A DNA stretch of 64,000 bases from an uncultured Desulfobacter sp. GTDB taxonomy: Bacteria > Desulfobacterota > Desulfobacteria > Desulfobacterales > Desulfobacteraceae. The stretch spans positions 310,001-374,000 of the forward strand of contig NZ_OY762229.1 of the NCBI RefSeq assembly GCF_963665355.1. Reading direction: 5' to 3'. Position 1 is the first letter of the stretch. Each line of letters opens with the position of its first letter. Shown piece by piece: positions 1 through 64,000 of this stretch. A program made the translations under genes and the position numbers. The notes under the pieces are model-generated. The model ran no database searches and was not told where the DNA came from. It saw nothing but the letters and a program-made list of their open reading frames with translations.

Positions 1-853
1 GCCATTTCATCAGCTCCTTGGTGCCCAGGGCGTAGGATGCCAGAGATTTTCCCCGGAACGGAGATTTGCGGCTATTGGTCACAGCTCCGGAATTGACCAG
101 CTCTGCGGCTGCATCCGTAAAATAGAGGGAGTGGATGCCAAGATCTTTTTTATCGGACAGATAGGGCACCAGCGCTTCGAACAAAGGCCCGAGGGAATAG
201 TTGATACAGTCACCATCCCGGATTTCATTGGCCACATTGGCAGCCACTTTTTTCATGACATCGCTGACCGGTTCAGGTGCATAGAAAATCGGCTCCCGGT
301 CCGAGCGCACCAGAAGATCAAACTCCTCTATGGAGACAAAGGTGTCCCCATAGGTAAAGGGCATCTCCTCATTTACCTCACCCACCACAAGGGTTGCCTT
401 GCTCATGGCTTCCCTTGCCACATCAACGGCAAGGCCCAGACTGCAATACCCGGCATCATTGGGCGGGGTGATCTGGATAAAGGCCACATCCACATTGATT
501 CTGCCGGATCTGATGATTTTCGGAATCTCGGAGGAGTAGGCAGGAATAAGATCCACCTGACCGCTGGAAATGGTATCCCAGTCCACATACCCCCCTGAAA
601 AAAATGTTTTCAACCGGTAGTTGGGGGCATTGAGCCGGTCAATGGACAAAATGGTTTCCCCATGCACAGCCAGCTGCACCAGCTCAAGATCCCTGATATT
701 ATGTTTGTCCACATCAAGCAACGTGCGGATCAGCCTTCTTGGCGTAGCCGGCCCTGTGCCGATGAACACGGTCATTCCCGGCCGGATATGGTTTAAAACC
801 GTATCCGGGGGCACAAGCTGACTCTCCCAGTTGCTCAAATTTATTTCGGACAT
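1..853 (-). CDS. Acetyl-CoA hydrolase/CoA-transferase family protein (3' part outside window)
   Basis: The first 284 codons are read on the minus strand from ATG at 853 (MSEINLSNWESQLVPPD...); the gene continues past base 1. The reading resembles the 4-hydroxybutyrate/acetyl-CoA hydrolase-transferase family: an N-terminal Rossmann-like CoA-transferase half with GMTVFIGTGPATPRRL near residue 25, then VDVAFIQITPPNDAGYCSLG near residue 120, a typical strand-loop of this family. Such enzymes move CoA between acetyl-CoA and other acids, or hydrolyse it, in the cytoplasm. A GGGAG ribosome-binding site precedes the ATG. In related bacteria this fold is sometimes fused to a C-terminal GNAT domain, but the C-terminus is not visible here. 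Family assignment is firm; the substrate is unknown. Confidence 0.85.
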   Translation of the reverse strand, partial: MSEINLSNWESQLVPPDTVLNHIRPGMTVFIGTGPATPRRLIRTLLDVDKHNIRDLELVQLAVHGETILSIDRLNAPNYRLKTFFSGGYVDWDTISSGQVDLIPAYSSEIPKIIRSGRINVDVAFIQITPPNDAGYCSLGLAVDVAREAMSKATLVVGEVNEEMPFTYGDTFVSIEEFDLLVRSDREPIFYAPEPVSDVMKKVAANVANEIRDGDCINYSLGPLFEALVPYLSDKKDLGIHSLYFTDAAAELVNSGAVTNSRKSPFRGKSLASYALGTKELMKW

Positions 854-1095
854 AAATCACTACTCCCTGTATAAAATGTACATTGATCTGTTTTACCAGC
901 TAAAGGACGTGTAATCAAGGCAGGGAAAACGCCCGGACGAATTCCGGGCAACTTTTCGTCCAGACATGATTTTTTATCCAGGCAGTACTTTCAACAGCAG
1001 CACAGGCACATGCCCTAAGAACATCCTTTTTAAACACTCTTCTAATCAAGCGATAACCAATTCTTAAATATTTTAATGTAATACTTACCAAACTA

Positions 1096-1165
1096 AATAA
1101 CAGCCATGGGCTGATCCGGTATATCAACGGCCATATTCACCCCCCCCAACGAAGGTTGAAAGATC
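1096..1165 (+). repeat. Dispersed two-hairpin repeat, copy 1 (degenerate)
   Basis: This copy starts AATAACAGCCATGGGCTGAT and keeps the inner CCG/CGG stem and an outer GGG(C)TGA/TCA-CCC stem. It also has the TTGAAAGATC that opens the second hairpin, but the closing CTTTCATATAA is lost. It lies in the divergent region (854-1211) between the CoA-transferase-type gene and the GNAT gene. The rest of that stretch shows no convincing gene. See copies at 14041, 14133, 34201, 56340 and 60182. Confidence 0.65.
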
Positions 1166-1211
1166 AGTATAGGTGACACAGACGTTCTTACAAAAACCAA
1201 CAGGACAATTT

Positions 1212-2006
1212 ATGAATTTCACTATTGAGGTGTACCAGGACCCCGGACGCGTTCTTCCCGATGAGTCCATTGACAACCTATCCCGGGATATCCGGGAAAT
1301 TGCCGGTGACTGCTTCCACGACCTTCCTGAGTATCAGGCCATTGTCGGCACCCGAGGCGCACTTTGTGACAAACTGATCACCCTTGCCAGGGATGAGAAC
1401 AGTACGCCCCAGGGATTCTGCTCCATGGTGTTTTTAGACATTGAAGACGTGGGCCGGGTTCTGCATCTCGGCCTGACCTGCGTTCGGCCCGAAGCCAGGG
1501 GGAAACGGCTTACACATCTGCTGGTAAAAAAAGCATTGACCAGCTATCTTCTCAAGCAAAACCCCTTTGGTAAAATCTGGATTTCCAATTGCGCAGGGGT
1601 ATTGTCAAGCCTTGGTAATGTGGCCATGCACTTTGAGCAGGTATTTCCTTCTCCCTTCCACGCACAATGCCCCGGTGCCACTCACTTGAAAATTGCAAGG
1701 GCCATAAACGAACAGTTCAGGCCGGCGATGTATGTGCTGCCCGAAGCCCTGCTTGATGAAGAGAAGTTTGTGTTCCGGGGCAGTGTAAAAGATACGGTGT
1801 TTCATAAGGAAAAAGATGATTTGGCCTATCATCACAGAAAAAATGGTCTGAACCGGTTTTACGCCAATATGATGAATTTTGAGCAGGGAGACGAAGTACT
1901 CCAGATCGGCTATTTTCGCATGATCTCTGTGGTTAAATATATATTGCGCCAGCGCAGGGTGAAGCAACTGAACAGGCAGCAGGAACACCCGGTGCTGGAG
2001 TTGTAA
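1212..2006 (+). CDS. GNAT-fold acyltransferase, upstream partner of PlsC
   Basis: A 264-residue cytoplasmic protein. Around residues 85-115 it has a beta-strand followed by RPEARGKRLTHLLVKKAL, which fits the acyl-CoA-binding RGxGxGxxL/helix signature of GNAT acetyltransferases. The remainder is not recognisable by eye. I chose ATG 1212 because AGGA sits seven bases upstream; a GTG at 1173 is in frame but lacks a good ribosome-binding site. The stop is four bases before the PlsC start, so the pair is almost certainly co-transcribed and may modify the same lipid or lipid-linked substrate (inference). The gene lies just downstream of repeat copy 1. Confidence 0.7.
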   Translation: MNFTIEVYQDPGRVLPDESIDNLSRDIREIAGDCFHDLPEYQAIVGTRGALCDKLITLARDENSTPQGFCSMVFLDIEDVGRVLHLGLTCVRPEARGKRLTHLLVKKALTSYLLKQNPFGKIWISNCAGVLSSLGNVAMHFEQVFPSPFHAQCPGATHLKIARAINEQFRPAMYVLPEALLDEEKFVFRGSVKDTVFHKEKDDLAYHHRKNGLNRFYANMMNFEQGDEVLQIGYFRMISVVKYILRQRRVKQLNRQQEHPVLEL

Positions 2007-2010
2007 ATGT

Positions 2011-2730
2011 ATGGCCGATCTGAAATCTTTGTACAGGTTGTTCTGGGTCATTGAATTTACATTATTTTCTCTTTTACGCCTGGCTCTGGTTGCGGCCTCT
2101 TCGGGATGGACCCCGGATCTGGTGGCATCCAGGGCCCGGCAGTGGGCCGGGATACTGGTTAAAGGCCTTGATATTGAAATCACACAGACCGGTGACATCC
2201 CCGGCTATGGCGCACTGGTGGTTTCCAACCACAGGTCCTACCTGGACATCGTTATCATCCTTTCCCAGCTGAATGCAGCCTTTCTGGCCAAAAAGGAGCT
2301 GAAGTCCTGGCCCATTTTCGGCCTGGCGGCCAAACGGGGAAATACCGTATTTGTGGACAGATCCTGCGCAGAAAGCAGGACCACGGCACGCCGGGCCCTT
2401 GCAGAAAGGCTGTCCCAGGGGATCAGCGTAGTGGTTTTCCCGGAGGGCACCACCTCGGCCGGCCCGGGCATCCTTTCCTTTAAAAACGGAATATTTCACC
2501 TGGCGGCAACAAAAGATATCCCCGTTGTACCCGTGGCCATCTGCTATGAAAATCCCAGGGCCGCCTGGATCGGGGACGATTTTTTCCTGCCCCACTTTCT
2601 AAAAATATTTAAAACCGATGGATTAAAAGCCCGTCTGAATTTTGGACCAGCCCTGAGGATAAACGACGGCGCCACCCTTAAAGCGGCAGCGCATACCAGT
2701 ATCCAAAAACAATTGCGGGCCATGGAATAA
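2011..2730 (+). CDS. plsC: 1-acyl-sn-glycerol-3-phosphate acyltransferase family protein
   Basis: A 239-residue PlsC/LPLAT-family enzyme that transfers an acyl chain to lysophosphatidic acid or a related lysolipid at the inner membrane. It has a hydrophobic N-terminal segment (residues about 8-28), the catalytic HX4D motif in SNHRSYLD near residue 72, and the FPEGTTS glycerol-phosphate-binding motif near residue 145. Length fits the family. It follows the GNAT-like gene by four bases, so it may act on a product of that enzyme rather than be the housekeeping phospholipid acyltransferase; the sequence cannot settle this. Confidence 0.85.
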   Translation: MADLKSLYRLFWVIEFTLFSLLRLALVAASSGWTPDLVASRARQWAGILVKGLDIEITQTGDIPGYGALVVSNHRSYLDIVIILSQLNAAFLAKKELKSWPIFGLAAKRGNTVFVDRSCAESRTTARRALAERLSQGISVVVFPEGTTSAGPGILSFKNGIFHLAATKDIPVVPVAICYENPRAAWIGDDFFLPHFLKIFKTDGLKARLNFGPALRINDGATLKAAAHTSIQKQLRAME

Positions 2731-2738
2731 CGGCGTGG

Positions 2739-4193
2739 TCAGTTTTCGGTATTATCGTGGCTCTGTCTTTGGGAAATGCTGTATCTGATCTGAACCTTCT
2801 TGTGCTTGTCATCCGGCCGCAGGGAGGCTGGATTCATGATCAGCGCCACGGTAACAGCACCCGACGCTGTCAAAGTGTCAAGGGAAATTTGTTCGGTAAA
2901 GACCGTGGTTACGTCATCCAGAACAAGCTCCCCGCCAAAGAGTCTGACAGCTTCGGGAGTAATGCTCAGACCGGTCATGATAAGGCCTTCCGGCAGTTTC
3001 CCTGAAAAGTCCGCCTGGACAGGCACCAGTTTGTCCGCCCGGGTGTCCAGGGTCACCTCCACCTGATCCGGTTCAACCTGTTTCAGACGAATACCCGGAG
3101 GCAACTGAATATTGTGTCTGGCAATATCCAGTTTGTTTTTCCCCACTGTGCTGCCGTCAAGGGAGATCTTGATGCTCATCTGGTCCAGGGTCAAAGCATT
3201 GACCAGAGGCCGGGCACCGCTGATCAAAAGCCTGGCCCGGGAAGCGGACGTATTAATAATATTCATTTTTTTGTCAGGGATCATGAACTCAATGGGAACA
3301 TCATAGTTGGCCAAAGTTTCCATACCCCGTGAGAAACTCAGCCACAGGCCTGTGGTACATAAAAGGCACACCACGGCCGCCCCAAGCAGTTCCCGGGTCT
3401 GCCGGCGCATTCTATTCAGCGGTTCAGGGCCGCCCATATATTGCCTGATCAGCTTTTCAACCTTGTCAGGATCCCTGACCTCTTGAATCCTGTTGTCTTT
3501 TACAAGGGATACTTTTCCACGTTCCTCAGACACAACAATCACCAGGGCGTCGCTTTGTTCGGTCAGGCCCAGCGCGGCTCTGTGCCGGGTGCCGTATTTG
3601 GAAGCCAGATCCCGGTTCTGGGACAAAGGCAGAATGGTCCCGGCCCGGGTAATCATTCCTTTCTGGATCACAGCCGCCCCGTCATGGAGCGGTGCGCCGG
3701 GCCAGAAAATACCTACCAGCATTTCCCTGGACAGTGATGCATTAATCTCTATTCCGGAAGTGATGATGCTGTCCACCCCGGTTTTCAGGGGCATCACAAT
3801 CAAAGCCCCGATTTTCGACCGGGCCAATTCCACCACAGCATCCGCAATAATACGCACCGGAGTATTAATCTGGGCCCTGGGAATTTCCCATAGAAAAAAT
3901 CTGAGACTTCGGGTTCTGACCACCCCTGATATCTCATTGCGAAACACAATGATGATCACAAAGGTGGCAACGGTGATCACACCCTGCATGGCCCAGTTGG
4001 TAATGACCAGCCCCATGGCGTTGGCGCTGCGGCCGATGATCCACATGGCCACCACAGACAGAAGAACACGCAGGACATTGGTGCCCCGGAACAATACATA
4101 CAAACGAAACAGAATATATGCATTGAGAACGATATCCAGCACATCTTGCCAGCGACACCCGGAAAATAATAAAGAAAGCTGTTCCATGGGCAT
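2739..4193 (-). CDS. cdaA: Diadenylate cyclase CdaA fused to a YbbR (CdaR-like) region
   Basis: A 484-residue membrane protein. Residues about 10-85 are hydrophobic segments as in CdaA. Residues 105-245 form the DAC (DisA_N) domain with the catalytic DGA at 171-173 and RHR at 203-205, which condenses two ATP into c-di-AMP. A further membrane helix lies at about 268-287, followed by 190 residues resembling YbbR repeats (the CdaR regulator fold). In Firmicutes CdaA and CdaR are separate proteins from adjacent genes; here both are in one chain with the YbbR part probably periplasmic. The start overlaps the upstream DUF2914 stop by one base (TGATG), so the two are translationally coupled. DAC assignment is firm; the YbbR reading is moderate. 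Confidence 0.88.
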   Translation of the reverse strand: MPMEQLSLLFSGCRWQDVLDIVLNAYILFRLYVLFRGTNVLRVLLSVVAMWIIGRSANAMGLVITNWAMQGVITVATFVIIIVFRNEISGVVRTRSLRFFLWEIPRAQINTPVRIIADAVVELARSKIGALIVMPLKTGVDSIITSGIEINASLSREMLVGIFWPGAPLHDGAAVIQKGMITRAGTILPLSQNRDLASKYGTRHRAALGLTEQSDALVIVVSEERGKVSLVKDNRIQEVRDPDKVEKLIRQYMGGPEPLNRMRRQTRELLGAAVVCLLCTTGLWLSFSRGMETLANYDVPIEFMIPDKKMNIINTSASRARLLISGARPLVNALTLDQMSIKISLDGSTVGKNKLDIARHNIQLPPGIRLKQVEPDQVEVTLDTRADKLVPVQADFSGKLPEGLIMTGLSITPEAVRLFGGELVLDDVTTVFTEQISLDTLTASGAVTVALIMNPASLRPDDKHKKVQIRYSISQRQSHDNTEN

Positions 4194-4657
4194 CAGTCAG
4201 ACATGCAGAACCGCAATGTTTTTAAAAGCTTATTGTCTTCATCCCTGATTTCCACCCGCCAGGGTCCCTTGTCCGCATCGCGCATCTGGACCCGTGAGAA
4301 GGAGGACCATTTGGGAACGGAAAGAACCAGACGCATGGAAAAAATAAGTTTGTCCTTTTTATACCAGTTATGCAACACCGCTGTTTTTTCATACACCGGA
4401 TCAAAGGCGGTAAAGCAGAACACCTCTCCCTGGGAAACGGAAAAGACAACGGCGGGATTCACCGGCCTGAAACTGGATATTTCTTCACACATAACCGCTT
4501 CGGCCAAAACCATAAGGGGCTGGTCAGCCGAACCGGCACTGACCGGCATGATCAACAATCCCACCAGGCCCCAAGAGATAAGAAGACGGAAAAACAACCC
4601 AGAACATTTCCTTGTATCAAAATCCGGTATGTTATTGTCTGATGCTGTCATACACAC
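4193..4657 (-). CDS. DUF2914-type periplasmic protein
   Basis: A 154-residue protein with one hydrophobic segment near residues 25-42 ending in an Ala-rich signal-peptide-like region (PVSAGSA). The C-terminal 110 residues match the layout of DUF2914: GEVFCFTAFDPV, then HNWYKKDKLIFS, then a Trp-Ser stretch and GPWRVEIRDEDNKLLKTLRF. Its molecular role is not known. Its stop codon overlaps the start of the fused c-di-AMP cyclase, so it may act near the external YbbR part of that protein (inference). The region upstream has no other gene up to the terminator at 4717-4750. Confidence 0.7.
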   Translation of the reverse strand: MCMTASDNNIPDFDTRKCSGLFFRLLISWGLVGLLIMPVSAGSADQPLMVLAEAVMCEEISSFRPVNPAVVFSVSQGEVFCFTAFDPVYEKTAVLHNWYKKDKLIFSMRLVLSVPKWSSFSRVQMRDADKGPWRVEIRDEDNKLLKTLRFCMSD

Positions 4658-4716
4658 TGCTCTTTGCTAAACGTAAAAAAAACATGTGGGACTATATATA
4701 TATACCCGCCGGAGAG

Positions 4717-4750
4717 AAAAAAAAAGTCTGGATTTCCGGGCTTGACAGAC
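4717..4750 (-). terminator. Rho-independent terminator of the receiver-TPR gene
   Basis: Read on the minus strand, GTCTG and CAGAC pair around a loop that itself contains a GCCCGG/CCGG-like segment, followed by nine T residues. It sits directly after the stop of the receiver-TPR gene at 4768, so it probably ends that transcript. Confidence 0.7.
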
Positions 4751-4767
4751 GATGATCCCGGGCGGAT

Positions 4768-5916
4768 TTACATGGACCGGCGAAGCTCCAGAGCCTCTTT
4801 GTTTTCAGGGTCGAGACGCAGAACCTCGGCCAGAAACTCGTCTGCCTGGAGAATTTTTTCCTTGGCCATATAAATCTGGGCAATGGAAAGCTTGGTCTTT
4901 ATAGGTTCAATGCCATTTTTATTTGCCTCAAGGAGATATTCAAGGGCCTTGTCAGAATCGCCCAGGGCTTCGTAAATCTGGCCGGCTTTGAATTGCAGGC
5001 CCTGATTCCCGGGAAAATCTTTAAGCAGCTGTGTCAGCAACTCTCTGGCATATATTTTTTCCCCGTTTTCAGCGCACAGATCTAGGATCTTCCCTTTGAG
5101 GTCCAGGTGCTTGTCAAGCTTGTTCACCAGCTTGGTAAATAGCGTGGTGGCCAGTTCGTTCTGTTTCATTTTTAAAAGGGCCTGCCCCGCCTTAAGTGCA
5201 TAGTCATTGAACCGGTTGGTCAATGTCAGCACCTCGCAGGAATATTTGACCGCTTTACTCCACTGCTTTTTCTGCCAGTAAAACCTGGAGAGCATGTGGC
5301 GGGTTACGGCGTCCTGGAGATTATCAGCCGCCGCCTCAAGATAACATCGCTCCATCTCCTCAATCTTGCCGGCCTTGCCGTAAAGGATACCAAGATTGCG
5401 TTTCAGTCGTGATGCATGGGGTCTTAAGGCCACAGCCCGCTCCTGGCAGATAATGGCCATATCCAGTTTTTCAGCCTCGTCCAGGCTTCTGGCTTTTCTG
5501 ACAAGCAGGGTGGCTTCATCCGGGTCATTGGCCTTTTCCACGGCCTGGCGGATTTTTTCCTCAAGCATGGTGGGGGTCAGGGGTTTGAGCAGGAAACCGT
5601 CAACCTCGACTTCTGCGACTTCATACACCACATCCTTTTCCCGCTCTGCTGTCACCATCAACACGGGCATATCCCTCAATAGTGGTTCTGCCCGCATGGC
5701 ATCCAGCATCTGCATCCCGTTCATCACCGGCATTTTCCAGTCCACAATGACAAGGTCAATATGGGTGTGTTCAAGTACGCGCAAACCATCTCTACCATTT
5801 TCTGCGACATAAATCTCCTTGCCCAAATCCAGATGTCGCAATGTTTTTTTAAGAAGCGTACGCATACTCTTCAAATCATCAACAATCAACACAGACATAT
5901 TTTCTATATCAATCAT
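4768..5916 (-). CDS. Response regulator receiver with C-terminal TPR array
   Basis: A 382-residue protein. Residues 1-125 are a CheY-like receiver with the acidic pair in SVLIVDDLKSM, the phospho-acceptor Asp in VIVDWKMP, the Thr in MVTAERE and the Lys in LLKPLTP. From about residue 140 the chain is alpha-helical with repeated 34-residue TPR-like units (AKEKILQADEFLAEVLRLDP near the end). No DNA-binding or enzymatic output domain is seen, so output is probably through protein contacts. ATG 5916 is chosen because the receiver fold starts a few residues later; an upstream GTG at 5991 adds 25 unconserved residues. No histidine kinase is adjacent. Confidence 0.85.
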   Translation of the reverse strand: MIDIENMSVLIVDDLKSMRTLLKKTLRHLDLGKEIYVAENGRDGLRVLEHTHIDLVIVDWKMPVMNGMQMLDAMRAEPLLRDMPVLMVTAEREKDVVYEVAEVEVDGFLLKPLTPTMLEEKIRQAVEKANDPDEATLLVRKARSLDEAEKLDMAIICQERAVALRPHASRLKRNLGILYGKAGKIEEMERCYLEAAADNLQDAVTRHMLSRFYWQKKQWSKAVKYSCEVLTLTNRFNDYALKAGQALLKMKQNELATTLFTKLVNKLDKHLDLKGKILDLCAENGEKIYARELLTQLLKDFPGNQGLQFKAGQIYEALGDSDKALEYLLEANKNGIEPIKTKLSIAQIYMAKEKILQADEFLAEVLRLDPENKEALELRRSM

Positions 5917-6081
5917 GTGGCCAGCCCCGTACTCATAAAAAACAGAACAGAAAGTCGCATTAACTTTAGAAACAGAATTCTTATAAAACACTTAATAACA
6001 CGCCCCAAGAGGGCAAATCAATCTTTAACAACGTATGAAAAATTTAGCGCCAGCTCCCCTCATCACCTGTTGAAAACAGTA

Positions 6082-7629
6082 TCAGCGGGAGTCATCCCGG
6101 CTCTGATCCAGACGTTTATATTGAACCGCCTCAAGTACATGGGATTTGTGAATATCCCTGGTACCTGCCAGATCCGCGATGGTCCTGGCAAGCTTTAAAA
6201 TGGAGGCATAGGCCCGGCCGGACAGGTTAAACTGTTTCATGGCCTGTTCAACCACCCGCCGACTCTGGACATCAAGGGGACAAAACTGCTGCAAAAGCTT
6301 AGGTCCCATATCTGCATTGGAAAAACAAATGATTCCGGCCTGTTTAAACCGATCGGCCTGGGTGTCCCGGGCCTTTTTCACCCGTTTCCGGATGGCTTGG
6401 GAAGACTCCTGCTGTCCATCCGCGGTCATCTCCTTAAATGACAGCCGGGGTACCTCCACAAGGATGTCCATCCTGTCCATGAGCGGGCCTGAGATCTTGT
6501 TTTTGTACTGCTCAATTTTAGTCGGCGTGCAGGTGCATTCCCTGTCCGGATTGGTGAAATTGCCGCAGGGGCATGGATTCATGGCTGCAGCCAGCATAAA
6601 CCGGCATGGATAGGTGGCCTTGGCCTTGGCACGGGCCAGGGTGATGACGCCATCCTCCAAAGGCTGCCGCAGCACCTCCAGCACACTGCGCCGGAATTCA
6701 GGCAACTCGTCCAGAAACAGAACACCGTTGTGGGACAGTGTGATTTCTCCGGGCTTGGGTATCGTGCCGCCGCCCACAAGACCGGCATCGGAAATGGAAT
6801 GGTGGGGGGACCTGAAAGGCCTTGCGCCAAGGGGCTGCCCCGGTTCCCGGGCCACGTCTGCCACCGAATAGACCCGGGCGATTTCCATGGCCTCTTCAAA
6901 GGACGGTTCCGGCATGATTCCGGGCAGGCATTTTGCCATCAGGCTTTTCCCCGATCCCGCCGGGCCATTGAGCAAAATATGATGATGGCCTGCCGCCGCC
7001 ACCTCCATGGCCCGTTTGACATGGGTCTGGCCCCGGACATGGGCGAAGTCGTTTTCCAGGTCTGTCCCATCTGTCGCCAGAAGCATGGACAAATCGGGCT
7101 CCAGGGGCAAAAGTTCTGCCTTTCCCGCCAGAAAATCCACAACCTGGGACAGATGATCCGGAGCCAATACCTCAATATCCTTAACAAGTGCGGCCTGGGC
7201 ACCGTTATCCCGGGGCACAATAATGCCTTTAAATCCATTGTCCCGGGCAGCCAGGGCAAAAGGCAGAGCCGCCTTGACCGGCCGAAGGTATCCGTCCAGG
7301 GAGAGTTCAGCTGCAAAGAGCCAGGATGCTGCGGCAGACGCCTGGAATAAGCCCTGGGCACAAAGAATTCCCAGAGCCACGGGAAGATCAAGGCCTGTAC
7401 CCTCTTTTTTGAAATCCGCAGGTGCAAGGTTCACCACCACTCTGTCCATGGGAAAGCGGTACCCGGCATTCTGCAGGGCAGACCGGACCCTGTCGCGGCT
7501 TTCCCGGACAGCGGTTTCAGCAAGGCCAACCATGTTGAATACCGGCAGGCCCAGGGTGATATCCACTTCAACATCCACAACAATGGCCTCAAATCCGTTG
7601 ATTGCGCAGGACTTCATTTTTGCTATCAT
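6082..7629 (-). CDS. comM: YifB/ComM-family Mg-chelatase-like AAA+ ATPase
   Basis: A 515-residue protein of normal length for the family. It has an N-terminal ChlI-like/Lon-protease-type domain (residues 20-150), the Walker A motif GPAGSGKSLMAK near residue 220, Walker B LFLDELPEF, and the family signature AMNPCPCG followed by a small Cys cluster (CPCGNF...REC). ComM is a hexameric helicase that promotes branch migration during integration of transformed DNA. The gene is divergently placed from lpxC across a 163-bp AT-rich spacer. The role in this organism is inferred from the family only. Confidence 0.9.
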   Translation of the reverse strand: MIAKMKSCAINGFEAIVVDVEVDITLGLPVFNMVGLAETAVRESRDRVRSALQNAGYRFPMDRVVVNLAPADFKKEGTGLDLPVALGILCAQGLFQASAAASWLFAAELSLDGYLRPVKAALPFALAARDNGFKGIIVPRDNGAQAALVKDIEVLAPDHLSQVVDFLAGKAELLPLEPDLSMLLATDGTDLENDFAHVRGQTHVKRAMEVAAAGHHHILLNGPAGSGKSLMAKCLPGIMPEPSFEEAMEIARVYSVADVAREPGQPLGARPFRSPHHSISDAGLVGGGTIPKPGEITLSHNGVLFLDELPEFRRSVLEVLRQPLEDGVITLARAKAKATYPCRFMLAAAMNPCPCGNFTNPDRECTCTPTKIEQYKNKISGPLMDRMDILVEVPRLSFKEMTADGQQESSQAIRKRVKKARDTQADRFKQAGIICFSNADMGPKLLQQFCPLDVQSRRVVEQAMKQFNLSGRAYASILKLARTIADLAGTRDIHKSHVLEAVQYKRLDQSRDDSR

Positions 7630-7792
7630 AAAGGAACCTGATTTATAAAGATGAAAGTCAATTTATTGAATTTATATTAAATTATCAGAAAATTACTGCA
7701 AACCAAATATTTTTCTCATTTGTTTTGCTTTGTATTTTCAAATCAGCTATATATACCACGTTCTATATCAGTCAGACATTTTGGGGCGAATA

Positions 7793-8662
7793 ATGACCAG
7801 TTTCTACAATCAGCAGACCATCGCCGGAGAGGTGAAACTTTCGGGGACGGGCGTTCATTCAGGTAAGAAGACAAACCTGACCATCCGGCCGGCCGAAGAA
7901 AACCACGGCATTAAATTCCGGCGCCTTGACCTTCCCGGGACTCCGGATATACCGGCCCTTTTCAAGCTGGTGGTGGATACCAGTCTTGCCACGGTTATCG
8001 GGGGCAATGGCGCCATTGTTTCCACCATTGAGCATTTGATGGCAAGCTTTGCGGGCCTTGGCATTGACAATGCCCTGGTGGAGGTGGATGACTATGAGAT
8101 CCCCATCATGGACGGATCAGCCAGGGAATTTACCCGGTCCATAACCGCCGTGGGCGTAGTTGAGCAGGATAAACCCCGGCACATTTTCATCGTTAACGAA
8201 CCCATAGAAATTACCCAGGGGGATAAATGGGTCCGGGTGGAACCGGAACCCTGTTTCAAAATCACCTGCACCATTGAATTCAACCATCCGCTCATCGGCC
8301 TGCAGGAAATTGTCTATGACAGGGCAAAAAACAACTTTGAGCAGGAAATCTGCGGGGCAAGGACCTTTGGGTTTGTAAAAGATCTTGAATTGTTGAAAAA
8401 ATTCAGCCTGGGCAAAGGCGGAAGCCTGGACAATGCCATTGTCATTGATAATGATAAAATTTTGAATGAGGGGGGATTGCGGCATCCGGATGAATTTGTC
8501 CGCCACAAACTGCTGGACTGCCTTGGGGATTTCTCCCTTCTGGGGATGCCCATCCAGGGACATATCATCACCCATAAATCCGGACACCTTTTAAACCATC
8601 TGTTTATTAAAAAATTTCTCGATGAAAAGCAGGCCTGGGAAACAGGCCCTGCAAAACGCTGA
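7793..8662 (+). CDS. lpxC: UDP-3-O-acyl-N-acetylglucosamine deacetylase
   Basis: A 289-residue zinc deacetylase catalysing the committed step of lipid A synthesis. The Zn ligands and active site are visible: STIEHLMASFAGLGIDN near residue 80, HKLLDCLGDFSLLG near residue 240 (HxxxD), and a C-terminal GHLLNH His. ATG 7793 is preferred over an in-frame ATG at 7730, because the family normally starts just before the QQTIAGEVKLSGTGVHSG block. It heads the run lpxC-DUF4390-ntrY-ntrX-rsmD-coaD and its presence shows a lipid-A-type outer membrane. Confidence 0.95.
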   Translation: MTSFYNQQTIAGEVKLSGTGVHSGKKTNLTIRPAEENHGIKFRRLDLPGTPDIPALFKLVVDTSLATVIGGNGAIVSTIEHLMASFAGLGIDNALVEVDDYEIPIMDGSAREFTRSITAVGVVEQDKPRHIFIVNEPIEITQGDKWVRVEPEPCFKITCTIEFNHPLIGLQEIVYDRAKNNFEQEICGARTFGFVKDLELLKKFSLGKGGSLDNAIVIDNDKILNEGGLRHPDEFVRHKLLDCLGDFSLLGMPIQGHIITHKSGHLLNHLFIKKFLDEKQAWETGPAKR

Positions 8663-8672
8663 TCAGAACTCA

Positions 8673-9266
8673 ATGTCTAAAATAATTAAAGGTGCGGTTG
8701 CAAAATTTTTATTTTCAGTTCTTTTTTTTATCACAGCCTCTTTATTTATTGCTCCGGTGATGGCGTATGCCCACGATGACGCGTCTCTTTCCCATATTAA
8801 GTTAGCCAACACCCGGGATGACCTGCTTGCATATTTCAGGGTGGAAAACGCCTTTACGGAAAAAAATACCCAAGCCATTGAAAATGGTATTTCCACCTCA
8901 TTTACGTTCTATGTAACCTTGTACAAAACTTCAAGCGGCCTGTTTGACAAAAAGATCGCCAGTATAAAAACCAATGCAACAATAAAATACAATTCCATGA
9001 AGCAGGAATACGCGGTTGCCTGCACATGGAAGGATGGCCCTTTGCTGATCACTAAATCCTTTGACGAGGCAAAAACCTGGATGACCGAAATTGACAACCT
9101 GAAAGTGGCGCCCCTCGACAGCCTGGTAAAAGGGGATAGATACCAGATCCGGATCAAGGCTGAACTTGAAAAAGTAAGATTACCTTTGGCGTTGCACTAT
9201 GTTTTCTTTTTTGTCTCTTACTGGGATTTTGAAACGGACTGGTATGTGATTAATTTCATTTATTAA
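8673..9266 (+). CDS. DUF4390 domain exported protein
   Basis: A 197-residue protein with a signal peptide or membrane anchor at residues 5-32 (FLFSVLFFITASLFIAPVMA then YAHDD). The rest is a beta-rich domain matching the DUF4390 layout: a repeated LANTRDDLLAYFRVENAF segment and a closing FFVSYWDFETDWYVINFIY. Function unknown. ATG 8673 is preferred over an in-frame start at 8622, which lies inside lpxC. The position between lpxC and an NtrY-type kinase is a familiar arrangement in related bacteria and suggests an envelope or signalling role (inference). Confidence 0.8.
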   Translation: MSKIIKGAVAKFLFSVLFFITASLFIAPVMAYAHDDASLSHIKLANTRDDLLAYFRVENAFTEKNTQAIENGISTSFTFYVTLYKTSSGLFDKKIASIKTNATIKYNSMKQEYAVACTWKDGPLLITKSFDEAKTWMTEIDNLKVAPLDSLVKGDRYQIRIKAELEKVRLPLALHYVFFFVSYWDFETDWYVINFIY

Positions 9267-9283
9267 CCATCTGCCGGACAGGC

Positions 9284-11515
9284 ATGGCATCTATGACCCA
9301 GAGACTTCAGGACACAGAACGAAAACAGTCCGGCCGTAAAAGAGAAGGCATTATCATTTTATGCCTTTTTCTGGCCGTAGGGGTTCTGACGGCGATCGAA
9401 ATCCGCATCACACCCTTTGACACGGGGCTGCCCCTGTCGTCCACCGTGCTGATGTTCATTTTGATAAACATCAATCTGCTTCTGCTGCTGACCCTTCTGC
9501 TGCTGGTTTTCAGAAATCTTGCCAAACTCTACTATGAGCGGAAAAATAACATCCTGGGCTCCAAAATAAAGACCCGGCTGACCATTGCCTTTATCTTTTT
9601 AGCCCTTTTGCCCACCACCGTGCTTTTCTTTTTTTCCATCCAGTTTATCTCCTCCTCCATTGCCTTCTGGTTCAATGCGCCCGTGGAGCAGACCCTGGAT
9701 GCCTCTTTGGCCGTTGGGCAGACCCTGTATGACTATATTGAAGAAAAAAATGCCTTTTTTGCCAAAAGAGGGGCGTTTCAGATTCATTCCCGGGAGCTGC
9801 TCAAGCCTGAAAATCAAAAAAAACTAACCCGGTATTCCCAGGTGATCCAGCGCGCCTTCAACTGCAACGCCGTAGAAGTTTACGCCCCCAATGCCCAGCG
9901 GGTAAGCCTGTCCTTGGCCAGCGAACTGGAGAACATGCACTTTGGGCTTCTGACCACCACGGAATTAATGGGCATTCCCAATGGCAGCACCAGCCACACC
10001 GTTTACCAGACCATGGACCAGGGAGAATTTTTACGCACCATATGCACCATCCCCTTTGACGTGGCACCGGGCAAGGCCGACGGATTTATTGTGATCACCA
10101 CCCTGACCGCCCCGGAGCTGTCTGAAAATTTAAAATCCATTCTCAAGGGTGTCGAGGAGTACCACCAGCTTAAACTAACAAAGAGGCCGGCCCAGATCTC
10201 CTATTATATTGCTTTGTCCATTGTGGCTCTCCTTGTCGTATTCTGTGCGGTGTGGTTTGGATTTCAGATTGCCAGATCCATTACCATTCCCATTATGAAA
10301 TTTGCCGAGGGAACCCGGCGAATCACAGACGGGGATCTGGAATATCAGATCGATTTCAAAACCGACGATGAAATCGGTACTCTGATTGACAGCTTCAACT
10401 CCATGACCCGGCAGCTGGCCGCCGGCCGCCGGCAGCTCGCTCTGTCCGAAAGCATGCTCAAACAGCAGAATGTTGAATTGGAAAAAAGCGGCCAATACAT
10501 TGAAACAGTTATAAAAAACATCTCCGCAGGTGTCGTCTCCATTGACAATGAGGGCACGATCACCACCATGAACAAGGCTGCCGAGTCCATGCTGGATCTT
10601 AACAGCCATGACATTCTCAATAAAAATTTTAAGAAAGTCCTGACCGAAGAATACCTCTCTTTGGCCAATAAGATATTTGAGCAGGCAGAACAGGGGGGCA
10701 CCCACTTCAAGATACCCGTTTCTGCCTCGATTGCCGGTGTTCCCAAACATTTTTCCTTGAATTGCACAACCCTCAAAGACGATACCGGTCAGAATCTGGG
10801 CGCGGTACTGGTGTTTGATGACGTTACGGAACTTGAAAAAGCCCAGCGCATAGTGGCCTGGCGGGAAGTTGCCCGCCGCATTGCCCATGAGGTGAAAAAC
10901 CCGTTAACACCCATCAAGCTTTCTGCCCAGCGGCTTAAGCGTAAATACGGCAAAATAATAGATGATGAGGTGTTCACCGGATGTGCCGATACCATTGTGG
11001 AGCATGTTGATCTGATCCGGAACCTGGTGAATCAGTTTTCAGCCTTCGCTAAATTCCCGGATACCAATTTTGCTTCTGCCCGCATTGAGAACATTATTCT
11101 TGAAACCGTTGCGCTGTATAAGGAGGGGTTGGAACAGGTGGATATCCAGACCCGGTTCAAGGATAATATCCCCACCTTGAAACTGGATCACCAGCACATG
11201 AAACAGGCCTTCATCAACCTGATTGACAATGCGGTCTACGCCATAAACAAAAAAGGCACCATTGTCATTGACCTCTCCTATGACCCCATTCTAAAAATCG
11301 TACGCACTGAAATCGCAGACAACGGCAAAGGTATTTCGGACAAGGAGAAGACAAAACTGTTTGAACCCTATTTTTCCACCAAAAAAACGGGGATGGGCCT
11401 TGGACTTGCCATTGTGAACTCAATTATTTCAGACCATAAAGGCGTGATTCGGGTCCAGGACAACCGGCCCAAAGGCGCCAAGTTTATCATAGAACTGCCT
11501 GCCGATGAGCCTTAA
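9284..11515 (+). CDS. ntrY: NtrY-like transmembrane sensor histidine kinase
   Basis: A 743-residue kinase. It has hydrophobic helices at about 22-42, 52-78 and 97-118, a large extracytoplasmic region, another helix near 305-325, and a HAMP linker (RSITIPIMKFAEGTRRITDG). A PAS domain covers about 410-515. The HisKA phospho-acceptor is in RRIAHEVKNPLTPIK, followed by the HATPase N box (INLIDNAVYAI), G1 (ADNGKGI) and G2 (GMGLGLAIV). It probably phosphorylates the NtrX-like regulator 59 bp downstream, a pair known from nitrogen and redox control in other Proteobacteria. The signal sensed here is unknown. Confidence 0.9.
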   Translation: MASMTQRLQDTERKQSGRKREGIIILCLFLAVGVLTAIEIRITPFDTGLPLSSTVLMFILININLLLLLTLLLLVFRNLAKLYYERKNNILGSKIKTRLTIAFIFLALLPTTVLFFFSIQFISSSIAFWFNAPVEQTLDASLAVGQTLYDYIEEKNAFFAKRGAFQIHSRELLKPENQKKLTRYSQVIQRAFNCNAVEVYAPNAQRVSLSLASELENMHFGLLTTTELMGIPNGSTSHTVYQTMDQGEFLRTICTIPFDVAPGKADGFIVITTLTAPELSENLKSILKGVEEYHQLKLTKRPAQISYYIALSIVALLVVFCAVWFGFQIARSITIPIMKFAEGTRRITDGDLEYQIDFKTDDEIGTLIDSFNSMTRQLAAGRRQLALSESMLKQQNVELEKSGQYIETVIKNISAGVVSIDNEGTITTMNKAAESMLDLNSHDILNKNFKKVLTEEYLSLANKIFEQAEQGGTHFKIPVSASIAGVPKHFSLNCTTLKDDTGQNLGAVLVFDDVTELEKAQRIVAWREVARRIAHEVKNPLTPIKLSAQRLKRKYGKIIDDEVFTGCADTIVEHVDLIRNLVNQFSAFAKFPDTNFASARIENIILETVALYKEGLEQVDIQTRFKDNIPTLKLDHQHMKQAFINLIDNAVYAINKKGTIVIDLSYDPILKIVRTEIADNGKGISDKEKTKLFEPYFSTKKTGMGLGLAIVNSIISDHKGVIRVQDNRPKGAKFIIELPADEP

Positions 11516-11574
11516 TGTAGATAGAACCAAAGGTTTTGCCCCGGCGGCTTAAAATATAGAAAGGATTTTTGACT

Positions 11575-12933
11575 ATGTTCCCGGCAGTCCTGATTGTTGA
11601 TGACGAATCCACCATTATCGATTCCCTGGAAGGTATTCTTTCCGATGACGGATTTGAAGTCATCCATGCATTCAACGGATACGAAGCGCTTAAAAAAATT
11701 GACTCCCATTCCCCGGACATTGTGCTGCTGGACATCTGGATGCCGGGCATGGACGGTATTGACACCCTCAAAGAGATCAAACAGCACCACCCCAATCTGC
11801 CGGTGGTCATGATCACAGGCCATGGCTCCATTGAATCTGCCGTGGATGCCACCAAATCCGGGGCCTTTGATTTTCTGGAAAAGCCTCTCTCCATTGACAA
11901 GGTGATTCTGACCATCAACAATGCCCTGAATTTCAGAAAACTTGAGGAGGAAAACCGTTACCTTCGCAAAAAAGCCATTGAAAAAAACTCCATTACCGGC
12001 ACAAGTCCGGCTGTTCGGAAACTTTACGGCGAAATTATGGCCGCAGCACCCACAGACGCGTCTATCCTGATCACGGGTGAAAACGGCACAGGCAAGGAGA
12101 TGGTGGCCCGTACCATTCACCAGTTCAGCAAACGGCCCGAAGGACCCTTTATCATTATTAACTGTGCGGCCATACCCGAAGAGTACCTGGAATCCGAACT
12201 GTTCGGCCATGAAAAAGGAGCCTTTGAAGGAGCATCCGCAAAAAACAGGGGCAAATTTGAAATGGCTGCCCGGGGAACTCTGTTCCTTGATGAGATAGGG
12301 GATATGAATATCAGTACCCAGGCCAAAATGCTGCGGGCCCTGGAATCCAAAACCTTCCAGCGCATCGGTTCCAGCCGGACCCTGCACATGGACGTGCGTG
12401 TAATCACCTCTTCCAACAAAAATCTTGAAGCTGAAATCAAAGCAGGCCGGTTCAGGGAAGATCTGTTTTTCAGGCTCAATGTCATACCCATCCATGTCCC
12501 TGCCCTGCGGGAAAGAAGCGAAGATATCCCCATTCTGGTGGATTTTTTCCTGACTCACCTGGCTGAAAAATCATCTGCACCTAAAAAAACGCTGTCCAAA
12601 GAGTCTGTTGAACTATTAAAAAAATGGCATTGGAAGGGAAATGTCAGGGAACTTAAAAATTTAATGGAGCGTTTATCCATAATGGTGGAGAGTCAGACCA
12701 TTGAAAAAAATGATATCCCGGCACCCTACAACCCAGAGATTGAAGCCTTGCCCGAAACGGACGAAGAACGCACACGCATTTTTTCCATGGAAAACCTGGA
12801 ACAGGCAAAGGCCGCCTTTGAAACTGAATTTATCCGTCTCAGGGTTGAACAGATGAACGGGGATCTCCAGGCAGCAGCCAAACAGATGGGAACAAGCCTC
12901 AACCTTGTCAAAAAAAGAGTGCCTAAAAGCTGA
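11575..12933 (+). CDS. ntrX: NtrX-like sigma-54-type response regulator with altered GAFTGA loop
   Basis: A 452-residue regulator. The receiver domain has its phospho-acceptor at Asp53 (LLDIWMPGMD) and Lys in LEKP. The AAA+ domain has Walker A GENGTGKE (168-175) and Walker B LFLDEIGD. The loop that normally reads GAFTGA and touches sigma-54 reads GAFEGA at 215-220, so sigma-54 contact may be lost or changed. A short Fis-like helix-turn-helix (LQAAAKQMGTSLNLVKKR) ends the chain. ATG 11575 has AAGGA at good spacing; an in-frame TTG at 11569 is less likely. Its stop overlaps the rsmD start by one base. Confidence 0.9.
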   Translation: MFPAVLIVDDESTIIDSLEGILSDDGFEVIHAFNGYEALKKIDSHSPDIVLLDIWMPGMDGIDTLKEIKQHHPNLPVVMITGHGSIESAVDATKSGAFDFLEKPLSIDKVILTINNALNFRKLEEENRYLRKKAIEKNSITGTSPAVRKLYGEIMAAAPTDASILITGENGTGKEMVARTIHQFSKRPEGPFIIINCAAIPEEYLESELFGHEKGAFEGASAKNRGKFEMAARGTLFLDEIGDMNISTQAKMLRALESKTFQRIGSSRTLHMDVRVITSSNKNLEAEIKAGRFREDLFFRLNVIPIHVPALRERSEDIPILVDFFLTHLAEKSSAPKKTLSKESVELLKKWHWKGNVRELKNLMERLSIMVESQTIEKNDIPAPYNPEIEALPETDEERTRIFSMENLEQAKAAFETEFIRLRVEQMNGDLQAAAKQMGTSLNLVKKRVPKS

Positions 12934-13511
12934 TGCGTATTATCAGTGGCGCCTGCCGGGGCAGAAAACTGGTTCAGATCCAGGGAAAGGATATACGTCC
13001 CACATCAGACCGGGTCAGGGAAGCCTTGTTTAATATTCTTGGGCCAGGTATCCGTGAAAAAAGAGTTCTTGACATGTTTGCCGGTACCGGGGCCTTTGGA
13101 CTTGAGGCCTTGAGCCGGGGAGCGCAATCTGCGGTGTTTGTGGATGAAGCCCGGTCTTCCTGCAATGTAATCAAACAAAACATTGAATTATGCCGCATGG
13201 CGGATCAGGCCCAAATTATCTGCCATGACCTTGTTAACGCAGCTCTACCGGAATTCCAGCAGCCCTTTGACCTGATCTTCATGGATCCTCCCTACAATAA
13301 GGGATATCCCGGACAGGTGATGGGAAAGCATGGGTTTTCAGAACTCCTTGCACCAGGGGCAACTCTCATTGTGGAACAGTCTGTCAAAGAAACCCTTAAC
13401 AATACCCTAATCAGCCTTGACAAATACCTGGAAAAAAAATACTCAAGGACAACTCTTACATTTTGGCGGAAATCCGCCACAGACGACAAGGATATCTATG
13501 ACTGCCCCTGA
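12933..13511 (+). CDS. rsmD: 16S rRNA (guanine966-N2)-methyltransferase
   Basis: A 192-residue SAM-dependent methyltransferase that modifies G966 of 16S rRNA during 30S assembly. It begins MRIISGACRGRKL, typical of the family. The SAM-binding glycine motif is VLDMFAGTGAFGLEAL near residue 50, and the catalytic motif DLIFMDPPYNKGY is near residue 120. Start and stop overlap ntrX upstream (TGATG) and coaD downstream (14 bp), indicating one polycistronic message. Confidence 0.93.
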   Translation: MRIISGACRGRKLVQIQGKDIRPTSDRVREALFNILGPGIREKRVLDMFAGTGAFGLEALSRGAQSAVFVDEARSSCNVIKQNIELCRMADQAQIICHDLVNAALPEFQQPFDLIFMDPPYNKGYPGQVMGKHGFSELLAPGATLIVEQSVKETLNNTLISLDKYLEKKYSRTTLTFWRKSATDDKDIYDCP

Positions 13512-14031
13512 ACGGAAAATTGCCATCTACCCCGGTTCCTTTGATCCCCTGACAAACGGACACCTTGACGTTATCAGGCGCGCCCAGGAAATTTTTGACC
13601 ACGTGATCGTGGGGGTATTATACAATTCGTCTAAAAAAACACCATTATTTTCCCCCGAGGAGCGTGTCAGCCTGATCAGGGAATGTTTCCAGGACCCGAT
13701 GGTGGAAGTGGATGCCGCGAGAGTTGAGGTGGAGACCTTTGGCGGGCTTCTTGTTGAATATGCCCGAATGAAAAAGGCTGTGGCCATTATCCGGGGCATG
13801 CGGGCCTTGTCGGATTTTGAAAGTGAGTTTCAAATGGCGCTGATGAACAGAAAACTTAACAGGGAGGTCCAGTCGGTCTTTCTTATGACCGGCGGGCGCT
13901 GGATTTTCACCTCATCGTCAATTATCAAGGAAGTGGCCCGGTATGGCGGAGACATCTCCGATATGGTTCCCGAAGTCGTGGAACGTAGGGTAAAGGAGAA
14001 ATTTGCCCAGGCCGCCCAGACAGCGACTTGA
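13498..14031 (+). CDS. coaD: Phosphopantetheine adenylyltransferase
   Basis: A 177-residue enzyme of the fourth step of coenzyme A synthesis (4'-phosphopantetheine + ATP to dephospho-CoA). The nucleotidyltransferase signature YPGSFDPLTNGHLD is at about residues 10-23, and RGMRALSDFESEFQMA and the closing TSSSIIKEVARYGG block are intact. ATG 13498 overlaps the end of rsmD, a common arrangement. The next 218 bp downstream hold a tandem pair of dispersed repeats. Confidence 0.95.
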   Translation: MTAPERKIAIYPGSFDPLTNGHLDVIRRAQEIFDHVIVGVLYNSSKKTPLFSPEERVSLIRECFQDPMVEVDAARVEVETFGGLLVEYARMKKAVAIIRGMRALSDFESEFQMALMNRKLNREVQSVFLMTGGRWIFTSSSIIKEVARYGGDISDMVPEVVERRVKEKFAQAAQTAT

Positions 14032-14040
14032 TAACCATCG

Positions 14041-14136
14041 AATAACAGCCATGAGCTGACCTGACATATCAGCTGTCAGGCTCAGCCCACAACAAAGTTT
14101 GAAAGATCTTGGTGAGTTACCCAGTCTTTCATATAA
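14041..14136 (+). repeat. Dispersed two-hairpin repeat, copy 2 (tandem with copy 3)
   Basis: A near-complete copy from AATAACAGCCATGAGCTGAC to TCTTTCATATAA. First hairpin: GAGCTGA with TCAGCCC (one mismatch) enclosing CCTG/CAGG. Second hairpin: TGAAAGA with TCTTTCA. It lies directly after coaD and abuts the next copy, giving a period of about 93 bp. Confidence 0.8.
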
Positions 14137-14229
14137 ACAGCCATGGGCTGATCTGACATATCAACTGCCGGGCTCAGCCCACAACGAAGCAAGAAAGAAC
14201 CTGAACAACAAATGGGGCCTTTCATATAA
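14133..14229 (+). repeat. Dispersed two-hairpin repeat, copy 3 (tandem with copy 2)
   Basis: This copy runs from ATAAACAGCCATGGGCTGAT to CCTTTCATATAA. The first hairpin is GGGCTGA/TCAGCCC with an inner TCTG/CGGG stem using G-T pairs. The second is reduced to GAAAG/CTTTC. It ends 20 bp before the GTG of the LysR gene, so it would sit in the 5' leader of that message if transcribed through. Confidence 0.8.
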
Positions 14230-14249
14230 CACGAGAAGGATATTAAAAC

Positions 14250-15146
14250 GTGGACTTGTGGCAACTTCATATTTTTGTTTCCGTGGTTGAACAGAAAAGT
14301 TTTTCCAGGGCTTCGGAACAGATTCATCTATCCCAACCCACAGTGTCTACCCATATCAAGGAGCTGGAGGCACATTTCCAATGCCGCCTGCTGGACAGGC
14401 TGGGCAAGGTGACCGAACCGACCCGGGCCGGTGCGATTCTGTATGACTATGCCAAACGCATGCTGGATCTCAAACAAGAGACCCAGTCAGCCATGCAGGA
14501 TTTTTTAGGACAGACCAGAGGACAACTGCTCATCGGAGGATCAACCATTCCGGCAGGGTATATACTTCCCAGGATGATGGGGGCATTTAAAAACGCTTTT
14601 CCGGATGTATCCATCCTTATGACGGTGGGGGATACCGGCCAGATCACCCGGGCCGTGAAGGAGGGTGAACTGGAATTAGGCGTGGTGGGTGCAAAAACCA
14701 GTGACCCTGACATTGTCCAGGAAAAATTGGTCGAAGATGAAATGAAACTGGTCATTCCCAGCAGCCATGAATGGGCGGACAGGGAAAGTGTCTCCTGCAA
14801 GGCATTGCTGGCCCAGCCGCTCATTGCCAGGGAGCAGGGATCTGGAACCTGGAAAACCGTTATAGCGGGCATGGAAAAGGCGGGGGTTGACGTATCCCGA
14901 CTTAAGCCTGCCGTAACCATGGGCAACTGCGTTTCAGTCATCCAGGGTATTCTCAACAATGTGGGCATTTCCATTATTTCCACCATTGCCGTGGCGGATG
15001 AACTGGACAGGGGGCGCCTGCATGCCTTAAGTGTTGAAGACCTTGATCTGTCGAGAAATTTTTATCTGACCCTGGCCCGGAAACGAACCCGCTCCCCCAT
15101 ATGCACGAAATTTATTCATTTCCTGAAAGACCAGATTTCGGCCTGA
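14250..15146 (+). CDS. LysR-family transcriptional regulator, CysB-like type
   Basis: A 298-residue LysR regulator. Residues 1-60 are the winged helix-turn-helix (SFSRASEQIHLSQPTVSTHI), and residues 90-298 are the periplasmic-binding-type effector domain opening with GQLLIGGSTIPAGYILPRMM. The sequence resembles the group often found beside selenium-metabolism genes in Desulfobacterota, but no selenium gene is nearby. The start is GTG 14250, supported by AGAAGGA nine bases upstream. Two tandem dispersed repeats precede it. A convergent enoyl-CoA hydratase ends 6 bp after it. Confidence 0.88.
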   Translation: MDLWQLHIFVSVVEQKSFSRASEQIHLSQPTVSTHIKELEAHFQCRLLDRLGKVTEPTRAGAILYDYAKRMLDLKQETQSAMQDFLGQTRGQLLIGGSTIPAGYILPRMMGAFKNAFPDVSILMTVGDTGQITRAVKEGELELGVVGAKTSDPDIVQEKLVEDEMKLVIPSSHEWADRESVSCKALLAQPLIAREQGSGTWKTVIAGMEKAGVDVSRLKPAVTMGNCVSVIQGILNNVGISIISTIAVADELDRGRLHALSVEDLDLSRNFYLTLARKRTRSPICTKFIHFLKDQISA

Positions 15147-15151
15147 ACCGA

Positions 15152-15877
15152 TTAGTCTTCAGTCACAAACAGATTGAGCGTATCAATAAATTCCGGATCC
15201 TGTTCATCAATGATCCGGATCAGGTCCTTGTGAATCCGTTTCTTCAGCTCCCGGAAAATGCCTCGTTTTTTATCGAATCCTGCGGCAAAAGCCATGGCTT
15301 TGGTCATCAGATCTTCCCGGTCATCACAGGCTTTGACAATCACATTGGATTTTTCAAGATCCGGTGCGGTCATCCGCTGGCCGGACAGCAGCATATGGTT
15401 GAACATATATTCGGGGACAGCTTTGCGCACAAAAGCAATCATGCCGGGAAGAAAAGGGATGCTGATATCCACCTCGGGAAAACAAAAAAATCCTTTGTCC
15501 TTTCTCATGAATCTGAAGTCGCAGGCACAGCTTAAAATGGCACCGTTGCCAAAGGCATGGCCATTGATGGCAGCGATTACGGGTACGGGAAAAAGCAGCA
15601 ACCGCTTGAATATGTCGTTCATGGCATACATGAAATCAATGACGTCCTGCCTTTGACCGGCAGCTAACCTTTCACCGAGCCATTCCACATCAATACCCTG
15701 GGAAAAATTTTTTTCATCCGTGGCAGTTAGAATTATGGATTTTACCGTGACATCTGCCTGGATCTGATCAAGACACCGTGAGAAATCCCGTGCAAAGATG
15801 TTATTCATCCTGTTGGCAACGTTACACATGGAAATAATTGCCACAGCATCTTGTTTCGTCCACTCAACAACGGACAT
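15152..15877 (-). CDS. Enoyl-CoA hydratase/isomerase family protein
   Basis: A 241-residue crotonase-fold protein. The oxyanion-hole region shows as KNFSQGIDVEWLGE near residue 58 and INGHAFGNGAILSCACDFRFM near residue 105. The usual second catalytic Glu region reads PEVDISIPFLPGM. These enzymes hydrate, isomerise or otherwise process acyl-CoA thioesters in the cytoplasm; the substrate cannot be told. The gene is divergent from the hydantoinase cluster across a 154-bp spacer that holds a repeat-bearing promoter. Confidence 0.85.
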   Translation of the reverse strand: MSVVEWTKQDAVAIISMCNVANRMNNIFARDFSRCLDQIQADVTVKSIILTATDEKNFSQGIDVEWLGERLAAGQRQDVIDFMYAMNDIFKRLLLFPVPVIAAINGHAFGNGAILSCACDFRFMRKDKGFFCFPEVDISIPFLPGMIAFVRKAVPEYMFNHMLLSGQRMTAPDLEKSNVIVKACDDREDLMTKAMAFAAGFDKKRGIFRELKKRIHKDLIRIIDEQDPEFIDTLNLFVTED

Positions 15878-15952
15878 AAGCGCTCCTGTTATTTTTGTTT
15901 GTTTGGGAAGATAAATTAAAAAACTGCATATTTCAAGGGGCTAAAACTTCAT

Positions 15953-15999
15953 TGACAAGCTATTCGATTTCTGACAAGCTTTTCGAACTACCGTATATT
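15953..15999 (+). promoter_or_regulatory. Sigma-70-type promoter overlapped by a 15-bp direct repeat
   Basis: The -35 CTGACA (15971-15976) and -10 TATATT (15994-15999) are separated by 17 bp, 32 bp before the hydantoinase ATG. TGACAAGCTATTCGA (15953) and TGACAAGCTTTTCGA (15972) form a direct repeat with a 19-bp period. The second copy overlaps the -35, as expected for a regulator-binding site. Confidence 0.55.
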
Positions 16000-16031
16000 T
16001 CGGCGCAAATCTTTAGGCCAAGGAAGACGCC

Positions 16032-17726
16032 ATGATTTTAGGACTAGATGTTGGGGGCACACACACGGATGCTGTTTTGCTAAGCAGAAAAGGTGTTCAA
16101 AAATATGTAAAGGTGCCCACCCAGCCGGACAATTTGTTTAAAAGCGTTCTTTCAGGTTTCACCCTGCTCCTTGAGGACGTTGACCCGGGAAACATTGAGA
16201 GGGTTGTTATCTCCACGACACTGACCACCAACGCCATTGTCCAGCAATCCGTGACACCGGTGGGCATGATCGTTTCGGCGGGACCGGGCATAGATCCCGA
16301 AAATTTCAGGACCGGGGATCACTACTATGCCGTGGGCGGTTCCATCAACCATCGTGGCCGGGAAATAGAACCGATCAATGAGATGGAAATTCAGGATGTG
16401 GGTGAAAAACTGAAAAAAGCCGGTATTGAGTATGTCGGAGTTGTCAGTAAATTCTGTGTCCGGAACCCTTCCCATGAAATTGTGATCAAGCGGATATTAA
16501 ACAAGCAGTTTAAACAGATTTTTCTGGGACACCATGTTTCCGGCAATCTGAATTTTCCCCGGCGCATTGCCACCACCCACATGAACGCGGCCGTATATCC
16601 TTTGCACAAAGACTTTTTCCAGGCCGTTGAGCAATCCCTTGAAAAAATGGGACTAACCGTACCCATTCAGATTCTCAAGGCCGACGGCGGCACCATGACA
16701 TTGGAAGCATCAATGGATTTCCCGGCCCAGACTGTTCTGTCAGGGCCTGCAGCCAGTATCATGGGGGCGATTCCCTATGCCCCCGAAGGCCAGGATGCCG
16801 TTGTCCTTGATATCGGCGGAACCACCACGGACATTGCATTTCTGGTGGATAAAACCCCGTTGCTTGAACCCGTAGGTATCCAGCGCGGGGGGTATAAAAG
16901 CCTGATCCGGTCCCTGCGAACCGATTCCAAAGGACTTGGCGGCGACTCGGCCGTAAGGGTGAATGAAAAAAAAGAACTTACGGTGGGACCGGACCGTGTG
17001 GGACCGTCCATGGCTTTTGGAGGGACTGTGCCCACACCCACGGATGCGTTGGTGGTTTTAGGGCTCATGGACGCCGGTGATCAGGACCGGGCCCGGCAGG
17101 GCATAAAGTCCATTGCAGAGCAACTGGGCATGGAAGAAAAAGAGGCCGCGGAACACATATTTAAAATCTGCTGCAATATCATCCTGAAAAAAACATTTGA
17201 GATGATCGACACCTTGAACGCCAAGCCTGTTTACACTGTCCATGATTTCCTTGAAGGATACAAGTTCAGTCCTGACACCATTCTTCTCATGGGCGGACCG
17301 GCCAAATACTTTGCCGAAAAGATCCAGGAGATGTATCAGCTTGAAACCATAGCTGTTCCCTATGCTTCAGTGGCAAACGCCATTGGTGCGGCACTTGCCA
17401 GGACCACCTGTGAAGTCACGGTGAATGCCGACACAGAGCAGGGCACCGTCACCGCCCATGAAGAGGATTTTGCCGAGCCTGTTTCCAAATCCTTTTCCCA
17501 TGACGATCTGGTGGAGACTGCTTACAGCCTGCTCAAGGACAAGGCGGAAAATGCAGGGGCTGACCCCGACAATCTCAACGAGGTAGAAGTTGTGGAATTC
17601 CAGGAGTTTAACATTGTGCGTAACTTTTCTCCCAGAGGAAAAATCCTCCGGACTAAAATTCAGCTTAAACCCGGCCTGATACATGGGTACGAATCAATGC
17701 TTAACCCGCACGCGACACAGAGTTAA
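16032..17726 (+). CDS. Hydantoinase/oxoprolinase family protein
   Basis: A 564-residue protein of the actin-like ATPase superfamily to which hydantoinase A and 5-oxoprolinase belong. The N-terminal phosphate-binding loop is MILGLDVGGTHTDAVLL; further motifs are STTLTTNAIVQQ near residue 60 and VVLDIGGTTTDIAFLVD near residue 255. Family members open cyclic amides such as hydantoins in ATP-dependent reactions, but the HyuB-type partner subunit is absent here, so the substrate is open. It is followed 10 bp later by a histone-deacetylase-like amidohydrolase, which suggests a shared amide-hydrolysis pathway (inference). Confidence 0.85.
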   Translation: MILGLDVGGTHTDAVLLSRKGVQKYVKVPTQPDNLFKSVLSGFTLLLEDVDPGNIERVVISTTLTTNAIVQQSVTPVGMIVSAGPGIDPENFRTGDHYYAVGGSINHRGREIEPINEMEIQDVGEKLKKAGIEYVGVVSKFCVRNPSHEIVIKRILNKQFKQIFLGHHVSGNLNFPRRIATTHMNAAVYPLHKDFFQAVEQSLEKMGLTVPIQILKADGGTMTLEASMDFPAQTVLSGPAASIMGAIPYAPEGQDAVVLDIGGTTTDIAFLVDKTPLLEPVGIQRGGYKSLIRSLRTDSKGLGGDSAVRVNEKKELTVGPDRVGPSMAFGGTVPTPTDALVVLGLMDAGDQDRARQGIKSIAEQLGMEEKEAAEHIFKICCNIILKKTFEMIDTLNAKPVYTVHDFLEGYKFSPDTILLMGGPAKYFAEKIQEMYQLETIAVPYASVANAIGAALARTTCEVTVNADTEQGTVTAHEEDFAEPVSKSFSHDDLVETAYSLLKDKAENAGADPDNLNEVEVVEFQEFNIVRNFSPRGKILRTKIQLKPGLIHGYESMLNPHATQS

Positions 17727-17736
17727 AGGGGACACC

Positions 17737-19047
17737 ATGTTAAACGCACCTCATAAAACCGGACTGGTCTTTTTTCCTGCATTTGACTGGGCCATTGACC
17801 CCACCCATCCTGAAAGGGAAGAAAGGCTTCTATATACCCAAGACCAGGTCACAGAAGAAGGGATCTTTGATATCCCCGAAATCATAGAGTACAAACCTGA
17901 AATTGTAACACCACACGATCTGCAAAGGGCGCATTTCTGTGTGCCGGATGAACACAGCGTTACAACCGAATCCCATCTGATATCCGCCGGCGGCGCCAAG
18001 GCCATTGCCAATGCCGTTATGTTAAAAGAGGTAAAAAACGGTTTTGCCCTGGTCAGACCGCCGGGGCATCATTCCATGCGGGTAACCCACGGAGGCCGGG
18101 GATTCTGCCACATCAACATAGAAGCGGTCATGGTGGAATATATCCGCTCCCAGTTCGGGGTCAAACGCATTGCCATCATTGATACGGACTGCCACCACGG
18201 GGACGGCACCAATGATATTTTCTGGCACGATCCGGAGGTGCTGTTTATCTCCCTGCACCAGGACGGCCGGACCATGTATCCGGGCACAGGTTTTCCCGGC
18301 GAGCTGGGTGGCCCCAATGCCAAGGGGTCCAATCTGAATATCCCGCTCCCCCCGGGGACCTCCACCAAAGGGTATCTTTATGTTATCGAAAATTGTGTGC
18401 TGCCGGTACTTGAAGCGTTCAAACCTGACCTTGTGGTGAACTCAGCCGGCCAGGACAATCACTACACCGACCCTTTGACCAATATGAATTTTTCTGCCCA
18501 GGGGTATGCGCGTCTAACCTCCATGCTGAAGCCGGACATTGCGGTCCTTGAAGGCGGATACGCCATTGAGGGGGCACTACCCTATGTCAATTTAGGTATT
18601 ATCCTTGCCATGGCAGGCATTGACTATTCCGGCGTAGTGGAGCCTGATTACAATCCGGAACGGCTCAAGCAGTCGGTAAGTACCACGGACAAAATCAAAA
18701 AGACCTGCGACCAAATCATGACCTACTGGGGTCAACGGTACGAAATGAGAGAAGCCGCCGGAGAACCCGGGCAGATTGTGATTCGCCACCGTGAAGTCTT
18801 TTATGATACGGACAATATTTTTGAACGCCAGAAAGAAAAAGTCCGGGTCTGCAGGGATTGCGGCGGCTGTTTTGAGGTGGATTCCAAGGCCATGCCGGGC
18901 AATCACATCCTGGGCGTTCATATTCCCATCAATGCCTGCAAAGCATGCCGGGAACAGGGGTATGAATTTTATGACCAGGCAGATAAAAGCAAATACCAGC
19001 GCATCTATCTCCAGGACCGGACAAAGGATCTCTACGAGGTCAAATAA
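17737..19047 (+). CDS. Histone deacetylase-like amidohydrolase with C-terminal Cys-rich extension
   Basis: A 436-residue zinc amidohydrolase of the arginase/deacetylase fold. Active-site features: RPPGHHSM near residue 105 (tandem His), DTDCHHGDGTND near residue 150 (Zn ligands), and SAGQDNHYTDPLT near residue 245 (second Zn Asp). Beyond the catalytic domain, about 70 residues carry two CxxC pairs (CRDCGGC and CKAC), suggesting an added zinc ribbon. Likely substrates are acetylated amines such as acetylpolyamines. ATG 17737 has AAAGGGGA upstream; earlier in-frame starts lie inside the hydantoinase gene. Confidence 0.87.
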   Translation: MLNAPHKTGLVFFPAFDWAIDPTHPEREERLLYTQDQVTEEGIFDIPEIIEYKPEIVTPHDLQRAHFCVPDEHSVTTESHLISAGGAKAIANAVMLKEVKNGFALVRPPGHHSMRVTHGGRGFCHINIEAVMVEYIRSQFGVKRIAIIDTDCHHGDGTNDIFWHDPEVLFISLHQDGRTMYPGTGFPGELGGPNAKGSNLNIPLPPGTSTKGYLYVIENCVLPVLEAFKPDLVVNSAGQDNHYTDPLTNMNFSAQGYARLTSMLKPDIAVLEGGYAIEGALPYVNLGIILAMAGIDYSGVVEPDYNPERLKQSVSTTDKIKKTCDQIMTYWGQRYEMREAAGEPGQIVIRHREVFYDTDNIFERQKEKVRVCRDCGGCFEVDSKAMPGNHILGVHIPINACKACREQGYEFYDQADKSKYQRIYLQDRTKDLYEVK

Positions 19048-19074
19048 TAGGCCTGCACCCGCAGAACAAAGAAG

Positions 19075-19986
19075 ATGACGCAGTCTCAGTTGCTGGAAAA
19101 CTTAAAAACAAGATCCCTTGTCATGGAACTGACAAGGGATTTTTTCCGTTCCATGGACTTTCTCGAAGTGGAAACCCCGCTTCGGTGCCCATCAGTCATT
19201 CCCGAAGCCCATATTGATCCTGTAACATCCCAGGGTGCATATCTGCAGGCCTCTCCAGAGCTTTGCATGAAACGGCTTTTGGCCCGGGGGGCTGAAAAAA
19301 TTTTCCAAATCTGCAAATGCTTTCGAAAAGATGAGCGCGGCCGACGGCACCTGCCTGAACTGACACTTCTTGAGTGGTATGCCGTGCACCAGACCTACGA
19401 AGACCTCATGGAGCAGTGTCAGGGCCTGTTACGCCATATTGCACAAGGCTTGGGCACACCTGGTCGCATAGTCTACCAGGGAGCCTGCCTGGACCTGTCA
19501 GATGATTTTGAGCGGATCACGGTTGCCGAGGCATTTGAACGTTTTGGCCATCTGCCTTTAAACCAGGCCCTTGATGCAGGGCGCTTTGATGAGATTATCA
19601 GCTTCGAGGTTGAACCCCACTTAGGCACATCCCGGCCTTGCTTCCTCTATGATTACCCCATATCCATGGCCAGTCTTTCTGCGGCCCATCCTGAAAAACC
19701 CTATACGGCCCAACGGTTTGAAATGTATGCCGCAGGCATTGAACTGGCCAACGGTTTCACGGAGCTGACCGACCCCGTTCTTCAGAGAAAACGGTTTGAA
19801 ATGGAAAATGAAATCCGTATCAGCCAGGGAAAAACAAAACTGCCCATTCCTGAAAAATTTTTGTCCGCCCTTGCCCTGATGCCCCCTGCTGCCGGCATTG
19901 CCCTGGGCATGGACCGTCTCGTCATGCTGTTCTGCGATGCCCCCAGAATTTCACAGGTTGTGGCTTTCCCTCCGGAATCGTATTAA
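19075..19986 (+). CDS. epmA: EpmA-type lysyl-tRNA synthetase paralogue (EF-P lysylation)
   Basis: A 303-residue class II aminoacyl-tRNA-synthetase catalytic core without an anticodon-binding domain, as in EpmA/PoxA. Motif 2 is FRKDERGRRHLPELTLLEWY near residue 82 and motif 3 is IALGMDRLVMLF near residue 280. EpmA attaches beta-lysine to a conserved Lys of EF-P. No epmB or efp is adjacent; the only EF-P relative in the window is EfpL at 35108. It follows the deacetylase by 27 bp and probably belongs to the same transcript. A truncated LysRS homologue with another role cannot be excluded. Confidence 0.88.
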   Translation: MTQSQLLENLKTRSLVMELTRDFFRSMDFLEVETPLRCPSVIPEAHIDPVTSQGAYLQASPELCMKRLLARGAEKIFQICKCFRKDERGRRHLPELTLLEWYAVHQTYEDLMEQCQGLLRHIAQGLGTPGRIVYQGACLDLSDDFERITVAEAFERFGHLPLNQALDAGRFDEIISFEVEPHLGTSRPCFLYDYPISMASLSAAHPEKPYTAQRFEMYAAGIELANGFTELTDPVLQRKRFEMENEIRISQGKTKLPIPEKFLSALALMPPAAGIALGMDRLVMLFCDAPRISQVVAFPPESY

Positions 19987-20001
19987 TCGAGGAGTAGTCG
20001 G

Positions 20002-20982
20002 TTATGTGTTATTGCGTTTCATACGGGTTGAGCCCGGGGAAAACCCCATAATACGTTTAAAAGTGCGGCTGAATGCGGCTTCGGACTGGTAACCCAGGCG
20101 ATGAGCCAGTTCACATAAAGAGTGATTCTCATTTTTCAGCGCGGTTAAGGCCAGGTTCATTCTCCATCGAGCAATATACTGCATGGGCGACTCACCCACA
20201 AGTTTCTTGAAACGGGCAGCAAATGCCGAGCGGGACATGGCAACCTCATTTGCCAATGATTCAACCGTCCACCGCCTAACAGGATCGCGATGTACAAGCA
20301 GAATGGCAGAACCAATTTGCTTATCCTGCAAGGCGGCAAGCCAACCTGTTTTTGCCTGGGAATCATTTGCCATCCAGGAACGTATGGTTTGGATGACCAA
20401 AATATCAGCTAAGCGGGTAATGATGGTTTCGCCCCCCGGACGCATGGTTTTTGCTTCAAACGCCATCAGTTTCAAGGTGCTTTGAATCCATTCCATTTGG
20501 GGTGATTGCCAGACATCAACGCAAATTAACCTTGGCAATAATCGGATCAACTCATGCGCAGACGGGTGATCAAACCGAACAGTTCCACAGATAAGAGTAG
20601 AAGGCTCTCCGCCCTGGCCATGTCGTATGATTTCGTAACGGTCACTGATCTCTTCCCTGGGCAGGTCAAAAAGTTTTTCAGCAGGTACATTGGGTTCACT
20701 CAATAATAGATGCCCATCTCCGTGGGGCACCAGCGCCAAGACACCAGGTTGGAGCAGGTAAGGATCGGCACCTTCAACTTCAAGCCAACAGCGCCCGTTA
20801 ATAACCACATGGAACATGAGACAGCTTGGAAAGGCTGGTAAGGATAAACCCCACGGTGCTGTAAATTCTGAGCGTGTATAAAAAGCGCTGCTCATATGAA
20901 GATAATGAAGCGCTTCGCCAAGAGGATCGACCGACTTCCATGGAACACTTGTAAGGTCAATGTCAGGTATTATGCTATTCAT
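20002..20982 (-). CDS. AraC-family regulator with cupin-type sensor
   Basis: A 326-residue regulator. Residues 30-200 form a cupin-like N-terminal domain (FHVVINGRCWLEVEGADPYLLQPGVLALV), and the last 100 residues are the double helix-turn-helix of AraC/XylS (NEVAMSRSAFAARFKKLVGESPMQYI and LAHRLGYQSEAAFSRTFKRIMGFSPG). It is divergent from the NAD(P)-binding gene at 21147, which it probably controls across the 164-bp spacer. Such pairs often respond to small organic compounds or redox stress, but the ligand is unknown. Confidence 0.88.
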   Translation of the reverse strand: MNSIIPDIDLTSVPWKSVDPLGEALHYLHMSSAFYTRSEFTAPWGLSLPAFPSCLMFHVVINGRCWLEVEGADPYLLQPGVLALVPHGDGHLLLSEPNVPAEKLFDLPREEISDRYEIIRHGQGGEPSTLICGTVRFDHPSAHELIRLLPRLICVDVWQSPQMEWIQSTLKLMAFEAKTMRPGGETIITRLADILVIQTIRSWMANDSQAKTGWLAALQDKQIGSAILLVHRDPVRRWTVESLANEVAMSRSAFAARFKKLVGESPMQYIARWRMNLALTALKNENHSLCELAHRLGYQSEAAFSRTFKRIMGFSPGSTRMKRNNT

Positions 20983-21146
20983 TTCATGAATCTATCACTG
21001 TCCCAGAACATGGTCAAACCTTTGTATTTGGACGATTGAGCATAACTTATGGAGTTATCGGCATATAAACTCTTTTATTTTGTATATATATTGGACAAAA
21101 AGCCATCAACAGATTTTTTCAAAATACAAACAGGGAGGAAGGGGAA

Positions 21147-21776
21147 ATGAAACTGATTATTTTTGGTGCAACAGGTGCGACGGGATGCCAGGTTGTAACG
21201 CAAGCCCTTGGACAGGAGCATCATGTCACTGCGTTTGCACGTAACCCGCAGAAATTAAAAATAGCCCATGAAAATCTGCAGGTGATCCAGGGGAATGTTC
21301 TGGATTATTCTGCTGTGGAACAAGCTGTAACAGGCCAGGAAGTAGTTCTTTGCACGCTCGGGTTACCAGATATAAGGAATAAAAGTCAATTGAGGGCAAA
21401 TGGCACAAAAAATATTATCCGGGCCATGAAAAATACAGGTGTCAGACGATTTCTCTGCCAGTCTTCCCATGGAGTCGGGGACACTCAAACGACACTTCCT
21501 TTTTTTATGAAGTATATTATGGCACCATTCGTTTTAAGGCGTGTGTTTGAGGATCATGAACTTCAGGAGAAACTTGTCAAAGAGACCCAACTGGATTGGA
21601 TAATTGTTCGCCCGACCAACTTAACTGATGGAGATAAAACAGCAAAATACCAGCAGGGGACAATTGATAACAAAACGGCCAGGTTTAAAATTTCACGGGC
21701 TGATGTTGCAGATTTCATGTTAAAGCAATTGGTTGATAATCTCTATTTGCATAAAACACCCAGCATTTCCTACTGA
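21147..21776 (+). CDS. NAD(P)H-binding protein of the atypical SDR (NmrA-like) type
   Basis: A 209-residue Rossmann protein beginning MKLIIFGATGATGCQVVTQAL, with the GATGxxG dinucleotide-binding loop. It then has TAFARNPQKL and a closing IVRPTNLTDG segment typical of the NAD(P)H-binding/NmrA-like group. Most members are reductases or redox sensors. A GGGAGGAAGGGG ribosome-binding site precedes the ATG. It lies opposite the AraC-type regulator. Confidence 0.82.
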   Translation: MKLIIFGATGATGCQVVTQALGQEHHVTAFARNPQKLKIAHENLQVIQGNVLDYSAVEQAVTGQEVVLCTLGLPDIRNKSQLRANGTKNIIRAMKNTGVRRFLCQSSHGVGDTQTTLPFFMKYIMAPFVLRRVFEDHELQEKLVKETQLDWIIVRPTNLTDGDKTAKYQQGTIDNKTARFKISRADVADFMLKQLVDNLYLHKTPSISY

Positions 21777-21813
21777 GACATCCTGGTACTCCTTCCCGGA
21801 ACGTGGTGGTTTT

Positions 21814-22764
21814 TCACCCGGGATCTTTGATGGTCTGATAAAACATGCCCCGTTCCAGGAGGAGCGATTCAACCTTATTTTCCAGAATCAGCCGCTTCAT
21901 TAAAATTTCAAGTTTTGCCTTTTCAAGGTTCAAGGCCCCAGTCAGGTCATCCACAGTGCAGGGGCGGCGATGAATGGTTTCCATCACCATAGCCTCCATC
22001 TTATCGTCGCTGACGTGGTTCCCTGAAGCCAGATCTTTCACACGGGCAATGATCTCCACATTGTCCGCATTAATAATCTGCGCCACCCGGTCAAGCTCCT
22101 GTTTTGAAGCCGGTTTAAGCCCGGCCACAGCCCCGGGCCGGTCCATGGTATTGAGCTGAACCCGGGCAGGGTTAATGCCCCTGATTATATCCCCTATGGT
22201 CTCAAGCTCTTCTTTGATATCGTTGACTCCGGGCAAAATAAACACCTCCACCCAAAGTTCGCCCTGGAAGGATCCGGCAAAAACCTTGAGTCCGTCAATC
22301 ACCTTTTGGATGTCAAGCTGCCCGGAAGGCCGGTTGATTTTTTCAAAGGTTTGGGCCGTTACGGCATCCAGGGAAGGCATAACCAGGTCGGCCCGGTTAA
22401 GATCCGCTCTTACGACGGGATCCCACAGCAAAGTGGCATTGGTCAGTACAGCCACCCGGATTTTCGGCCTCTTTTCTTTTATAAACGCAATAACCCGGCC
22501 GATATCCGGGCTTAAGGTGGGCTCGCCCGACCCTGAAAAGGTCACATAGTCCGGATCAGGATGGTTTTCAAAGTAATGGGCAAGTTCGGCTTTAACTTCA
22601 TCAAAGGGCACATATTCCCTGCGATCAAGGGTCAGGTTGGTGGTTGGTCCGCACTCACAGTAAATACAATCCAGGGTGCATGTTTTGTGACAGACAAGAT
22701 CCACGCCCAGGGAAAGCCCAAGACGCCGTGACGGCACAGGGCCGAATATATGGTTATATCTCAT
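21814..22764 (-). CDS. Radical SAM protein
   Basis: A 316-residue protein. The [4Fe-4S]-binding CxxxCxxC motif is in CHKTCTLDCIYCECG near residue 30. FSGSGEPTLSPDIGRVI near residue 75 is the GGE-like SAM-binding segment. The C-terminal 70 residues look like a small winged-helix region (EAMVMETIHRRPCTVDDLTG). The opening FGPVPSRRLGLSLGVD is shared with a widespread uncharacterised radical SAM group. The reaction is unknown. It lies downstream of argG but is separated from it by a terminator. Confidence 0.85.
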   Translation of the reverse strand: MRYNHIFGPVPSRRLGLSLGVDLVCHKTCTLDCIYCECGPTTNLTLDRREYVPFDEVKAELAHYFENHPDPDYVTFSGSGEPTLSPDIGRVIAFIKEKRPKIRVAVLTNATLLWDPVVRADLNRADLVMPSLDAVTAQTFEKINRPSGQLDIQKVIDGLKVFAGSFQGELWVEVFILPGVNDIKEELETIGDIIRGINPARVQLNTMDRPGAVAGLKPASKQELDRVAQIINADNVEIIARVKDLASGNHVSDDKMEAMVMETIHRRPCTVDDLTGALNLEKAKLEILMKRLILENKVESLLLERGMFYQTIKDPG

Positions 22765-22802
22765 AAAAATATTTAATCAGAAATAAAGGTCTCGGTTACA
22801 AC

Positions 22803-22845
22803 AATAAAAAAAGAAACTTTGGCACAGCAAAAAGCCATGCCAAAG
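22803..22845 (-). terminator. Rho-independent terminator after argG
   Basis: Read on the minus strand: CTTTGGCA, a 13-base loop, TGCCAAAG, then a T-rich run. It starts 11 bp after the argG stop codon, so it ends that message. Confidence 0.75.
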
Positions 22846-22855
22846 ATAAAAAAAC

Positions 22856-24082
22856 TTAGGTTCTGCTGGCGATGTCCCTGTGGGCCATCAGGCGGATGGC
22901 GTTGACGCGGATGAAACCGTCAGCATCCTCCTGGTTGTAACCGCCGGTAATGTCCATGGAAGACAGATTCTTGTTGTACAGGGAAGATGGCGAGGTCCTG
23001 GCGATGGGGTAGGCTACGCCTTTGAACAGTTTCAGGGTCACTTCGCCGTCAATGAGTTCCTGGCTTTTGTCCATGGCCGCCATGAGAAAGTCCATTTCAG
23101 GGCTGAACCAGAAGCCGTAGTAAACAAGTTCACCGAGCTTGGCGGCCAGCATATCCCGCAGACGCATGACCTCACGGTCCATGGCAATGCCTTCAATGTC
23201 CTTGTGAGCCTCGTGCAGAATGGTACCGCCCGGTGTTTCATAGACGCCCCTGGATTTGATGCCCACAAACCGGTTTTCCACCATGTCAAGCCGGCCGATG
23301 CCGTTTTCTGCCCCCAGCTGATTCAGGTATAAAAACAGTTCTAAAGCATCTGTTTTTTCGGTGCCGTCCTCCAGATTTTTCACCTTGACCGGCAGACCGT
23401 TTTTAAATTCAATGGTGATGCGTGTAGGCGTATCCGGGGCTGTTTCAGGAGATACGGTACGGCAATAGATGCTTTCCTCGCATACTGTACCGGGGTCTTC
23501 AAGGATACCTGCTTCATGGGAAATGTGCAGCAGGTTATCATCTTCGCTATATGGTTTGGCTGCGGTCTGCTTGGTGGGAATCCCGTGCTTTTCAGCATAG
23601 GCCAGAAGGTCGGAACGGCCCTGGAACGTATTGAGAAAATCCGAATTTTTCCACGGTGCAATCACTTTTATGGTGGGATCCAGGGCATAGTAGGAGAGCT
23701 CAAACCGGACCTGATCATTCCCCTTGCCTGTGGCGCCGTGGGATACATACTGGGCGCCCATCTGCTTTGCGATCTCAATCTGCTTTTTGGCAATGATGGG
23801 CCGGGCAATGGCGGTACCTAAAAGGTAGCGGCCTTCGTAGACCGCATTGGACTTGAAAACGGGGAATATATAATCGGTGACAAATTCCTTTTTCATATCT
23901 TCGATAAACACTTTTGACGCACCGATTTTAAGGGCCTTTTGTTCCGCAGCCTGAAAATCTTCCTTCTGGCCGATGTCAGCCATGTATGCAAACACTTCGT
24001 AGCCTTGTTCCAGCAGCCATTTGAGGATGACCGAAGTATCCAGCCCGCCTGAATACGCCAGAACAACTTTTTCCTTTGCCAT
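22856..24082 (-). CDS. argG: Argininosuccinate synthase
   Basis: A 408-residue enzyme that condenses citrulline and aspartate with ATP in arginine synthesis. The PP-loop motif [12 protein letters not shown] is at residues 8-19, and [17 protein letters not shown] near residue 110 is the citrulline/aspartate-binding block. Length is normal. ATG 24082 is preceded by AAGGAG at good spacing; a TTG five codons upstream is in frame but unlikely. It appears monocistronic: other arginine genes are not in the window. Confidence 0.96.
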
Positions 24083-24547
24083 TAAAAACTCCTTCAATTC
24101 ATATGGTATTTGACCAAAAATTATATTTTTCGGTCCTTTTATTTCTTATGCCTGGCTATTAACGCAAAAAAAAAGATAACAGTCAAGCACATAGGATGAC
24201 TCAAAGGAATTTATTCCCAGATAATCAACTCCTTAAGAGTTATATCTATGTGGGGGAATGCATTGTGGCCGGCTGTGTCCAAGCTCCAAAATCGGCAAAA
24301 AAAAAGCAACGCAATCGAGCCCTGGGGTTACGGCTACCCCAGTAATCACCGGACAAAACATGAGCCATTTAAAATTTGTGGCAAAAGCATTGCGGAAAAA
24401 CAGCAGGGTCTGGTAAATATATTCGGGCATTTGAAGGGCCTTTCTTGTCTGAATATGGTGTTCATAACATCAAAGCGTTCAAAATGCTGTCATCACCTTT
24501 TTTGTGTCACGCTGTTATTGAAAAAAACTACGACTCACGAGGGCTCT

Positions 24548-27500
24548 ATGGTGAATGATGAAATTGTGACAGTGCAAACACGCTCTCGCTCACGGAAAAA
24601 GCCCATCCGCATTCTGTTTCTGATTGCAGGGATGTGTGTAGCACTGGCAGGAGTGTTTGAACTTAAGACCTTTCGCATCCAGGCACGTTTATTCGCGCAT
24701 ATCGCCCAGGGACTGTCCTACCGGGTTGAAAACGGCCCGGCGCATACCATCCTTTTTCCCCAGAGCGGCCCCTATGATATCCGGCTTGGCTACACCCGAA
24801 TTCCTGAATGGATAGAGACCCTCCAGGCAAAAGGCTTTGCCATTGACCGGCAGGCGCGCTGGTCGGAGGATCTCTTCTATTACACCGGCATGGGGTTGTT
24901 TCCCATCTATATGGAAAAAAATCAAACCGGGCTGAAAATTGCCGACTGGCAGGATAAACCAATTTTCCAAAGCTCTTTTCCGCAACGGGTCTATACCGAT
25001 TTCAAATCCATTCCTTCACTTGCCGTTACAATGCTCCTCTTTATCGAAAACCGAGAACTTTTGGATGAAACAACACCGTACCGCAATCCATCCCTTGAGT
25101 ATGAACGTATCTTGAAGGCCATAACGGATGCCATAATCAACGCGTTCATTCCCAGCCACAAGGTTGCCGGAGGCAGCACCCTTGCCACCCAGATCGAAAA
25201 ATTCCGGCATTCCCCCAATGGAATAACGGACACCACCAAGGAAAAGCTTCGGCAAATCATTTCAGCCTCGCTGCGTTCTTATCAAAGCGGCAGAAATACC
25301 GAAAAATACCGCAAACAAATCGTCTTGGATTACATCAACGGCATTCCCTTGAGCGCCTCCCATGGCGTCGGCGAGGTCAACGGGCTGGGCGACGGCCTGT
25401 GGGCCTGGTACAAAATGGATTTTGACGAAGTAAACCGCCTCCTGAACACGGCTGAAAAGACCGGCATGAGCCCGGAAGATGTGCAGGAGGCCGGTAAAGC
25501 CGTCAGGGCGGTTTTAAGCCTGTTTATATCACAGCGGCGGCCAAGCTATTATCTGCTGCAAAACCATGAGGCTCTGCAGAAGCTAACCGATTCGCACCTG
25601 CGACTGCTGTATTCCAAACAAATGATCTCTCCCCTACTCTACAAAAGCGCACTGCAGGCGTCCCTGCAATTTGTAAAAGATTCAAATCCACAGAATACAT
25701 TTGACCCCACACAACGAAAAACCGCCAATATCATTCGGACGCGGCTGCTGGGAGATCTTGCCTCGGCCAGCACATACGTCCTGGACCGCCTGGACCTCAC
25801 GGTTAAAACCACGTTGAATAAGGCACTTCAGGAGGCCATAGCCAAGAAGCTTGTCCGTATGAAAGATCCCGAATATATCCGCACGGGCGGTTTCATGGCA
25901 CCCCATATGCTCGACACAGGAGATCCGCAAAAAATAGTCTACAGTTTTTCCCTTTACGAGCACACATCCCAGGGAAATGCCTTGCGGGTGCAGACCAATA
26001 CCTTCGATGGACCCTTTAACATCGACGAACAGATGAAGCTGGACCTCGGCTCTTCTTCCAAACTGCGGGCCCTGGTACATTATCTTGACATTATCTCGCA
26101 ACTTTATGATACCTACGCCGGGCAGTCCAAAGCCGAGCTGGATAAAATCCTAAAAAAAGAGAATATTGATCCGCTCACACGCTGGGCCACCGGGTATCTG
26201 CTCGGCACGCCCCATCCAAAGCTTGCAGACATACTCGATGCCGCCATGGAACGTACCTATTCCGCCAGCCCGAAAGAATCTTTTTATACCGGCGGCGGAG
26301 TGCATCACTTTGCCAATTACAAGAAGACAGACGACAATAAGACAATGACACTCAGCAATGCCTTCCGGCATTCGGTCAACCTGGTCTTCATCCGGATGAT
26401 GCGGGATATTACCAATTTTTATATCCACAAACGCTACGGTATCACCCCGCGCAGCCTCAATAACCTGGAGGTCGCCGAAAAACAGCGCCTGCTCAAGGTC
26501 TTTGCCGATAAAGAAGGCACATCCTTTATCAGGACATTTTATCGAAAATACCGGGGCAAAAACCCGGAAGAATCCAAAGAGCTCTTTATGAAACAAATTT
26601 ATAACACCCCGGTCAGAGTTGCAGCTGCGCTAAGATATCTGAGCCCCACAGACACACTGGAAAAATTTGAACGGGAACTGGGCACATACCTTCCGCAATC
26701 CAACTTGACCAAACCATTTATTCAAAAACTATATCTGCAGTATTCCCCTGATGGTTTTGCCCTATCCGATATAGGCTTTCTGGTACATGTCCATCCCCTT
26801 GAACTCTGGATGGTTCGCTACCTGCAGAACAATCCCGAAGCAATTTTCCCCCAGATCGCAGAGCACAGCGTCAATGAGCGCCAAGAAGTCTACCGCTGGC
26901 TTTTTAAAACCAGAAATCCGAATAAACAAAACATCCGCATCCGCACCATCATAGAGCTTGAAGCCTTCAACGACATAAAAGACGTTTGGAAATCATATGG
27001 ATATCCCTTTGACTATCTGGTGCCGTCCTATGCTTCCGCCATCGGTTCTTCCGGAGACCGTCCGTCGGCTCTATGTGAACTGATGGGGATCATACTCAAT
27101 GACGGGATGCGCTACCCGTCAATCAGAAACACCAGTTTCCATTTTGGAGAGGGCACTGCCTATGACACCCTTATGCGCCGGCAATCGGCCCAAGGTGTGC
27201 GGATACTCAAACCGGAAGTGGCCCGGACAGTGAAAAAGGCCCTTGTGGACGTTGTCCAGCAAGGCACGGCCATCCGCATAAAAGATCAAGCCGTTCAAAC
27301 AAACGGCAACATTGTTGACATGGGTGGAAAAACGGGCACCGGCGATCATCGGATTAAAAAATTCGGGCCCGGCGGTGTGTTGCTGGAATCAACGCCTGTG
27401 AATCGGGCGGCGATCTTTGTGTTTTTCATGGGAGACCGGTATTTCGGCACCATCACCGCCTATGTTCCTGGCGCGGATGCAAAAGATTATACCTTTTCAA

Positions 27501-27574
27501 GTTCGCTTACGGTTGCAGTCCTGCAGACCTTGCTGCCTGAGCTCATGACGCTTTTTGAACAACCCGCTGCCTAA
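24548..27574 (+). CDS. Large bifunctional PBP-like protein (GT51-like plus transpeptidase-like)
   Basis: A 1008-residue protein with one membrane helix at residues 18-38. The GT51-like part has the first catalytic glutamate (Glu167 in FIENREL) and GGSTLATQIEKF, the counterpart of GGSTITQQ. At the position of the second catalytic glutamate (KIKEA-type helix) I read KEKLRQIIS with Gln236. The transpeptidase part keeps SSSK (502-505), SVN (609-611) and KTGTGD (928-933). It is longer than classical class A PBPs. It may be an active transpeptidase with impaired glycosyltransferase. ATG 24548 is chosen because it directly precedes the basic and membrane segment. Confidence 0.8.
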   Translation: MVNDEIVTVQTRSRSRKKPIRILFLIAGMCVALAGVFELKTFRIQARLFAHIAQGLSYRVENGPAHTILFPQSGPYDIRLGYTRIPEWIETLQAKGFAIDRQARWSEDLFYYTGMGLFPIYMEKNQTGLKIADWQDKPIFQSSFPQRVYTDFKSIPSLAVTMLLFIENRELLDETTPYRNPSLEYERILKAITDAIINAFIPSHKVAGGSTLATQIEKFRHSPNGITDTTKEKLRQIISASLRSYQSGRNTEKYRKQIVLDYINGIPLSASHGVGEVNGLGDGLWAWYKMDFDEVNRLLNTAEKTGMSPEDVQEAGKAVRAVLSLFISQRRPSYYLLQNHEALQKLTDSHLRLLYSKQMISPLLYKSALQASLQFVKDSNPQNTFDPTQRKTANIIRTRLLGDLASASTYVLDRLDLTVKTTLNKALQEAIAKKLVRMKDPEYIRTGGFMAPHMLDTGDPQKIVYSFSLYEHTSQGNALRVQTNTFDGPFNIDEQMKLDLGSSSKLRALVHYLDIISQLYDTYAGQSKAELDKILKKENIDPLTRWATGYLLGTPHPKLADILDAAMERTYSASPKESFYTGGGVHHFANYKKTDDNKTMTLSNAFRHSVNLVFIRMMRDITNFYIHKRYGITPRSLNNLEVAEKQRLLKVFADKEGTSFIRTFYRKYRGKNPEESKELFMKQIYNTPVRVAAALRYLSPTDTLEKFERELGTYLPQSNLTKPFIQKLYLQYSPDGFALSDIGFLVHVHPLELWMVRYLQNNPEAIFPQIAEHSVNERQEVYRWLFKTRNPNKQNIRIRTIIELEAFNDIKDVWKSYGYPFDYLVPSYASAIGSSGDRPSALCELMGIILNDGMRYPSIRNTSFHFGEGTAYDTLMRRQSAQGVRILKPEVARTVKKALVDVVQQGTAIRIKDQAVQTNGNIVDMGGKTGTGDHRIKKFGPGGVLLESTPVNRAAIFVFFMGDRYFGTITAYVPGADAKDYTFSSSLTVAVLQTLLPELMTLFEQPAA

Positions 27575-27585
27575 GTGGTTGAGCG

Positions 27586-28080
27586 CTATCGATTTTCCTT
27601 TGCAACGATTCCGTTCAACCCGGAATTTTCAATTCCCATATTGTAAAACAGAGCAGCCCTGGCGATCTGATACTGCGTATAGGCATCGCTGATATTGGTG
27701 AAGGCCTGGACAATGGCGGCAGTTGCATTGGCTGTCTTGTCTTGAAATTCCTTTTCCAGGGCATTAATGTGCCTTAAATCCCCCAGGTGGGTATAGGTTG
27801 TGCTGCCGCCGTCAAAAATATTCCAGTTCAAGTTCACCCAGATGGTGTAAATGCCTTGCCTGGATGTGGAGCGGGTATAATTGGAATAATCATTATGCTG
27901 TTTGATCCATGAATAATCCAGGGTCACCCGGGGATAGTACGAAGACTCAGTTCCCTATAAAATTTTTAATCTGATTTTGAACCTTGATTTTATCAGAATG
28001 GGCTTTTGCCAGGGCAACTTCATTTTTCAGCACATCGGCGTGCGGACTGAACCCGGATTTAAAAAAGACCTTGGATTCCT
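27586..28080 (-). pseudogene. TolC-family outer membrane efflux protein relic
   Basis: Two fragments are readable. The upstream one (28080-27950) gives SPHADVLKNEVALAKAHSDK and stops at a TGA. After a frame change the second one gives YYPRVTLDYSWIKQ, then LNWNIFDGGSTTYTHL and about 60 helical residues. The sequence and the paired helical blocks match the periplasmic-barrel region of TolC-like efflux proteins. Start, signal peptide and C-terminus are missing. The relic ends at the IS91-type relic junction at 28081. Confidence 0.7.
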
Positions 28081-28083
28081 AAA

Positions 28084-28097
28084 TTTAGCGCGCTAAA
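28084..28097. repeat. Perfect 14-bp palindrome at the IS91-type relic edge
   Basis: TTTAGCGCGCTAAA is a perfect palindrome, followed by another GCGC. It lies exactly between the TolC relic and the IS91-type transposase relic, where a rolling-circle element's terminal hairpin would be expected. Confidence 0.5.
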
Positions 28098-28107
28098 GCG
28101 CGGGTTT

Positions 28108-28900
28108 TTACTCCCCTACAAAGTGCATGGTTTCTTGATTGCAACCAGGGCACCCTAAAACCGGCATAAAGCCTTCATAATATCTGCCTTCAAACTCAGC
28201 AATCCCCATCTCAACATCAATAATTGCTTCATTTCATAATGACAATGGGAACAACGATAGCTGTATTCCTCCGGAGGAGGGCCGAACGGAATGTCCGCCC
28301 CCTCTATCAACTTTTTCTTGCTCAATTTTCACTTCCTCTAAAGTCGAAAAAATATCAAACAGAGTACCGTATTGGGGATGCCATATCGACATCAATTCCA
28401 TAACGTTTTCGCAAGATTGACACCGCATGGGATCTATCCCGCTGATTTCCTGATATCTTTCCCGATAGTTTTTGCGTTTGACTATTTGATAAACTGCGAT
28501 AATAGATCTTTATTAAAACGCTCCTTGAAAAATACCGGCCTTAATTGTTCCGGCAGCGTTAACACTATGTGCCTGTAAATCACACCAGGATGCAGCATCG
28601 TGCTGACTTGGCCTACAAAATTATCAACATATTGTTTCGCGCATGAAAGACAGAAACAACTTTTACAACTGAATGGAATTTTCCTTCTATCCTGGCCACA
28701 ATGCATGCAAATGTACTCGCTATATCCGTTTGAAGCGTCTCTACAGCCAAGCATCTTTTGAACTGGGGGGCTTCGTATTGCTCATTATCATATCTCCGAT
28801 GAACTTTTTTTAAAATCTTCCCAATGATCATCAAAGATCGTCTTAAACACATCAGCATCTAAAAAGCTTATTTTTTTATCCGATAGCAAAGTCATGACGT
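28108..28900 (-). pseudogene. IS91-type (zinc-binding, Y2) transposase relic
   Basis: Broken pieces are read on the minus strand. An N-terminal part gives FKTIFDDHWEDFKK and then ICMHCGQDRRKIPFSCKSCF with CLSCAKQYVDNF, the Cys-rich domain of IS91-family transposases, plus HIVLTLPEQLRP of the catalytic domain. After a large internal deletion the C-terminal part gives MRCQSCENVMELMSIWHPQYG and, in another frame, YRCSHCHYEM and LGCPGCNQETMHFVGE. At least three frame changes occur. It cannot make a functional enzyme. Confidence 0.7.
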
Positions 28901-29065
28901 GAGTTAAACACCTTTTTGTCAATATCACCACAAATGAAGATATCGGACGGTAAAATGGAAATTCCTATACTCTGAACTTATTGAACTGCTGAGCCGGGGT
29001 CACTGCATTAAAAGCTATGTTTACCCGGCTCAGATGCGCCGTTAGTATACACGGCATAAAGGAAT

Positions 29066-30541
29066 CTAGGGCAGACGAATACGAATTTCGTCAACATCCC
29101 ATATTTCTGTGGGACCGTATCCGGCCAGGGTCTGAATCTGACGAAAACTTACCTTGGACCAGTAGTTACCCTTTTCATCCTTGGAAAGAACGGCTGTACT
29201 GACATAGCGGAATTCCCCGGCCTGGACCCACCAGTCTCGATCTGTAATAACAAGATTTTGGGCCTTGATACCGCGATTCTCAAGCAAGCCTTCCATTTCC
29301 TTTTCCAGGCCTTTATTTTTCATTTTTGCTTCGGGAAACGGACGGGGGCGCTCCATCCACTGTTGTTTTTTCCCGGTCCAGGAGGCGTTTTCTTTTTCGA
29401 GTACGGCCAGTCTTTTTGCGAATTTTTCGCCATTGACCGGATCCGTTTTATGCAAATCAGCAATTTGGCTTTTCTGATAGGCCAGTTTCTGGGGTGTAAT
29501 AATGAACAATGCCCGTTCAGAGCCCTCACGCCAGTTTTTGTTCTCGGCAAACCGCTTTTCCCAGTCGGAAAGAGTGCTCTCCAGTGGAATAAGACGATTT
29601 TGGGAATCGGCAATCTTGGCGTCATCATAGACCTCCAGGGCAAACCGGAGATCTTTAACTGCTTTTTTTAATTCATCCGGCTGTTTTCCGGCAGGAACTT
29701 CACGTTCCACATCGCCCAGAACCTTTCGGGCCTGCCGGTACAGATCTTCCTGTTTGTCCATCATGCTTTTGTCATGTGATCCAAGATACTGAGGGTATGT
29801 GGCTGCATTTCTGGTTGTAAATTTAGATAGTAGAGGCAGCCATTTGTCGTTAATCGCTTTTGCACCGCGTGCTGCATCGGCTGCGGCAGAGTGTTCATCC
29901 GTCTGCTGCGTTTTTGCTTTTTGTGTAAATGCATCAAGCTGATGGGAAATTTTCTCAAACCGGGCATTGGCGGCAGCAACCTCTGGGTGGCTTGGATCAG
30001 CTTTGTTGTTTTTGACCACTTTTGCCAGCAGATCACCCACCGTATCCAGGTTTGACGTTGTATTAAAAATCCGGGAATCAACCATGTTATACTCTTTGCC
30101 CTGGAGATTTTGTTCCGCCTTGGCCAGCTCTTTTTCCGCAAAATCCATCTGCCTGTGGGCTTTTTCAAGATTGCCTTTTGCGCCATGACTTAAACTTTGA
30201 GATCCCGAATCATGAGGCCCTCCAGTTTTCACGAAGGAAGACGCTTGTGATTCAGTCGATTGGCCTGCGCCCAGTTTTTTATCAACCTGTTTTTTAAGGC
30301 GGTCATACTTCGACGTTAACGATTTAAGACTTTTATGGGACGCATCCTCCTTTTGCAACTGATCAAGGCCTGCCCCGGCCTCATTGAGAAGTTTTGCAGC
30401 CTGGTCAAATTTTCCTGCGAAAAACTGCTTTTCTGCCATACGAATCTGCTGAGTTACATTTTTAGACATATCATCTGCGGGTGAGGCCATGACCGTACAT
30501 GCCCACAGTACTGTAATAAAAATTAAAATAATCCTTTTCAT
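29066..30541 (-). CDS. Exported coiled-coil protein of unknown function
   Basis: A 491-residue protein with a clear signal peptide (MKRIILIFITVLWACTVMA, cleavage near residue 20). Most of the chain is alpha-helical and charged, with heptad-like stretches at about 25-95 and 125-215 (EKAHRQMDFAEKELAKAEQN) suggesting a coiled coil. The last 60 residues are different: DRDWWVQAGEFRYVSTAVL and FRQIQTLAGYGPTEIWDVDE look like a small beta-rich domain. GGGAG precedes the ATG. I do not recognise a family. It is flanked by an IS91-type relic and a nifE relic, so it may be acquired. Confidence 0.7.
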   Translation of the reverse strand: MKRIILIFITVLWACTVMASPADDMSKNVTQQIRMAEKQFFAGKFDQAAKLLNEAGAGLDQLQKEDASHKSLKSLTSKYDRLKKQVDKKLGAGQSTESQASSFVKTGGPHDSGSQSLSHGAKGNLEKAHRQMDFAEKELAKAEQNLQGKEYNMVDSRIFNTTSNLDTVGDLLAKVVKNNKADPSHPEVAAANARFEKISHQLDAFTQKAKTQQTDEHSAAADAARGAKAINDKWLPLLSKFTTRNAATYPQYLGSHDKSMMDKQEDLYRQARKVLGDVEREVPAGKQPDELKKAVKDLRFALEVYDDAKIADSQNRLIPLESTLSDWEKRFAENKNWREGSERALFIITPQKLAYQKSQIADLHKTDPVNGEKFAKRLAVLEKENASWTGKKQQWMERPRPFPEAKMKNKGLEKEMEGLLENRGIKAQNLVITDRDWWVQAGEFRYVSTAVLSKDEKGNYWSKVSFRQIQTLAGYGPTEIWDVDEIRIRLP

Positions 30542-30602
30542 CCGATACTCCCTAAAAATAATTAACGTTTCAATTCAGACATACACCTTCGCGACAGTCA
30601 TC

Positions 30603-30933
30603 CTACCGTTTTAAATAATTGATTTCAACAAGGGATGCAATTCCATGTTTCTCCGCCATAGATAATATCTGTCTCTGACAGATCCGTTGAAAAACTCATC
30701 CGGTGCAGCTCCGGCCCCGAAGACTGGGCTCCTCTGATATCCCAGGTATAGGAGGCGCACCCTATGGGGCGGAGAATAAGGTGCAATGCGTCGGCAATGG
30801 GGTAAAGCACCATCCTGGAGCCGCAGAACACGCAGGCCCTCTGGTTTACTGCCCCCGCCAGACTCTTGGTTTCACATGTCATCTCAAAGGGCTGTTCACC
30901 TTTCTGATAGATCTGTTTTTCCCGCTGTTCCAA
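30603..30933 (-). pseudogene. nifE: NifE N-terminal relic (frameshifted)
   Basis: The reading from 30933 gives CETKSLAGAVNQRACVFCGS, then LYPIADALHLILRPIGCASY and ELHRMSFSTDLSE. This is the N-terminal region of NifE, the nitrogenase FeMo-cofactor scaffold, with its conserved Cys positions. After GGE the annotated frame goes astray (TWNCIPC), while the next frame continues in a NifE-like way (EKHGIASLVEINNYLKR) before a stop. Only about 110 of the usual 450 residues remain and no other nif gene is present. It is a relic. Confidence 0.8.
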
Positions 30934-31654
30934 TATAGATATGAAGGTCCTTTAATTTATCCTTTACTGCTGTCGTTTACCCTACCAGTTCAAAAGATTT
31001 TTTCAGGTGCATCCCGATTGGCGAGGCCATACCCAATAACGCCCCGGATTTTTCCCCAAAAACACCCCGGTCAAAAGCCACTCCATTTGATATTTTTTTC
31101 CAGGTTCACTCCTGATACAACATCCTTGGTTGTAATAGTTTCAACCACATTACCCTTCCCTTAAAATATTTGATTTTTCACATTTCCTGAACAAACTAAT
31201 CTTATAAATTAATAATCATTTAATTACTGTTAACTAAGATAATTTCAATGATCTGACTTTAAAGTAAAAAAAGTAGTTTACTAAGACCGGACATTGTGCT
31301 AAACGAGTCTAAACTCGATTACATTGAGTAACACGGCGATTATTTTTTCCAGTAATCCCACAATAAAAATCCATCTGAAATGTAGGATGACATTCAAATT
31401 TTAACGACAAGAAACTTCAGCCCATGTGCTTGATGGCACCACAACAAACCATTATTTACTTACATCAGCTTTTTTTGCTGCCACATACACCGAAGAACCC
31501 GAGAGGTAAAGGGTGATTTCGCCATCCTTTGCCGTAGCCTGACCGCAGAAGAAAGAAAGGAGAAACGGGGGGTTGCAGTCCCGCGAAGGCTTTTTTTGTC
31601 AATAGTCGTATCTTTAACAATAATTTTCTAAATTTTAATGAAAAGGGAACTCTC
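30934..31654. other. 720-bp stretch without an intact gene
   Basis: Two minus-strand readings look like gene tails but are not identified. At 30970-31090 one frame gives GALLGMASPIGMHLKKSFEL before a stop. At 31452-31560 another gives KDGEITLYLSGSSVYVAAKK before a stop. Both lack starts. The middle part is AT-rich. A hairpin-like GGTAAAGG/CCTTTGCC lies near 31505-31535. The Cache-domain gene's leader is at the right end. Confidence 0.45.
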
Positions 31655-32041
31655 ATGAAAAAAGCTTTGACGATTTGTTTGGCATTGGTAATCGGAATCT
31701 GCCTGTCCACCGGCGCTATGGCGGCTGACGAAGGCGCAATCAAAGGAAGCGTGGATGCAATCGTAACCGGCATTGACGCAGGTAAAGCGCCCACAGATTA
31801 CAAGCCGGGCGATTACAACCCTTACGTGTTCATCATGGAAAAAGGCGGGACGATGGTGGTCCATCCCAAAAAGCAGGGGCAAAGTCTGAATACCGACGAA
31901 TTCAAGCCGGTATACGATGCGTTAGTCCACTCCACGCCCCAGGGGGTATGGGTGGAATATAAGTGGGCCGGAGCCGATAAAAAAACCTATGTCAGGACTA
32001 CCGCAGGCGGATTAATCGTGGGAAGTGGCTACACGAAATAA
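31655..32041 (+). CDS. Small exported Cache-domain protein
   Basis: A 128-residue protein with a signal peptide (residues 1-23, ending GAMAAD). The mature part resembles the core of an sCache sensor domain without any attached signalling domain: YVFIMEKGGTMVVHPKKQG is the characteristic strand-turn-strand, followed by GVWVEYKWAGADKKTYVRT and a closing IVGSGY. Such free-standing domains may bind small ligands in the periplasm and hand them to receptors. The ribosome-binding site is AAAAGGGA. A strong terminator follows. Confidence 0.75.
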   Translation: MKKALTICLALVIGICLSTGAMAADEGAIKGSVDAIVTGIDAGKAPTDYKPGDYNPYVFIMEKGGTMVVHPKKQGQSLNTDEFKPVYDALVHSTPQGVWVEYKWAGADKKTYVRTTAGGLIVGSGYTK

Positions 32042-32083
32042 CACACTTCTAAAAGCGGCCAGGTTTCACTGACAAAAAAAGCC

Positions 32084-32117
32084 GGGCGCGGGGTGAATAG
32101 TCCCCGCGCCCTTTTTT
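32084..32117 (+). terminator. Strong Rho-independent terminator after the Cache-domain gene
   Basis: GGGCGCGGGG (32084-32093) pairs perfectly with CCCCGCGCCC (32102-32111) around an 8-base loop, followed by TTTTTT. It is preceded by an A-run, so it could work in both directions and also serve the convergent DUF4242 gene. Confidence 0.9.
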
Positions 32118-32216
32118 ACGGCCGCCCTTCCAATCCCCCCCCCAGGAGGACCAAGTCGGCTCTTGGCTCATTAAAAATCAAATCAACACGGCATTTACGA
32201 TCTAACTCATCATGTT

Positions 32217-32525
32217 TCACAGCGAAGATCTTCTATATACCCGGGCAAGATCTTCCGCCCAATCACCCTTCCAAATATCGGGAACAGTTTCGACCACCTT
32301 GGTGATGGATTCCCAGCTGATGCCGATTTCCGTAAAGATGTCCTTAAGGATCTCTTCAGAGGGTGCCAGCCAGATGCAGAAGCGTATACCTTTTTCTTCG
32401 TTGAAGTAAGTTCTGACCCAGGTAGCGGCTTCAACAGATGCCAGTTTACGCCAATTCTCCTTGACGACTTCCCAGTCCACATCAAGGTTTTTATGAACCA
32501 TGACATATTTATGCATTTTATTCAT
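32217..32525 (-). CDS. DUF4242 family small protein
   Basis: A 102-residue cytoplasmic protein. The order of motifs fits DUF4242, a ferredoxin-like dimeric fold: KYVMVHKNLDVDW at the start, ATWVRTYFNEEKGIRFCIWLAPSEEILKDIFTE in the middle (strand, acidic turn, helix), then a helix near the end. Some members bind metal ions. AAAGGGGGG precedes the ATG. It is divergent from the sigma-54 regulator at 32796; the 270-bp spacer has an 11-bp inverted repeat, so the regulator may control it. Confidence 0.75.
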   Translation of the reverse strand: MNKMHKYVMVHKNLDVDWEVVKENWRKLASVEAATWVRTYFNEEKGIRFCIWLAPSEEILKDIFTEIGISWESITKVVETVPDIWKGDWAEDLARVYRRSSL

Positions 32526-32738
32526 GTTGCCCCCCTTTTCTTTTGTTATGTGTTATATTGAGTTTGCTACCCCTTCCAGCCATAGGCTGTCTGGTTACAT
32601 ACAACTATACTCAATAAACATACCCAAAGCTGTCCATTCGCTCAAAATAAAACGTAACGATTTAATATAATAACACAACACATTCCAGAACCACAAAAGA
32701 TTGACAATCTGCTACCCGCCACTTATGATAAAAACATA

Positions 32739-32768
32739 TTTCGTGGCGCCATAAGTAGCGCCACGAAA
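32739..32768. promoter_or_regulatory. 11-bp inverted repeat upstream of the sigma-54 regulator
   Basis: TTTCGTGGCGC and GCGCCACGAAA are perfect inverse copies separated by 8 bp (CATAAGTA). Just upstream a partial half-site GCCACTTATG also mirrors CATAAGTAGC. With no T-run, a regulator-binding site between the two divergent genes is likelier than a terminator. Confidence 0.5.
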
Positions 32769-32795
32769 CCATCCAAAGAATAAGCAAGTCAAACA

Positions 32796-34205
32796 ATGGA
32801 AAACATTCAACAGGCAATCGAAAAAAACAAACTGCTTAAGCGGTTTTTGGAATCCATGGGAGACGGCGTATTTGTGCTTGATCCCACCGGGAAAATCGTT
32901 GCCTGGAATCCAGCCATGGAAGCCATCACCGGTTATTCATCCAGGGAAATTAAAGGGAAGAGTTGCCGGATACTCAAGTTCAGTAAATGTTTCGGTAAGG
33001 ACTGCCCTTCCGGGATGCATGACTGCAAGATACTTCAGACCGGAAAAGTCATTCCCACAGAATGTGTGATCAGCCACCGGAACGGACATCTCCTGGAAGT
33101 GAGTAAAAACGCCAGGGTCATTAGGGACGACAGCGGACAGATCATGGGGGTGATTGAAACAGTCACTGACCTGACCGAGCTTAAAAACACACGGCTGAAG
33201 ATAGAGCAAGCCGCACGCCGCCTGGGCGAGTTGAACAGACTGGGCGGCATCATAGCTAAAAGTGAGGTTATGCAAAATGTATTTTCTTTCATAAAAGCTT
33301 CAGCAGCATGCGAAACGTCCATTTTCATCCAGGGTGAAAGCGGAACGGGCAAAGAACTTGTGGCCGGGGCTATTCACTCCATCGGCGAGAGAAAAGACAA
33401 GCCCATGATTACGGTCAACTGCAGCGCGTTATCCGAATCATTACTGGAAAGTGAATTGTTCGGACATGTCAAAGGTGCATTTACCGGTGCGGTCCGGGAC
33501 CGGATCGGACGATTTGAGCAGGCTGATCAGGGTACTATATTCTTAGATGAAATCGGTGAAATTTCACCCTATATTCAGATAAAACTCTTGCGCGTACTCC
33601 AGGAAAAAGAGATAGAACGCGTTGGGGATTCCAAGAAACACAAGGTAAACATCAGGATCATCACGGCCACCAATAAAGATTTAAAATCACGGGTTGATGA
33701 GGGTTTTTTCAGGGAGGATCTGTATTACCGGCTCAAAGTGTTTCCCATCTACCTGCCCCCCTTGAGAAATCGCAGAGAAGACATCCCACTGCTGGTGGAC
33801 CATTTTATTAAGCTGAACAATAAAATTTCCGGCCAGACCGTTACCGGCATGGCAGAACCGGCCAGGAAAGTTTTCATGAAATATAGCTGGCCAGGAAATA
33901 TTCGGGAACTGGCCAATGCCATTGAACATGCATTCGTGCTCTGTTCAGACAACCAAATTGACCTGAAAGATCTTCCCCTTGAAATCAGCGGGCAGAACAC
34001 CACCTATGCTGCCCCTCTCCCACGTTATCCCAAGCCAGCCTCTCCCCGTAAAAAACAGCGGGAGTCTCTTGACCGAGACAGCTTACTGACCATCCTCACA
34101 GAGTCCGGATGGAACAAAGCTGAAGCGGCCAGACGGTCGGGCTTCAGCCGGGCAGCCATATGGAAATACATGAAAAAGTGGAACATTCCCATGCAGTCTG
34201 AATAG
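32796..34205 (+). CDS. PAS-domain sigma-54-dependent transcriptional regulator
   Basis: A 469-residue activator. Residues 10-130 form a PAS domain with several Cys (SCRILKFSKCFGKDCPSGMHDC), which could hold a redox or metal cofactor. The AAA+ domain has Walker A GESGTGKE, an intact GAFTGA loop (HVKGAFTGAVRD), Walker B FLDEIGE and the arginine-finger region. A Fis-type helix-turn-helix (NKAEAARRSGFSRAAIWKYMKKW) ends the chain. Unlike the NtrX-like protein at 11575, its sigma-54 contact loop is canonical. The likely target is the divergent DUF4242 gene or itself. Its stop codon overlaps repeat copy 4. Confidence 0.92.
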   Translation: MENIQQAIEKNKLLKRFLESMGDGVFVLDPTGKIVAWNPAMEAITGYSSREIKGKSCRILKFSKCFGKDCPSGMHDCKILQTGKVIPTECVISHRNGHLLEVSKNARVIRDDSGQIMGVIETVTDLTELKNTRLKIEQAARRLGELNRLGGIIAKSEVMQNVFSFIKASAACETSIFIQGESGTGKELVAGAIHSIGERKDKPMITVNCSALSESLLESELFGHVKGAFTGAVRDRIGRFEQADQGTIFLDEIGEISPYIQIKLLRVLQEKEIERVGDSKKHKVNIRIITATNKDLKSRVDEGFFREDLYYRLKVFPIYLPPLRNRREDIPLLVDHFIKLNNKISGQTVTGMAEPARKVFMKYSWPGNIRELANAIEHAFVLCSDNQIDLKDLPLEISGQNTTYAAPLPRYPKPASPRKKQRESLDRDSLLTILTESGWNKAEAARRSGFSRAAIWKYMKKWNIPMQSE

Positions 34206-34250
34206 CGGCCATGGGCAGACCTGACATAGCGTCTGCCAGACCCACCCCTG
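34201..34250 (+). repeat. Dispersed two-hairpin repeat, copy 4 (first hairpin only)
   Basis: Starts AATAGCGGCCATGGGCAGAC, overlapping the stop codon of the sigma-54 regulator. The hairpin is GGCAGAC/GTCTGCC, a perfect 7-bp stem that differs in sequence from the other copies. The second hairpin is absent. The rest of the gap to 34441 shows no convincing gene. Confidence 0.6.
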
Positions 34251-34441
34251 AAAAAACATGGCAATCCTCCCATATGAGTTGGCAGTTTACACAGGTGCCG
34301 ATTACTGTTATTTTTCCGATATGCCGGAAGAGCCCGGTCCTGATATCGCTGTTGATTATATAAACAGATACCGAAAGAGTTCGAAAGGGTTATTTGACCA
34401 AAGGCCCTGGAACCCGGGGCTGAGTTATGGAGGGGTATGGG

Positions 34442-34972
34442 ATGAAACTGAAACAGATTGCTGCGATTGCCGTTCTGGCCTTGTTTGTCGCGGGATGTGC
34501 CGGTCAAAAACGGGTGGTGACCATGGAGACCACCGGTTATTGTGGATGCGGTAAATGCTGCAGTTGGGAAAGGGGGAGCTGGAAATATCTTAAGCTCAAT
34601 TTTTGGCATCGCTATGTAAATGCCGGAAAGGACAAGGGACGAACATACACAGGCCATACGGCCAGCGGCACCAAACCCGGGGTGCCTCATCCCGGACTCT
34701 TTTCCTGGGACAGCGTCAAACACCCCTGGATGATCCCTGTCCGCATCGTCTTCTTCCCCTGGCTGTTACTCCCCCAGGACGGAACCATCGCGGCTGATAC
34801 CCGATACCACTCCTTCGGCACCCGGATGTACGTACCCGGCTGGGGATGGGGTGTGGTCGAGGACCGCGGCGGTGCCATCAAAGGGCCCAACCGCCTTGAT
34901 CTTTATTACCGGTTCCACGGTCAAGCCCTTAAATGGGGGCGACGAAACGTCGATGTGACCATTGATGATTGA
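34442..34972 (+). CDS. 3D-domain lipoprotein (MltA-like 3D fold)
   Basis: A 176-residue protein with a lipoprotein signal (LALFVAGC, lipid-attachment Cys near residue 18). The mature part opens with METTGYCGCGKCCSW and ends with a 3D domain: GTRMYVPGWGWGVVEDRGGAIKGPNRLDLYY, containing the three conserved Asp residues (EDRG, NRLD, VDVTIDD). This fold is shared by MltA lytic transglycosylases and resuscitation/spore-germination proteins, so a cell-wall hydrolase role is plausible. ATG 34442 is chosen because GGAGGGG lies six bases upstream; an in-frame ATG at 34427 overlaps that site. Confidence 0.85.
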   Translation: MKLKQIAAIAVLALFVAGCAGQKRVVTMETTGYCGCGKCCSWERGSWKYLKLNFWHRYVNAGKDKGRTYTGHTASGTKPGVPHPGLFSWDSVKHPWMIPVRIVFFPWLLLPQDGTIAADTRYHSFGTRMYVPGWGWGVVEDRGGAIKGPNRLDLYYRFHGQALKWGRRNVDVTIDD

Positions 34973-35107
34973 TGATTCACTTGCATTAACCCCTTTGTGC
35001 TGGTAAACAGGCAAAAAAAGTCTTCGTCCCAAGAGCTTGGCTGATAATTAGGGCTCAAGGGTGAATTTTATCAAAACAATGAAAGTTTTATTTTAGGAGA
35101 GGCAAGT

Positions 35108-35674
35108 ATGCCAAAAGCATGTGATTTAAAAAAGGGGCAGGTGGTGGATATCAACGGGGAGCCGTATCTGGTCAAACATATTGATGTAAAAACCCCGTCG
35201 GCAAGGGGGGCTGTCACTCTTTACAAAGTCAGATTCAGCAGTATCAAGACCCGGCAGAAATATGAAGACTCATTTAAAGGCAATGATATGCTTGATGATG
35301 TGGACCTGCAAAGGAAATCTGTCCAGTACCTCTATCCCGACGGGGAGCTTCATGTGTTCATGGACACCATCGAATATGGTCAGTATATGGTTTCCCAGGA
35401 CAGCATTGAAGAGGAGCTGGTCTGGCTCACCGACGGCATGGAAGATATTGTGGGCATGTTCATTGACGGCAATCTGGTGGCCATTGAAATTCCTGCGTCC
35501 CTTGTTTTTGAAATCACGGACACCGCTCCAGGCATCAAAGGGGCCAGTGCCACAGCCCGCACAAAACCGGCCACCCTTTCCAACGGGATTGAAATTCAAG
35601 TGCCTGAATACCTTGAAAACGGAGAAATGGTCAAGGTCAACACAGAAACCAGAAAATATATATCCAGGGCTTGA
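35108..35674 (+). CDS. efpL: Elongation factor P-like protein EfpL
   Basis: A 188-residue protein closely matching YeiP/EfpL: KUN-type start (KKGQVVDINGEPYLVKHIDV), the tip loop SARGAVTLYK where EF-P has its modified Lys, FKGNDMLDDVDLQRK, and TDTAPGIKGASATARTKPAT. It relieves ribosome stalling at polyproline and related stretches. The loop carries Arg rather than the EpmA target Lys. AGGAGAGGCAAGT precedes the ATG. Its gene is followed by the subtilase gene after 94 bp. Confidence 0.92.
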   Translation: MPKACDLKKGQVVDINGEPYLVKHIDVKTPSARGAVTLYKVRFSSIKTRQKYEDSFKGNDMLDDVDLQRKSVQYLYPDGELHVFMDTIEYGQYMVSQDSIEEELVWLTDGMEDIVGMFIDGNLVAIEIPASLVFEITDTAPGIKGASATARTKPATLSNGIEIQVPEYLENGEMVKVNTETRKYISRA

Positions 35675-35768
35675 TTCTCCAGGTCGGTACGGTTTAGGAT
35701 TAAAGAACTCCCCGGGATATCAGAATATATTCCTTCACCATGATTTTGCTAAAAAGGGTTTTCAAACA

Positions 35769-38504
35769 ATGATCCATTCAAAAAAGCGTCCATTCGACAT
35801 GAGAAATTTATCGGTTATCTTTGTGTTAATCATTTCTCTTTTGCTGGTTTGCGGCTGCAATGGGGGGAGTGATGACGAAAATCCAACTACCGATGGTGAA
35901 AGCGCCACCTATAGAACAGTCAGCGGAACCATTACTTCAGCTGGGAACATGTTTGCAGACAGTGACGTCAATGATCCCAATGCAAATTACACCAGCAACG
36001 ACTCTTTTGACAGGGCCCAAACCATAAACATATCCGATGATAGGGCGACAGTCAGCGGCTTTGTGAATGTGAATTACTCCGGCCCCATGGGCGGCCGGTT
36101 CAGCATAACAGGGGATTATGAAGATTTTTACCAGGTTGTTTTAACTGAAGGAATGACCATCACCCTGTATATGGCTGAAAATCTCCGGACATCAGAGCTT
36201 GACCTTTATCTGTATGACAGCACCGAGACCCTGACAGGATCAGCCACGACGAACAGCAACGGAATTGCTTCCTTGACTGTGCCATCCAACGGCACCTATT
36301 ACATCCGTGTGGTGGCTGTGGAGTCCACCACACTTCGCACATCCACCATGTATGCCCTGATCCTGGGGCAAATAGATATCAATGGAACCGGCCAATTGCG
36401 CCTGACTGACGATTTTGTCAGCGGCGAGGTACTGGTTCAGTTTGAAGACAATTGTTCTGATGTTGTCTCTTTATCTGCCGCAGAATCAAAAGCCGTATCT
36501 GCGTTAGGGTTTACCACAAAAGCCGGGACAACCAGCCGGGACAAACTGCTCAAACCCGATGCATCAACAGACCGGGATACATTGTTTGACACCCTGGGAG
36601 TGAAAGACGCATTTACCCGAAGTATCGGACCTGGATACATGGATGGAACAAGCAAAGAAAAACTGGAAACCCTGTGGATGATCCGGGGTTTGAGAAATCA
36701 GTCCGGTATAAAGTATGCTGAGCCCAATTACATCAGAAAAGCATTTAACATCCCTGACGATACGTATTATTCACAAGGAAAGCAGTGGAATTTGCCCTTG
36801 ATCAATCTTGAGGATGCCTGGGATGTTTCCACGGGCAGCAGCAGTGTGATCGTGGCTGTGGTGGATACCGGAGTTCTCCTGGATCACCCGGATCTTAAAA
36901 ACCAGCTGGTGGACGGATATGATTTTATTTCCGACGACACGATTTCCGGAGATGATGAATCCGGCATCGACAGCAACCCGGACGATACCGGGGACCAGAG
37001 CAATTCCGACGGCACCAGTTCCTTTCACGGCACCCATGTGGCCGGCATTATTGCCGCCCAATCCAATAACACCCAGGGTGTGGCAGGGGTTGCCTGGAAT
37101 GTGAAAATCATGCCGGTGCGGGCCATGGGCATTGGTGGCGGGACCACCTATGATGTTATGCAGGCGGTCAAGTTCGCTGCCGGGCTTGACAATGATTCCG
37201 GCACGGTTCCCGTCGATCCGGCAGATATTATCAACTTAAGCCTTGGGGGAAGCGGCTCCACAACCTATGAACAGGAAATATTCGATGATGTCCGGGACGC
37301 GGGTGTAATTGTAATTGCCGCTGCCGGTAACGATGGAGAAAGTACAAAATCTTATCCGGCTGCCTATGACGGCGTGGTGTCCGTCAGCGCCGTTGACGAC
37401 AGTAAAAATTTTACATCCTATTCCAACTATGGCAGCTTCATTGACCTGTCGGCTCCCGGGGGGACTTCTGATCAGCAGATTTACAGCACCTGTGGATACG
37501 ATGACCGTTCCGGCACGGATGTTTCATATGCCTATACCTATGGGCAGATGTACGGAACCAGTATGGCCGTCCCCCATGTATCCGGTGTGGCCGCACTCAT
37601 GAAAAGTCTTTATCCCGGTCTGACCCCGAATGGATTTGACGGTCTTCTGGCCGGCGGATACCTGACCCAGGATTTAGGAGATTCAGGGTGGGATGAAAAA
37701 TTTGGCTATGGGATGATTGCTGCCAAAAAAGCCGTGGATATCGCCTACCAGAGTTCTGTAGACGACTCACTTCCGGCAATCCTTGCAGTCACACCATCAG
37801 GTCTCAGTTTTGGAACAGCATTGACATCCAGCGATGTGACGTTGTCCAATCAGGGCGGGGAAACATTGACCGTAAGCACTGCTGTCAGTGATGCGTCATG
37901 GCTGTCGGTCGCCGCCGCAGATGTCGACGACAGCAGTCTTGGCACCTATACGGTCACGGTTGACCGTTCCGGGCTTTCCGACGGATCTTATTCGGGAACC
38001 ATCACCTTCTCTGGTTCCAGCCGCAACGACGCTGTCGTTGACGTCGCCATGCGTGTGGGAACTTACGCAGAAACCACGGACGGCGGCTACCACTATGTGT
38101 TGCTCATCGACTCCCAGACTGACGAAATACTGGAACAATTCTCATCCGCAGGTGACAGCGGAGTATATCAATTCGATCTGACCCAGGCACTTGAAAATGA
38201 ATCCGTGCTGATCTATGCGGGTACAGATGCGGATAATGACGGATATATCTGTGGTGAGGCAGAAGCTTGCGGGGCCTATCCATCCCTGGATTCGCCGCAG
38301 GCAATAACCATTAAAGGCGATATGAATGGAATTGATTTTGCCACGGACATCAATATCAATTTCCCCGGCGTATCGGTCCCCTCAAACAGAACAACAAGCC
38401 GGTCTACCCCGGCAGGATTTCCCCTGAAGCTTAAAGACACAGCGGAGTCTGAGGAAAAAAACAGCGCATCAACAAACCGCGGTATTCGGCTGAGAACGCC
38501 TTAG
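35769..38504 (+). CDS. Subtilisin-like (S8) serine peptidase, predicted lipoprotein
   Basis: A 911-residue exported protease. A signal with lipobox-like LLLVCGC is at about residues 18-32. Residues about 85-200 resemble a bacterial pre-peptidase beta domain (YEDFYQVVLTEGMTITLYMA). The S8 catalytic domain has Asp366 (VVDTGV), His420 (HGTHVAGI) and Ser598 (GTSMAVPHVSG). After it comes an immunoglobulin-like segment (VTPSGLSFGTALTSSDVTLS) and a C-terminal beta domain. It is probably attached to the outer membrane or cell surface. ATG 35769 precedes the charged start of the signal peptide; the longer open frame upstream overlaps efpL. Confidence 0.9.
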   Translation: MIHSKKRPFDMRNLSVIFVLIISLLLVCGCNGGSDDENPTTDGESATYRTVSGTITSAGNMFADSDVNDPNANYTSNDSFDRAQTINISDDRATVSGFVNVNYSGPMGGRFSITGDYEDFYQVVLTEGMTITLYMAENLRTSELDLYLYDSTETLTGSATTNSNGIASLTVPSNGTYYIRVVAVESTTLRTSTMYALILGQIDINGTGQLRLTDDFVSGEVLVQFEDNCSDVVSLSAAESKAVSALGFTTKAGTTSRDKLLKPDASTDRDTLFDTLGVKDAFTRSIGPGYMDGTSKEKLETLWMIRGLRNQSGIKYAEPNYIRKAFNIPDDTYYSQGKQWNLPLINLEDAWDVSTGSSSVIVAVVDTGVLLDHPDLKNQLVDGYDFISDDTISGDDESGIDSNPDDTGDQSNSDGTSSFHGTHVAGIIAAQSNNTQGVAGVAWNVKIMPVRAMGIGGGTTYDVMQAVKFAAGLDNDSGTVPVDPADIINLSLGGSGSTTYEQEIFDDVRDAGVIVIAAAGNDGESTKSYPAAYDGVVSVSAVDDSKNFTSYSNYGSFIDLSAPGGTSDQQIYSTCGYDDRSGTDVSYAYTYGQMYGTSMAVPHVSGVAALMKSLYPGLTPNGFDGLLAGGYLTQDLGDSGWDEKFGYGMIAAKKAVDIAYQSSVDDSLPAILAVTPSGLSFGTALTSSDVTLSNQGGETLTVSTAVSDASWLSVAAADVDDSSLGTYTVTVDRSGLSDGSYSGTITFSGSSRNDAVVDVAMRVGTYAETTDGGYHYVLLIDSQTDEILEQFSSAGDSGVYQFDLTQALENESVLIYAGTDADNDGYICGEAEACGAYPSLDSPQAITIKGDMNGIDFATDININFPGVSVPSNRTTSRSTPAGFPLKLKDTAESEEKNSASTNRGIRLRTP

Positions 38505-38517
38505 GTGGAAATTTTTA

Positions 38518-39630
38518 TTACACCTGTTTAAAGTTTGAAAAATACCGGTCCAGCACTGGTTCAAGCTTTTTTCTGGACAGACTCAAATTACCCTGGCGGA
38601 AGAAATGAACTTTGCCGCAGTCAAAACCCGGCGGCCCAGGTATGACTTCAAGGTCAAGGTTAGATGCCAGCATGGCGGAAATGGTTGTGAACAGATCGGG
38701 GGATTTGCAGAACACTGCAATTCCCCTTGAAAATCTGGGGGTGCGCTGGGTGTTCATGGTCATAAGGATATCGGCCTTCATTTCCCTTGCATAGGCCTCA
38801 ATGCCCCGGGCAAGATTCATGTCCCTGGCCATCCACTTTTTAAGGGACAAAGGCACGGATGAAACCGTACAGCACACCGTGTTGAACTGAAATGTCTTAC
38901 AGTCCCGTCTGAGCAGATCCCTTGTGTTCATTTCACTGATATCTGATTTAGCGGCACGGATACCCTGGTAAAACATGTCTGTGTCCAGGTCAGCAACAGC
39001 CTTCAGATGATCCGCCACGGCATGATCCCTGGGAGTTGCCCGCCCGGCGCCGGGATCAAGATTTACCGTGTCAATGAGAATGGCCCCCAGCAAAAGAACG
39101 GCCAGGCTTTGGGGGATTTCACAGGCAGCCTCCCCTCCGCACCCATGGATCAGGTCTTCGGCCACCAGGGTGGCACAGGACCCAACAGGCTCAATGCGCC
39201 GCAGGGCATCGGGGTACAGCTTTAAATCTTCATGGTGATCCACAATAAGCCGGACTTTTTCCCCGTATTCTGAAAAAGCGTTTGCCAGCCGGTTATGGTC
39301 CACCAGGGCCAGCCCTTTGAACCTGGAAAAAAGGACATCCAATGACGGTACATCGTCCAGAAAAAAAAGCATTTCAGCATCAATGCCGGTCTGGGAGAGC
39401 ACCCACCGGCTCTCTGTTTTCAGCCGGAAATCGTCTCGTTTAACGGGAATCAGGGGCAGTGCCGAACAGGGTTTTTCACCCTTTCCCAGAACCCAGGCAA
39501 GCCCAATGGCCGCCACCACGGAATCCAGATCTGCCGCCTCGTTGCCGAAAACCAGCATGTCGGCATCGTGGTGCCGGGCCCGGGCATCAGACAGAAATCG
39601 GATAACCGGGTCTGCCCTTTTATCTTCCAT
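38518..39630 (-). CDS. DHH-family phosphoesterase, PRUNE/exopolyphosphatase-like
   Basis: A 370-residue protein. The N-terminal DHH domain shows GNEAADLDSVVAAIGLAW (metal-binding DxD), LVDHNRLA and the DHH signature VDHHEDL. Then comes RRIEPVGSCATLVAEDLI and ILIDTVNLDPGAGRATPRD, which closely follow eukaryotic PRUNE and yeast PPX1. A C-terminal DHHA2-like domain covers about residues 230-365. Likely activity is hydrolysis of short polyphosphate or nucleotides with Mn/Mg. AAAGGAGG precedes the ATG. Its start overlaps the end of the oxidoreductase gene by 11 bp, so they are co-expressed. Confidence 0.85.
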   Translation of the reverse strand: MEDKRADPVIRFLSDARARHHDADMLVFGNEAADLDSVVAAIGLAWVLGKGEKPCSALPLIPVKRDDFRLKTESRWVLSQTGIDAEMLFFLDDVPSLDVLFSRFKGLALVDHNRLANAFSEYGEKVRLIVDHHEDLKLYPDALRRIEPVGSCATLVAEDLIHGCGGEAACEIPQSLAVLLLGAILIDTVNLDPGAGRATPRDHAVADHLKAVADLDTDMFYQGIRAAKSDISEMNTRDLLRRDCKTFQFNTVCCTVSSVPLSLKKWMARDMNLARGIEAYAREMKADILMTMNTQRTPRFSRGIAVFCKSPDLFTTISAMLASNLDLEVIPGPPGFDCGKVHFFRQGNLSLSRKKLEPVLDRYFSNFKQV

Positions 39631-41041
39631 GGGATCCTCCTTTTATTTTTTCCAGTATCGGCATGGGCACAGGCTCACTGATCTGTGCGGCAATCTGTAG
39701 AAAAGCATCCAGAAGCGCCTCCTCAGGCACGGGATGGTAAAAGGGCATACCCAGGATCTCTTTTATTGTCAGGTTGGCCCCCATGGTCCAGGCCAGAAGA
39801 TGGGCCATGTGTTCCCCGGCCGGTGCCATAATCTCAGCGCCCAGCAGCCGCCCCTTGTGGGGTTCGGCATAAATTCTTGCTCGCCCGGCCGCTTTGCCGA
39901 GAATCATCCTGGCCCGTCCAAGCTCCTCCCAGGACGCTTCCCCCACCACAAAATCAATGCCTTTTCCAGTCAGAGCTTTGTAAGACAGACCGGCGATGGC
40001 GATATCCGGCGACGAGAAGGTAATATGCAGAGGCGTTCGTTTTTTAAATCGGGTCATGGTACCGGCACAGGCGTTGTACCCGGCTATGGTACCGTCATCG
40101 GCAGCTTCATGGAGAATGGGTTTAAGCCCGTTGGCATCCCCGGCCAGAAACACGGGCAGGTTCCCCACCTGCAGGGTCTGGGGGGCGAAAACCGGCATTC
40201 CTCTATCATCCAGGTCAACCTTTAAGTTTTCAAGGCCTAACCCTTGAAGCATGGGGCGTCTGCCCGTTGCAATGAGCACCCGGTCCACGTTCCAGCGCTT
40301 GCTGCCGCTTCCCACTGTAAGACCTGTTTCGGTTTTGCCGACAATTTCAGCGGTACCCAGTTCAAGGTGCATCTCCCGGGAAAAATGGTCAAAGGCATAT
40401 TCGGCAAGTTTGGGGTCTGTCAGCCCCCCTGCGGTTTTACGGCGGCTGACGGCTGTCACCTGGACCCCTATCCGGTGCAGGGCCTGGCCCAGCTCAATAC
40501 CGATAACCCCCAGGCCGAACACGGCCATGGTCCGGGGAAGGGTTTCAAGTTCAAAAAACTGATCCGTGTCGATTATGAACTCTTTGAACGGCAGCCAGGC
40601 ATCAGGGATAAAGGGCTTTGATCCGGTGGCGATGATGATGCTTTTGGCCCGGATGGTTTCGTCCCCTAAATCCAGGGTATTGGCATCCAGAAACCTGGCC
40701 CGTTTCCGGATAACCTTGTCCATGAATCCGGACATATCCTGGATCACGCCGCCTGAAAACTCATCCCGCATGGACCGGACCCGCGCCATGATCCGTTTAT
40801 GATCCGGGATCAGCCCCCGGGAGCCGTCAATGCCGTATTCATCAAAAAAACTGCACTTGTGAAAATCATCGGCCACGGCAATCAACGCCTTGGAGGGCAT
40901 ACAGCCCACCCTTGCACAGGTGGTGCCCAGGGGACCGTCATCAATGAGAACATAGTTGTCCGTGTGCTTTACCACCTCTTCCTGGGCCGTCAGGCCGGCC
41001 GTGCCGGCACCGATGATCGCCACATCATATTCTTTTGACAT
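39620..41041 (-). CDS. Dihydrolipoyl dehydrogenase-type pyridine nucleotide-disulfide oxidoreductase
   Basis: A 473-residue flavoprotein. The FAD-binding loop is IIGAGTAGLTAQEE (residues 10-23), the redox-active disulfide is TTCARVGCMPSKAL (Cys42/Cys47 region), and the NAD-binding loop is AVFGLGVIGIELGQ near residue 175. The C-terminal catalytic His region reads YHPVPEEALLDA instead of the usual HAHPTLSE, so the His-Glu pair is shifted or altered. This marks it as a divergent member, perhaps not acting on lipoamide. It is co-transcribed with the downstream PRUNE-like gene. Confidence 0.85.
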   Translation of the reverse strand: MSKEYDVAIIGAGTAGLTAQEEVVKHTDNYVLIDDGPLGTTCARVGCMPSKALIAVADDFHKCSFFDEYGIDGSRGLIPDHKRIMARVRSMRDEFSGGVIQDMSGFMDKVIRKRARFLDANTLDLGDETIRAKSIIIATGSKPFIPDAWLPFKEFIIDTDQFFELETLPRTMAVFGLGVIGIELGQALHRIGVQVTAVSRRKTAGGLTDPKLAEYAFDHFSREMHLELGTAEIVGKTETGLTVGSGSKRWNVDRVLIATGRRPMLQGLGLENLKVDLDDRGMPVFAPQTLQVGNLPVFLAGDANGLKPILHEAADDGTIAGYNACAGTMTRFKKRTPLHITFSSPDIAIAGLSYKALTGKGIDFVVGEASWEELGRARMILGKAAGRARIYAEPHKGRLLGAEIMAPAGEHMAHLLAWTMGANLTIKEILGMPFYHPVPEEALLDAFLQIAAQISEPVPMPILEKIKGGSHGR

Positions 41042-41150
41042 AATTTTTCCTTATTGGGTTGTACTTTGGGAACGGGAGGTACTATCCTAAATACAGTAAA
41101 AATATAAGCCCTGAACAAAAAATTCAATAGAATGATGACAAGGAGAGAGA

Positions 41151-41690
41151 ATGACTTTATACGCATACCAGAATATCCGGCCCCAAATTCATGAATCCGT
41201 ATTCATTGCACCAACCGCCCAGGTCATTGGAAATGTGAATATCGGCAGGGACTCCTCGGTCTGGTTTCAAACGGTTATCCGGGGAGATACGGCCGCAATC
41301 ACCATTGGTGAAAGGACAAATATCCAGGACTTAAGCATGTGCCATGTTGATGCCGGGGTTCCTTTAACGGTGGGAAACGGCGTCACCGTGGGCCATCAGT
41401 GCTGCCTTCACGGCTGTACCATTGAGGATGGCTGCCTGATCGGCATGGGCGCCACCGTGATGAATCATGCGGTTATCGGGACCGGATCAGTTGTTGGCGC
41501 GGGTGCGGTGGTGCTGGAAAACACCATTATCCCGCCCTACTCCCTTGTCACCGGGTCTCCGGGAAAGGTGAAAAAGACCTATGAAAACAAGGGTCAGATT
41601 GAAGAGATGATAAAAAATTCCTCCGACGGCTATGCGGAGAAAGGCCGCATCTTTGGCTCCAACGACTTGTTTCATGAAATCGAAAGGTGA
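41151..41690 (+). CDS. Gamma-class carbonic anhydrase family protein
   Basis: A 179-residue left-handed beta-helix protein. The hexapeptide repeats run from VIGNVNIGRDSSVWFQTVIRG to the end. The three metal-ligand His are visible in MCHVDAG and VGHQCCLHGC. Members hydrate CO2 or act as chaperone-like acyl-carrier-type proteins; catalytic residues look conserved, so carbonic anhydrase activity is possible. AGGAGAGAG precedes the ATG. It ends at a bidirectional terminator shared with the PaaI gene. Confidence 0.9.
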   Translation: MTLYAYQNIRPQIHESVFIAPTAQVIGNVNIGRDSSVWFQTVIRGDTAAITIGERTNIQDLSMCHVDAGVPLTVGNGVTVGHQCCLHGCTIEDGCLIGMGATVMNHAVIGTGSVVGAGAVVLENTIIPPYSLVTGSPGKVKKTYENKGQIEEMIKNSSDGYAEKGRIFGSNDLFHEIER

Positions 41691-41700
41691 TTTAAAACCG

Positions 41701-41731
41701 GGCCGTACCTGATAAATCACCAGGTACGGCC
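41701..41731. terminator. Bidirectional terminator between convergent genes
   Basis: GGCCGTACCTG (41701-41711) and CAGGTACGGCC (41721-41731) form a perfect 11-bp stem around a 9-base loop, with A-rich sequence on the left and TTGT on the right. It lies between the gamma carbonic anhydrase and PaaI stop codons. Confidence 0.85.
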
Positions 41732-41736
41732 TTGTA

Positions 41737-42168
41737 TCATTCATCTGATTTCGGCGGTATGACCATTAAGGTGGCACTGCTTTTCGAAATATTTTTTCCT
41801 GTGTCATCTCTGACTATGCAGTCAACAAAAACAAGGGTCCGTCCCCTTTTAAACACCATGGCTTCGGCTGTCAGGCGACCCTTGGACGCCATGGAAAGAA
41901 AATTATTTTTCAGTTCAATGGTTGTCAGGTTTTCACCCGGCGCCAGGGTGCTCATCACGGCATGGGCTGCGGCTTCACTGGACAGGGCAATGCCTAAACC
42001 GCCCTGCATGATTCCGGCGCCCTGGAGAAATTCGGGCCGGATCTCCATGCTGAACCGGGCATATCCTTCTTCAATCACTTCAGGCTTTATCTGTAAAAAA
42101 TCCAGGAAAGGGTTGTTAACCGGTTCTCCGGCTGTCAGCTGCTTCAGGTACGAGGGGTAGTCAAACAC
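41737..42168 (-). CDS. PaaI-family acyl-CoA thioesterase
   Basis: A 143-residue hot-dog-fold protein. The family signature is EFLQGAGIMQGGLGIALSSEAAAHAV near residue 50, followed by TTIELKNNFL and a closing KSSATLMVI. PaaI thioesterases hydrolyse aromatic or short acyl-CoA thioesters to release CoA. AAAGGAGAC precedes the ATG. No phenylacetate pathway gene is nearby, so the substrate is unknown. Confidence 0.85.
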   Translation of the reverse strand: MFDYPSYLKQLTAGEPVNNPFLDFLQIKPEVIEEGYARFSMEIRPEFLQGAGIMQGGLGIALSSEAAAHAVMSTLAPGENLTTIELKNNFLSMASKGRLTAEAMVFKRGRTLVFVDCIVRDDTGKNISKSSATLMVIPPKSDE

Positions 42169-42617
42169 TTAGAGTCTCCTTTAATTCTTCTTATCATAAT
42201 TTTTCTTACATTAAGTCTTTTTGTTAAATGGTGGGCAATTGTAGAGAAAAAAGTCCATTTTTTAAACAGATTTATTGACCCGGGAACAAGACCCGGGTAG
42301 GGTTTCCTGTCCGGTTTTAATGGCCCTGCAAAAACAGTGAAGACTGATGACCCTTCCCCATGTATTCTGCGGCAGCGGCAGAAATACCGTGACCATTGAG
42401 ATTTCCCCCGGGGATCTGGCAAAGGCCGGCCATGCCAGGGTGGCTGCCATCAGCAGGCTTTAGGGGGACACCCAAACGCAATCACCCTATTTCACCAATC
42501 TTTCCAAACACATAACCATTACAGCCCCCTGCGCGCAACCAATATTTCACGCATCTATTGTAATAAAAAATTTTAGTACTATAATTGCTGTTCGTATTTT
42601 AAGCTTGAGGAGGCTGT
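42169..42617. other. 449-bp stretch without an intact gene
   Basis: There is a hairpin ACCCGGG/CCCGGGT near 42278-42298 and a plus-strand open tail at about 42345-42462 (VTIEISPGDLAKAGHARVAA) that lacks a convincing start. It may be the end of a lost gene. The right end is the nhaD leader with GAGGAGG. Confidence 0.5.
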
Positions 42618-43898
42618 ATGCATACACTGTTAGTAGTAGTTTTCGTTCTGGCCTATTCGGCCATTGCCTTTGAGCATCCGCTCAGGGTCAATAAATCTGC
42701 TTCCGCCCTGCTGGGCGCCGGCATTATGTGGACCATTTACGCCGTTGCCACGGGCAATCATCACCTGGTGACGGAACAGCTCAATGAGAACCTTGCGGCC
42801 ACTGCCCAGATTATCTTCTTTCTGCTGGGGGCCATGACCATTGTTGAACTGGTGGACGCCCATGACGGATTTGAGGTGATCACCTCCCGGATCACCACCA
42901 CCAGCCAGAGTGTTCTGATTGTGCTCATCGGAATTGTCACCTTTTTCCTTTCCGCCATGCTGGACAACCTGACCACCACCATTGTCATGGTGTCATTGAC
43001 CAAAAAACTATTGGACAATCACGATGACCGGCTGATTTTTGCAGGGATCATTGTTATTGCCGCCAACGCCGGCGGAGCCTGGTCCCCCATTGGTGATGTC
43101 ACCACAACCATGCTGTGGATCGGAGGTCAGATCTCTTCGTTCGGGGTCGTTAAATCGGTTTTCCTGGCCTCTGTGGCAGATCTTGTTATTCCCCTGATTG
43201 TCGTCAGCTTTATGCTGAAAGGCAAATCTGTGGGAGCAAAAACGGAACAGGCCGGATCCGGGACAAGCACAAAGTTCGAACGAAACCTGATGTTCACTGT
43301 GGGCTTGGGATCACTGGTCATGGTGCCGGTGTTCAAGGAGATAACCCATTTGCCGCCTTTTATGGGCATTCTGTGCGGCCTTGGCGTTCTCTGGCTGGTG
43401 GGAGAGCTTGTACACAGGCAAAAATCCGACGAAGAGAAACAACCTCTGACCATCGTACATGCCCTGACCCGAATCGATATGGCATCCATTCTCTTTTTCG
43501 TCGGTATTCTGCTGGCTGTATCAACCCTGGAAGATACCCATATTCTGGCTACACTGGCGACCTGGCTCAACCAGACCATTGGTCAGCAAAGCATTATCGT
43601 TTCGGTGATCGGTGTCATCAGTGCAATCATTGACAATGTGCCCCTGGTGGCCGCATCCATGGGTATGTATGATGTGCATCAGTTTGCCACAGACAATTTT
43701 CTTTGGACCTTTCTGGCCTTCTGTGCAGGAACCGGTGGCTCTCTGCTGATCATTGGTTCGGCGGCAGGCGTTGCTGCCATGGGCCTGGAGAAAATTAATT
43801 TTTTCTGGTACGTGAAAAAAATCAGTGGACTGGCAATTCTTGGCTATATTGCAGGTATCCTGGTTTTTCTGGCCCAGGTTAAACTGCTCCACGGCTGA
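42618..43898 (+). CDS. nhaD: NhaD-type Na+/H+ antiporter
   Basis: A 426-residue integral membrane protein with about 11-12 hydrophobic helices. Family landmarks are IIFFLLGAMTIVELVDAHDG near residue 65, FFLSAMLDNLTTTIVMVSL near residue 115 and GGAWSPIGDVTTTMLWI near residue 155. NhaD exchanges Na+ for H+ across the inner membrane, which suits a marine or brackish habitat. GAGGAGGCTGT precedes the ATG. It is followed by a long hairpin and then an insertion sequence. Confidence 0.92.
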   Translation: MHTLLVVVFVLAYSAIAFEHPLRVNKSASALLGAGIMWTIYAVATGNHHLVTEQLNENLAATAQIIFFLLGAMTIVELVDAHDGFEVITSRITTTSQSVLIVLIGIVTFFLSAMLDNLTTTIVMVSLTKKLLDNHDDRLIFAGIIVIAANAGGAWSPIGDVTTTMLWIGGQISSFGVVKSVFLASVADLVIPLIVVSFMLKGKSVGAKTEQAGSGTSTKFERNLMFTVGLGSLVMVPVFKEITHLPPFMGILCGLGVLWLVGELVHRQKSDEEKQPLTIVHALTRIDMASILFFVGILLAVSTLEDTHILATLATWLNQTIGQQSIIVSVIGVISAIIDNVPLVAASMGMYDVHQFATDNFLWTFLAFCAGTGGSLLIIGSAAGVAAMGLEKINFFWYVKKISGLAILGYIAGILVFLAQVKLLHG

Positions 43899-43920
43899 TT
43901 ATTTGCCCAGGATACAAGGC

Positions 43921-43978
43921 GCAAGAAAATGTGCAACCGGAGCATACTCAAGTATGTGAGGATTGCGCATTTTCTTGC
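43921..43978. repeat. Long imperfect inverted repeat after nhaD
   Basis: GCAAGAAAATGTGCAAC (43921-43937) pairs with GATTGCGCATTTTCTTGC (43961-43978) with one mismatch and one bulge. The loop contains a second stem CATACT/AGTATG. It could be extruded as a cruciform or act as a terminator, though no T-run follows. It lies 51 bp before the insertion sequence. Confidence 0.65.
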
Positions 43979-44028
43979 AATGTCGCAGACGGGTGACTTT
44001 GTGGGTATACGCCCCTCTTCGAGCCGTT

Positions 44029-45171
44029 GGCACTGGACTCCAACTATTCCAAGATGTATTTTTAGTCTTGAGCCCTCAACATTATGGAACCCTATGCGGC
44101 TCTTTGCATTGTGAGGATGCTCTCAAGGCTCAAGGCCTCCGACATGATTCCCAAAGCAACTGCCGGCACCTTGCCGGTAGTCCAATGAGGTCGAACATAA
44201 TTGTGTATGATTTGATGAACATTCAGGGTTCGTTGTAAGCCATGCTCTGTTTTAGCGTATGTGTTTGTTTTTCTTCTTAAAGTACTGTTTCTTCGCCTCG
44301 TTGCAGCACTCTGAGCCTCAAGATGGTTGGCGTGGATTTCAGTTATAGCCAAACTTTGATCAGTGTCCGGGTGTTCCCGTTGAGTTACTTGGTATTTTGG
44401 ACGTTTGCGGCCTTTCTTTCGTTTTTGATCACCCTTGTTTTTCACACGCACTTTGACGCCTTTGGGCAGCGTTTTGGGGGGACGCCCAGCTCTTTCTGTT
44501 TTCAAAACCTCCGAACATAAATCAAACAGCATGTTGCCATACCGTCTTTCTCCATCCGAGAGAAAAGTCAGGTCTTTGGTATGATGAACATATTTGCATA
44601 CAGTTTTCATAACCGACTTGAATAATGCGGCATTTTTCTTACCACATCGTTGGTCTACAATGAACCGGCTGGCTGGCTCCATGATGACTGCAGTCCACCC
44701 TTTGGAGTCCGAAGGATCGGTACGCTTTCCCACCACGGTGTATATCTCATCCCCTTCAAATGTGAGGGAGACAAATTCATGACAAAAGGAATAGAACATC
44801 AGCGTTGCTTTCTGGTCTCCAAACAGTTGCTCCCAGCGGGCAATGGTAGCTTTATTCGATCCTAGTATCCGACCGGTTGCCCGAAGGCCAGGGCCCTCAC
44901 TGCGAATCCGCAGTGCAGATGCAACCTTGCTGATTGGTGTCTTCAAATTTTCCATGGCTGTATTGCTGGTTTCAGCAAATAACCGATTACAGGCTTCACA
45001 TCGAATCAGATGTCGAGAACCATTATGTACCGTATTGTAAATCCTAAAAGGAGTTGTGTCGGATGATCTGCAGCTTGGGCATCTGGGAGCGTTTTGAGGT
45101 TTCATGGTAACTATAAAACACAAAACCAGTGTTTTGAAAAGAGGAGGCTTGAATTGTTCGAGCCCAGTGCC
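44029..45171 (-). mobile_element. IS1-like insertion sequence
   Basis: Terminal inverted repeats are visible: GGCACTGGACTCCAACTATTC at 44029-44049 and its inverse (read GGCACTGGGCTCGAACAATTC) at 45151-45171, 18 of 21 matching. They enclose one transposase gene on the minus strand. Length about 1.14 kb. I see no target-site duplication in the flanking 9 bases (CGAGCCGTT against TCCCCCCGA). Confidence 0.75.
44092..45105 (-). CDS. IS1-like transposase
   Basis: A 337-residue protein. It opens with a zinc-finger-like CPSCRSSDTT...CEAC pair, followed by a helix-turn-helix region (ATGRILGSNKATIARWEQLF). The rest fits a DDE catalytic domain: FEGDEIYTVVGKR, IMEPASRFIVDQRCG, and a closing HNYVRPHWTTGKVPAVALGI that resembles the end of IS1-type transposases. 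ATG 45105 is chosen because the zinc finger begins there; an upstream in-frame start would lie outside the element. The frame is intact, so the element may still be mobile. Confidence 0.8.
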   Translation of the reverse strand: MKPQNAPRCPSCRSSDTTPFRIYNTVHNGSRHLIRCEACNRLFAETSNTAMENLKTPISKVASALRIRSEGPGLRATGRILGSNKATIARWEQLFGDQKATLMFYSFCHEFVSLTFEGDEIYTVVGKRTDPSDSKGWTAVIMEPASRFIVDQRCGKKNAALFKSVMKTVCKYVHHTKDLTFLSDGERRYGNMLFDLCSEVLKTERAGRPPKTLPKGVKVRVKNKGDQKRKKGRKRPKYQVTQREHPDTDQSLAITEIHANHLEAQSAATRRRNSTLRRKTNTYAKTEHGLQRTLNVHQIIHNYVRPHWTTGKVPAVALGIMSEALSLESILTMQRAA

Positions 45172-45265
45172 TCCCCCCGAAAAAAGGTTGAAACCAAACC
45201 GCCAATTTCGTATAGCCCACATAGATAAACTAAAAGCAGAAGACCAAAAGGGAGATAAGCTTAAC

Positions 45266-46627
45266 ATGATTCCATTCAAAAAGCGTTGCTTTAGAATTTC
45301 AACAATTCGAATTTTAATCGTAATAATTGCTCTGACTGCCGGCAATGCATTCGGAAAGCCGGTAACGTTCACTGAAACATATATTTATCAGGTAGGTGAT
45401 GCGGACAGCAAACTGTCATGCCGGGCTGTATCATTACAACAAGCAAAACGTCTTCTTTTAGAAAAATTAGGTACTTACATTAAAAGTAATACAGAAATAA
45501 AAGAGTTCCAGTTAACTAAAGATGAAATCATTAGTATTTCAGGCGGAATTGTTCAAACCGAGATCCTGGATGAAAAATGGGACGGTGTGCAATATAAGCT
45601 TACCGCGAAGTTAACCGCTGATACGGAACAAATAAGCGAATCCATAGATAAAATAAAAGGTGATACGCAAAAAAGGCATGAGCTGCTTGAATTAAAAGCA
45701 GACATCGATATGCTTTTGAAAGAAGTTGATGCTTTAAAAAAAGAACTGCCAAAATCAAATGACGACAAGCAACAAAAAAAATATCGCCAAACCATAAAAA
45801 AACTTACCGCCGCTAACTGGCTCCAGGACGGTGAATCCTATGTTTTTAATCAGAATTTTGCCGAAGCGATAAACGCGTTTGAAAAAAGCATCGATGAAGA
45901 TCCTACCAATGTAAGAGCCTATTACGGAATCGGGTTTGCCTATACAGCGGCTTCAAACAGCGATATCCAAATGCTGAATAAAGCCATAGATTATTACAGA
46001 AAAGGATTACGTATCGATCCTGGTTTTACGAAGATTCGAGATAACCTTGTCGCAGTCATCGGCAGTATCGGCAATATTTTTGCTCAAAAAAAGAACTATA
46101 AGGAAGCGATCACCCATTTTACACATGCAATTGAAGCCGGCGAGGGCCGATCAAAAGCCGGACCTAAAAAAAGATCGACGTCCTATTATAATCGAGCCCT
46201 GGCATACACGTATACCAAAGATTTCCAAAAGGCTTTTGCGGATTGTAATCAGGCTATAAAAATACGACCGGAATATGCTGATCCCTACATGCAGAAAGCC
46301 AGAATTTATAGCCAGTCGGACCCGAATTGGCGTTTGAATCCGGACGTCAAAAAACATGTTATGAATGCCGCAGCGCTCGGAAATAAAGATGCACAAAAGT
46401 TTTGTAATCAGAACAAGCTGAACTGGAAACATATTCAAAAGCTAATTGCACCGGCTTTTGCCCAACAGAAAAATCCCGACGCCGCCAGATCCGTGCAAGA
46501 GTTTTTAAGTTCAATCGCATTTCCCTGGCAAAGAATAGGTGAAATCATTAAAACCGCGATTGACGGTGATACAGACGCTCAAAAATTTCTTGATGGCATT
46601 AATGTCCCCTGGAAGAATTTTTCTTAG
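45266..46627 (+). CDS. Exported TPR-repeat protein
   Basis: A 453-residue protein. A signal peptide is at about residues 10-30 (IRILIVIIALTAGNAFG). The region up to about 130 is beta-rich, with TFTETYIYQVGDADSKLSCRAV, resembling a domain seen in other bacterial exported proteins. A coiled coil follows (about 130-175). TPR units run from about 190 to 375 (AEAINAFEKSIDEDPTNVRAY and AFADCNQAIKIRPEYADPY). The last 80 residues are Trp- and Ala-rich repeats (LNWKHIQKLIAPAFAQ and FPWQRIGEIIKTAIDGDTDA). A protein-interaction role in the periplasm is likely. ATG 45266 precedes the signal peptide; the longer frame runs into the insertion sequence. Confidence 0.75.
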   Translation: MIPFKKRCFRISTIRILIVIIALTAGNAFGKPVTFTETYIYQVGDADSKLSCRAVSLQQAKRLLLEKLGTYIKSNTEIKEFQLTKDEIISISGGIVQTEILDEKWDGVQYKLTAKLTADTEQISESIDKIKGDTQKRHELLELKADIDMLLKEVDALKKELPKSNDDKQQKKYRQTIKKLTAANWLQDGESYVFNQNFAEAINAFEKSIDEDPTNVRAYYGIGFAYTAASNSDIQMLNKAIDYYRKGLRIDPGFTKIRDNLVAVIGSIGNIFAQKKNYKEAITHFTHAIEAGEGRSKAGPKKRSTSYYNRALAYTYTKDFQKAFADCNQAIKIRPEYADPYMQKARIYSQSDPNWRLNPDVKKHVMNAAALGNKDAQKFCNQNKLNWKHIQKLIAPAFAQQKNPDAARSVQEFLSSIAFPWQRIGEIIKTAIDGDTDAQKFLDGINVPWKNFS

Positions 46628-46924
46628 TGAATTCGAAAATGGATATTGATAACAATACGGTCACCATTAAACAACACTTTGGAGCTCGTTAACTCGTCCA
46701 AGTGCGGCTACCTTGTCGGCGATGGACTGAATAGAAACCCCTTCTGTTAAGGTAATCAAAGAAAATGGCAACTCCGTGATCAACACTGTCCTGCATTGTT
46801 GCTAAAATGCATCGGTGACAGATATTTTCCTAATGCTCACATCCCTTCACTGAGAATTGCTGGTTCAAACACGAAGGGGAGAATAAGCCTGTGTAGAAAA
46901 GGATAGCTTTGAAGTGTATACCGG

Positions 46925-47713
46925 CTACAAAATTTTGAAAAACAGATGATCGCCCATAAGTTTTGACACCACCCCTTTTTTGCCGCTGACTGGACGTCGC
47001 CTCTCCAATGGAATTTCATCGCGCCTAAGACACATGTGTGCCGGCAGCAAGTATCGAAAATCCATTCCTGCCAGATATTCGCCGGAACGGATCTGTTCTG
47101 CTCTATCATGAAAAACGGGAACCAACCCTGCAACATGAGGTGTCAGCAACGATAATGCACATCCGGAAAACAGAGATCCTGTTTCCCGGTGCAGGTATGC
47201 CATATGTCCGGGAGTATGCCCCGGGGTATCTATGGCCGTAATGCCGTATTTTTGGTGAAGAATTTCACACCCGGCAGTATTCAGAGGGCAGAATCGCGCG
47301 TTGGAGGAATTGGGCAGTCGCCCCGGACCATGGAGAACGGGCAGTTGCAGGAAGGGATGAAACCGCAGAAGATGAAAACTCTGATCCTTTAACAAAGGCA
47401 GATCTGCTTCACCTATAAAAATATCCAGGCTTTGGTTCGCACCCAAAAACGCTGTGATCCCGGCCAAACCGCCGGTATGGTCTCCGTGCCAATGGGTAAG
47501 GCAGATGGCTTTGATTGTTTCCGGTTCAAACCCGGCGGCCTTGATTGACTTCAGAATCCTATCTGCGCTGCCATAACTCCCGGTATCGAAGAGGATAAGA
47601 CCTGTATCTGTTTTCAATACAAACACATGAGTAGGGATTATCGGTACTCTAAACAAGAAATCCGTTTTTATGGCTATCACCGTTTCTGAAATCCGCTGAA
47701 AATTAATTTTCAT
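46925..47713 (-). CDS. Metallo-beta-lactamase-fold hydrolase
   Basis: A 262-residue protein. The metal-binding motif CLTHWHGDHTGGLAG (HxHxDH) is near residue 80, IDTPGHTPGHMAYL near residue 165 holds a further His, FSGCALSLL provides the Asp/Cys region, and a C-terminal LLPAHM has the last His. Many such proteins are thioesterases, lactonases or glyoxalase-like enzymes; the substrate is unknown. ATG 47713 is used; a TTG five codons upstream is in frame. The 297 bp to its left hold no convincing gene. Confidence 0.85.
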   Translation of the reverse strand: MKINFQRISETVIAIKTDFLFRVPIIPTHVFVLKTDTGLILFDTGSYGSADRILKSIKAAGFEPETIKAICLTHWHGDHTGGLAGITAFLGANQSLDIFIGEADLPLLKDQSFHLLRFHPFLQLPVLHGPGRLPNSSNARFCPLNTAGCEILHQKYGITAIDTPGHTPGHMAYLHRETGSLFSGCALSLLTPHVAGLVPVFHDRAEQIRSGEYLAGMDFRYLLPAHMCLRRDEIPLERRRPVSGKKGVVSKLMGDHLFFKIL

Positions 47714-47796
47714 ATCCACCCTGATCAAATTATTGTTTTCGACATTTTTTAATAATTAGGAACAAAAGCGTGTAGACCTCTGCCGTCTCTTTGTCC

Positions 47797-49329
47797 TCAC
47801 TTTTTTTTCTTTGGTTTTTCCAGATAATCGACGCCCTCCTCATAGAGGTCCTTGAGCTTGGCCTCGACTGTTTCACACAATGTTTTGAGTACTTTGATAC
47901 GGGCAAAATATTTGTTATTCGCTTCTATCAGGGTCCATGGAGCATAATGCGTGCTGGTCCTGTCCACCATATCAGCAACCGCCAGTTCGTACTGTTCCCA
48001 TTTTTCCCGATTACGCCAGTCTTCTTCTGTGATTTTGAACCGCTTGAAGCTGGTTTGCTCTCTGGCATGAAATCTTTCCAACTGCTCATCTTTAGTGATA
48101 GCCAACCAGAACTTGACCACCACCATGCGATGGCGGGCGATCTGCAACTCAAACTCGTTGATTTCACTGTAGGCCCTCATCCAGTCGGCCTCGGAACAGA
48201 ATTGCTCCACCCGCTCCACCAGCACCCGGCCATACCATGACCGGTCAAATATAGTTACGCGGCCTTTACGGGGCAAATGCCGCCAGAATCTCCAGAGATA
48301 CGGCTGTTCCCTTTCCTCCTCAGAGGGTGCGGCAATGGGTATAATCTGATACCCGCGTGCATCAAGGGCCCCTGTGATACGACGGATGGCCCCGCCCTTC
48401 CCTGCTGCGTCATTACCCTCGAAAACGGCTATAACAGAGGTGTACTTAAACTTTGGGTCCCGGATCAGCAGGTTCAGCTTTCTCTGATATTTTTTTAACT
48501 TTTTCTGGTACTCTTCCTTTGTCAGGGATTGAGTCATATCCAGCGTCTTCAGCACATTGACATTATCAACAGACGGCATTAGAGGAGGAACAGGGGTGTC
48601 CTGGGAAGGCTGTTCATCCTTGTTCAATCGATCCTGAATCGCATTGAGGATCAGCCTGCCGACGGTTATGTTCCGGTAGCGGGCATCAGATCCTTCGATG
48701 ACCATCCAGGGCGCCTCAGCGGTTGAGGTCTGGCGAATGACCTTTTCGTGAACCTTGCGAAACTCGTCATACTTCTTAAAATGATCCCAGTCACGCGAGG
48801 TGACCTTCCAACGGGTTAACGGGTCTTTCTCAAGGGATTGCAGTCGTTTTTTCTGTTCTTCCCGGGAAAGATGAAACCAGAGCTTAATGACAAGGGCCCC
48901 CTCACTGACCAACATCCTTTCTAATTTTATCGCCCGGCCCATGCTCTGTTCCAGATCCGCATCCTTTGTTTTGCCATAGGCCCTGTTCAGCATCGGCCAC
49001 GTATACCACGACCCTAGAAAAACACCAATTTTACCTTTTGGCGGCAAGGCTCTCCAGAACCGCCACATCATAGGACGATCCAGTTCCTCGTCCGAGGGTT
49101 CTCCCATGCCGTGGGTTTGAATAAAGCGGGGATCCATCCATTCGTTTAACAAATTCACTGTGGCACCGCGCCCGGCACCGTCCAATCCGCCCACCAGAAC
49201 AATAACCTGAAAAGCACGGGATTCGTTCAATTCCAACTGTGCATTGAGAAGTTTCTCACGCAGGACAGGTTCTTCTTTTTTGTAATCGGATTTGGATATC
49301 TTATGTCCCAACTCGGCAGATTCAAACAT
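47797..49329 (-). CDS. pap: Polyphosphate:AMP phosphotransferase (two-domain PPK2)
   Basis: A 510-residue protein made of two PPK2 domains, the arrangement of class II PPK2 enzymes that use polyphosphate to turn AMP into ADP. The N-terminal half has GGLDGAGRGATVNLLNEWMD and FLGSWYTWPML. The C-terminal half has EGNDAAGKGGAIRRITGALDAR, FWRHLPRKGRVTIFDRSWYGRV and the lid region. The C-terminal copy keeps the fuller Walker A (AAGKGG) and is the likely catalytic one. AAGGAG precedes the ATG. Confidence 0.93.
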   Translation of the reverse strand: MFESAELGHKISKSDYKKEEPVLREKLLNAQLELNESRAFQVIVLVGGLDGAGRGATVNLLNEWMDPRFIQTHGMGEPSDEELDRPMMWRFWRALPPKGKIGVFLGSWYTWPMLNRAYGKTKDADLEQSMGRAIKLERMLVSEGALVIKLWFHLSREEQKKRLQSLEKDPLTRWKVTSRDWDHFKKYDEFRKVHEKVIRQTSTAEAPWMVIEGSDARYRNITVGRLILNAIQDRLNKDEQPSQDTPVPPLMPSVDNVNVLKTLDMTQSLTKEEYQKKLKKYQRKLNLLIRDPKFKYTSVIAVFEGNDAAGKGGAIRRITGALDARGYQIIPIAAPSEEEREQPYLWRFWRHLPRKGRVTIFDRSWYGRVLVERVEQFCSEADWMRAYSEINEFELQIARHRMVVVKFWLAITKDEQLERFHAREQTSFKRFKITEEDWRNREKWEQYELAVADMVDRTSTHYAPWTLIEANNKYFARIKVLKTLCETVEAKLKDLYEEGVDYLEKPKKKK

Positions 49330-49450
49330 ACAGTTTCTCCTTTATGGCTGTTGAATCTCAATTATTTCATACAAAGTTATTTTTGTCATTATCAGGCATT
49401 GGTTACAGCAATTAAAGGGAATGCCGCCTGATACATTGGTGATCTGACCG

Positions 49451-51160
49451 TTATTCCCAATCTATCTTTTCTTCTTTTATGAGCTTCAGGCAGGCATCCA
49501 CGGAAGGGGCATGGAATCGAATTCCCCGGCCGCTCTGTATCTCCTCCAGTGCGGCTTCCATACCCAGAGACGGTCTGTAGGGGCGGTGGGAGGATATGGC
49601 CTCCACCACATCGGCCACGGTCAGTATTTTCGCTTCAAGAAGAATTTGCTCATCGGTGAGATTTCTGGGATAACCCGAACCGTCAAGATATTCGTGGTGC
49701 TGGTATACGATTTCCGCAACCGGCCATGGGAATTTAATGTTTTTCAAAATATCGTACCCGGCCAGGGCATGGCATTTGATGATTTCGTGCTCCTGGTAGG
49801 ACAAAAGGGTCGGTTTGGACAAAAATTCCGATGGCAGGGCAATTTTGCCGATGTCATGCAGAAGTGCGGCAAAGTGAAGTCCTTCAATCTGATGATCTGA
49901 AAGTCCCAGTTCCCGGGCAATGGCACAGGCCAACCGGTCAACCCGTGTCTGATGGCCGGCCGTGTAGGGATCACGCTTTTCCTCGGCAGAGGCCAATGAC
50001 TTCACAGTCTCCTCAAGGTTTGCATGCAGGACGTCTCGGCTCTCCTGAAGGGCTTCCATGGCCATTTTACGCTCCGTGATGTCCCGGGTTACCCCTCTGT
50101 ACCCCAAAAGCCCGCCGTCTTCTGAAAAAACCGGGACTGCATTGTTTTCAACAACCACATTCTGGCCGTTTTTTTTCCGGCATGTGGTCTCAAACCCCTT
50201 AAATGATTTTTGACTGCCAAGCAGATTGTTGAAGGTTTCCTGATACCGGCCCTTCAAATTAATGGGCACAAAATCCATGATGGTCTTGTGCATTGTTTCT
50301 TCCGAGGAAAAACCCAGCAGCTCCTCCACCCTGGGGCTTGAATAGGTATACCGACCCTTTCCATCGCTTTCCCATATCCAGTCGCTGGTGTTTTCCAGAA
50401 GACTGCGAAAGCGCTCTTTGCTTTCTTTCAGTGATTCATTCAGTTCGTTGCGTTCAATCAAGGTGAGCATCAGTTCGTTGTCGGCCTTCATGGTCTGGCG
50501 GATGGAATATAGGGACAGCATCAGAACGATGCCCAGGATACCAGTGGAAATGGCGATAAACTTATTGCGTATGGCGTTGATTTCATCATAAATGTCATCA
50601 ACATACATACCGGTACCCACAATCCAGCCCCATGGTTGAAACCCTTTTATATAAGACAGTTTGTTTGACATCCTGCTGGGGTCGTCTTTCCATTGCCACT
50701 GATAATTAATATAGCCGGCGCCTTTGCTTGCGACCACCTCGTTAAACCGTAAATAAAGCCTTTTGATGTCCGGATCCTGAATATCCTCGATATCCTTGTT
50801 CACAATATCCGAACGATAGGGGTGCATAATCATCCGTGGCGTCATGTCGGTAATCCAGAAATAATCCTTCTGTTCAGGACCGTACCGGAGTGTACCGATC
50901 CTAAGAAGTGCCCGGTTTTGGGCATCGGACCGGGTTAGTTCCCCGGACAGTTCCCGTTCCCGGTAGTTCTCCACCAGGCTCCAGACTGTTTCGGTCAACT
51001 CGCGGATCATCTCCTTCTTCCTGCTGATAAAACTTTGTTCAATGTGAGGAAGAAACATAATAAACATAGCGATGACATAAAGAACGATCGTCAAAAGTGC
51101 CGGGACTGCAATTCGACGCGAGGTGGTCTTGAACATCTTCTGCATTGCATTTTCCAGCAT
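49451..51160 (-). CDS. Membrane Cache-PAS-HD-GYP signalling protein
   Basis: A 569-residue protein. A membrane helix is at about 18-38. An sCache-type extracytoplasmic domain covers about 45-205 (YFWITDMTPRMIMHPY and GWIVGTGMYVDDIYDEI), then a second helix at about 208-225. A PAS domain covers 250-370 (TSDWIWESDGKGRYTYSSPR). An HD-GYP domain covers about 375-565 with HD in LLHDIGKIALPSEFL and GYP in YLDGSGYPR. HD-GYP domains hydrolyse c-di-GMP. So it probably lowers c-di-GMP in response to an external ligand. Confidence 0.9.
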   Translation of the reverse strand: MLENAMQKMFKTTSRRIAVPALLTIVLYVIAMFIMFLPHIEQSFISRKKEMIRELTETVWSLVENYRERELSGELTRSDAQNRALLRIGTLRYGPEQKDYFWITDMTPRMIMHPYRSDIVNKDIEDIQDPDIKRLYLRFNEVVASKGAGYINYQWQWKDDPSRMSNKLSYIKGFQPWGWIVGTGMYVDDIYDEINAIRNKFIAISTGILGIVLMLSLYSIRQTMKADNELMLTLIERNELNESLKESKERFRSLLENTSDWIWESDGKGRYTYSSPRVEELLGFSSEETMHKTIMDFVPINLKGRYQETFNNLLGSQKSFKGFETTCRKKNGQNVVVENNAVPVFSEDGGLLGYRGVTRDITERKMAMEALQESRDVLHANLEETVKSLASAEEKRDPYTAGHQTRVDRLACAIARELGLSDHQIEGLHFAALLHDIGKIALPSEFLSKPTLLSYQEHEIIKCHALAGYDILKNIKFPWPVAEIVYQHHEYLDGSGYPRNLTDEQILLEAKILTVADVVEAISSHRPYRPSLGMEAALEEIQSGRGIRFHAPSVDACLKLIKEEKIDWE

Positions 51161-51611
51161 ATGACCCGCCCTCCCAAAAAGATGAAATAAAAATAACTAT
51201 TTTAATTTATCATAAATAACGTTTTCATATCTCTACAAGAACGTCAATCTTGCCCATTGATACTAAATTGATGCCAATTTGAATAGAATCACACTCTTTC
51301 CATACCGCCGCTGTCCAATGGCGGTATCTGTATCTTCAATGCAGTCATGGAGGATTGCATTGACCAGAAAGCATCAATTGATCTTATCATTTTCATATCT
51401 GTTTTCAAGTTTAAGAAACAATTGCCTGTATCGACACAGACCCGTTCCACCGGCATAGGCCTGCATATTTCAACAATGGCAATAAAAATTAGAATTTCGA
51501 TGGGAAGAATGTTATTCATTGAAGAATTTTTAACTGATCTAAATCTGTATGGCGGTGAATATGAAAAAATCGAAAGATACGCTGGCAATCGGTAAAGGTG
51601 TTAAATAAAAA
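51161..51611. other. 451-bp stretch without a convincing gene
   Basis: It contains a hairpin ATACCGCC/GGCGGTAT at 51302-51327 with a 10-base loop. A plus-strand open frame at 51347-51595 (82 codons) has poor coding character and no ribosome-binding site; its last residues (LNLYGGEYEKIERY) might be a relic. AAAGGTG near the right end serves the next gene. Confidence 0.45.
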
Positions 51612-52520
51612 ATGCTGACAAACTCTTTTCAACACATACCCGGCATTGGAGCGGCAACAGAAGCACAGTTATGGGGATCCGGACTATTAAACTGGCAGCA
51701 TGTTACACATGATAATACTTTGAAAATTTCACCAAAGCGCCTTGAGACCATTGCCACATACACTAAAGAGTCTTTGGCTCATCTTGAAAACAAAAACCCC
51801 GCCTATTTTGCAGACCTTTTACCGGCAAAGGAACAGTGGCGGTTGTTCAATGAATTCAGGGAATCAACTGCATATATTGATATAGAGACAACGGGCATAG
51901 GGTTGTACGGTTTTGAGATTACAACAATTGCACTCTATGACGGGCAAAATATCCGATATTACATACAGGGCCAGAATCTTGAAGATTTCTTAGAAGACAT
52001 TCAGAATTACAATGTCATAGTCACATACAATGGCAAAACCTTTGACGTGCCGTTCATCGAAGGTCAATTCGGGATCAAGCTGAATCATGCCCATATAGAC
52101 TTGAGATATGTTTTAAAAAGTTTAGGATATTCAGGCGGCCTGAAAGCCTGTGAGAAAGCCCTGGGGCTTGATCGTGGAGATCTGGATGGTGTCGATGGTT
52201 ATTTTGCTGTTTTCTTATGGCATGATTATCAGCAGAACAAAAACCAAAAAGCTTTAGAAACTCTTCTGGCCTATAACATTGAGGATGTCGTTAATCTGGA
52301 GACACTGATGGTCATGGCATATAACATGAAAATCAAGGATACGCCTTTCAGCCGGACCCATGAATTATCGTTACCCAAGGTACCGGAAATTCCATTCAAA
52401 CCGGATCTTAAAACCATAGACCGGATTAAAAGCACTCTGATCAGGACGTTGCCAAATAATAATTTCCATGAAAGGATTCCGAAGGATGGATCAAAAAGAT
52501 ATCCTCAAACACATTTTTAA
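51612..52520 (+). CDS. Ribonuclease H-like exonuclease domain protein (YprB-like)
   Basis: A 302-residue protein. After a small N-terminal helix-hairpin-helix-like region (NSFQHIPGIGAATEAQLWGS) comes a DEDD-type exonuclease fold: AYIDIETTGIGL (first acidic pair), VTYNGKTFDVPFIEGQF near residue 138, and YNIEDVVNLETLM with the last Asp. This fits the predicted 3'-5' exonuclease group named after YprB. A role in DNA or RNA trimming is likely. The PAS-like gene starts inside its last codons. Confidence 0.82.
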   Translation: MLTNSFQHIPGIGAATEAQLWGSGLLNWQHVTHDNTLKISPKRLETIATYTKESLAHLENKNPAYFADLLPAKEQWRLFNEFRESTAYIDIETTGIGLYGFEITTIALYDGQNIRYYIQGQNLEDFLEDIQNYNVIVTYNGKTFDVPFIEGQFGIKLNHAHIDLRYVLKSLGYSGGLKACEKALGLDRGDLDGVDGYFAVFLWHDYQQNKNQKALETLLAYNIEDVVNLETLMVMAYNMKIKDTPFSRTHELSLPKVPEIPFKPDLKTIDRIKSTLIRTLPNNNFHERIPKDGSKRYPQTHF

Positions 52521-52818
52521 CAGTTGGAACAAACCGAAAGTTTTTGTGGGTACGGATCACATAATAAAATATTTGAATACTCCGGCAAAACATCACTATG
52601 CGAAATGGGGTGACATAATGGGGAAAAGCATTTTTCACTGCCACAATGAAAAATCAACCCTGATAATAAAAGAGGCCCTGATCCAACTGGAAAACGGGCA
52701 AGAGGAAGTGTTGCTTGTCAACGATGAAAAACACCGTGTATACATGAGAGGGGTCAAAGATGAAAATGGTGTCCTTGTGGGATACTTTGAAAGATATGAT
52801 CCACCATTGGGCAAGTGA
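52486..52818 (+). CDS. Small single PAS-like domain protein
   Basis: A 110-residue protein, essentially one PAS-like fold: VFVGTDHIIKYLNTPAKHHY is the opening strand and helix, then GKSIFHCHNEKST, and a final RVYMRGVKDENGVLVGYFER strand pair. A conserved-looking HCHN motif could bind a metal or heme. It has no output domain, so it may sense and bind a partner. ATG 52486 has AAAGGA eight bases upstream and overlaps the end of the exonuclease gene by 35 bp, indicating translational coupling. Confidence 0.7.
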   Translation: MDQKDILKHIFNSWNKPKVFVGTDHIIKYLNTPAKHHYAKWGDIMGKSIFHCHNEKSTLIIKEALIQLENGQEEVLLVNDEKHRVYMRGVKDENGVLVGYFERYDPPLGK

Positions 52819-52849
52819 CACAAAAGATACATAGCTTAAGTTGTGACAG

Positions 52850-53665
52850 ATGGGAAATACACGCATCAGAATTTACGGGGACAAAGGGCCGCCGGTGATG
52901 GTCCTGCATGGTGGCCCCGGTGCACCGGGAAGTGCCGCACCCGTCGCCGCGGGTCTGGCCGGTGATTTCAGAGTATTTGAACCCTATCAGCGTGCCGGCG
53001 CAGAAACACCGCTATCTGTTGCTGTTCATATTTTCGATCTTCATGGGGTGATATCCGCCCGATGCGGCGGCCAGCGTCCTGCACTTGTCGGTGAATCATG
53101 GGGGGCAATGCTCGCATTGGCTTATGCGGCCCAGTATCCGGAAACCGTCGGCCCCCTTGTACTTATCGGTTGCGGAACCTTTGACACAGCCTGTCGTGAA
53201 GAGATGATCCGAATAAGGAAACGCAGAATTTCGGACTATATAAAAAACCACCCGGAACATAGTCCCGATCTTTATCTGCCCTTCCAGGAACAGATCATGA
53301 AGTGGCATGAAATGACAGACAATTTCCATTGTGAGGCGGACGCCAACGACAATTTGGAAGCTGAACCCTTTGATATGAGAGCCCATACCGAAACATGGAA
53401 CGATATGATCCGCTGTCAGGAAAAGGGTATATATCCCCAGACATTCACAAATATAAATTTGCCGGTAATCATGCTGCACGGCTCATATGACCCGCATCCG
53501 GGAAAAATGATAAGAGATCAGCTGAAACTATATATCCCCCAATTGGAATATCATGAATTTGAAAAATGCGGGCATTCGCCTTCAAAAGAAATATATGCAA
53601 AAGATGATTTCTTCCAGGTCATGCGTTCCTGGTTGAGAGAAGCGTTAGGCAAATTGCATGCGTAA
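52850..53665 (+). CDS. Alpha/beta hydrolase
   Basis: A 271-residue protein of the alpha/beta hydrolase fold. The oxyanion segment is VLHGGPGAPGSAA near residue 18, the nucleophile elbow is VGESWGAMLALAY near residue 80, and the catalytic His is probably in EKCGHSPSKEI near residue 245. The HGGPG start resembles prolyl-aminopeptidase-type hydrolases. The substrate is unknown. It lies 31 bp after the PAS-like gene. Confidence 0.85.
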   Translation: MGNTRIRIYGDKGPPVMVLHGGPGAPGSAAPVAAGLAGDFRVFEPYQRAGAETPLSVAVHIFDLHGVISARCGGQRPALVGESWGAMLALAYAAQYPETVGPLVLIGCGTFDTACREEMIRIRKRRISDYIKNHPEHSPDLYLPFQEQIMKWHEMTDNFHCEADANDNLEAEPFDMRAHTETWNDMIRCQEKGIYPQTFTNINLPVIMLHGSYDPHPGKMIRDQLKLYIPQLEYHEFEKCGHSPSKEIYAKDDFFQVMRSWLREALGKLHA

Positions 53666-53809
53666 ACCGGTGCTGCACTATGCGGACGCAAACTCATTTT
53701 TCAAAAAACATTTTCTATCATTTTTTTTTATGCGGCTTCTATTTCGGGGTTTTCATGGTTAGGTCTTTATGTTGGAAGAAACGGCACCCCATGGCTTGGC
53801 TGTTTAGGC

Positions 53810-54097
53810 ATGGGCGTAGTTGTTCTGATGATTCGCCATGAATATCTTGCAACTGCCTACCGCATTGACGTTATGGACTGCGGTCTATTGATAGCGTATC
53901 CGGCAAACAAAAGAACCATTGCGTATTCAGATATCTCAAGCATTAAAATGCCTGACTCCTTTCAAAAAGGAGCAAGACATCCAGAAGTATGGGTTATAGT
54001 ACAAAACGATAGAAAACCATATAAATTGAAGCAACTTGGTGTTGATGCGAACACCTTGTTTTTGACCTTGAAAAAAGCTAAGGATACGAAGACATAG
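53810..54097 (+). CDS. Small PH-like protein, N-terminus uncertain
   Basis: A 95-residue reading from ATG 53810. The segment AYRIDVMDCGLLIAYPANKRTIAYSDISSIKM fits a bacterial PH-like (bPH) beta barrel. Upstream, the same frame stays open back to about 53666 and encodes two likely membrane helices (SIIFFYAASISGFSWLGLYVG), but without an ATG and across a nine-T tract. The true protein may be a membrane-anchored PH-like protein that begins earlier, or the gene may have been broken. Function unknown. Confidence 0.45.
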   Translation: MGVVVLMIRHEYLATAYRIDVMDCGLLIAYPANKRTIAYSDISSIKMPDSFQKGARHPEVWVIVQNDRKPYKLKQLGVDANTLFLTLKKAKDTKT

Positions 54098-54112
54098 GTT
54101 CTTCTTTCCATG

Positions 54113-54904
54113 CTATTTAACCTTAGATTTAATGAGCACCTTATCCAGAACTGACGGGGCCCATTTGCTCAGGAACAATCCAATTTTTTCTTTGAGTCCT
54201 GCCGGGAACACATCCCGCTTGCGATGTTCAATCCCGTCCAGGATGACTGCCGCAGTTTGTCCCGGGGTCAACCCGCCTGCCAAGGCTCTATCCATTTTTC
54301 CGTATCGGCTGCCATCTGCCGTAAGCGCATTTACGGAATTTTCCGTTTGTACGAACCCCGGGCTGATAACCATGACATGCACACCCTTTTTCATGATTTC
54401 CAGACGTACGCTGTTCAAATACCCCTGCAAGGCATGTTTGCTGGCATTGTAACCGGATCGTTCCTGGGTGGAATACCGCCCCATCATACTGGAAACTGCC
54501 GCAATATGGCCTTTAGTTTTAATAACATGCTGCAGACCATGTTTAAAAAAATAGAGCATGGAAAAAAAATTGGTTTCCATGATGTCTCGATAAACCTGGA
54601 TGTCGGTTTCCTCAGCCAGGGCACGCATGGAGACCCCTGCATTGTGAATAATGCCATCAAGCCGTCCTGTAGTTGACACGGCCAGTTCAATGGCAGATCT
54701 GCAGTCATCCTCCCTGGTGACATCCCCCTGAAAAACAATTATATTTGGCCCTGCCTGGCTTTTCAAAGCCTCTAATTTTTTCAATGTGCGGGCCATGGAA
54801 ACAACTTTAACCCCTCTTTTGGCCAGCCTGGCGGATACCGCCCGGCCAATCCCAGAGCTCGCGCCTGTAACAACAAAAGTTTTGCCCTTAAAAAATTTGT
54901 TCAT
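54113..54904 (-). CDS. Short-chain dehydrogenase/reductase
   Basis: A 263-residue classical SDR. The cofactor loop is VTGASSGIGRAVSARL (residues 12-27), NNAG is replaced by HNAGVS near residue 88, and the catalytic Ser-Tyr-Lys are in VSSMMGRYSTQERSGYNASKHAL. The substrate is unknown. AAGGAGATATGA precedes the ATG. It converges with the PH-like gene. Confidence 0.88.
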   Translation of the reverse strand: MNKFFKGKTFVVTGASSGIGRAVSARLAKRGVKVVSMARTLKKLEALKSQAGPNIIVFQGDVTREDDCRSAIELAVSTTGRLDGIIHNAGVSMRALAEETDIQVYRDIMETNFFSMLYFFKHGLQHVIKTKGHIAAVSSMMGRYSTQERSGYNASKHALQGYLNSVRLEIMKKGVHVMVISPGFVQTENSVNALTADGSRYGKMDRALAGGLTPGQTAAVILDGIEHRKRDVFPAGLKEKIGLFLSKWAPSVLDKVLIKSKVK

Positions 54905-55438
54905 TCATATCTCCTTTTCACTAAATGCACCATTAGCCGGGATGCTTGCAAATCCAATTCTCCGGGAAGCAGGGAACTAAGACTTTTAATTGTTAACCAT
55001 AGAACTTGTAAAGCAGTATTTTTTTTGCAGTTAATCAACTATTTTATCAAAATTTTAGACCCAAACAGTGGCACGGGTTTAATCTGCTTGATATAGACGG
55101 AACGACCGTCCGGTTAGCCTGGTGGCCGCAATTAGGTCTTCTTTAAATTTTTTGACAAAAAACGTTTTCCTATCCATGTGCACCTGTCATCTTTTTTTAC
55201 ACACTGTCTTCCAATATGATGCTCTTACTTTGTTTCCCGGCCTTCCCCATCTGGGAGGATTTTGCCCAAAACATTATTCATCCAGTCGTTACAGCTTTTC
55301 TTCCCCCAAAATCATTAATGGCATACTTGTTGATAATACAGCTGTTGAACGGGCAAAGTGCCTGCGGGAATAAACCTTTAAATGTTTTTAAGGCAGGTCA
55401 ACTGATGTACAACCTAAATGAGAAGGGAGGCAAAAAAA
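54905..55438. other. 534-bp stretch without a convincing gene
   Basis: A minus-strand open frame at 55079-55177 gives a 32-residue peptide (DRKTFFVKKFKEDLIAATR) that may be a relic. The left part is AT-rich with an 8-T run. The right part carries GGGAGG, which serves the gene at 55439. Confidence 0.45.
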
Positions 55439-56191
55439 ATGATACATGGAAAGCCTATAACAATATGTATTCTCACCATGGCATTACAGGTAAAAAAACT
55501 GATGATAATCACAGCACTCTGCCTTACGGCAACATTCACCATGGCCCCGGAGCATTTAAACGCAGGGGAGAGCACTGTCTGGAATAAAGGGATCATAGAT
55601 GAGCTGACCCAATATTATTTGGCCAGGGCATCCGTTGAAAAGCAATACGGCATGCTTTCTGACTATCAGGCCGATAAGGCCATGCACGACTTTTTAACAA
55701 CCAGGAAAACTCAGTTGCAGTCTGTCCTTAAAACAAAAGGAAGATCAATGGAGCTTGAGGACGCAAATAAAGCGACATTGGAATATTTCCGGGATTGCTC
55801 CAAGGGAAGAGCTTCAGGGACTGCCGCAGACCGGGTATGTGATGAGCGTTATGTTGATATAAGAACCGGGCATCTTTACGTGAAAAACAGTGAAGGAAAC
55901 TATGATGAATTTACCAGGAAAGGGGCGTTTTTCAAAACTGTTCCCGCAGACCTTCCCCTCCTTTTAAAAGGAAAGTCCGTTTATTCCGTTTCAAATAAAA
56001 ATTATCTGCTTTATTCCCAGAAAGGGCGCCTGCCCGATTCCCGGGTAAAGGTTCTGCCTGCCATGGCACCACACCCCAAGGGCTGGTCCCTGGAAACCAT
56101 TCTTGTGGGTCTGAATTTTAACGCCACAGAATATAACGGAAAAATCACCCAAGGTGGAATCGAAAACCAGACGCTATTTCAACACCCTTGA
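55439..56191 (+). CDS. Exported protein of unknown function
   Basis: A 250-residue protein. A long N-terminal region with a signal-peptide-like stretch ends near residue 45 (LMIITALCLTATFTMAPEHLNAG). The mature part has an alpha-helical region (DELTQYYLARASVEKQYGML) and a beta-rich end (YVDIRTGHLYVKNSEGNYDEF). Two Cys (DCSKGRASGTAADRVC) could form a disulfide. ATG 55439 is chosen because GGGAGG lies eight bases upstream. I do not recognise a family; its neighbours do not suggest a role. Confidence 0.6.
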   Translation: MIHGKPITICILTMALQVKKLMIITALCLTATFTMAPEHLNAGESTVWNKGIIDELTQYYLARASVEKQYGMLSDYQADKAMHDFLTTRKTQLQSVLKTKGRSMELEDANKATLEYFRDCSKGRASGTAADRVCDERYVDIRTGHLYVKNSEGNYDEFTRKGAFFKTVPADLPLLLKGKSVYSVSNKNYLLYSQKGRLPDSRVKVLPAMAPHPKGWSLETILVGLNFNATEYNGKITQGGIENQTLFQHP

Positions 56192-56339
56192 AAGGGTAAG
56201 AAACGCCAATCATGGAATTTAGTCTCCTATGGTTATGCGATTTAACAAAAATTTTTTCGATAAAATTAGAGTCAGTCTTTGGGTGAGATAAAAAACCTTA
56301 GGCTTATTTCCCAACATCATGAATCTATTGTTGTTCTTT

Positions 56340-56434
56340 ATAACAGCCATGGGCTGACCTGACATATCAGCTGCCAGGCTCAGCCCGCAGCAAAGCTTGA
56401 AAGATCTGAGTGAGCTACCCTGTCTTTCATATAA
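56340..56434 (+). repeat. Dispersed two-hairpin repeat, copy 5 (best-preserved)
   Basis: ATAACAGCCATGGGCTGACC to TCTTTCATATAA. The first hairpin is a perfect GGGCTGA/TCAGCCC stem with an inner CCTG/CAGG; the second is TGAAAGA/TCTTTCA. A small hairpin CATCCT/AGGATG (56440-56455) follows. The rest of the 56192-56532 gap shows no gene. Confidence 0.85.
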
Positions 56435-56532
56435 AAAAGCATCCTATACAGGATGATAATCTTACCCGAACCAATATTGCAAGGTAGGATAAATTCAAAT
56501 CTTTAAGATTGGATATACGTAGAGGAACAACA

Positions 56533-56643
56533 ATGAAGTTTGAAGAATTCGTCGCTGGTAGCCACAAGCAGCAATTTCAATTATATTTACGGGATTATGG
56601 ACAGGTGGTTCGTTTGTCTTGGGATATGAGTTTCTCCAAATGA
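56533..56643 (+). pseudogene. Possible Fic-family N-terminal relic
   Basis: A 36-residue open frame beginning MKFEEFVAGSHKQQFQLYLR with AGAGGA upstream. The first 18 residues resemble the N-terminus of Fic/DOC-type proteins (MKFEDFxxGKxxQQYQ). The frame then stops. It runs into the end of the DUF188 gene on the other strand. Could be chance. Confidence 0.3.
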
Positions 56644-57056
56644 TTTGCAAACGCATTGCAGTTCTTTGCAGCTAATGGAGGCGGACCACCGGTGTCGATA
56701 CCACTGGCCCGCAAGGACTCCTTGAATTCTCTCATGTGAAGGTGGCCTCTGATGCTGTCTGAAGAATATAATTCACCACGGGGGCTGAGGGCATGGCCAC
56801 CCTTTTCCAACACTTGCGCCGCCAAGGGGATATCGCTGGTGATGACGAGATCTCCAATCTCAAGTCTTTTCACAATCTCATTGTCAGCAACGTCAAAGCC
56901 GGGAGCAACTTGTAATAGCTTAATCCACTCCAGTCGTGGGATGTGCATGTATTGATTGGCAACCAGCGTTAATGGCACTCTTGTACGCTGGGATGCTTTA
57001 AACAAAATATTCTTAATCACTGCAGGACATGCATCGGCATCTACCCATATTTTCAT
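56595..57056 (-). CDS. yaiI: YaiI/YqxD family protein (DUF188, UPF0178)
   Basis: A 153-residue cytoplasmic protein. It starts MKIWVDADACPAVIKNIL, the PIN-like acidic motif of the family, with GDLVITSDIPLAAQVLEKGG near residue 70 and a closing GHLHMREFKESLRASG. The PIN-like fold suggests a nuclease, but function is unproven. ATG 57056 fits the conserved MKIWVDADACP; the longer in-frame start at 57113 adds unconserved residues. GGGAGAGTGA precedes it. It follows the SUI1 gene. Confidence 0.92.
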   Translation of the reverse strand: MKIWVDADACPAVIKNILFKASQRTRVPLTLVANQYMHIPRLEWIKLLQVAPGFDVADNEIVKRLEIGDLVITSDIPLAAQVLEKGGHALSPRGELYSSDSIRGHLHMREFKESLRASGIDTGGPPPLAAKNCNAFANHLEKLISQDKRTTCP

Positions 57057-57081
57057 TTCACTCTCCCAAAGCCGTAAGGTA

Positions 57082-57450
57082 TTATCCCCCAGCTTTTTTT
57101 GCTTTATATCCAAGAGAGTTGAGATGTTCGGTCAATAAATCACGGTGATCTCCTTGGATTTCTATAGTACCGTTTTTTACCGTACCGCCAGTACCGCATT
57201 TTTGTTTTAGTTCTTTGGCAAGCTCCCTTAAGGAGGTGCTTTCAAGCGTAAGACCCGTAATGAGGGTTACGCCTTTTCCTTTCCGTCCCTTGGTCGATCT
57301 TTCCACAAGGATCTGCCCGTCACCTCTGGGGCTTGTATGTGTGTTTTTCTTTTTGCAGATACATTTAGCAGCCTGCTTACCACAGGACGGACAGATCCTT
57401 CCTGATTCAGTTGAATAGACAAGTCTGCTATTTGAGTCTCGATTTTTCAA
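57082..57450 (-). CDS. yciH: SUI1/YciH-type translation initiation factor homologue
   Basis: A 122-residue protein. Residues 15-35 have a small zinc-binding-like pair (CPSCGKQAAKCIC). The SUI1 domain covers about 45-120: LVERSTKGRKGKGVTLITGL, KCGTGGTVKNGTIEIQGDHR and a final LNSLGYKAKKAGG. Bacterial SUI1 proteins resemble eukaryotic eIF1 and may affect start-site fidelity. The start is TTG 57450, supported by GGAG nine bases upstream; no ATG is in frame nearby. It lies 25 bp before the yaiI start. Confidence 0.85.
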   Translation of the reverse strand: MKNRDSNSRLVYSTESGRICPSCGKQAAKCICKKKNTHTSPRGDGQILVERSTKGRKGKGVTLITGLTLESTSLRELAKELKQKCGTGGTVKNGTIEIQGDHRDLLTEHLNSLGYKAKKAGG

Positions 57451-57647
57451 TTTTAACTACTCCGTTTTTGATCCTCAATGTCAGGGAAAGTATCATTATA
57501 TGATCATCGATTCTTCCGTTTTTCCACAGGGGGGAAGATATGTCGCAAATTTTTCTTCTCCATCAAAGCCGAGCAGTTCATCTCATTCTCCCTGATCATG
57601 GGCCGCAATAGTACAGGTCTCGGCAATTTGTTAATGGTTATACAATA

Positions 57648-58052
57648 TTAGGCTCTGATTTCATATTGAAACCTGATTGCCGCATAGGCGTTGGATATCA
57701 TGACAAAAAAAGAATCCCGGCAGCGTTCCGGGAGCATGGCATCTACTTTGTTTCGAATATCATCGTTGATGTGAGCATATATCTGACTGATGAGCAGGGC
57801 CATAACTGCCAGATCATCGACAAAGCCTATTCCAGGGATGGGGTCAGGAACTGCATCCAGGGGGCAGATCAGATATCCCAAGGCACCGATGATAGCCGTT
57901 TTTGCCCACAGCGGGGTGGACGATTCTTTCAGCAGCACGTACAGGGCGAATGCTGCTCTCAGGACTTAACATCCGGCTGTTTCAGGCATTTTTGTTACTT
58001 TGTTCCAGAAGTTCTCATCTGAATATGAGTCGCTGTGATCTTTTTCCGTCAT
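57648..58052 (-). pseudogene. YkvA-type (DUF1232) gene with in-frame TAA
   Basis: From ATG 58052 (GGGAG nine bases upstream) the frame reads MTEKDHSDSYSDENFWNKVT, and codon 29 is TAA (57968-57966). The same frame then continues with RAAFALYVLLKESSTPLWAK and GALGYLICPLDAVPDPIPG, the DUF1232 core, to a normal stop. The frame is intact apart from that one codon. TAA is not a known selenocysteine or pyrrolysine codon. A GTG at 57938 could restart translation to give 96 residues. Function of YkvA proteins is unknown; they are small membrane-associated proteins. Confidence 0.75.
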
Positions 58053-58426
58053 GATGCTATTCTCCCGTGCCATACTCCATTAATTATTTTTTTCATTAGT
58101 TTCTTCCTTATTTGATGAGTTCTCAATTGATCCTTTATGTTGCTAAAATCATTATATTTACCTATATTTTGGGTTAATACGAATAGGGAGTTGGAAAAAT
58201 TGCTATTGCCCGTACGAGAAAGAATGACGGTATAATCAAAAAGCTCTTGTTTACAGCCTTTGCTTTTGGTTATCGACAGTGTATTGTTATGCTGTTGTAT
58301 TCGATATTTGTCTTAAAATCGGAGGTGTCGAAAGGACGGTCATGTACTCCATTAATAAGACCGCAAAATTTCTAAAAGGGTTACTGCCTTCCTTATTCAC
58401 AAAAATTATTCAGGACAAAAAATATT
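58053..58426. other. 374-bp stretch without a convincing gene
   Basis: The stretch is AT-rich. The plus-strand open frame that crosses 58279-58578 runs out of frame with the NERD gene and has poor coding character. Nothing else is recognised. Confidence 0.4.
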
Positions 58427-59335
58427 ATGATGTTGTTTCTCAGTTCACAGATAGTGCTTCCCATAATCGTTCTTGGCATTCTCTTCGTGTTTGTAAGTAT
58501 TTACCGCTTTGTAGAACTGAGAAAAAAGAGACGCTCTCCTTTTACCGATGCTGCTTTACTAAGGCTTCCTGGTCATAGTCTTAACAATCAGATAGAAGAA
58601 CTGTCAGAAAACTTAAATTTGTATATTTTCGGAATATTTTTTTCTGCTCTGGTTTTTACCCAGATTGTCGTGCTGTTGTCAGAACTAAAAGGTGTTGCAC
58701 CATACCCCTCAAAATTTCCACTGCATTATTGCATGTTGATCATCATTATTGGTGTTCTCCTATATAAAATAGCCAAATGTTTAACCTATAGAAATAGGCT
58801 GAGATTGGGTTATGAGGGGGAATTAGTTACAGCACAGGAACTGCATCATCTGATGCCGGAAGGTAATTATGTATATCATGATTTCCCCGCTGGCAATTTT
58901 AATATTGACCATGTTGTTGTTGGCCCCGCCGGTGTTTTTGCCGTTGAAACCAAGACACGATCAAAAAGAACATCCGGAGACAAAATTAAAGAAGCCAGTG
59001 CGGAGTATAACGGAAAGGAAATAGTTTTTCCGGAGTTTAGAGACAAAAGCTACCTTGATCAAGCTCAACGACAGGCAAAGTGGCTATCTAAATGGCTGAC
59101 AAGTGCCACAGGTGAACATGTTGAGGTTTTTCCAGTGGTGTCGCTTCCTGGATGGTATATTGAGCGAAAAACTGGCTATAATGGAACATTCGTTGTAAAT
59201 CCAAAGCAACTGAAAAGTGTTATCCTGTCAAAATCAAATCATCGAATAGATTCTAAAAAAATTCAGCAGATTAATCATCAGCTGGAAGCTAAATGCCGTG
59301 ATATTGAAATCAAATCTAAACAGTATGACAAGTGA
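58427..59335 (+). CDS. Membrane-anchored NERD-domain nuclease
   Basis: A 302-residue protein. Hydrophobic helices lie at about 5-25, 62-85 and 97-117. From about residue 125 the NERD (nuclease-related) domain reads LGYEGELVTAQELHHLMPEG, then DFPAGNFNIDHVVVGPAGVFAVETKTRS, with the Asp-Glu-x-Lys metal-binding set (IDH...ETK) of the PD-(D/E)XK fold. It is probably a membrane-held DNA endonuclease; NERD proteins occur in defence and plasmid contexts. AGGA precedes ATG 58427. Its stop is 9 bp before the truncated HNH-like gene. Confidence 0.85.
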   Translation: MMLFLSSQIVLPIIVLGILFVFVSIYRFVELRKKRRSPFTDAALLRLPGHSLNNQIEELSENLNLYIFGIFFSALVFTQIVVLLSELKGVAPYPSKFPLHYCMLIIIIGVLLYKIAKCLTYRNRLRLGYEGELVTAQELHHLMPEGNYVYHDFPAGNFNIDHVVVGPAGVFAVETKTRSKRTSGDKIKEASAEYNGKEIVFPEFRDKSYLDQAQRQAKWLSKWLTSATGEHVEVFPVVSLPGWYIERKTGYNGTFVVNPKQLKSVILSKSNHRIDSKKIQQINHQLEAKCRDIEIKSKQYDK

Positions 59336-59344
59336 TAAATTGAT

Positions 59345-59575
59345 ATGAATCTGGATGCCTACCTGAAAAAATTTACAAAACTGAGAACTGGTGTAAGTCA
59401 TGGTCATCTTAAACCACACAAACCGTTGATGATGCTGGCTATACTCTCATTGATAGAGAATAGAAAAATTACATCCAACAGAATTGATTATTCACCGCAG
59501 TTGCTTGAACTCTTTAAACGGTTCTTTGATATTGTCAGGGCAGAGCAGGATGCGTTGAATCCACTTCTGCCCATG
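59345..59575 (+). pseudogene. Truncated N-terminus of an HNH restriction-like endonuclease
   Basis: From ATG 59345 the reading gives MNLDAYLKKFTKLRTGVSHG, then HKPLMMLAILSLIENRKI and ELFKRFFDIVRAEQDALNP. This layout resembles the N-terminal half of HNH-type restriction endonucleases (LKPHKPLL...LL..I). Around 59570 it runs into an IS110-type relic on the opposite strand; the frame stops at 59599. The catalytic HNH part is absent. The upstream partner is the NERD nuclease. Confidence 0.5.
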
Positions 59576-59960
59576 CGACCTGCACTAAAATCGTTTTGAA
59601 TGGATGATTCCGAACCGCGTTCCGGCCACTTTTTCTTTTACCTGCGCTTTATTGTTTCCAGGGCACAATCCGGCCCATGCAACAAAAGCAACCATGCTTT
59701 CAAACTCATCCAATGTAACACCGGTTTCGCCAAGAATGGATTGTGCTGACTGCTTATCGATCCCGGGAACTTCATCTAATCTTTCCAGTAAATTTGCATG
59801 GTCACGGGTAAGCATTTCCAATCTGACATTAATCTGTTCAATCTGTTTTTGAAACATCTCAATGACTTCCATCATACCAGTCAACTGGAATCAATGATGA
59901 TCTTTAAAATATCCATGGAGAGTTGATCAACCATCGTGTCCTATTTAGGCAATGGGCTCG
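59570..59960 (-). pseudogene. IS110-family transposase C-terminal relic
   Basis: The minus-strand reading gives LLERLDEVPGIDKQSAQSIL, then GETGVTLDEFESMVAFVAWAG and LCPGNN, the transposase-20 domain of IS110. After CPGNN a frame change lets GKRKSGRN...RNHPFKTILV continue on the other frame. The N-terminal RuvC-like part is missing apart from short pieces up to about 59960. It is a relic. Confidence 0.75.
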
Positions 59961-60181
59961 AGATATAATCATTCACCTGTCTGTCTGGTTTAGAAAAGGG
60001 TATGATAAATTCTAACTTTCGGCGGAGGAAACGCTTCAAGAAACAACACGCAAAAGCTATCATGCTTTTTGCACTAAAAGACAGGCTTTTTTAAACCGGT
60101 AAAATTTGTTCGTGATCAGTGAGAACTTGATGTATATTGTTATGATATCGATCATGATTCGAAGACGAATCCCATAACTGA

Positions 60182-60277
60182 CTAACGGCCATGGGTCGAC
60201 CTGGTCTCTCAACACCCAGGCCCAACCCACAACAAAACATGAAAGTAACTCAGCAGCTTATTGGTACTTTCATATAA
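60182..60277 (+). repeat. Dispersed two-hairpin repeat, copy 6 (divergent, strong pairing)
   Basis: CTAACGGCCATGGGTCGACC to TACTTTCATATAA. The first hairpin uses GGGT/ACCC and CCTGG/CCAGG; the second is a 9-bp ATGAAAGTA/TACTTTCAT stem. Both stems differ from the common sequence yet stay paired, which supports selection on structure. The rest of 59961-60341 shows no gene. Confidence 0.85.
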
Positions 60278-60341
60278 ATTTCCAAACAGGCTCTTACAAA
60301 CTTAGGCCGGGGTGGCTATGATTTATGGCTATATTGGGCTG

Positions 60342-60929
60342 TCATGGCTGATGATCCGGTGTAACACCCCACTGTGCAATGGAAAGGGCAACCCAGGCAA
60401 TAATAATCGAAAAAAACTGACGCCCGCCAGTAGAAAAAAACTGAACAAGAAACTTTCGTATCTTCTGTGAGACAGTTCCGATTTGAATATGGGATTCCAT
60501 CGTGCTCATCATGAAAAGGGAAAGATCCATGACGGTCATACAGTAGACAAGCAGGGAGGCGACAATGAGAGAAATAATTCGGACGTCCCTTGAAATAATA
60601 GGCCATGCGATCAGCAGTGAAAAGGTTATGGCAGGATACAGCACCAGAAAAGAACCCGAACAGCAAAATCGGGATATATATTCGGCCTGAACGTATCGGT
60701 CACCCATCTTTACCCCTCCTTTCAGGCAAGCCTTAAACTTTATCTTGTGGTCTTCAGTATCAAATTTAGGCATCCGGAATTCAAAATAATCCGGATAGAG
60801 CAAACTAAGGATAGCAGGAACCACAGGCAGATAAATTTTGGCGTACCGACCAACAAAGCCATTAAGCATACCCGACAGCATTAAATAGAACAGCAGACAG
60901 ATGATTACAGGCTTAATCTTCCCGGACAT
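60342..60929 (-). CDS. Exosortase H-associated membrane protein
   Basis: A 195-residue protein with hydrophobic helices at about 5-25, 28-45, 95-115, 120-145 and 168-185. Between them is a soluble part (YFEFRMPKFDTEDHKIKFKACLKGG). Its gene overlaps the end of xrtH by 17 bp and such a membrane partner follows XrtH in other genomes. Its function is unknown; probably part of the sorting machinery. ATG 60929 is chosen because AAAGGA lies eight bases upstream; an in-frame ATG at 60953 is possible. Confidence 0.7.
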   Translation of the reverse strand: MSGKIKPVIICLLFYLMLSGMLNGFVGRYAKIYLPVVPAILSLLYPDYFEFRMPKFDTEDHKIKFKACLKGGVKMGDRYVQAEYISRFCCSGSFLVLYPAITFSLLIAWPIISRDVRIISLIVASLLVYCMTVMDLSLFMMSTMESHIQIGTVSQKIRKFLVQFFSTGGRQFFSIIIAWVALSIAQWGVTPDHQP

Positions 60930-61431
60930 GTGTGCTGTCCTTTCCGGTTCCATAACGACTCACCCATATCAGAAAAAATATCCCACCTGCGAATATCACC
61001 ATGAACTGTCCGATATAAATATGAAAAAAGTCGAACCACTCAGGTATCTTCAGCAGAATATAAAATAAAAGGACAATGCGGATAATATTTGTAAGATAAA
61101 CCACCAGTATCCCGATTGCCAAGCCTGGCAGTTTATATCGGCACGCCATGGGAAAGGCCAGCATGGCAGAAAGAATAATCAAGATACCATCCATGCCGTC
61201 ACAACCGGTAGCCACGGTCATGTTAACAGAAGTGGACTTAATATCCCTTCCGTTCTGGACAATCAACAGGTCCGGTGAAAAAAAGTTGATCAGTTTGACA
61301 GAGACATTGACATTCAGTCCTTCAATTAGGACTGGTTCAAGACTGGATTTTGACAGATAATACAAAAAGTGCCCTATCAGCATGAACAATGCAAAAAACA
61401 GTATAAATCTAATTTGATATCGTTTTTTCAT
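60913..61431 (-). CDS. xrtH: Exosortase H (IPTL-CTERM-sorting transpeptidase)
   Basis: A 172-residue membrane protein with about five helices. The exosortase catalytic triad is visible: Cys in VATGCDGMDGILIIL, Arg in NIIRIVLLFYI and His in FFHIYIGQFMV. The length and the neighbours (an IPTL-CTERM protein and the associated membrane protein) point to XrtH rather than other exosortases. It should cleave the IPTL-CTERM signal at the inner membrane and pass the protein outward. ATG 61431 is used; an in-frame TTG at 61443 is possible. The 190 bp upstream are non-coding, with a C/G-run near 61470. Confidence 0.88.
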   Translation of the reverse strand: MKKRYQIRFILFFALFMLIGHFLYYLSKSSLEPVLIEGLNVNVSVKLINFFSPDLLIVQNGRDIKSTSVNMTVATGCDGMDGILIILSAMLAFPMACRYKLPGLAIGILVVYLTNIIRIVLLFYILLKIPEWFDFFHIYIGQFMVIFAGGIFFLIWVSRYGTGKDSTHVRED

Positions 61432-61620
61432 CTTCTCCCGCAAACCATCTGAGTCTATTCAGGGAAAAAAAGGGGGGGGGCTAATTTAATTCCGGCCAAT
61501 TGTAATACCCCCTATCTCATTCAACCTCCACGACAACATTTTCCAATAAGGCGGCGGAAAGATATGGTCACATACATAGCCCAGGCCCCAGTTGACAATT
61601 AAAATGGCAAGTTAAAAATC

Positions 61621-62235
61621 CTATATAGCATGATTATTTTGGAGACGGTTTAATTTCCGGATCGCAATGCCACCCAGGAGGATTGAAAAGAGTATCATGC
61701 CCAATTCGGATAGTGTCGGGATAGCGGTTGCCGCGGGGGCAGGATCATCTATCTGCACACTGAAAAAAAAATCGGTTGAGGCTGCTTGCCATACACCTGC
61801 ATAGTAGGCGTTACCGTCAGGATAGTTGTCAACGCCGCCCCACATTAGCTTCAGGCCATAAGGCGAGGTCCCGCCTGTCAAATAAAAGGTATACTTCTGA
61901 GCACTCGTTACGGCTACGGGTGCGGTAAGGTTTATCACGGTTGTCCCCGAAGCAATGGTAATCCCTGCCTGTGTATACAACAAATCACCCGCAGCAACAC
62001 TTTCTCCGGAATATATTGAAAGAGTCACGTTATTACTGGTGTTAAAGAGACTATAAAGCGTGACAGAAGACGCCTCTCCATCACAGGTAGCGGTAAAAGA
62101 CTGGCCGACATCTGTCGTGTTTCTGATGCCAGTTTCTATAGCCTGAGTGTGAGTTACAGTACAGGCAGCGTCCGCCTGGGTGATCATTCCGAAACAGATT
62201 TGAGAAACAATCATAAACAGTAACAAAAACTTCAT
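61621..62235 (-). CDS. IPTL-CTERM sorting-signal protein (likely XrtH substrate)
   Basis: A 204-residue exported protein. The signal peptide covers residues 1-22 (MKFLLLFMIVSQICFGMITQADA). The mature part is beta-rich, of the choice-of-anchor type (GQSFTATCDGEASSVTLYSL and YTFYLTGGTSPYGLKLMWGG). It ends with AIPTLSELGMILFSILLGGI, a membrane helix and a basic tail (RKLNR). This fits IPTL-CTERM, although the usual IPTLSEWG has Leu in place of Trp. AGGAGG precedes ATG 62235. It is the only substrate seen here and sits directly upstream of xrtH. Confidence 0.85.
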   Translation of the reverse strand: MKFLLLFMIVSQICFGMITQADAACTVTHTQAIETGIRNTTDVGQSFTATCDGEASSVTLYSLFNTSNNVTLSIYSGESVAAGDLLYTQAGITIASGTTVINLTAPVAVTSAQKYTFYLTGGTSPYGLKLMWGGVDNYPDGNAYYAGVWQAASTDFFFSVQIDDPAPAATAIPTLSELGMILFSILLGGIAIRKLNRLQNNHAI

Positions 62236-62677
62236 TATGCCTCCTTGGGAAAAGTAATTGAAACGATCTGGCGCAGATTTAACTGCAAAAAGTATCAAAG
62301 AAAAAAGTCTCTGTCAAAACCATACTCAAACCAGAAACCTCCAATATTGGTGCAAACTAAATCAATAGAAAATAGTAATCTGGTGGCAAGATACGGTTCT
62401 ATGCCCAAAAAGGGTTTTCTGTTCCTTACTCAGGGGTTAAGACACGACTCTGAATGTCATCCATTCGTTCGGGTTCGTAAGACCTACGAAATGTGATCTT
62501 CTATTTTTTTTTGATAGGTAACGACTTGGACTCAAAATTGACTGATCAATTGCCCTTATCCCCTCACACAAGCTGTCCACTATGGGACTCCCAAATGACT
62601 GCTATAGAGATTTCAACAAACCCCAATCACACAAAGGCAAAATTTCTAAAGGACCGGAGGCGGACCGGAAAAACAAA
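62236..62677. other. 442-bp stretch without a gene
   Basis: Short open frames here have no coding character. A small GTTCG...CGAA hairpin-like segment is seen near 62465-62490. Nothing else is recognised. Confidence 0.4.
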
Positions 62678-62707
62678 AAGGATTTCGGGGCAATTCCTGA
62701 AATCCTT
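62678..62707 (-). terminator. Terminator of the tRNA-Glu gene remnant
   Basis: Read on the minus strand: AAGGATTTC, a 12-base loop, GAAATCCTT, then TTTGTTTTT. It lies 8 bp beyond the CCA end of the tRNA fragment, so it is probably the original tRNA terminator on the chromosomal side. Confidence 0.75.
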
Positions 62708-62715
62708 GTGTGTTA

Positions 62716-62764
62716 TGGTGATCCCACCGGGAATCGAACCCGGGTTTCCGGCGTGAGAGGCCGG
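62716..62764 (-). tRNA. tRNA-Glu (CTC) 3'-half, probable attachment site of an integrative element
   Basis: Read on the minus strand, 49 nt from the anticodon stem to the CCA end: CCGGC-CTCTCAC-GCCGG (anticodon CTC), T-arm CCGGG-TTCGATT-CCCGG, acceptor strand and CCA. The 5' half (acceptor 5' strand and D-arm) is missing; upstream is unrelated AT-rich sequence. Such 3'-half tRNA duplications are the usual att sites of tRNA-targeting integrases, and one is encoded 190 bp to the right. Confidence 0.85.
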
Positions 62765-62953
62765 TTAGTATGTTTTACCTTGTTTTTTATGCACCTACCA
62801 AAACCCCTTATTTAAAGCATATTTGAGAATATCCGTTTTTCTTGACTTCCTTAAATTTACCCTGATATACTCCCAAAAGGTTGGAAATAGGGTTGGAAAA
62901 TTTGAAATCCAACTTTTTACCCAAAATGGTCTAAAAAAGCCGGGAAGCACAAA

Positions 62954-64000
62954 ATGCAAAAACGCTCGAAAACAAAGTATCCTGGGGTTTATTACCGTGA
63001 TTCCAAAAGAGTTGGCGGTCCGGGGATAGAACGGGTTTATTATATTGTCTTCAAAAAAGACGGAAAAACGATAGAAGAAAAAATAGGAAGGCAATATGTA
63101 GATGACCTGACACCAGCAAAAGTAGCTGGGATTCGGGCAGAGCGTATTGAAGGGAAACGCCTGTCCAGAAAGGAAAACAGGGCATTAGCCGAAGCTGAAA
63201 AGGCTGCCGAAGCCAAAAGATACACCATAAACAGATTATGGGATGAGTACAGGCTCAACCGAACCCATGGCAAGGGGCTTGATATAGATACCAATAGATA
63301 TGAGAATTACCTCAAAGAGCCGTTCGGCGAAAAAGAACCACAGGAGCTTGTCAAACTGGACGTTGACCGTATCCGGCTAAATCTTCTCAAGAAAAAATCC
63401 CCGCAAACAGTGAAGCATGTTTTGAATCTCCTTACCTGGATCATAAACTATGGAGTCAAAAACAATCTATGTGCAGGGGTATCCTTCCACATCCAGAAAC
63501 CCACCGTGAACAATGAAAGAACAGAAGACCTGAACCCTGAACAGTTAACAAGCTTGCTTTCAGCAATCGAAAATGACCCTAACATTCCAGTGGGCAATAT
63601 GATGAAAATGGCCCTGTATTCCGGCATGAGACGCGGAGAGCTTTTTAAATTAAAATGGAATGATGTGAGTTTTGACACAGGTTTTATCTGGATTCGTGAT
63701 CCCAAGGGCGGGAAAGATCAAAAGATTCCCATGAATGATATGGCCAGGGGCGTATTGGAAAGCATTGCCAGGACAAAAAGCCCATACGTTTTCCCCGGCC
63801 AGGATGGAGAGAAGCGGGTAACGCTGGGGCGGTCAGGAACGAGGATTCGTGAAGCTGCGGGGCTACCTAAAAACTTTAGACCCATGCACGGCTTGAGGCA
63901 CGCTTACGCCTCAATGCTGGCCAGTTCCGGCAATGTTGATATGTACGTTCTCCAAAAACTTATGACGCACAAATCCCCGCAGATGACACAGCGGTATGCA
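62954..64000 (+). CDS. Tyrosine-type site-specific integrase (3' end outside window)
   Basis: 349 residues visible from ATG 62954, running off the right end. The N-terminal part is basic and helical (arm/core-binding type, KYPGVYYRDSKRVGGPGIER). The catalytic domain shows the first Arg in YSGMRRGELFKLKW, HGLRHAYASML (His-x-x-Arg) and a nearby HKSPQMTQRYA where the next conserved His and the Tyr region follow. Phage-type integrases of this layout insert elements at tRNA 3' ends. It lies beside the tRNA-Glu 3'-half, so the element probably extends to the right. Confidence 0.88.
   Translation, partial: MQKRSKTKYPGVYYRDSKRVGGPGIERVYYIVFKKDGKTIEEKIGRQYVDDLTPAKVAGIRAERIEGKRLSRKENRALAEAEKAAEAKRYTINRLWDEYRLNRTHGKGLDIDTNRYENYLKEPFGEKEPQELVKLDVDRIRLNLLKKKSPQTVKHVLNLLTWIINYGVKNNLCAGVSFHIQKPTVNNERTEDLNPEQLTSLLSAIENDPNIPVGNMMKMALYSGMRRGELFKLKWNDVSFDTGFIWIRDPKGGKDQKIPMNDMARGVLESIARTKSPYVFPGQDGEKRVTLGRSGTRIREAAGLPKNFRPMHGLRHAYASMLASSGNVDMYVLQKLMTHKSPQMTQRYA

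Follow-up and report, generated by a model that had tools for sequence, protein, structure and literature searches.

A large family of small structured repeats in a Desulfobacter chromosome, probably mobile as folded single-stranded DNA

Six copies in a 64-kb window

The window analysed here, a 64,000-nucleotide stretch from an uncultured Desulfobacter sp., contains six copies of a small structured repeat, all found on the plus strand at the positions given by a first-pass annotation. They are listed below, with the position that serves as each copy's name in brackets.

1101 to 1193, plus strand: copy 1 (1096), decayed in appearance; target AATAA at 1096-1100; model score 105.5 bits, the copy itself being in the training set
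14046 to 14137, plus strand: copy 2 (14041), full, first of a head-to-tail pair; target AATAA at 14041-14045; right end CATATAAA; no copy in this spacer in 16 congeners
14138 to 14229, plus strand: copy 3 (14133), full, second of the head-to-tail pair, directly abutting copy 2
34206 to 34278 (3' limit approximate), plus strand: copy 4 (34201), shortened and decayed in appearance; begins immediately after the ORF 32796-34205, which ends in a TAG stop; scores 70.8 bits and is likewise part of the training set
56344 to 56435, plus strand: copy 5 (56340), full, near the family consensus; target TATAA at 56339-56343
60186 to 60278, plus strand: copy 6 (60182), full, of a second subfamily, CGGCC...GGTCTCTC...ATGAAAGTA; target ACTAA at 60181-60185

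A search with a 15-nt core, allowing up to three mismatches, yields nine matches in the window, six of which are the named copies; shuffled sequences give 3.46 +/- 1.76, with nine or more in 0 of 100 shuffles. The stem changes described in the annotation are present in the sequence. Its statement that none of the copies is coding is correct in general, with the footnote that copy 34201 starts right after a stop codon. The fold z values relative to shuffled sequence are -4.3 (14041), -2.7 (14133), -2.4 (56340), -1.8 (60182), -1.1 (34201) and +1.0 (1096). Because of the last two values, copies 34201 and 1096 look decayed; copy 1096 folds no better than shuffled sequence.

Family size and distribution

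The genome-wide search that the annotation had proposed shows that the family far exceeds the window. The host chromosome carries at least 150 copies of an interspersed element of about 92 nt, and all 150 scored candidates match the model. The plus-strand placement is a property of the window, as the 150 copies divide into 78 on the plus and 72 on the minus strand. Nor is the orientation of copies robustly biased with respect to replication: depending on where origin and terminus are placed, 61-66 copies stand against 84-89, with p 0.03-0.16. The 16-nt 5' end has 148 matches in the genome versus 2 for a reversed control. Among 100 listed of these 148, 11 5' ends beyond the 150 copies were chosen by eye; several are decayed near-full copies and the rest are truncated. 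The annotation had also excluded simple terminators; of 150 copies, 1 has a T-run after the right hairpin and 5 have one on the minus strand.

In related bacteria, where the annotation had likewise suggested a search, diverged versions of the repeat occur patchily over the bacterial family. Genome G016 has copies with E down to 4e-28, and G005, a genome that is 80% complete, has 47. Copy turnover is seen in MAG.189 (83-85% identity), most spacers being too diverged for exact joints. Neither the phage nor the plasmid collection contains a match to the repeat. The single 20-nt match in the viral collection is without the 5' hairpin and looks like chance.

Hairpins and the folded strand

The element extends from CRGCC-ATG-GGCYG at its 5' end to TTTCATATAA(A), in which the 3' hairpin terminates. 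The 5' end has two alternative folds, a terminal hairpin CNGCC-AYG-GGCN'G and a longer hairpin formed with the downstream GCCC strand; a conserved linker, CCCACAACRAA, precedes the 3' hairpin. In a cross-genus comparison a single base has two alternative pairing partners, and all four Watson-Crick types occur with each of them, so the two 5' hairpins compete.

The alignment comprises 132 copies, the other 18 of the 150 having lengths outside 92-95 nt. RNAalifold gave no pairs on it, and model R2 is therefore sequence-only; in the pairing counts two duplicate rows were counted once. Covariation in H0 is carried by one of five pairs, and the number of its pairs with a change on both sides is not above that in shuffles. 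By the same measure, H1 and H2 together show no clear excess in the host (17 versus 14.5, 56/500 shuffles). Across all 25 pairs A.C exceeds G.T, 264 to 169, an excess driven by five columns. When these columns, which differ between subfamilies and were chosen afterwards, are excluded, the balance in the remaining 20 of 25 pairs reverses to 158 G.T versus 95 A.C, suggesting that it is the plus strand that folds. The term "structured" in the annotation is borne out by pairing with changes on both sides; the pairing data do not tell RNA from single-stranded DNA.

Conserved paired bases of this kind are what would be expected of structured functional RNA elements, regulatory or small RNAs, held at their loci by selection. 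The excess of G.T over A.C in the 20 pairs would also be expected if a plus-strand transcript folds, and copies lie between probably co-transcribed genes, for example between an enoyl-CoA hydratase stop and a phenylacetate-CoA ligase start (genes named by eye). However, single-stranded DNA predicts the identical strand bias, and the count over all 25 pairs goes the other way. An argument against an RNA role built on that count was withdrawn, since the excess stems from the five columns and reverses when they are left out. Pairing is somewhat lower in copies that lack a close sister (0.82 versus 0.88 in H1, 0.79 versus 0.88 in H2 and 0.93 versus 0.97 in H0), and old copies therefore drift. A stronger figure for decay, calculated from distance to the consensus, was discarded because this distance confounds age with subfamily. 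The window has no Rfam 15 match over the gathering score; for copy 56340, the best of ten weak matches has E 0.39 and 16.6 bits versus a gathering score of 50. The annotation's remark that no named family fits agrees with this result and with the open-access papers searched, in which no match was found. Together with the empty spacers described below, these observations make an RNA held by selection an unlikely explanation of the family.

Target site and ends

The element is inserted immediately after a short target, (W)ATAA or ACKAA, whose core tolerates ACTAA, ACGAA and TAG. The target logo leaves out the 8 copies that are second in a tandem; in the other 142, the triplet that precedes AAC is TAT 46 times, AAT 36 times, ACT 18 times and ACG 15 times. 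Copies with ACT or ACG at the left mostly still have ATATAA at the right end, and the right end is therefore not a target duplication. In 24 of 101 copies the TAA of the target coincides with the stop codon of the upstream gene, compared with 46 among the 1344 sites available (odds ratio 8.8, p 3e-12), a strong enrichment at stop codons that arises through preference or survival.

Between the target class and the bases that precede the long hairpin there is no clear covariation of the kind expected for a guide, where non-canonical pairing is possible; the bases 5' of the right hairpin are variable. Mutual information, computed for target class against the columns of the element, did not favour a guide either, the strongest columns lying in the loop and the right hairpin and tracking the subfamilies.

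The ends bear on two further explanations. A miniature element (MITE) of a classical DDE insertion sequence would account for a size and copy number like those of ERIC or RUP. Such an origin is extremely improbable. No terminal inverted repeat was found: of 12 terminal positions, 144 of the 150 copies match at 0-3, and the best case, a single copy, at 7. A target duplication was not found either, the 4-mers to the left and right being identical in 2 of 150 copies at offset 0 and in 3 at offset 1. If the element were instead a small circle, integrated by a tyrosine or serine recombinase of the site-specific kind or captured as in integrons, the motif TTTCNTATAA, common to the right end and the target, could serve as a shared core, and tandem head-to-tail copies would be expected. 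The tolerance of the target core for ACTAA, ACGAA and TAG argues against such a process. Integron attC sites have the consensus boxes RYYYAAC and GTTRRRY at their ends; here R'' is present in 2 of 150 copies, R' in 0 of 150, and both together in 0 of 150. Integration of this type is very unlikely.

Evidence for insertion

Filled and empty sites can be compared directly. One operon spacer carries the element in the host, and 18 of 18 congeners are without a copy, a profile check included. The spacer of the window pair holds two copies in the host and one, at a different point, in G043, while 16 of 17 assessable congeners (G060 was not assessable) have none. Comparing G043 with G063 and G047 sets a filled site against an empty one; the left joint follows ATTATAA. 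The orthologous congener spacers tested are thus without copies, apart from the one other copy in G043, which is evidence against RNA elements retained at fixed loci.

Insertion is also shown by eight head-to-tail pairs, seven joined as ...ATAA or ATAG|CRGCC and one as ATAAA|CAGCC, and by a copy nested inside an older one at 1937842. The right end of the element doubles as a target, hence the head-to-tail pairs.

Search for a mobilising enzyme

The annotation had favoured a REP-like mobile element as one reading. Many copies, empty sites, a target motif and tandem and nested insertions uphold the mobility, as read from sequence; a strict REP identity is not upheld. A true REP/REPIN family mobilised by a RAYT (TnpA-REP) would fit more than 100 intergenic, hairpin-forming copies and the overlap with stop codons, which GTAG REPs may also show according to PMC3733652. 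RAYT-like genes of about 223 aa, named by eye, exist in G016, G033, G055 and G047. However, few of the 150 copies have a tag, GTAG 5' of a hairpin being present in 3 and CGTC in 4, and the element is about three times the length of a REP. The five Y1 (PF01797) hits of the host are IS200-like by eye, with no RAYT-like gene among them at E<=1e-3. Of 23 Y1 frames checked in 20 loci, the RAYT-like ones have no adjoining copy, the nearest among the genes examined being 2.4 kb away, in L210. RAYT was rejected as the mobiliser, and a true REP family is quite unlikely.

IS200 was rejected as well, as its ends and targets differ from those of the repeat wherever they are readable. The repeat ends were not found at four of the five host Y1 loci (L061-L065). 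At the fifth, the fragment L064, a tandem pair lies 575 bp away; a random place falls within 600 bp in 4.3%. A copy lies about 145 bp from the G034 Y1 fragment in L217, and one of seven like Y1 copies in G043 is about 390 bp from a repeat. The nearness of Y1 genes to copies at L064, L217 and in G043 is read as probably due to chance. The comparison in congeners covered 18 IS200 copies from three genomes; in the G055 set six of seven left flanks are alike, which obscures its left end, and the ends and targets of the G043 and G047 elements are unlike those of the repeat.

IS91-type (Y2) enzymes have matches in 36 of 59 genomes, with none in G016 or G005, though both carry copies, and were rejected too. 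The host has 10 Y2 matches, the nearest 628 bp from a copy. In the 80% complete G005 genome neither a Y1 nor a Y2 match was found despite its 47 copies. Searches for RAYT, IS200-type and IS91-type links revealed no autonomous partner.

A proposed mode of movement

By combining these observations, it is possible to outline how the repeat may spread. The copies probably represent a single family of non-autonomous mobile elements, small in size at about 92 bp, that move in trans and likely as folded single-stranded DNA. Cutting in trans would be the work of a strand-specific enzyme, HUH-like or of another type, which would read TTTCNTATAA both as the target and as the right-end cleavage site. An additional RNA role is possible at some copies.

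The competition between the two 5' hairpins allows a more speculative extension, which we regard as doubtful. Their conserved contest for the same GGCN'G strand might be a working conformational switch in a new type of strand-specific mobility, with an enzyme that is neither Y1 nor Y2 HUH and homes to stop codons. Cleavage at TAA|C would release the CNGCC of the 5' terminus, which would then swap partners with the internal CNGCCC strand during excision or insertion.

The repeat adds a large family, unmatched in Rfam and in the open-access papers searched, to one bacterial family, in which one named relative is a Desulfobacterales genome; Desulfobacterales are sulfate reducers. Its copies change the spacers that separate neighbouring genes and can lie exactly at a stop codon and leave the gene unharmed. 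The family is a test case for the spread of small repeats without a recognisable resident transposase. As the ends and target are defined, and empty sites and cross-genus pairing are available, the search for the enzyme is direct.

Comparison with known systems

Miniature derivatives of IS200/IS605, which move as single strands with a Y1 HUH enzyme, resemble the repeat in having a hairpin near each end and in inserting 3' of a short fixed target with a target-like right end. The IS200/IS605 family likewise shows neither target duplication nor terminal inverted repeats, traits that are in part covered by PMC8266576 and in part general knowledge. The repeat differs in its ends, which are unlike those of the IS200 elements with readable ends, in showing no clear guide covariation and in its two competing 5' hairpins. 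Ends common to an autonomous IS200/IS605 element were not found at host L061-L065 or at the 18 congener copies, with the reservation on G055 given above.

REPs tagged with GTAG or CGTC and accompanied by RAYTs are also high-copy, intergenic, palindromic mobile repeats near gene ends, with termini able to supply a stop codon, as described in PMC3733652 and PMC8266576. REPs measure 20-40 nt versus 92 nt for the repeat, which has the tag in few copies and no linked RAYT. The repeat also differs in having two unlike hairpins of fixed order and orientation. The MITE-like ERIC, RUP and Correia/NEMIS repeats (review: PMC10969869) are similarly non-autonomous, about 100 bp long and provided with hairpins; the repeat differs from them in being without terminal inverted repeats and target duplication.

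Copies in the window and in the host genome

The six intergenic copies that the first-pass annotation had placed at 1096, 14041, 14133, 34201, 56340 and 60182 of the window are all present there, and its count of four full copies agrees with the sequence: those at 14041, 14133, 56340 and 60182 are full, and those at 1096 and 34201 are decayed. A 15-nt core with up to three mismatches is matched nine times in the window against 3.46 expected, and nine matches were reached in 0 of 100 shuffles.

The genome search with a covariance model proposed in that annotation, run with a model of the six copies, extends the family far beyond them. Among 1268 first-look candidates in the host genome 150 were scored and all 150 match (worst E 2.5e-4), so that the copy count is at least 150. 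All lie on contig C2, which makes up 5.54 Mb of the 5.64-Mb assembly and contains the window at G000:C2:310001-374000; 78 are on the plus and 72 on the minus strand. The host stretches examined, which lie free of conflict on one coordinate line and cover 10% of C2 including all 150 copies, contain additional diverged or truncated copies, and 150 is therefore a lower bound. Simple pattern searches of the host genome gave 74 matches to a 25-nt core with up to three mismatches (reversed control, 0) and 148 to the 16-nt 5' end with at most one mismatch (control, 2). Lone 5' ends, consisting of the target and the terminal hairpin with the rest absent or unrecognised by the profile, occur in single stretches corresponding to the following host positions:

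near G000:C2:712563, minus strand, lone 5' end (stretch L225)
near G000:C2:35108, minus strand, lone 5' end (stretch L223)
near G000:C2:2781087, minus strand, lone 5' end (stretch L230)

The left and right modules of the host copies are recombined. Among the 150 copies, many of which are unclassified on one side or both, a left GGYCT occurs with the ATGAAAGT right end in 12 and with TTGAAAGA in 6, and a left GNCAT with TTGAAAGA in 47 and with ATGAAAGT in 2.

Anatomy and alternative hairpins

Measured from AAC to its right end, the consensus has 93 nt; in outline it reads AAC-R-GCCATGGGC-Y-GA-CCTGACATATCAGCTGCCAGG-C-TCRGCCC-ACAACRAAG-NTTGAAAGAT...CTTTCATATAA, and the next base is A in 94% of the copies. 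It contains a terminal hairpin, H0 (CNGCC-AYG-GGCN'G), a helix H1 formed by GGGCN'GA and TCNGCCC plus an inner stem, and a right hairpin, H2. In 130 distinct host copies 94.9% of the H0 cells are paired, and both-side changes number 38 against 13.3 +/- 2.6 in shuffles, every one of them in pair 7-17. For H1 and H2 together, 84.0% are paired, and both-side changes total 153 (shuffles, 68.5 +/- 6.7); they fall in 17 pairs, a number that does not clearly exceed the shuffles (14.5; 56 of 500 reach 17).

Because relatedness inflates counts of both-side changes, copies of other genera were added, giving an alignment of 32 sequences (18 copies of G034, G010 and G002, which represent three further genera, and 14 host copies). 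Bases 7 and 17 are complementary in 29 of these sequences and show each Watson-Crick type (A-T 9, T-A 9, G-C 7, C-G 4). Base 44 (alignment column 48) is a second partner of base 17: the two are paired in 25 of the 32, and here too every Watson-Crick type occurs. Base-17 pairing is lost when the partner is slid by 1-3 columns. Twelve of the 18 copies from outside the genus have the same letter at bases 7 and 44, complementary in both cases to base 17. Since one strand serves both H0 and the outer portion of H1, and these are mutually exclusive, two alternative hairpins are both kept. Folded alone, the element favours the long hairpin.

Over 25 pairs in the host copies A.C exceeds G.T, 264 to 169, which could be read as decay without an RNA-like preference for G.U. 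This reading was dropped because the excess stems from five columns in which the subfamilies differ; the remaining 20 pairs have more G.T than A.C, 158 to 95, which favours the plus strand as the folding strand, whether in RNA or in single-stranded DNA. Pairing is slightly lower in copies that lack a close sister (H1 0.82 against 0.88, H2 0.79 against 0.88), and old copies therefore drift.

Insertion sites

In 142 copies, the second of each tandem excluded, the three bases 5' of AAC are TAT in 46, AAT in 36, ACT in 18 and ACG in 15. Where ACT or ACG stands on the left, the copy still mostly ends in ATATAA, and the right end is therefore part of the element. Among the 150 copies left and right 4-mers are alike in only 2 or 3, giving no sign of target duplication, and terminal inverted repeats were not found. 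Seven of eight head-to-tail pairs are joined as ATAA or ATAG/CRGCC (slash, joint), the exception being the window pair 14041 and 14133 with ATAAA/CAGCC. Read most plausibly, the joints give an element of about 92 nt that begins with CRGCC and ends with ATATAA(A). The copy at 1937842 is nested within an older family member. Matches of ~187 nt to the window pair in the congeners G055, G059 and G063 suggest that head-to-tail pairs are common there.

The spacer between genes named by eye as enoyl-CoA hydratase and phenylacetate-CoA ligase was located in all 19 genus genomes. The host copy lies immediately 3' of a TAA stop codon, and a profile search found no element in this spacer in 18 of 18 other genomes. 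The spacer of the window pair holds two copies in the host, one, elsewhere in the spacer, in the congener G043, and none in 16 genomes; G060 could not be assessed. The filled site of G043 reads CATTATAA/CAGCC...CATATGAAA/TTAATATCAACGGG, and the empty site is CATTATAA/TTAATATCAACGGG in G063 and identical save one base in G047. The spacer sequence of G063 is that of Desulfobacterales MAG.189, so the two are probably one genome; MAG.189, at 83-85% identity to the host, has repeat turnover at other places too. Chiefly on account of such absence from orthologous spacers, most copies would appear to be insertions and not ancestral regulators, and some may have been co-opted.

The spacer around G000:C2:4758736-4758828 holds, in 7 of 18 congeners (loci L249, L250, L251, L253, L255, L256 and L257), a different stretch of ~150 nt containing a long palindrome that is nearly perfect (GCATAAAAATTTACAA...TTGTAAATTTTTATGC); this stretch appears to be orthologous between its carriers and conserved in them.

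In 24 of 101 copies flanked by WATAA or ACTAA, the target TAA also serves the upstream gene as stop codon; the background, taken from the 10% of the contig around the copies, has 46 stop codons among 1344 non-coding sites of this kind (odds ratio 8.8, p 3e-12), the genes being those of our own codon-based caller and not of a standard annotation. With any flank, 28 of 150 copies lie at a stop codon. The zone 1-20 bp 3' of stops, with 7 copies and 23 sites, is enriched too and does not differ from the stops themselves (p 0.35), so that the preference or tolerance may extend to gene ends at large.

Distribution

The repeat is matched (E<=1e-3) in 38 of 59 genomes drawn from the bacterial family, the host included; 21 have no match at this threshold. 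All 11 other drawn members of the genus match, two with just 3-4 matches. Outside the genus the distribution is patchy: with 150 candidates scored in each, G002 has 150 matches, G034 147, G010 111, G005 47, G001 18 and G012 12. An order-wide draw of 145 genomes at E<=1e-5 with stricter filters gave 8 matching genomes, five in other families, and in three of these five the single match may be due to chance. An exact 24-mer was found in 44 stretches of MAG.189 and in no other record of a collection that may omit the host and its near kin. Phage and plasmid records gave no match to the repeat.

The HRM2 genome is reported to have 2357 exact repeats of at least 50 bp (PMC2702500), and section 7 of that paper names no such family; nor did a term search of PMC2267715 find one. 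No published description was found in a mostly open-access literature, which is weak evidence of absence because most subscription papers lie outside its scope.

Mobiliser and comparison with known systems

Five host hits to Y1 transposases are IS200-like by eye. The repeat ends were not found at four of them; the remaining one, a fragment, lies 575 bp from a tandem pair. RAYT-like Y1 genes in four congeners have no adjoining copy; at L205:3975-5083 of one congener (G033) there are two consecutive RAYT-like frames, the first being a partial version, 128 aa long, of the second. The IS200 elements of G043 and G047 were rejected as mobilisers, their ends and targets being different from those of the repeat. 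Searches for Y2 (IS91-type) transposases gave no hits in G016 and G005, both rich in copies. In G034 a broken IS200-like Y1 gene (L217:4110-4703) has a diverged member of the family ~145 bp away, by chance or by a link. The mobiliser may be borrowed or lost.

The element inserts at one defined position 3' of a short target, which is not duplicated, and it has hairpins near both ends and a target-like right end; these features are characteristic of IS200/IS605-like single-strand transposition. By this analogy, an IS200/IS605-like way of working, as opposed to membership, is most likely. Hairpins, strand specificity and guides of IS200/IS605 are treated in PMC8266576; no guide-target match was seen in the host copies. 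The ends of GTAG REPs are already known to overlap stop codons (PMC3733652).
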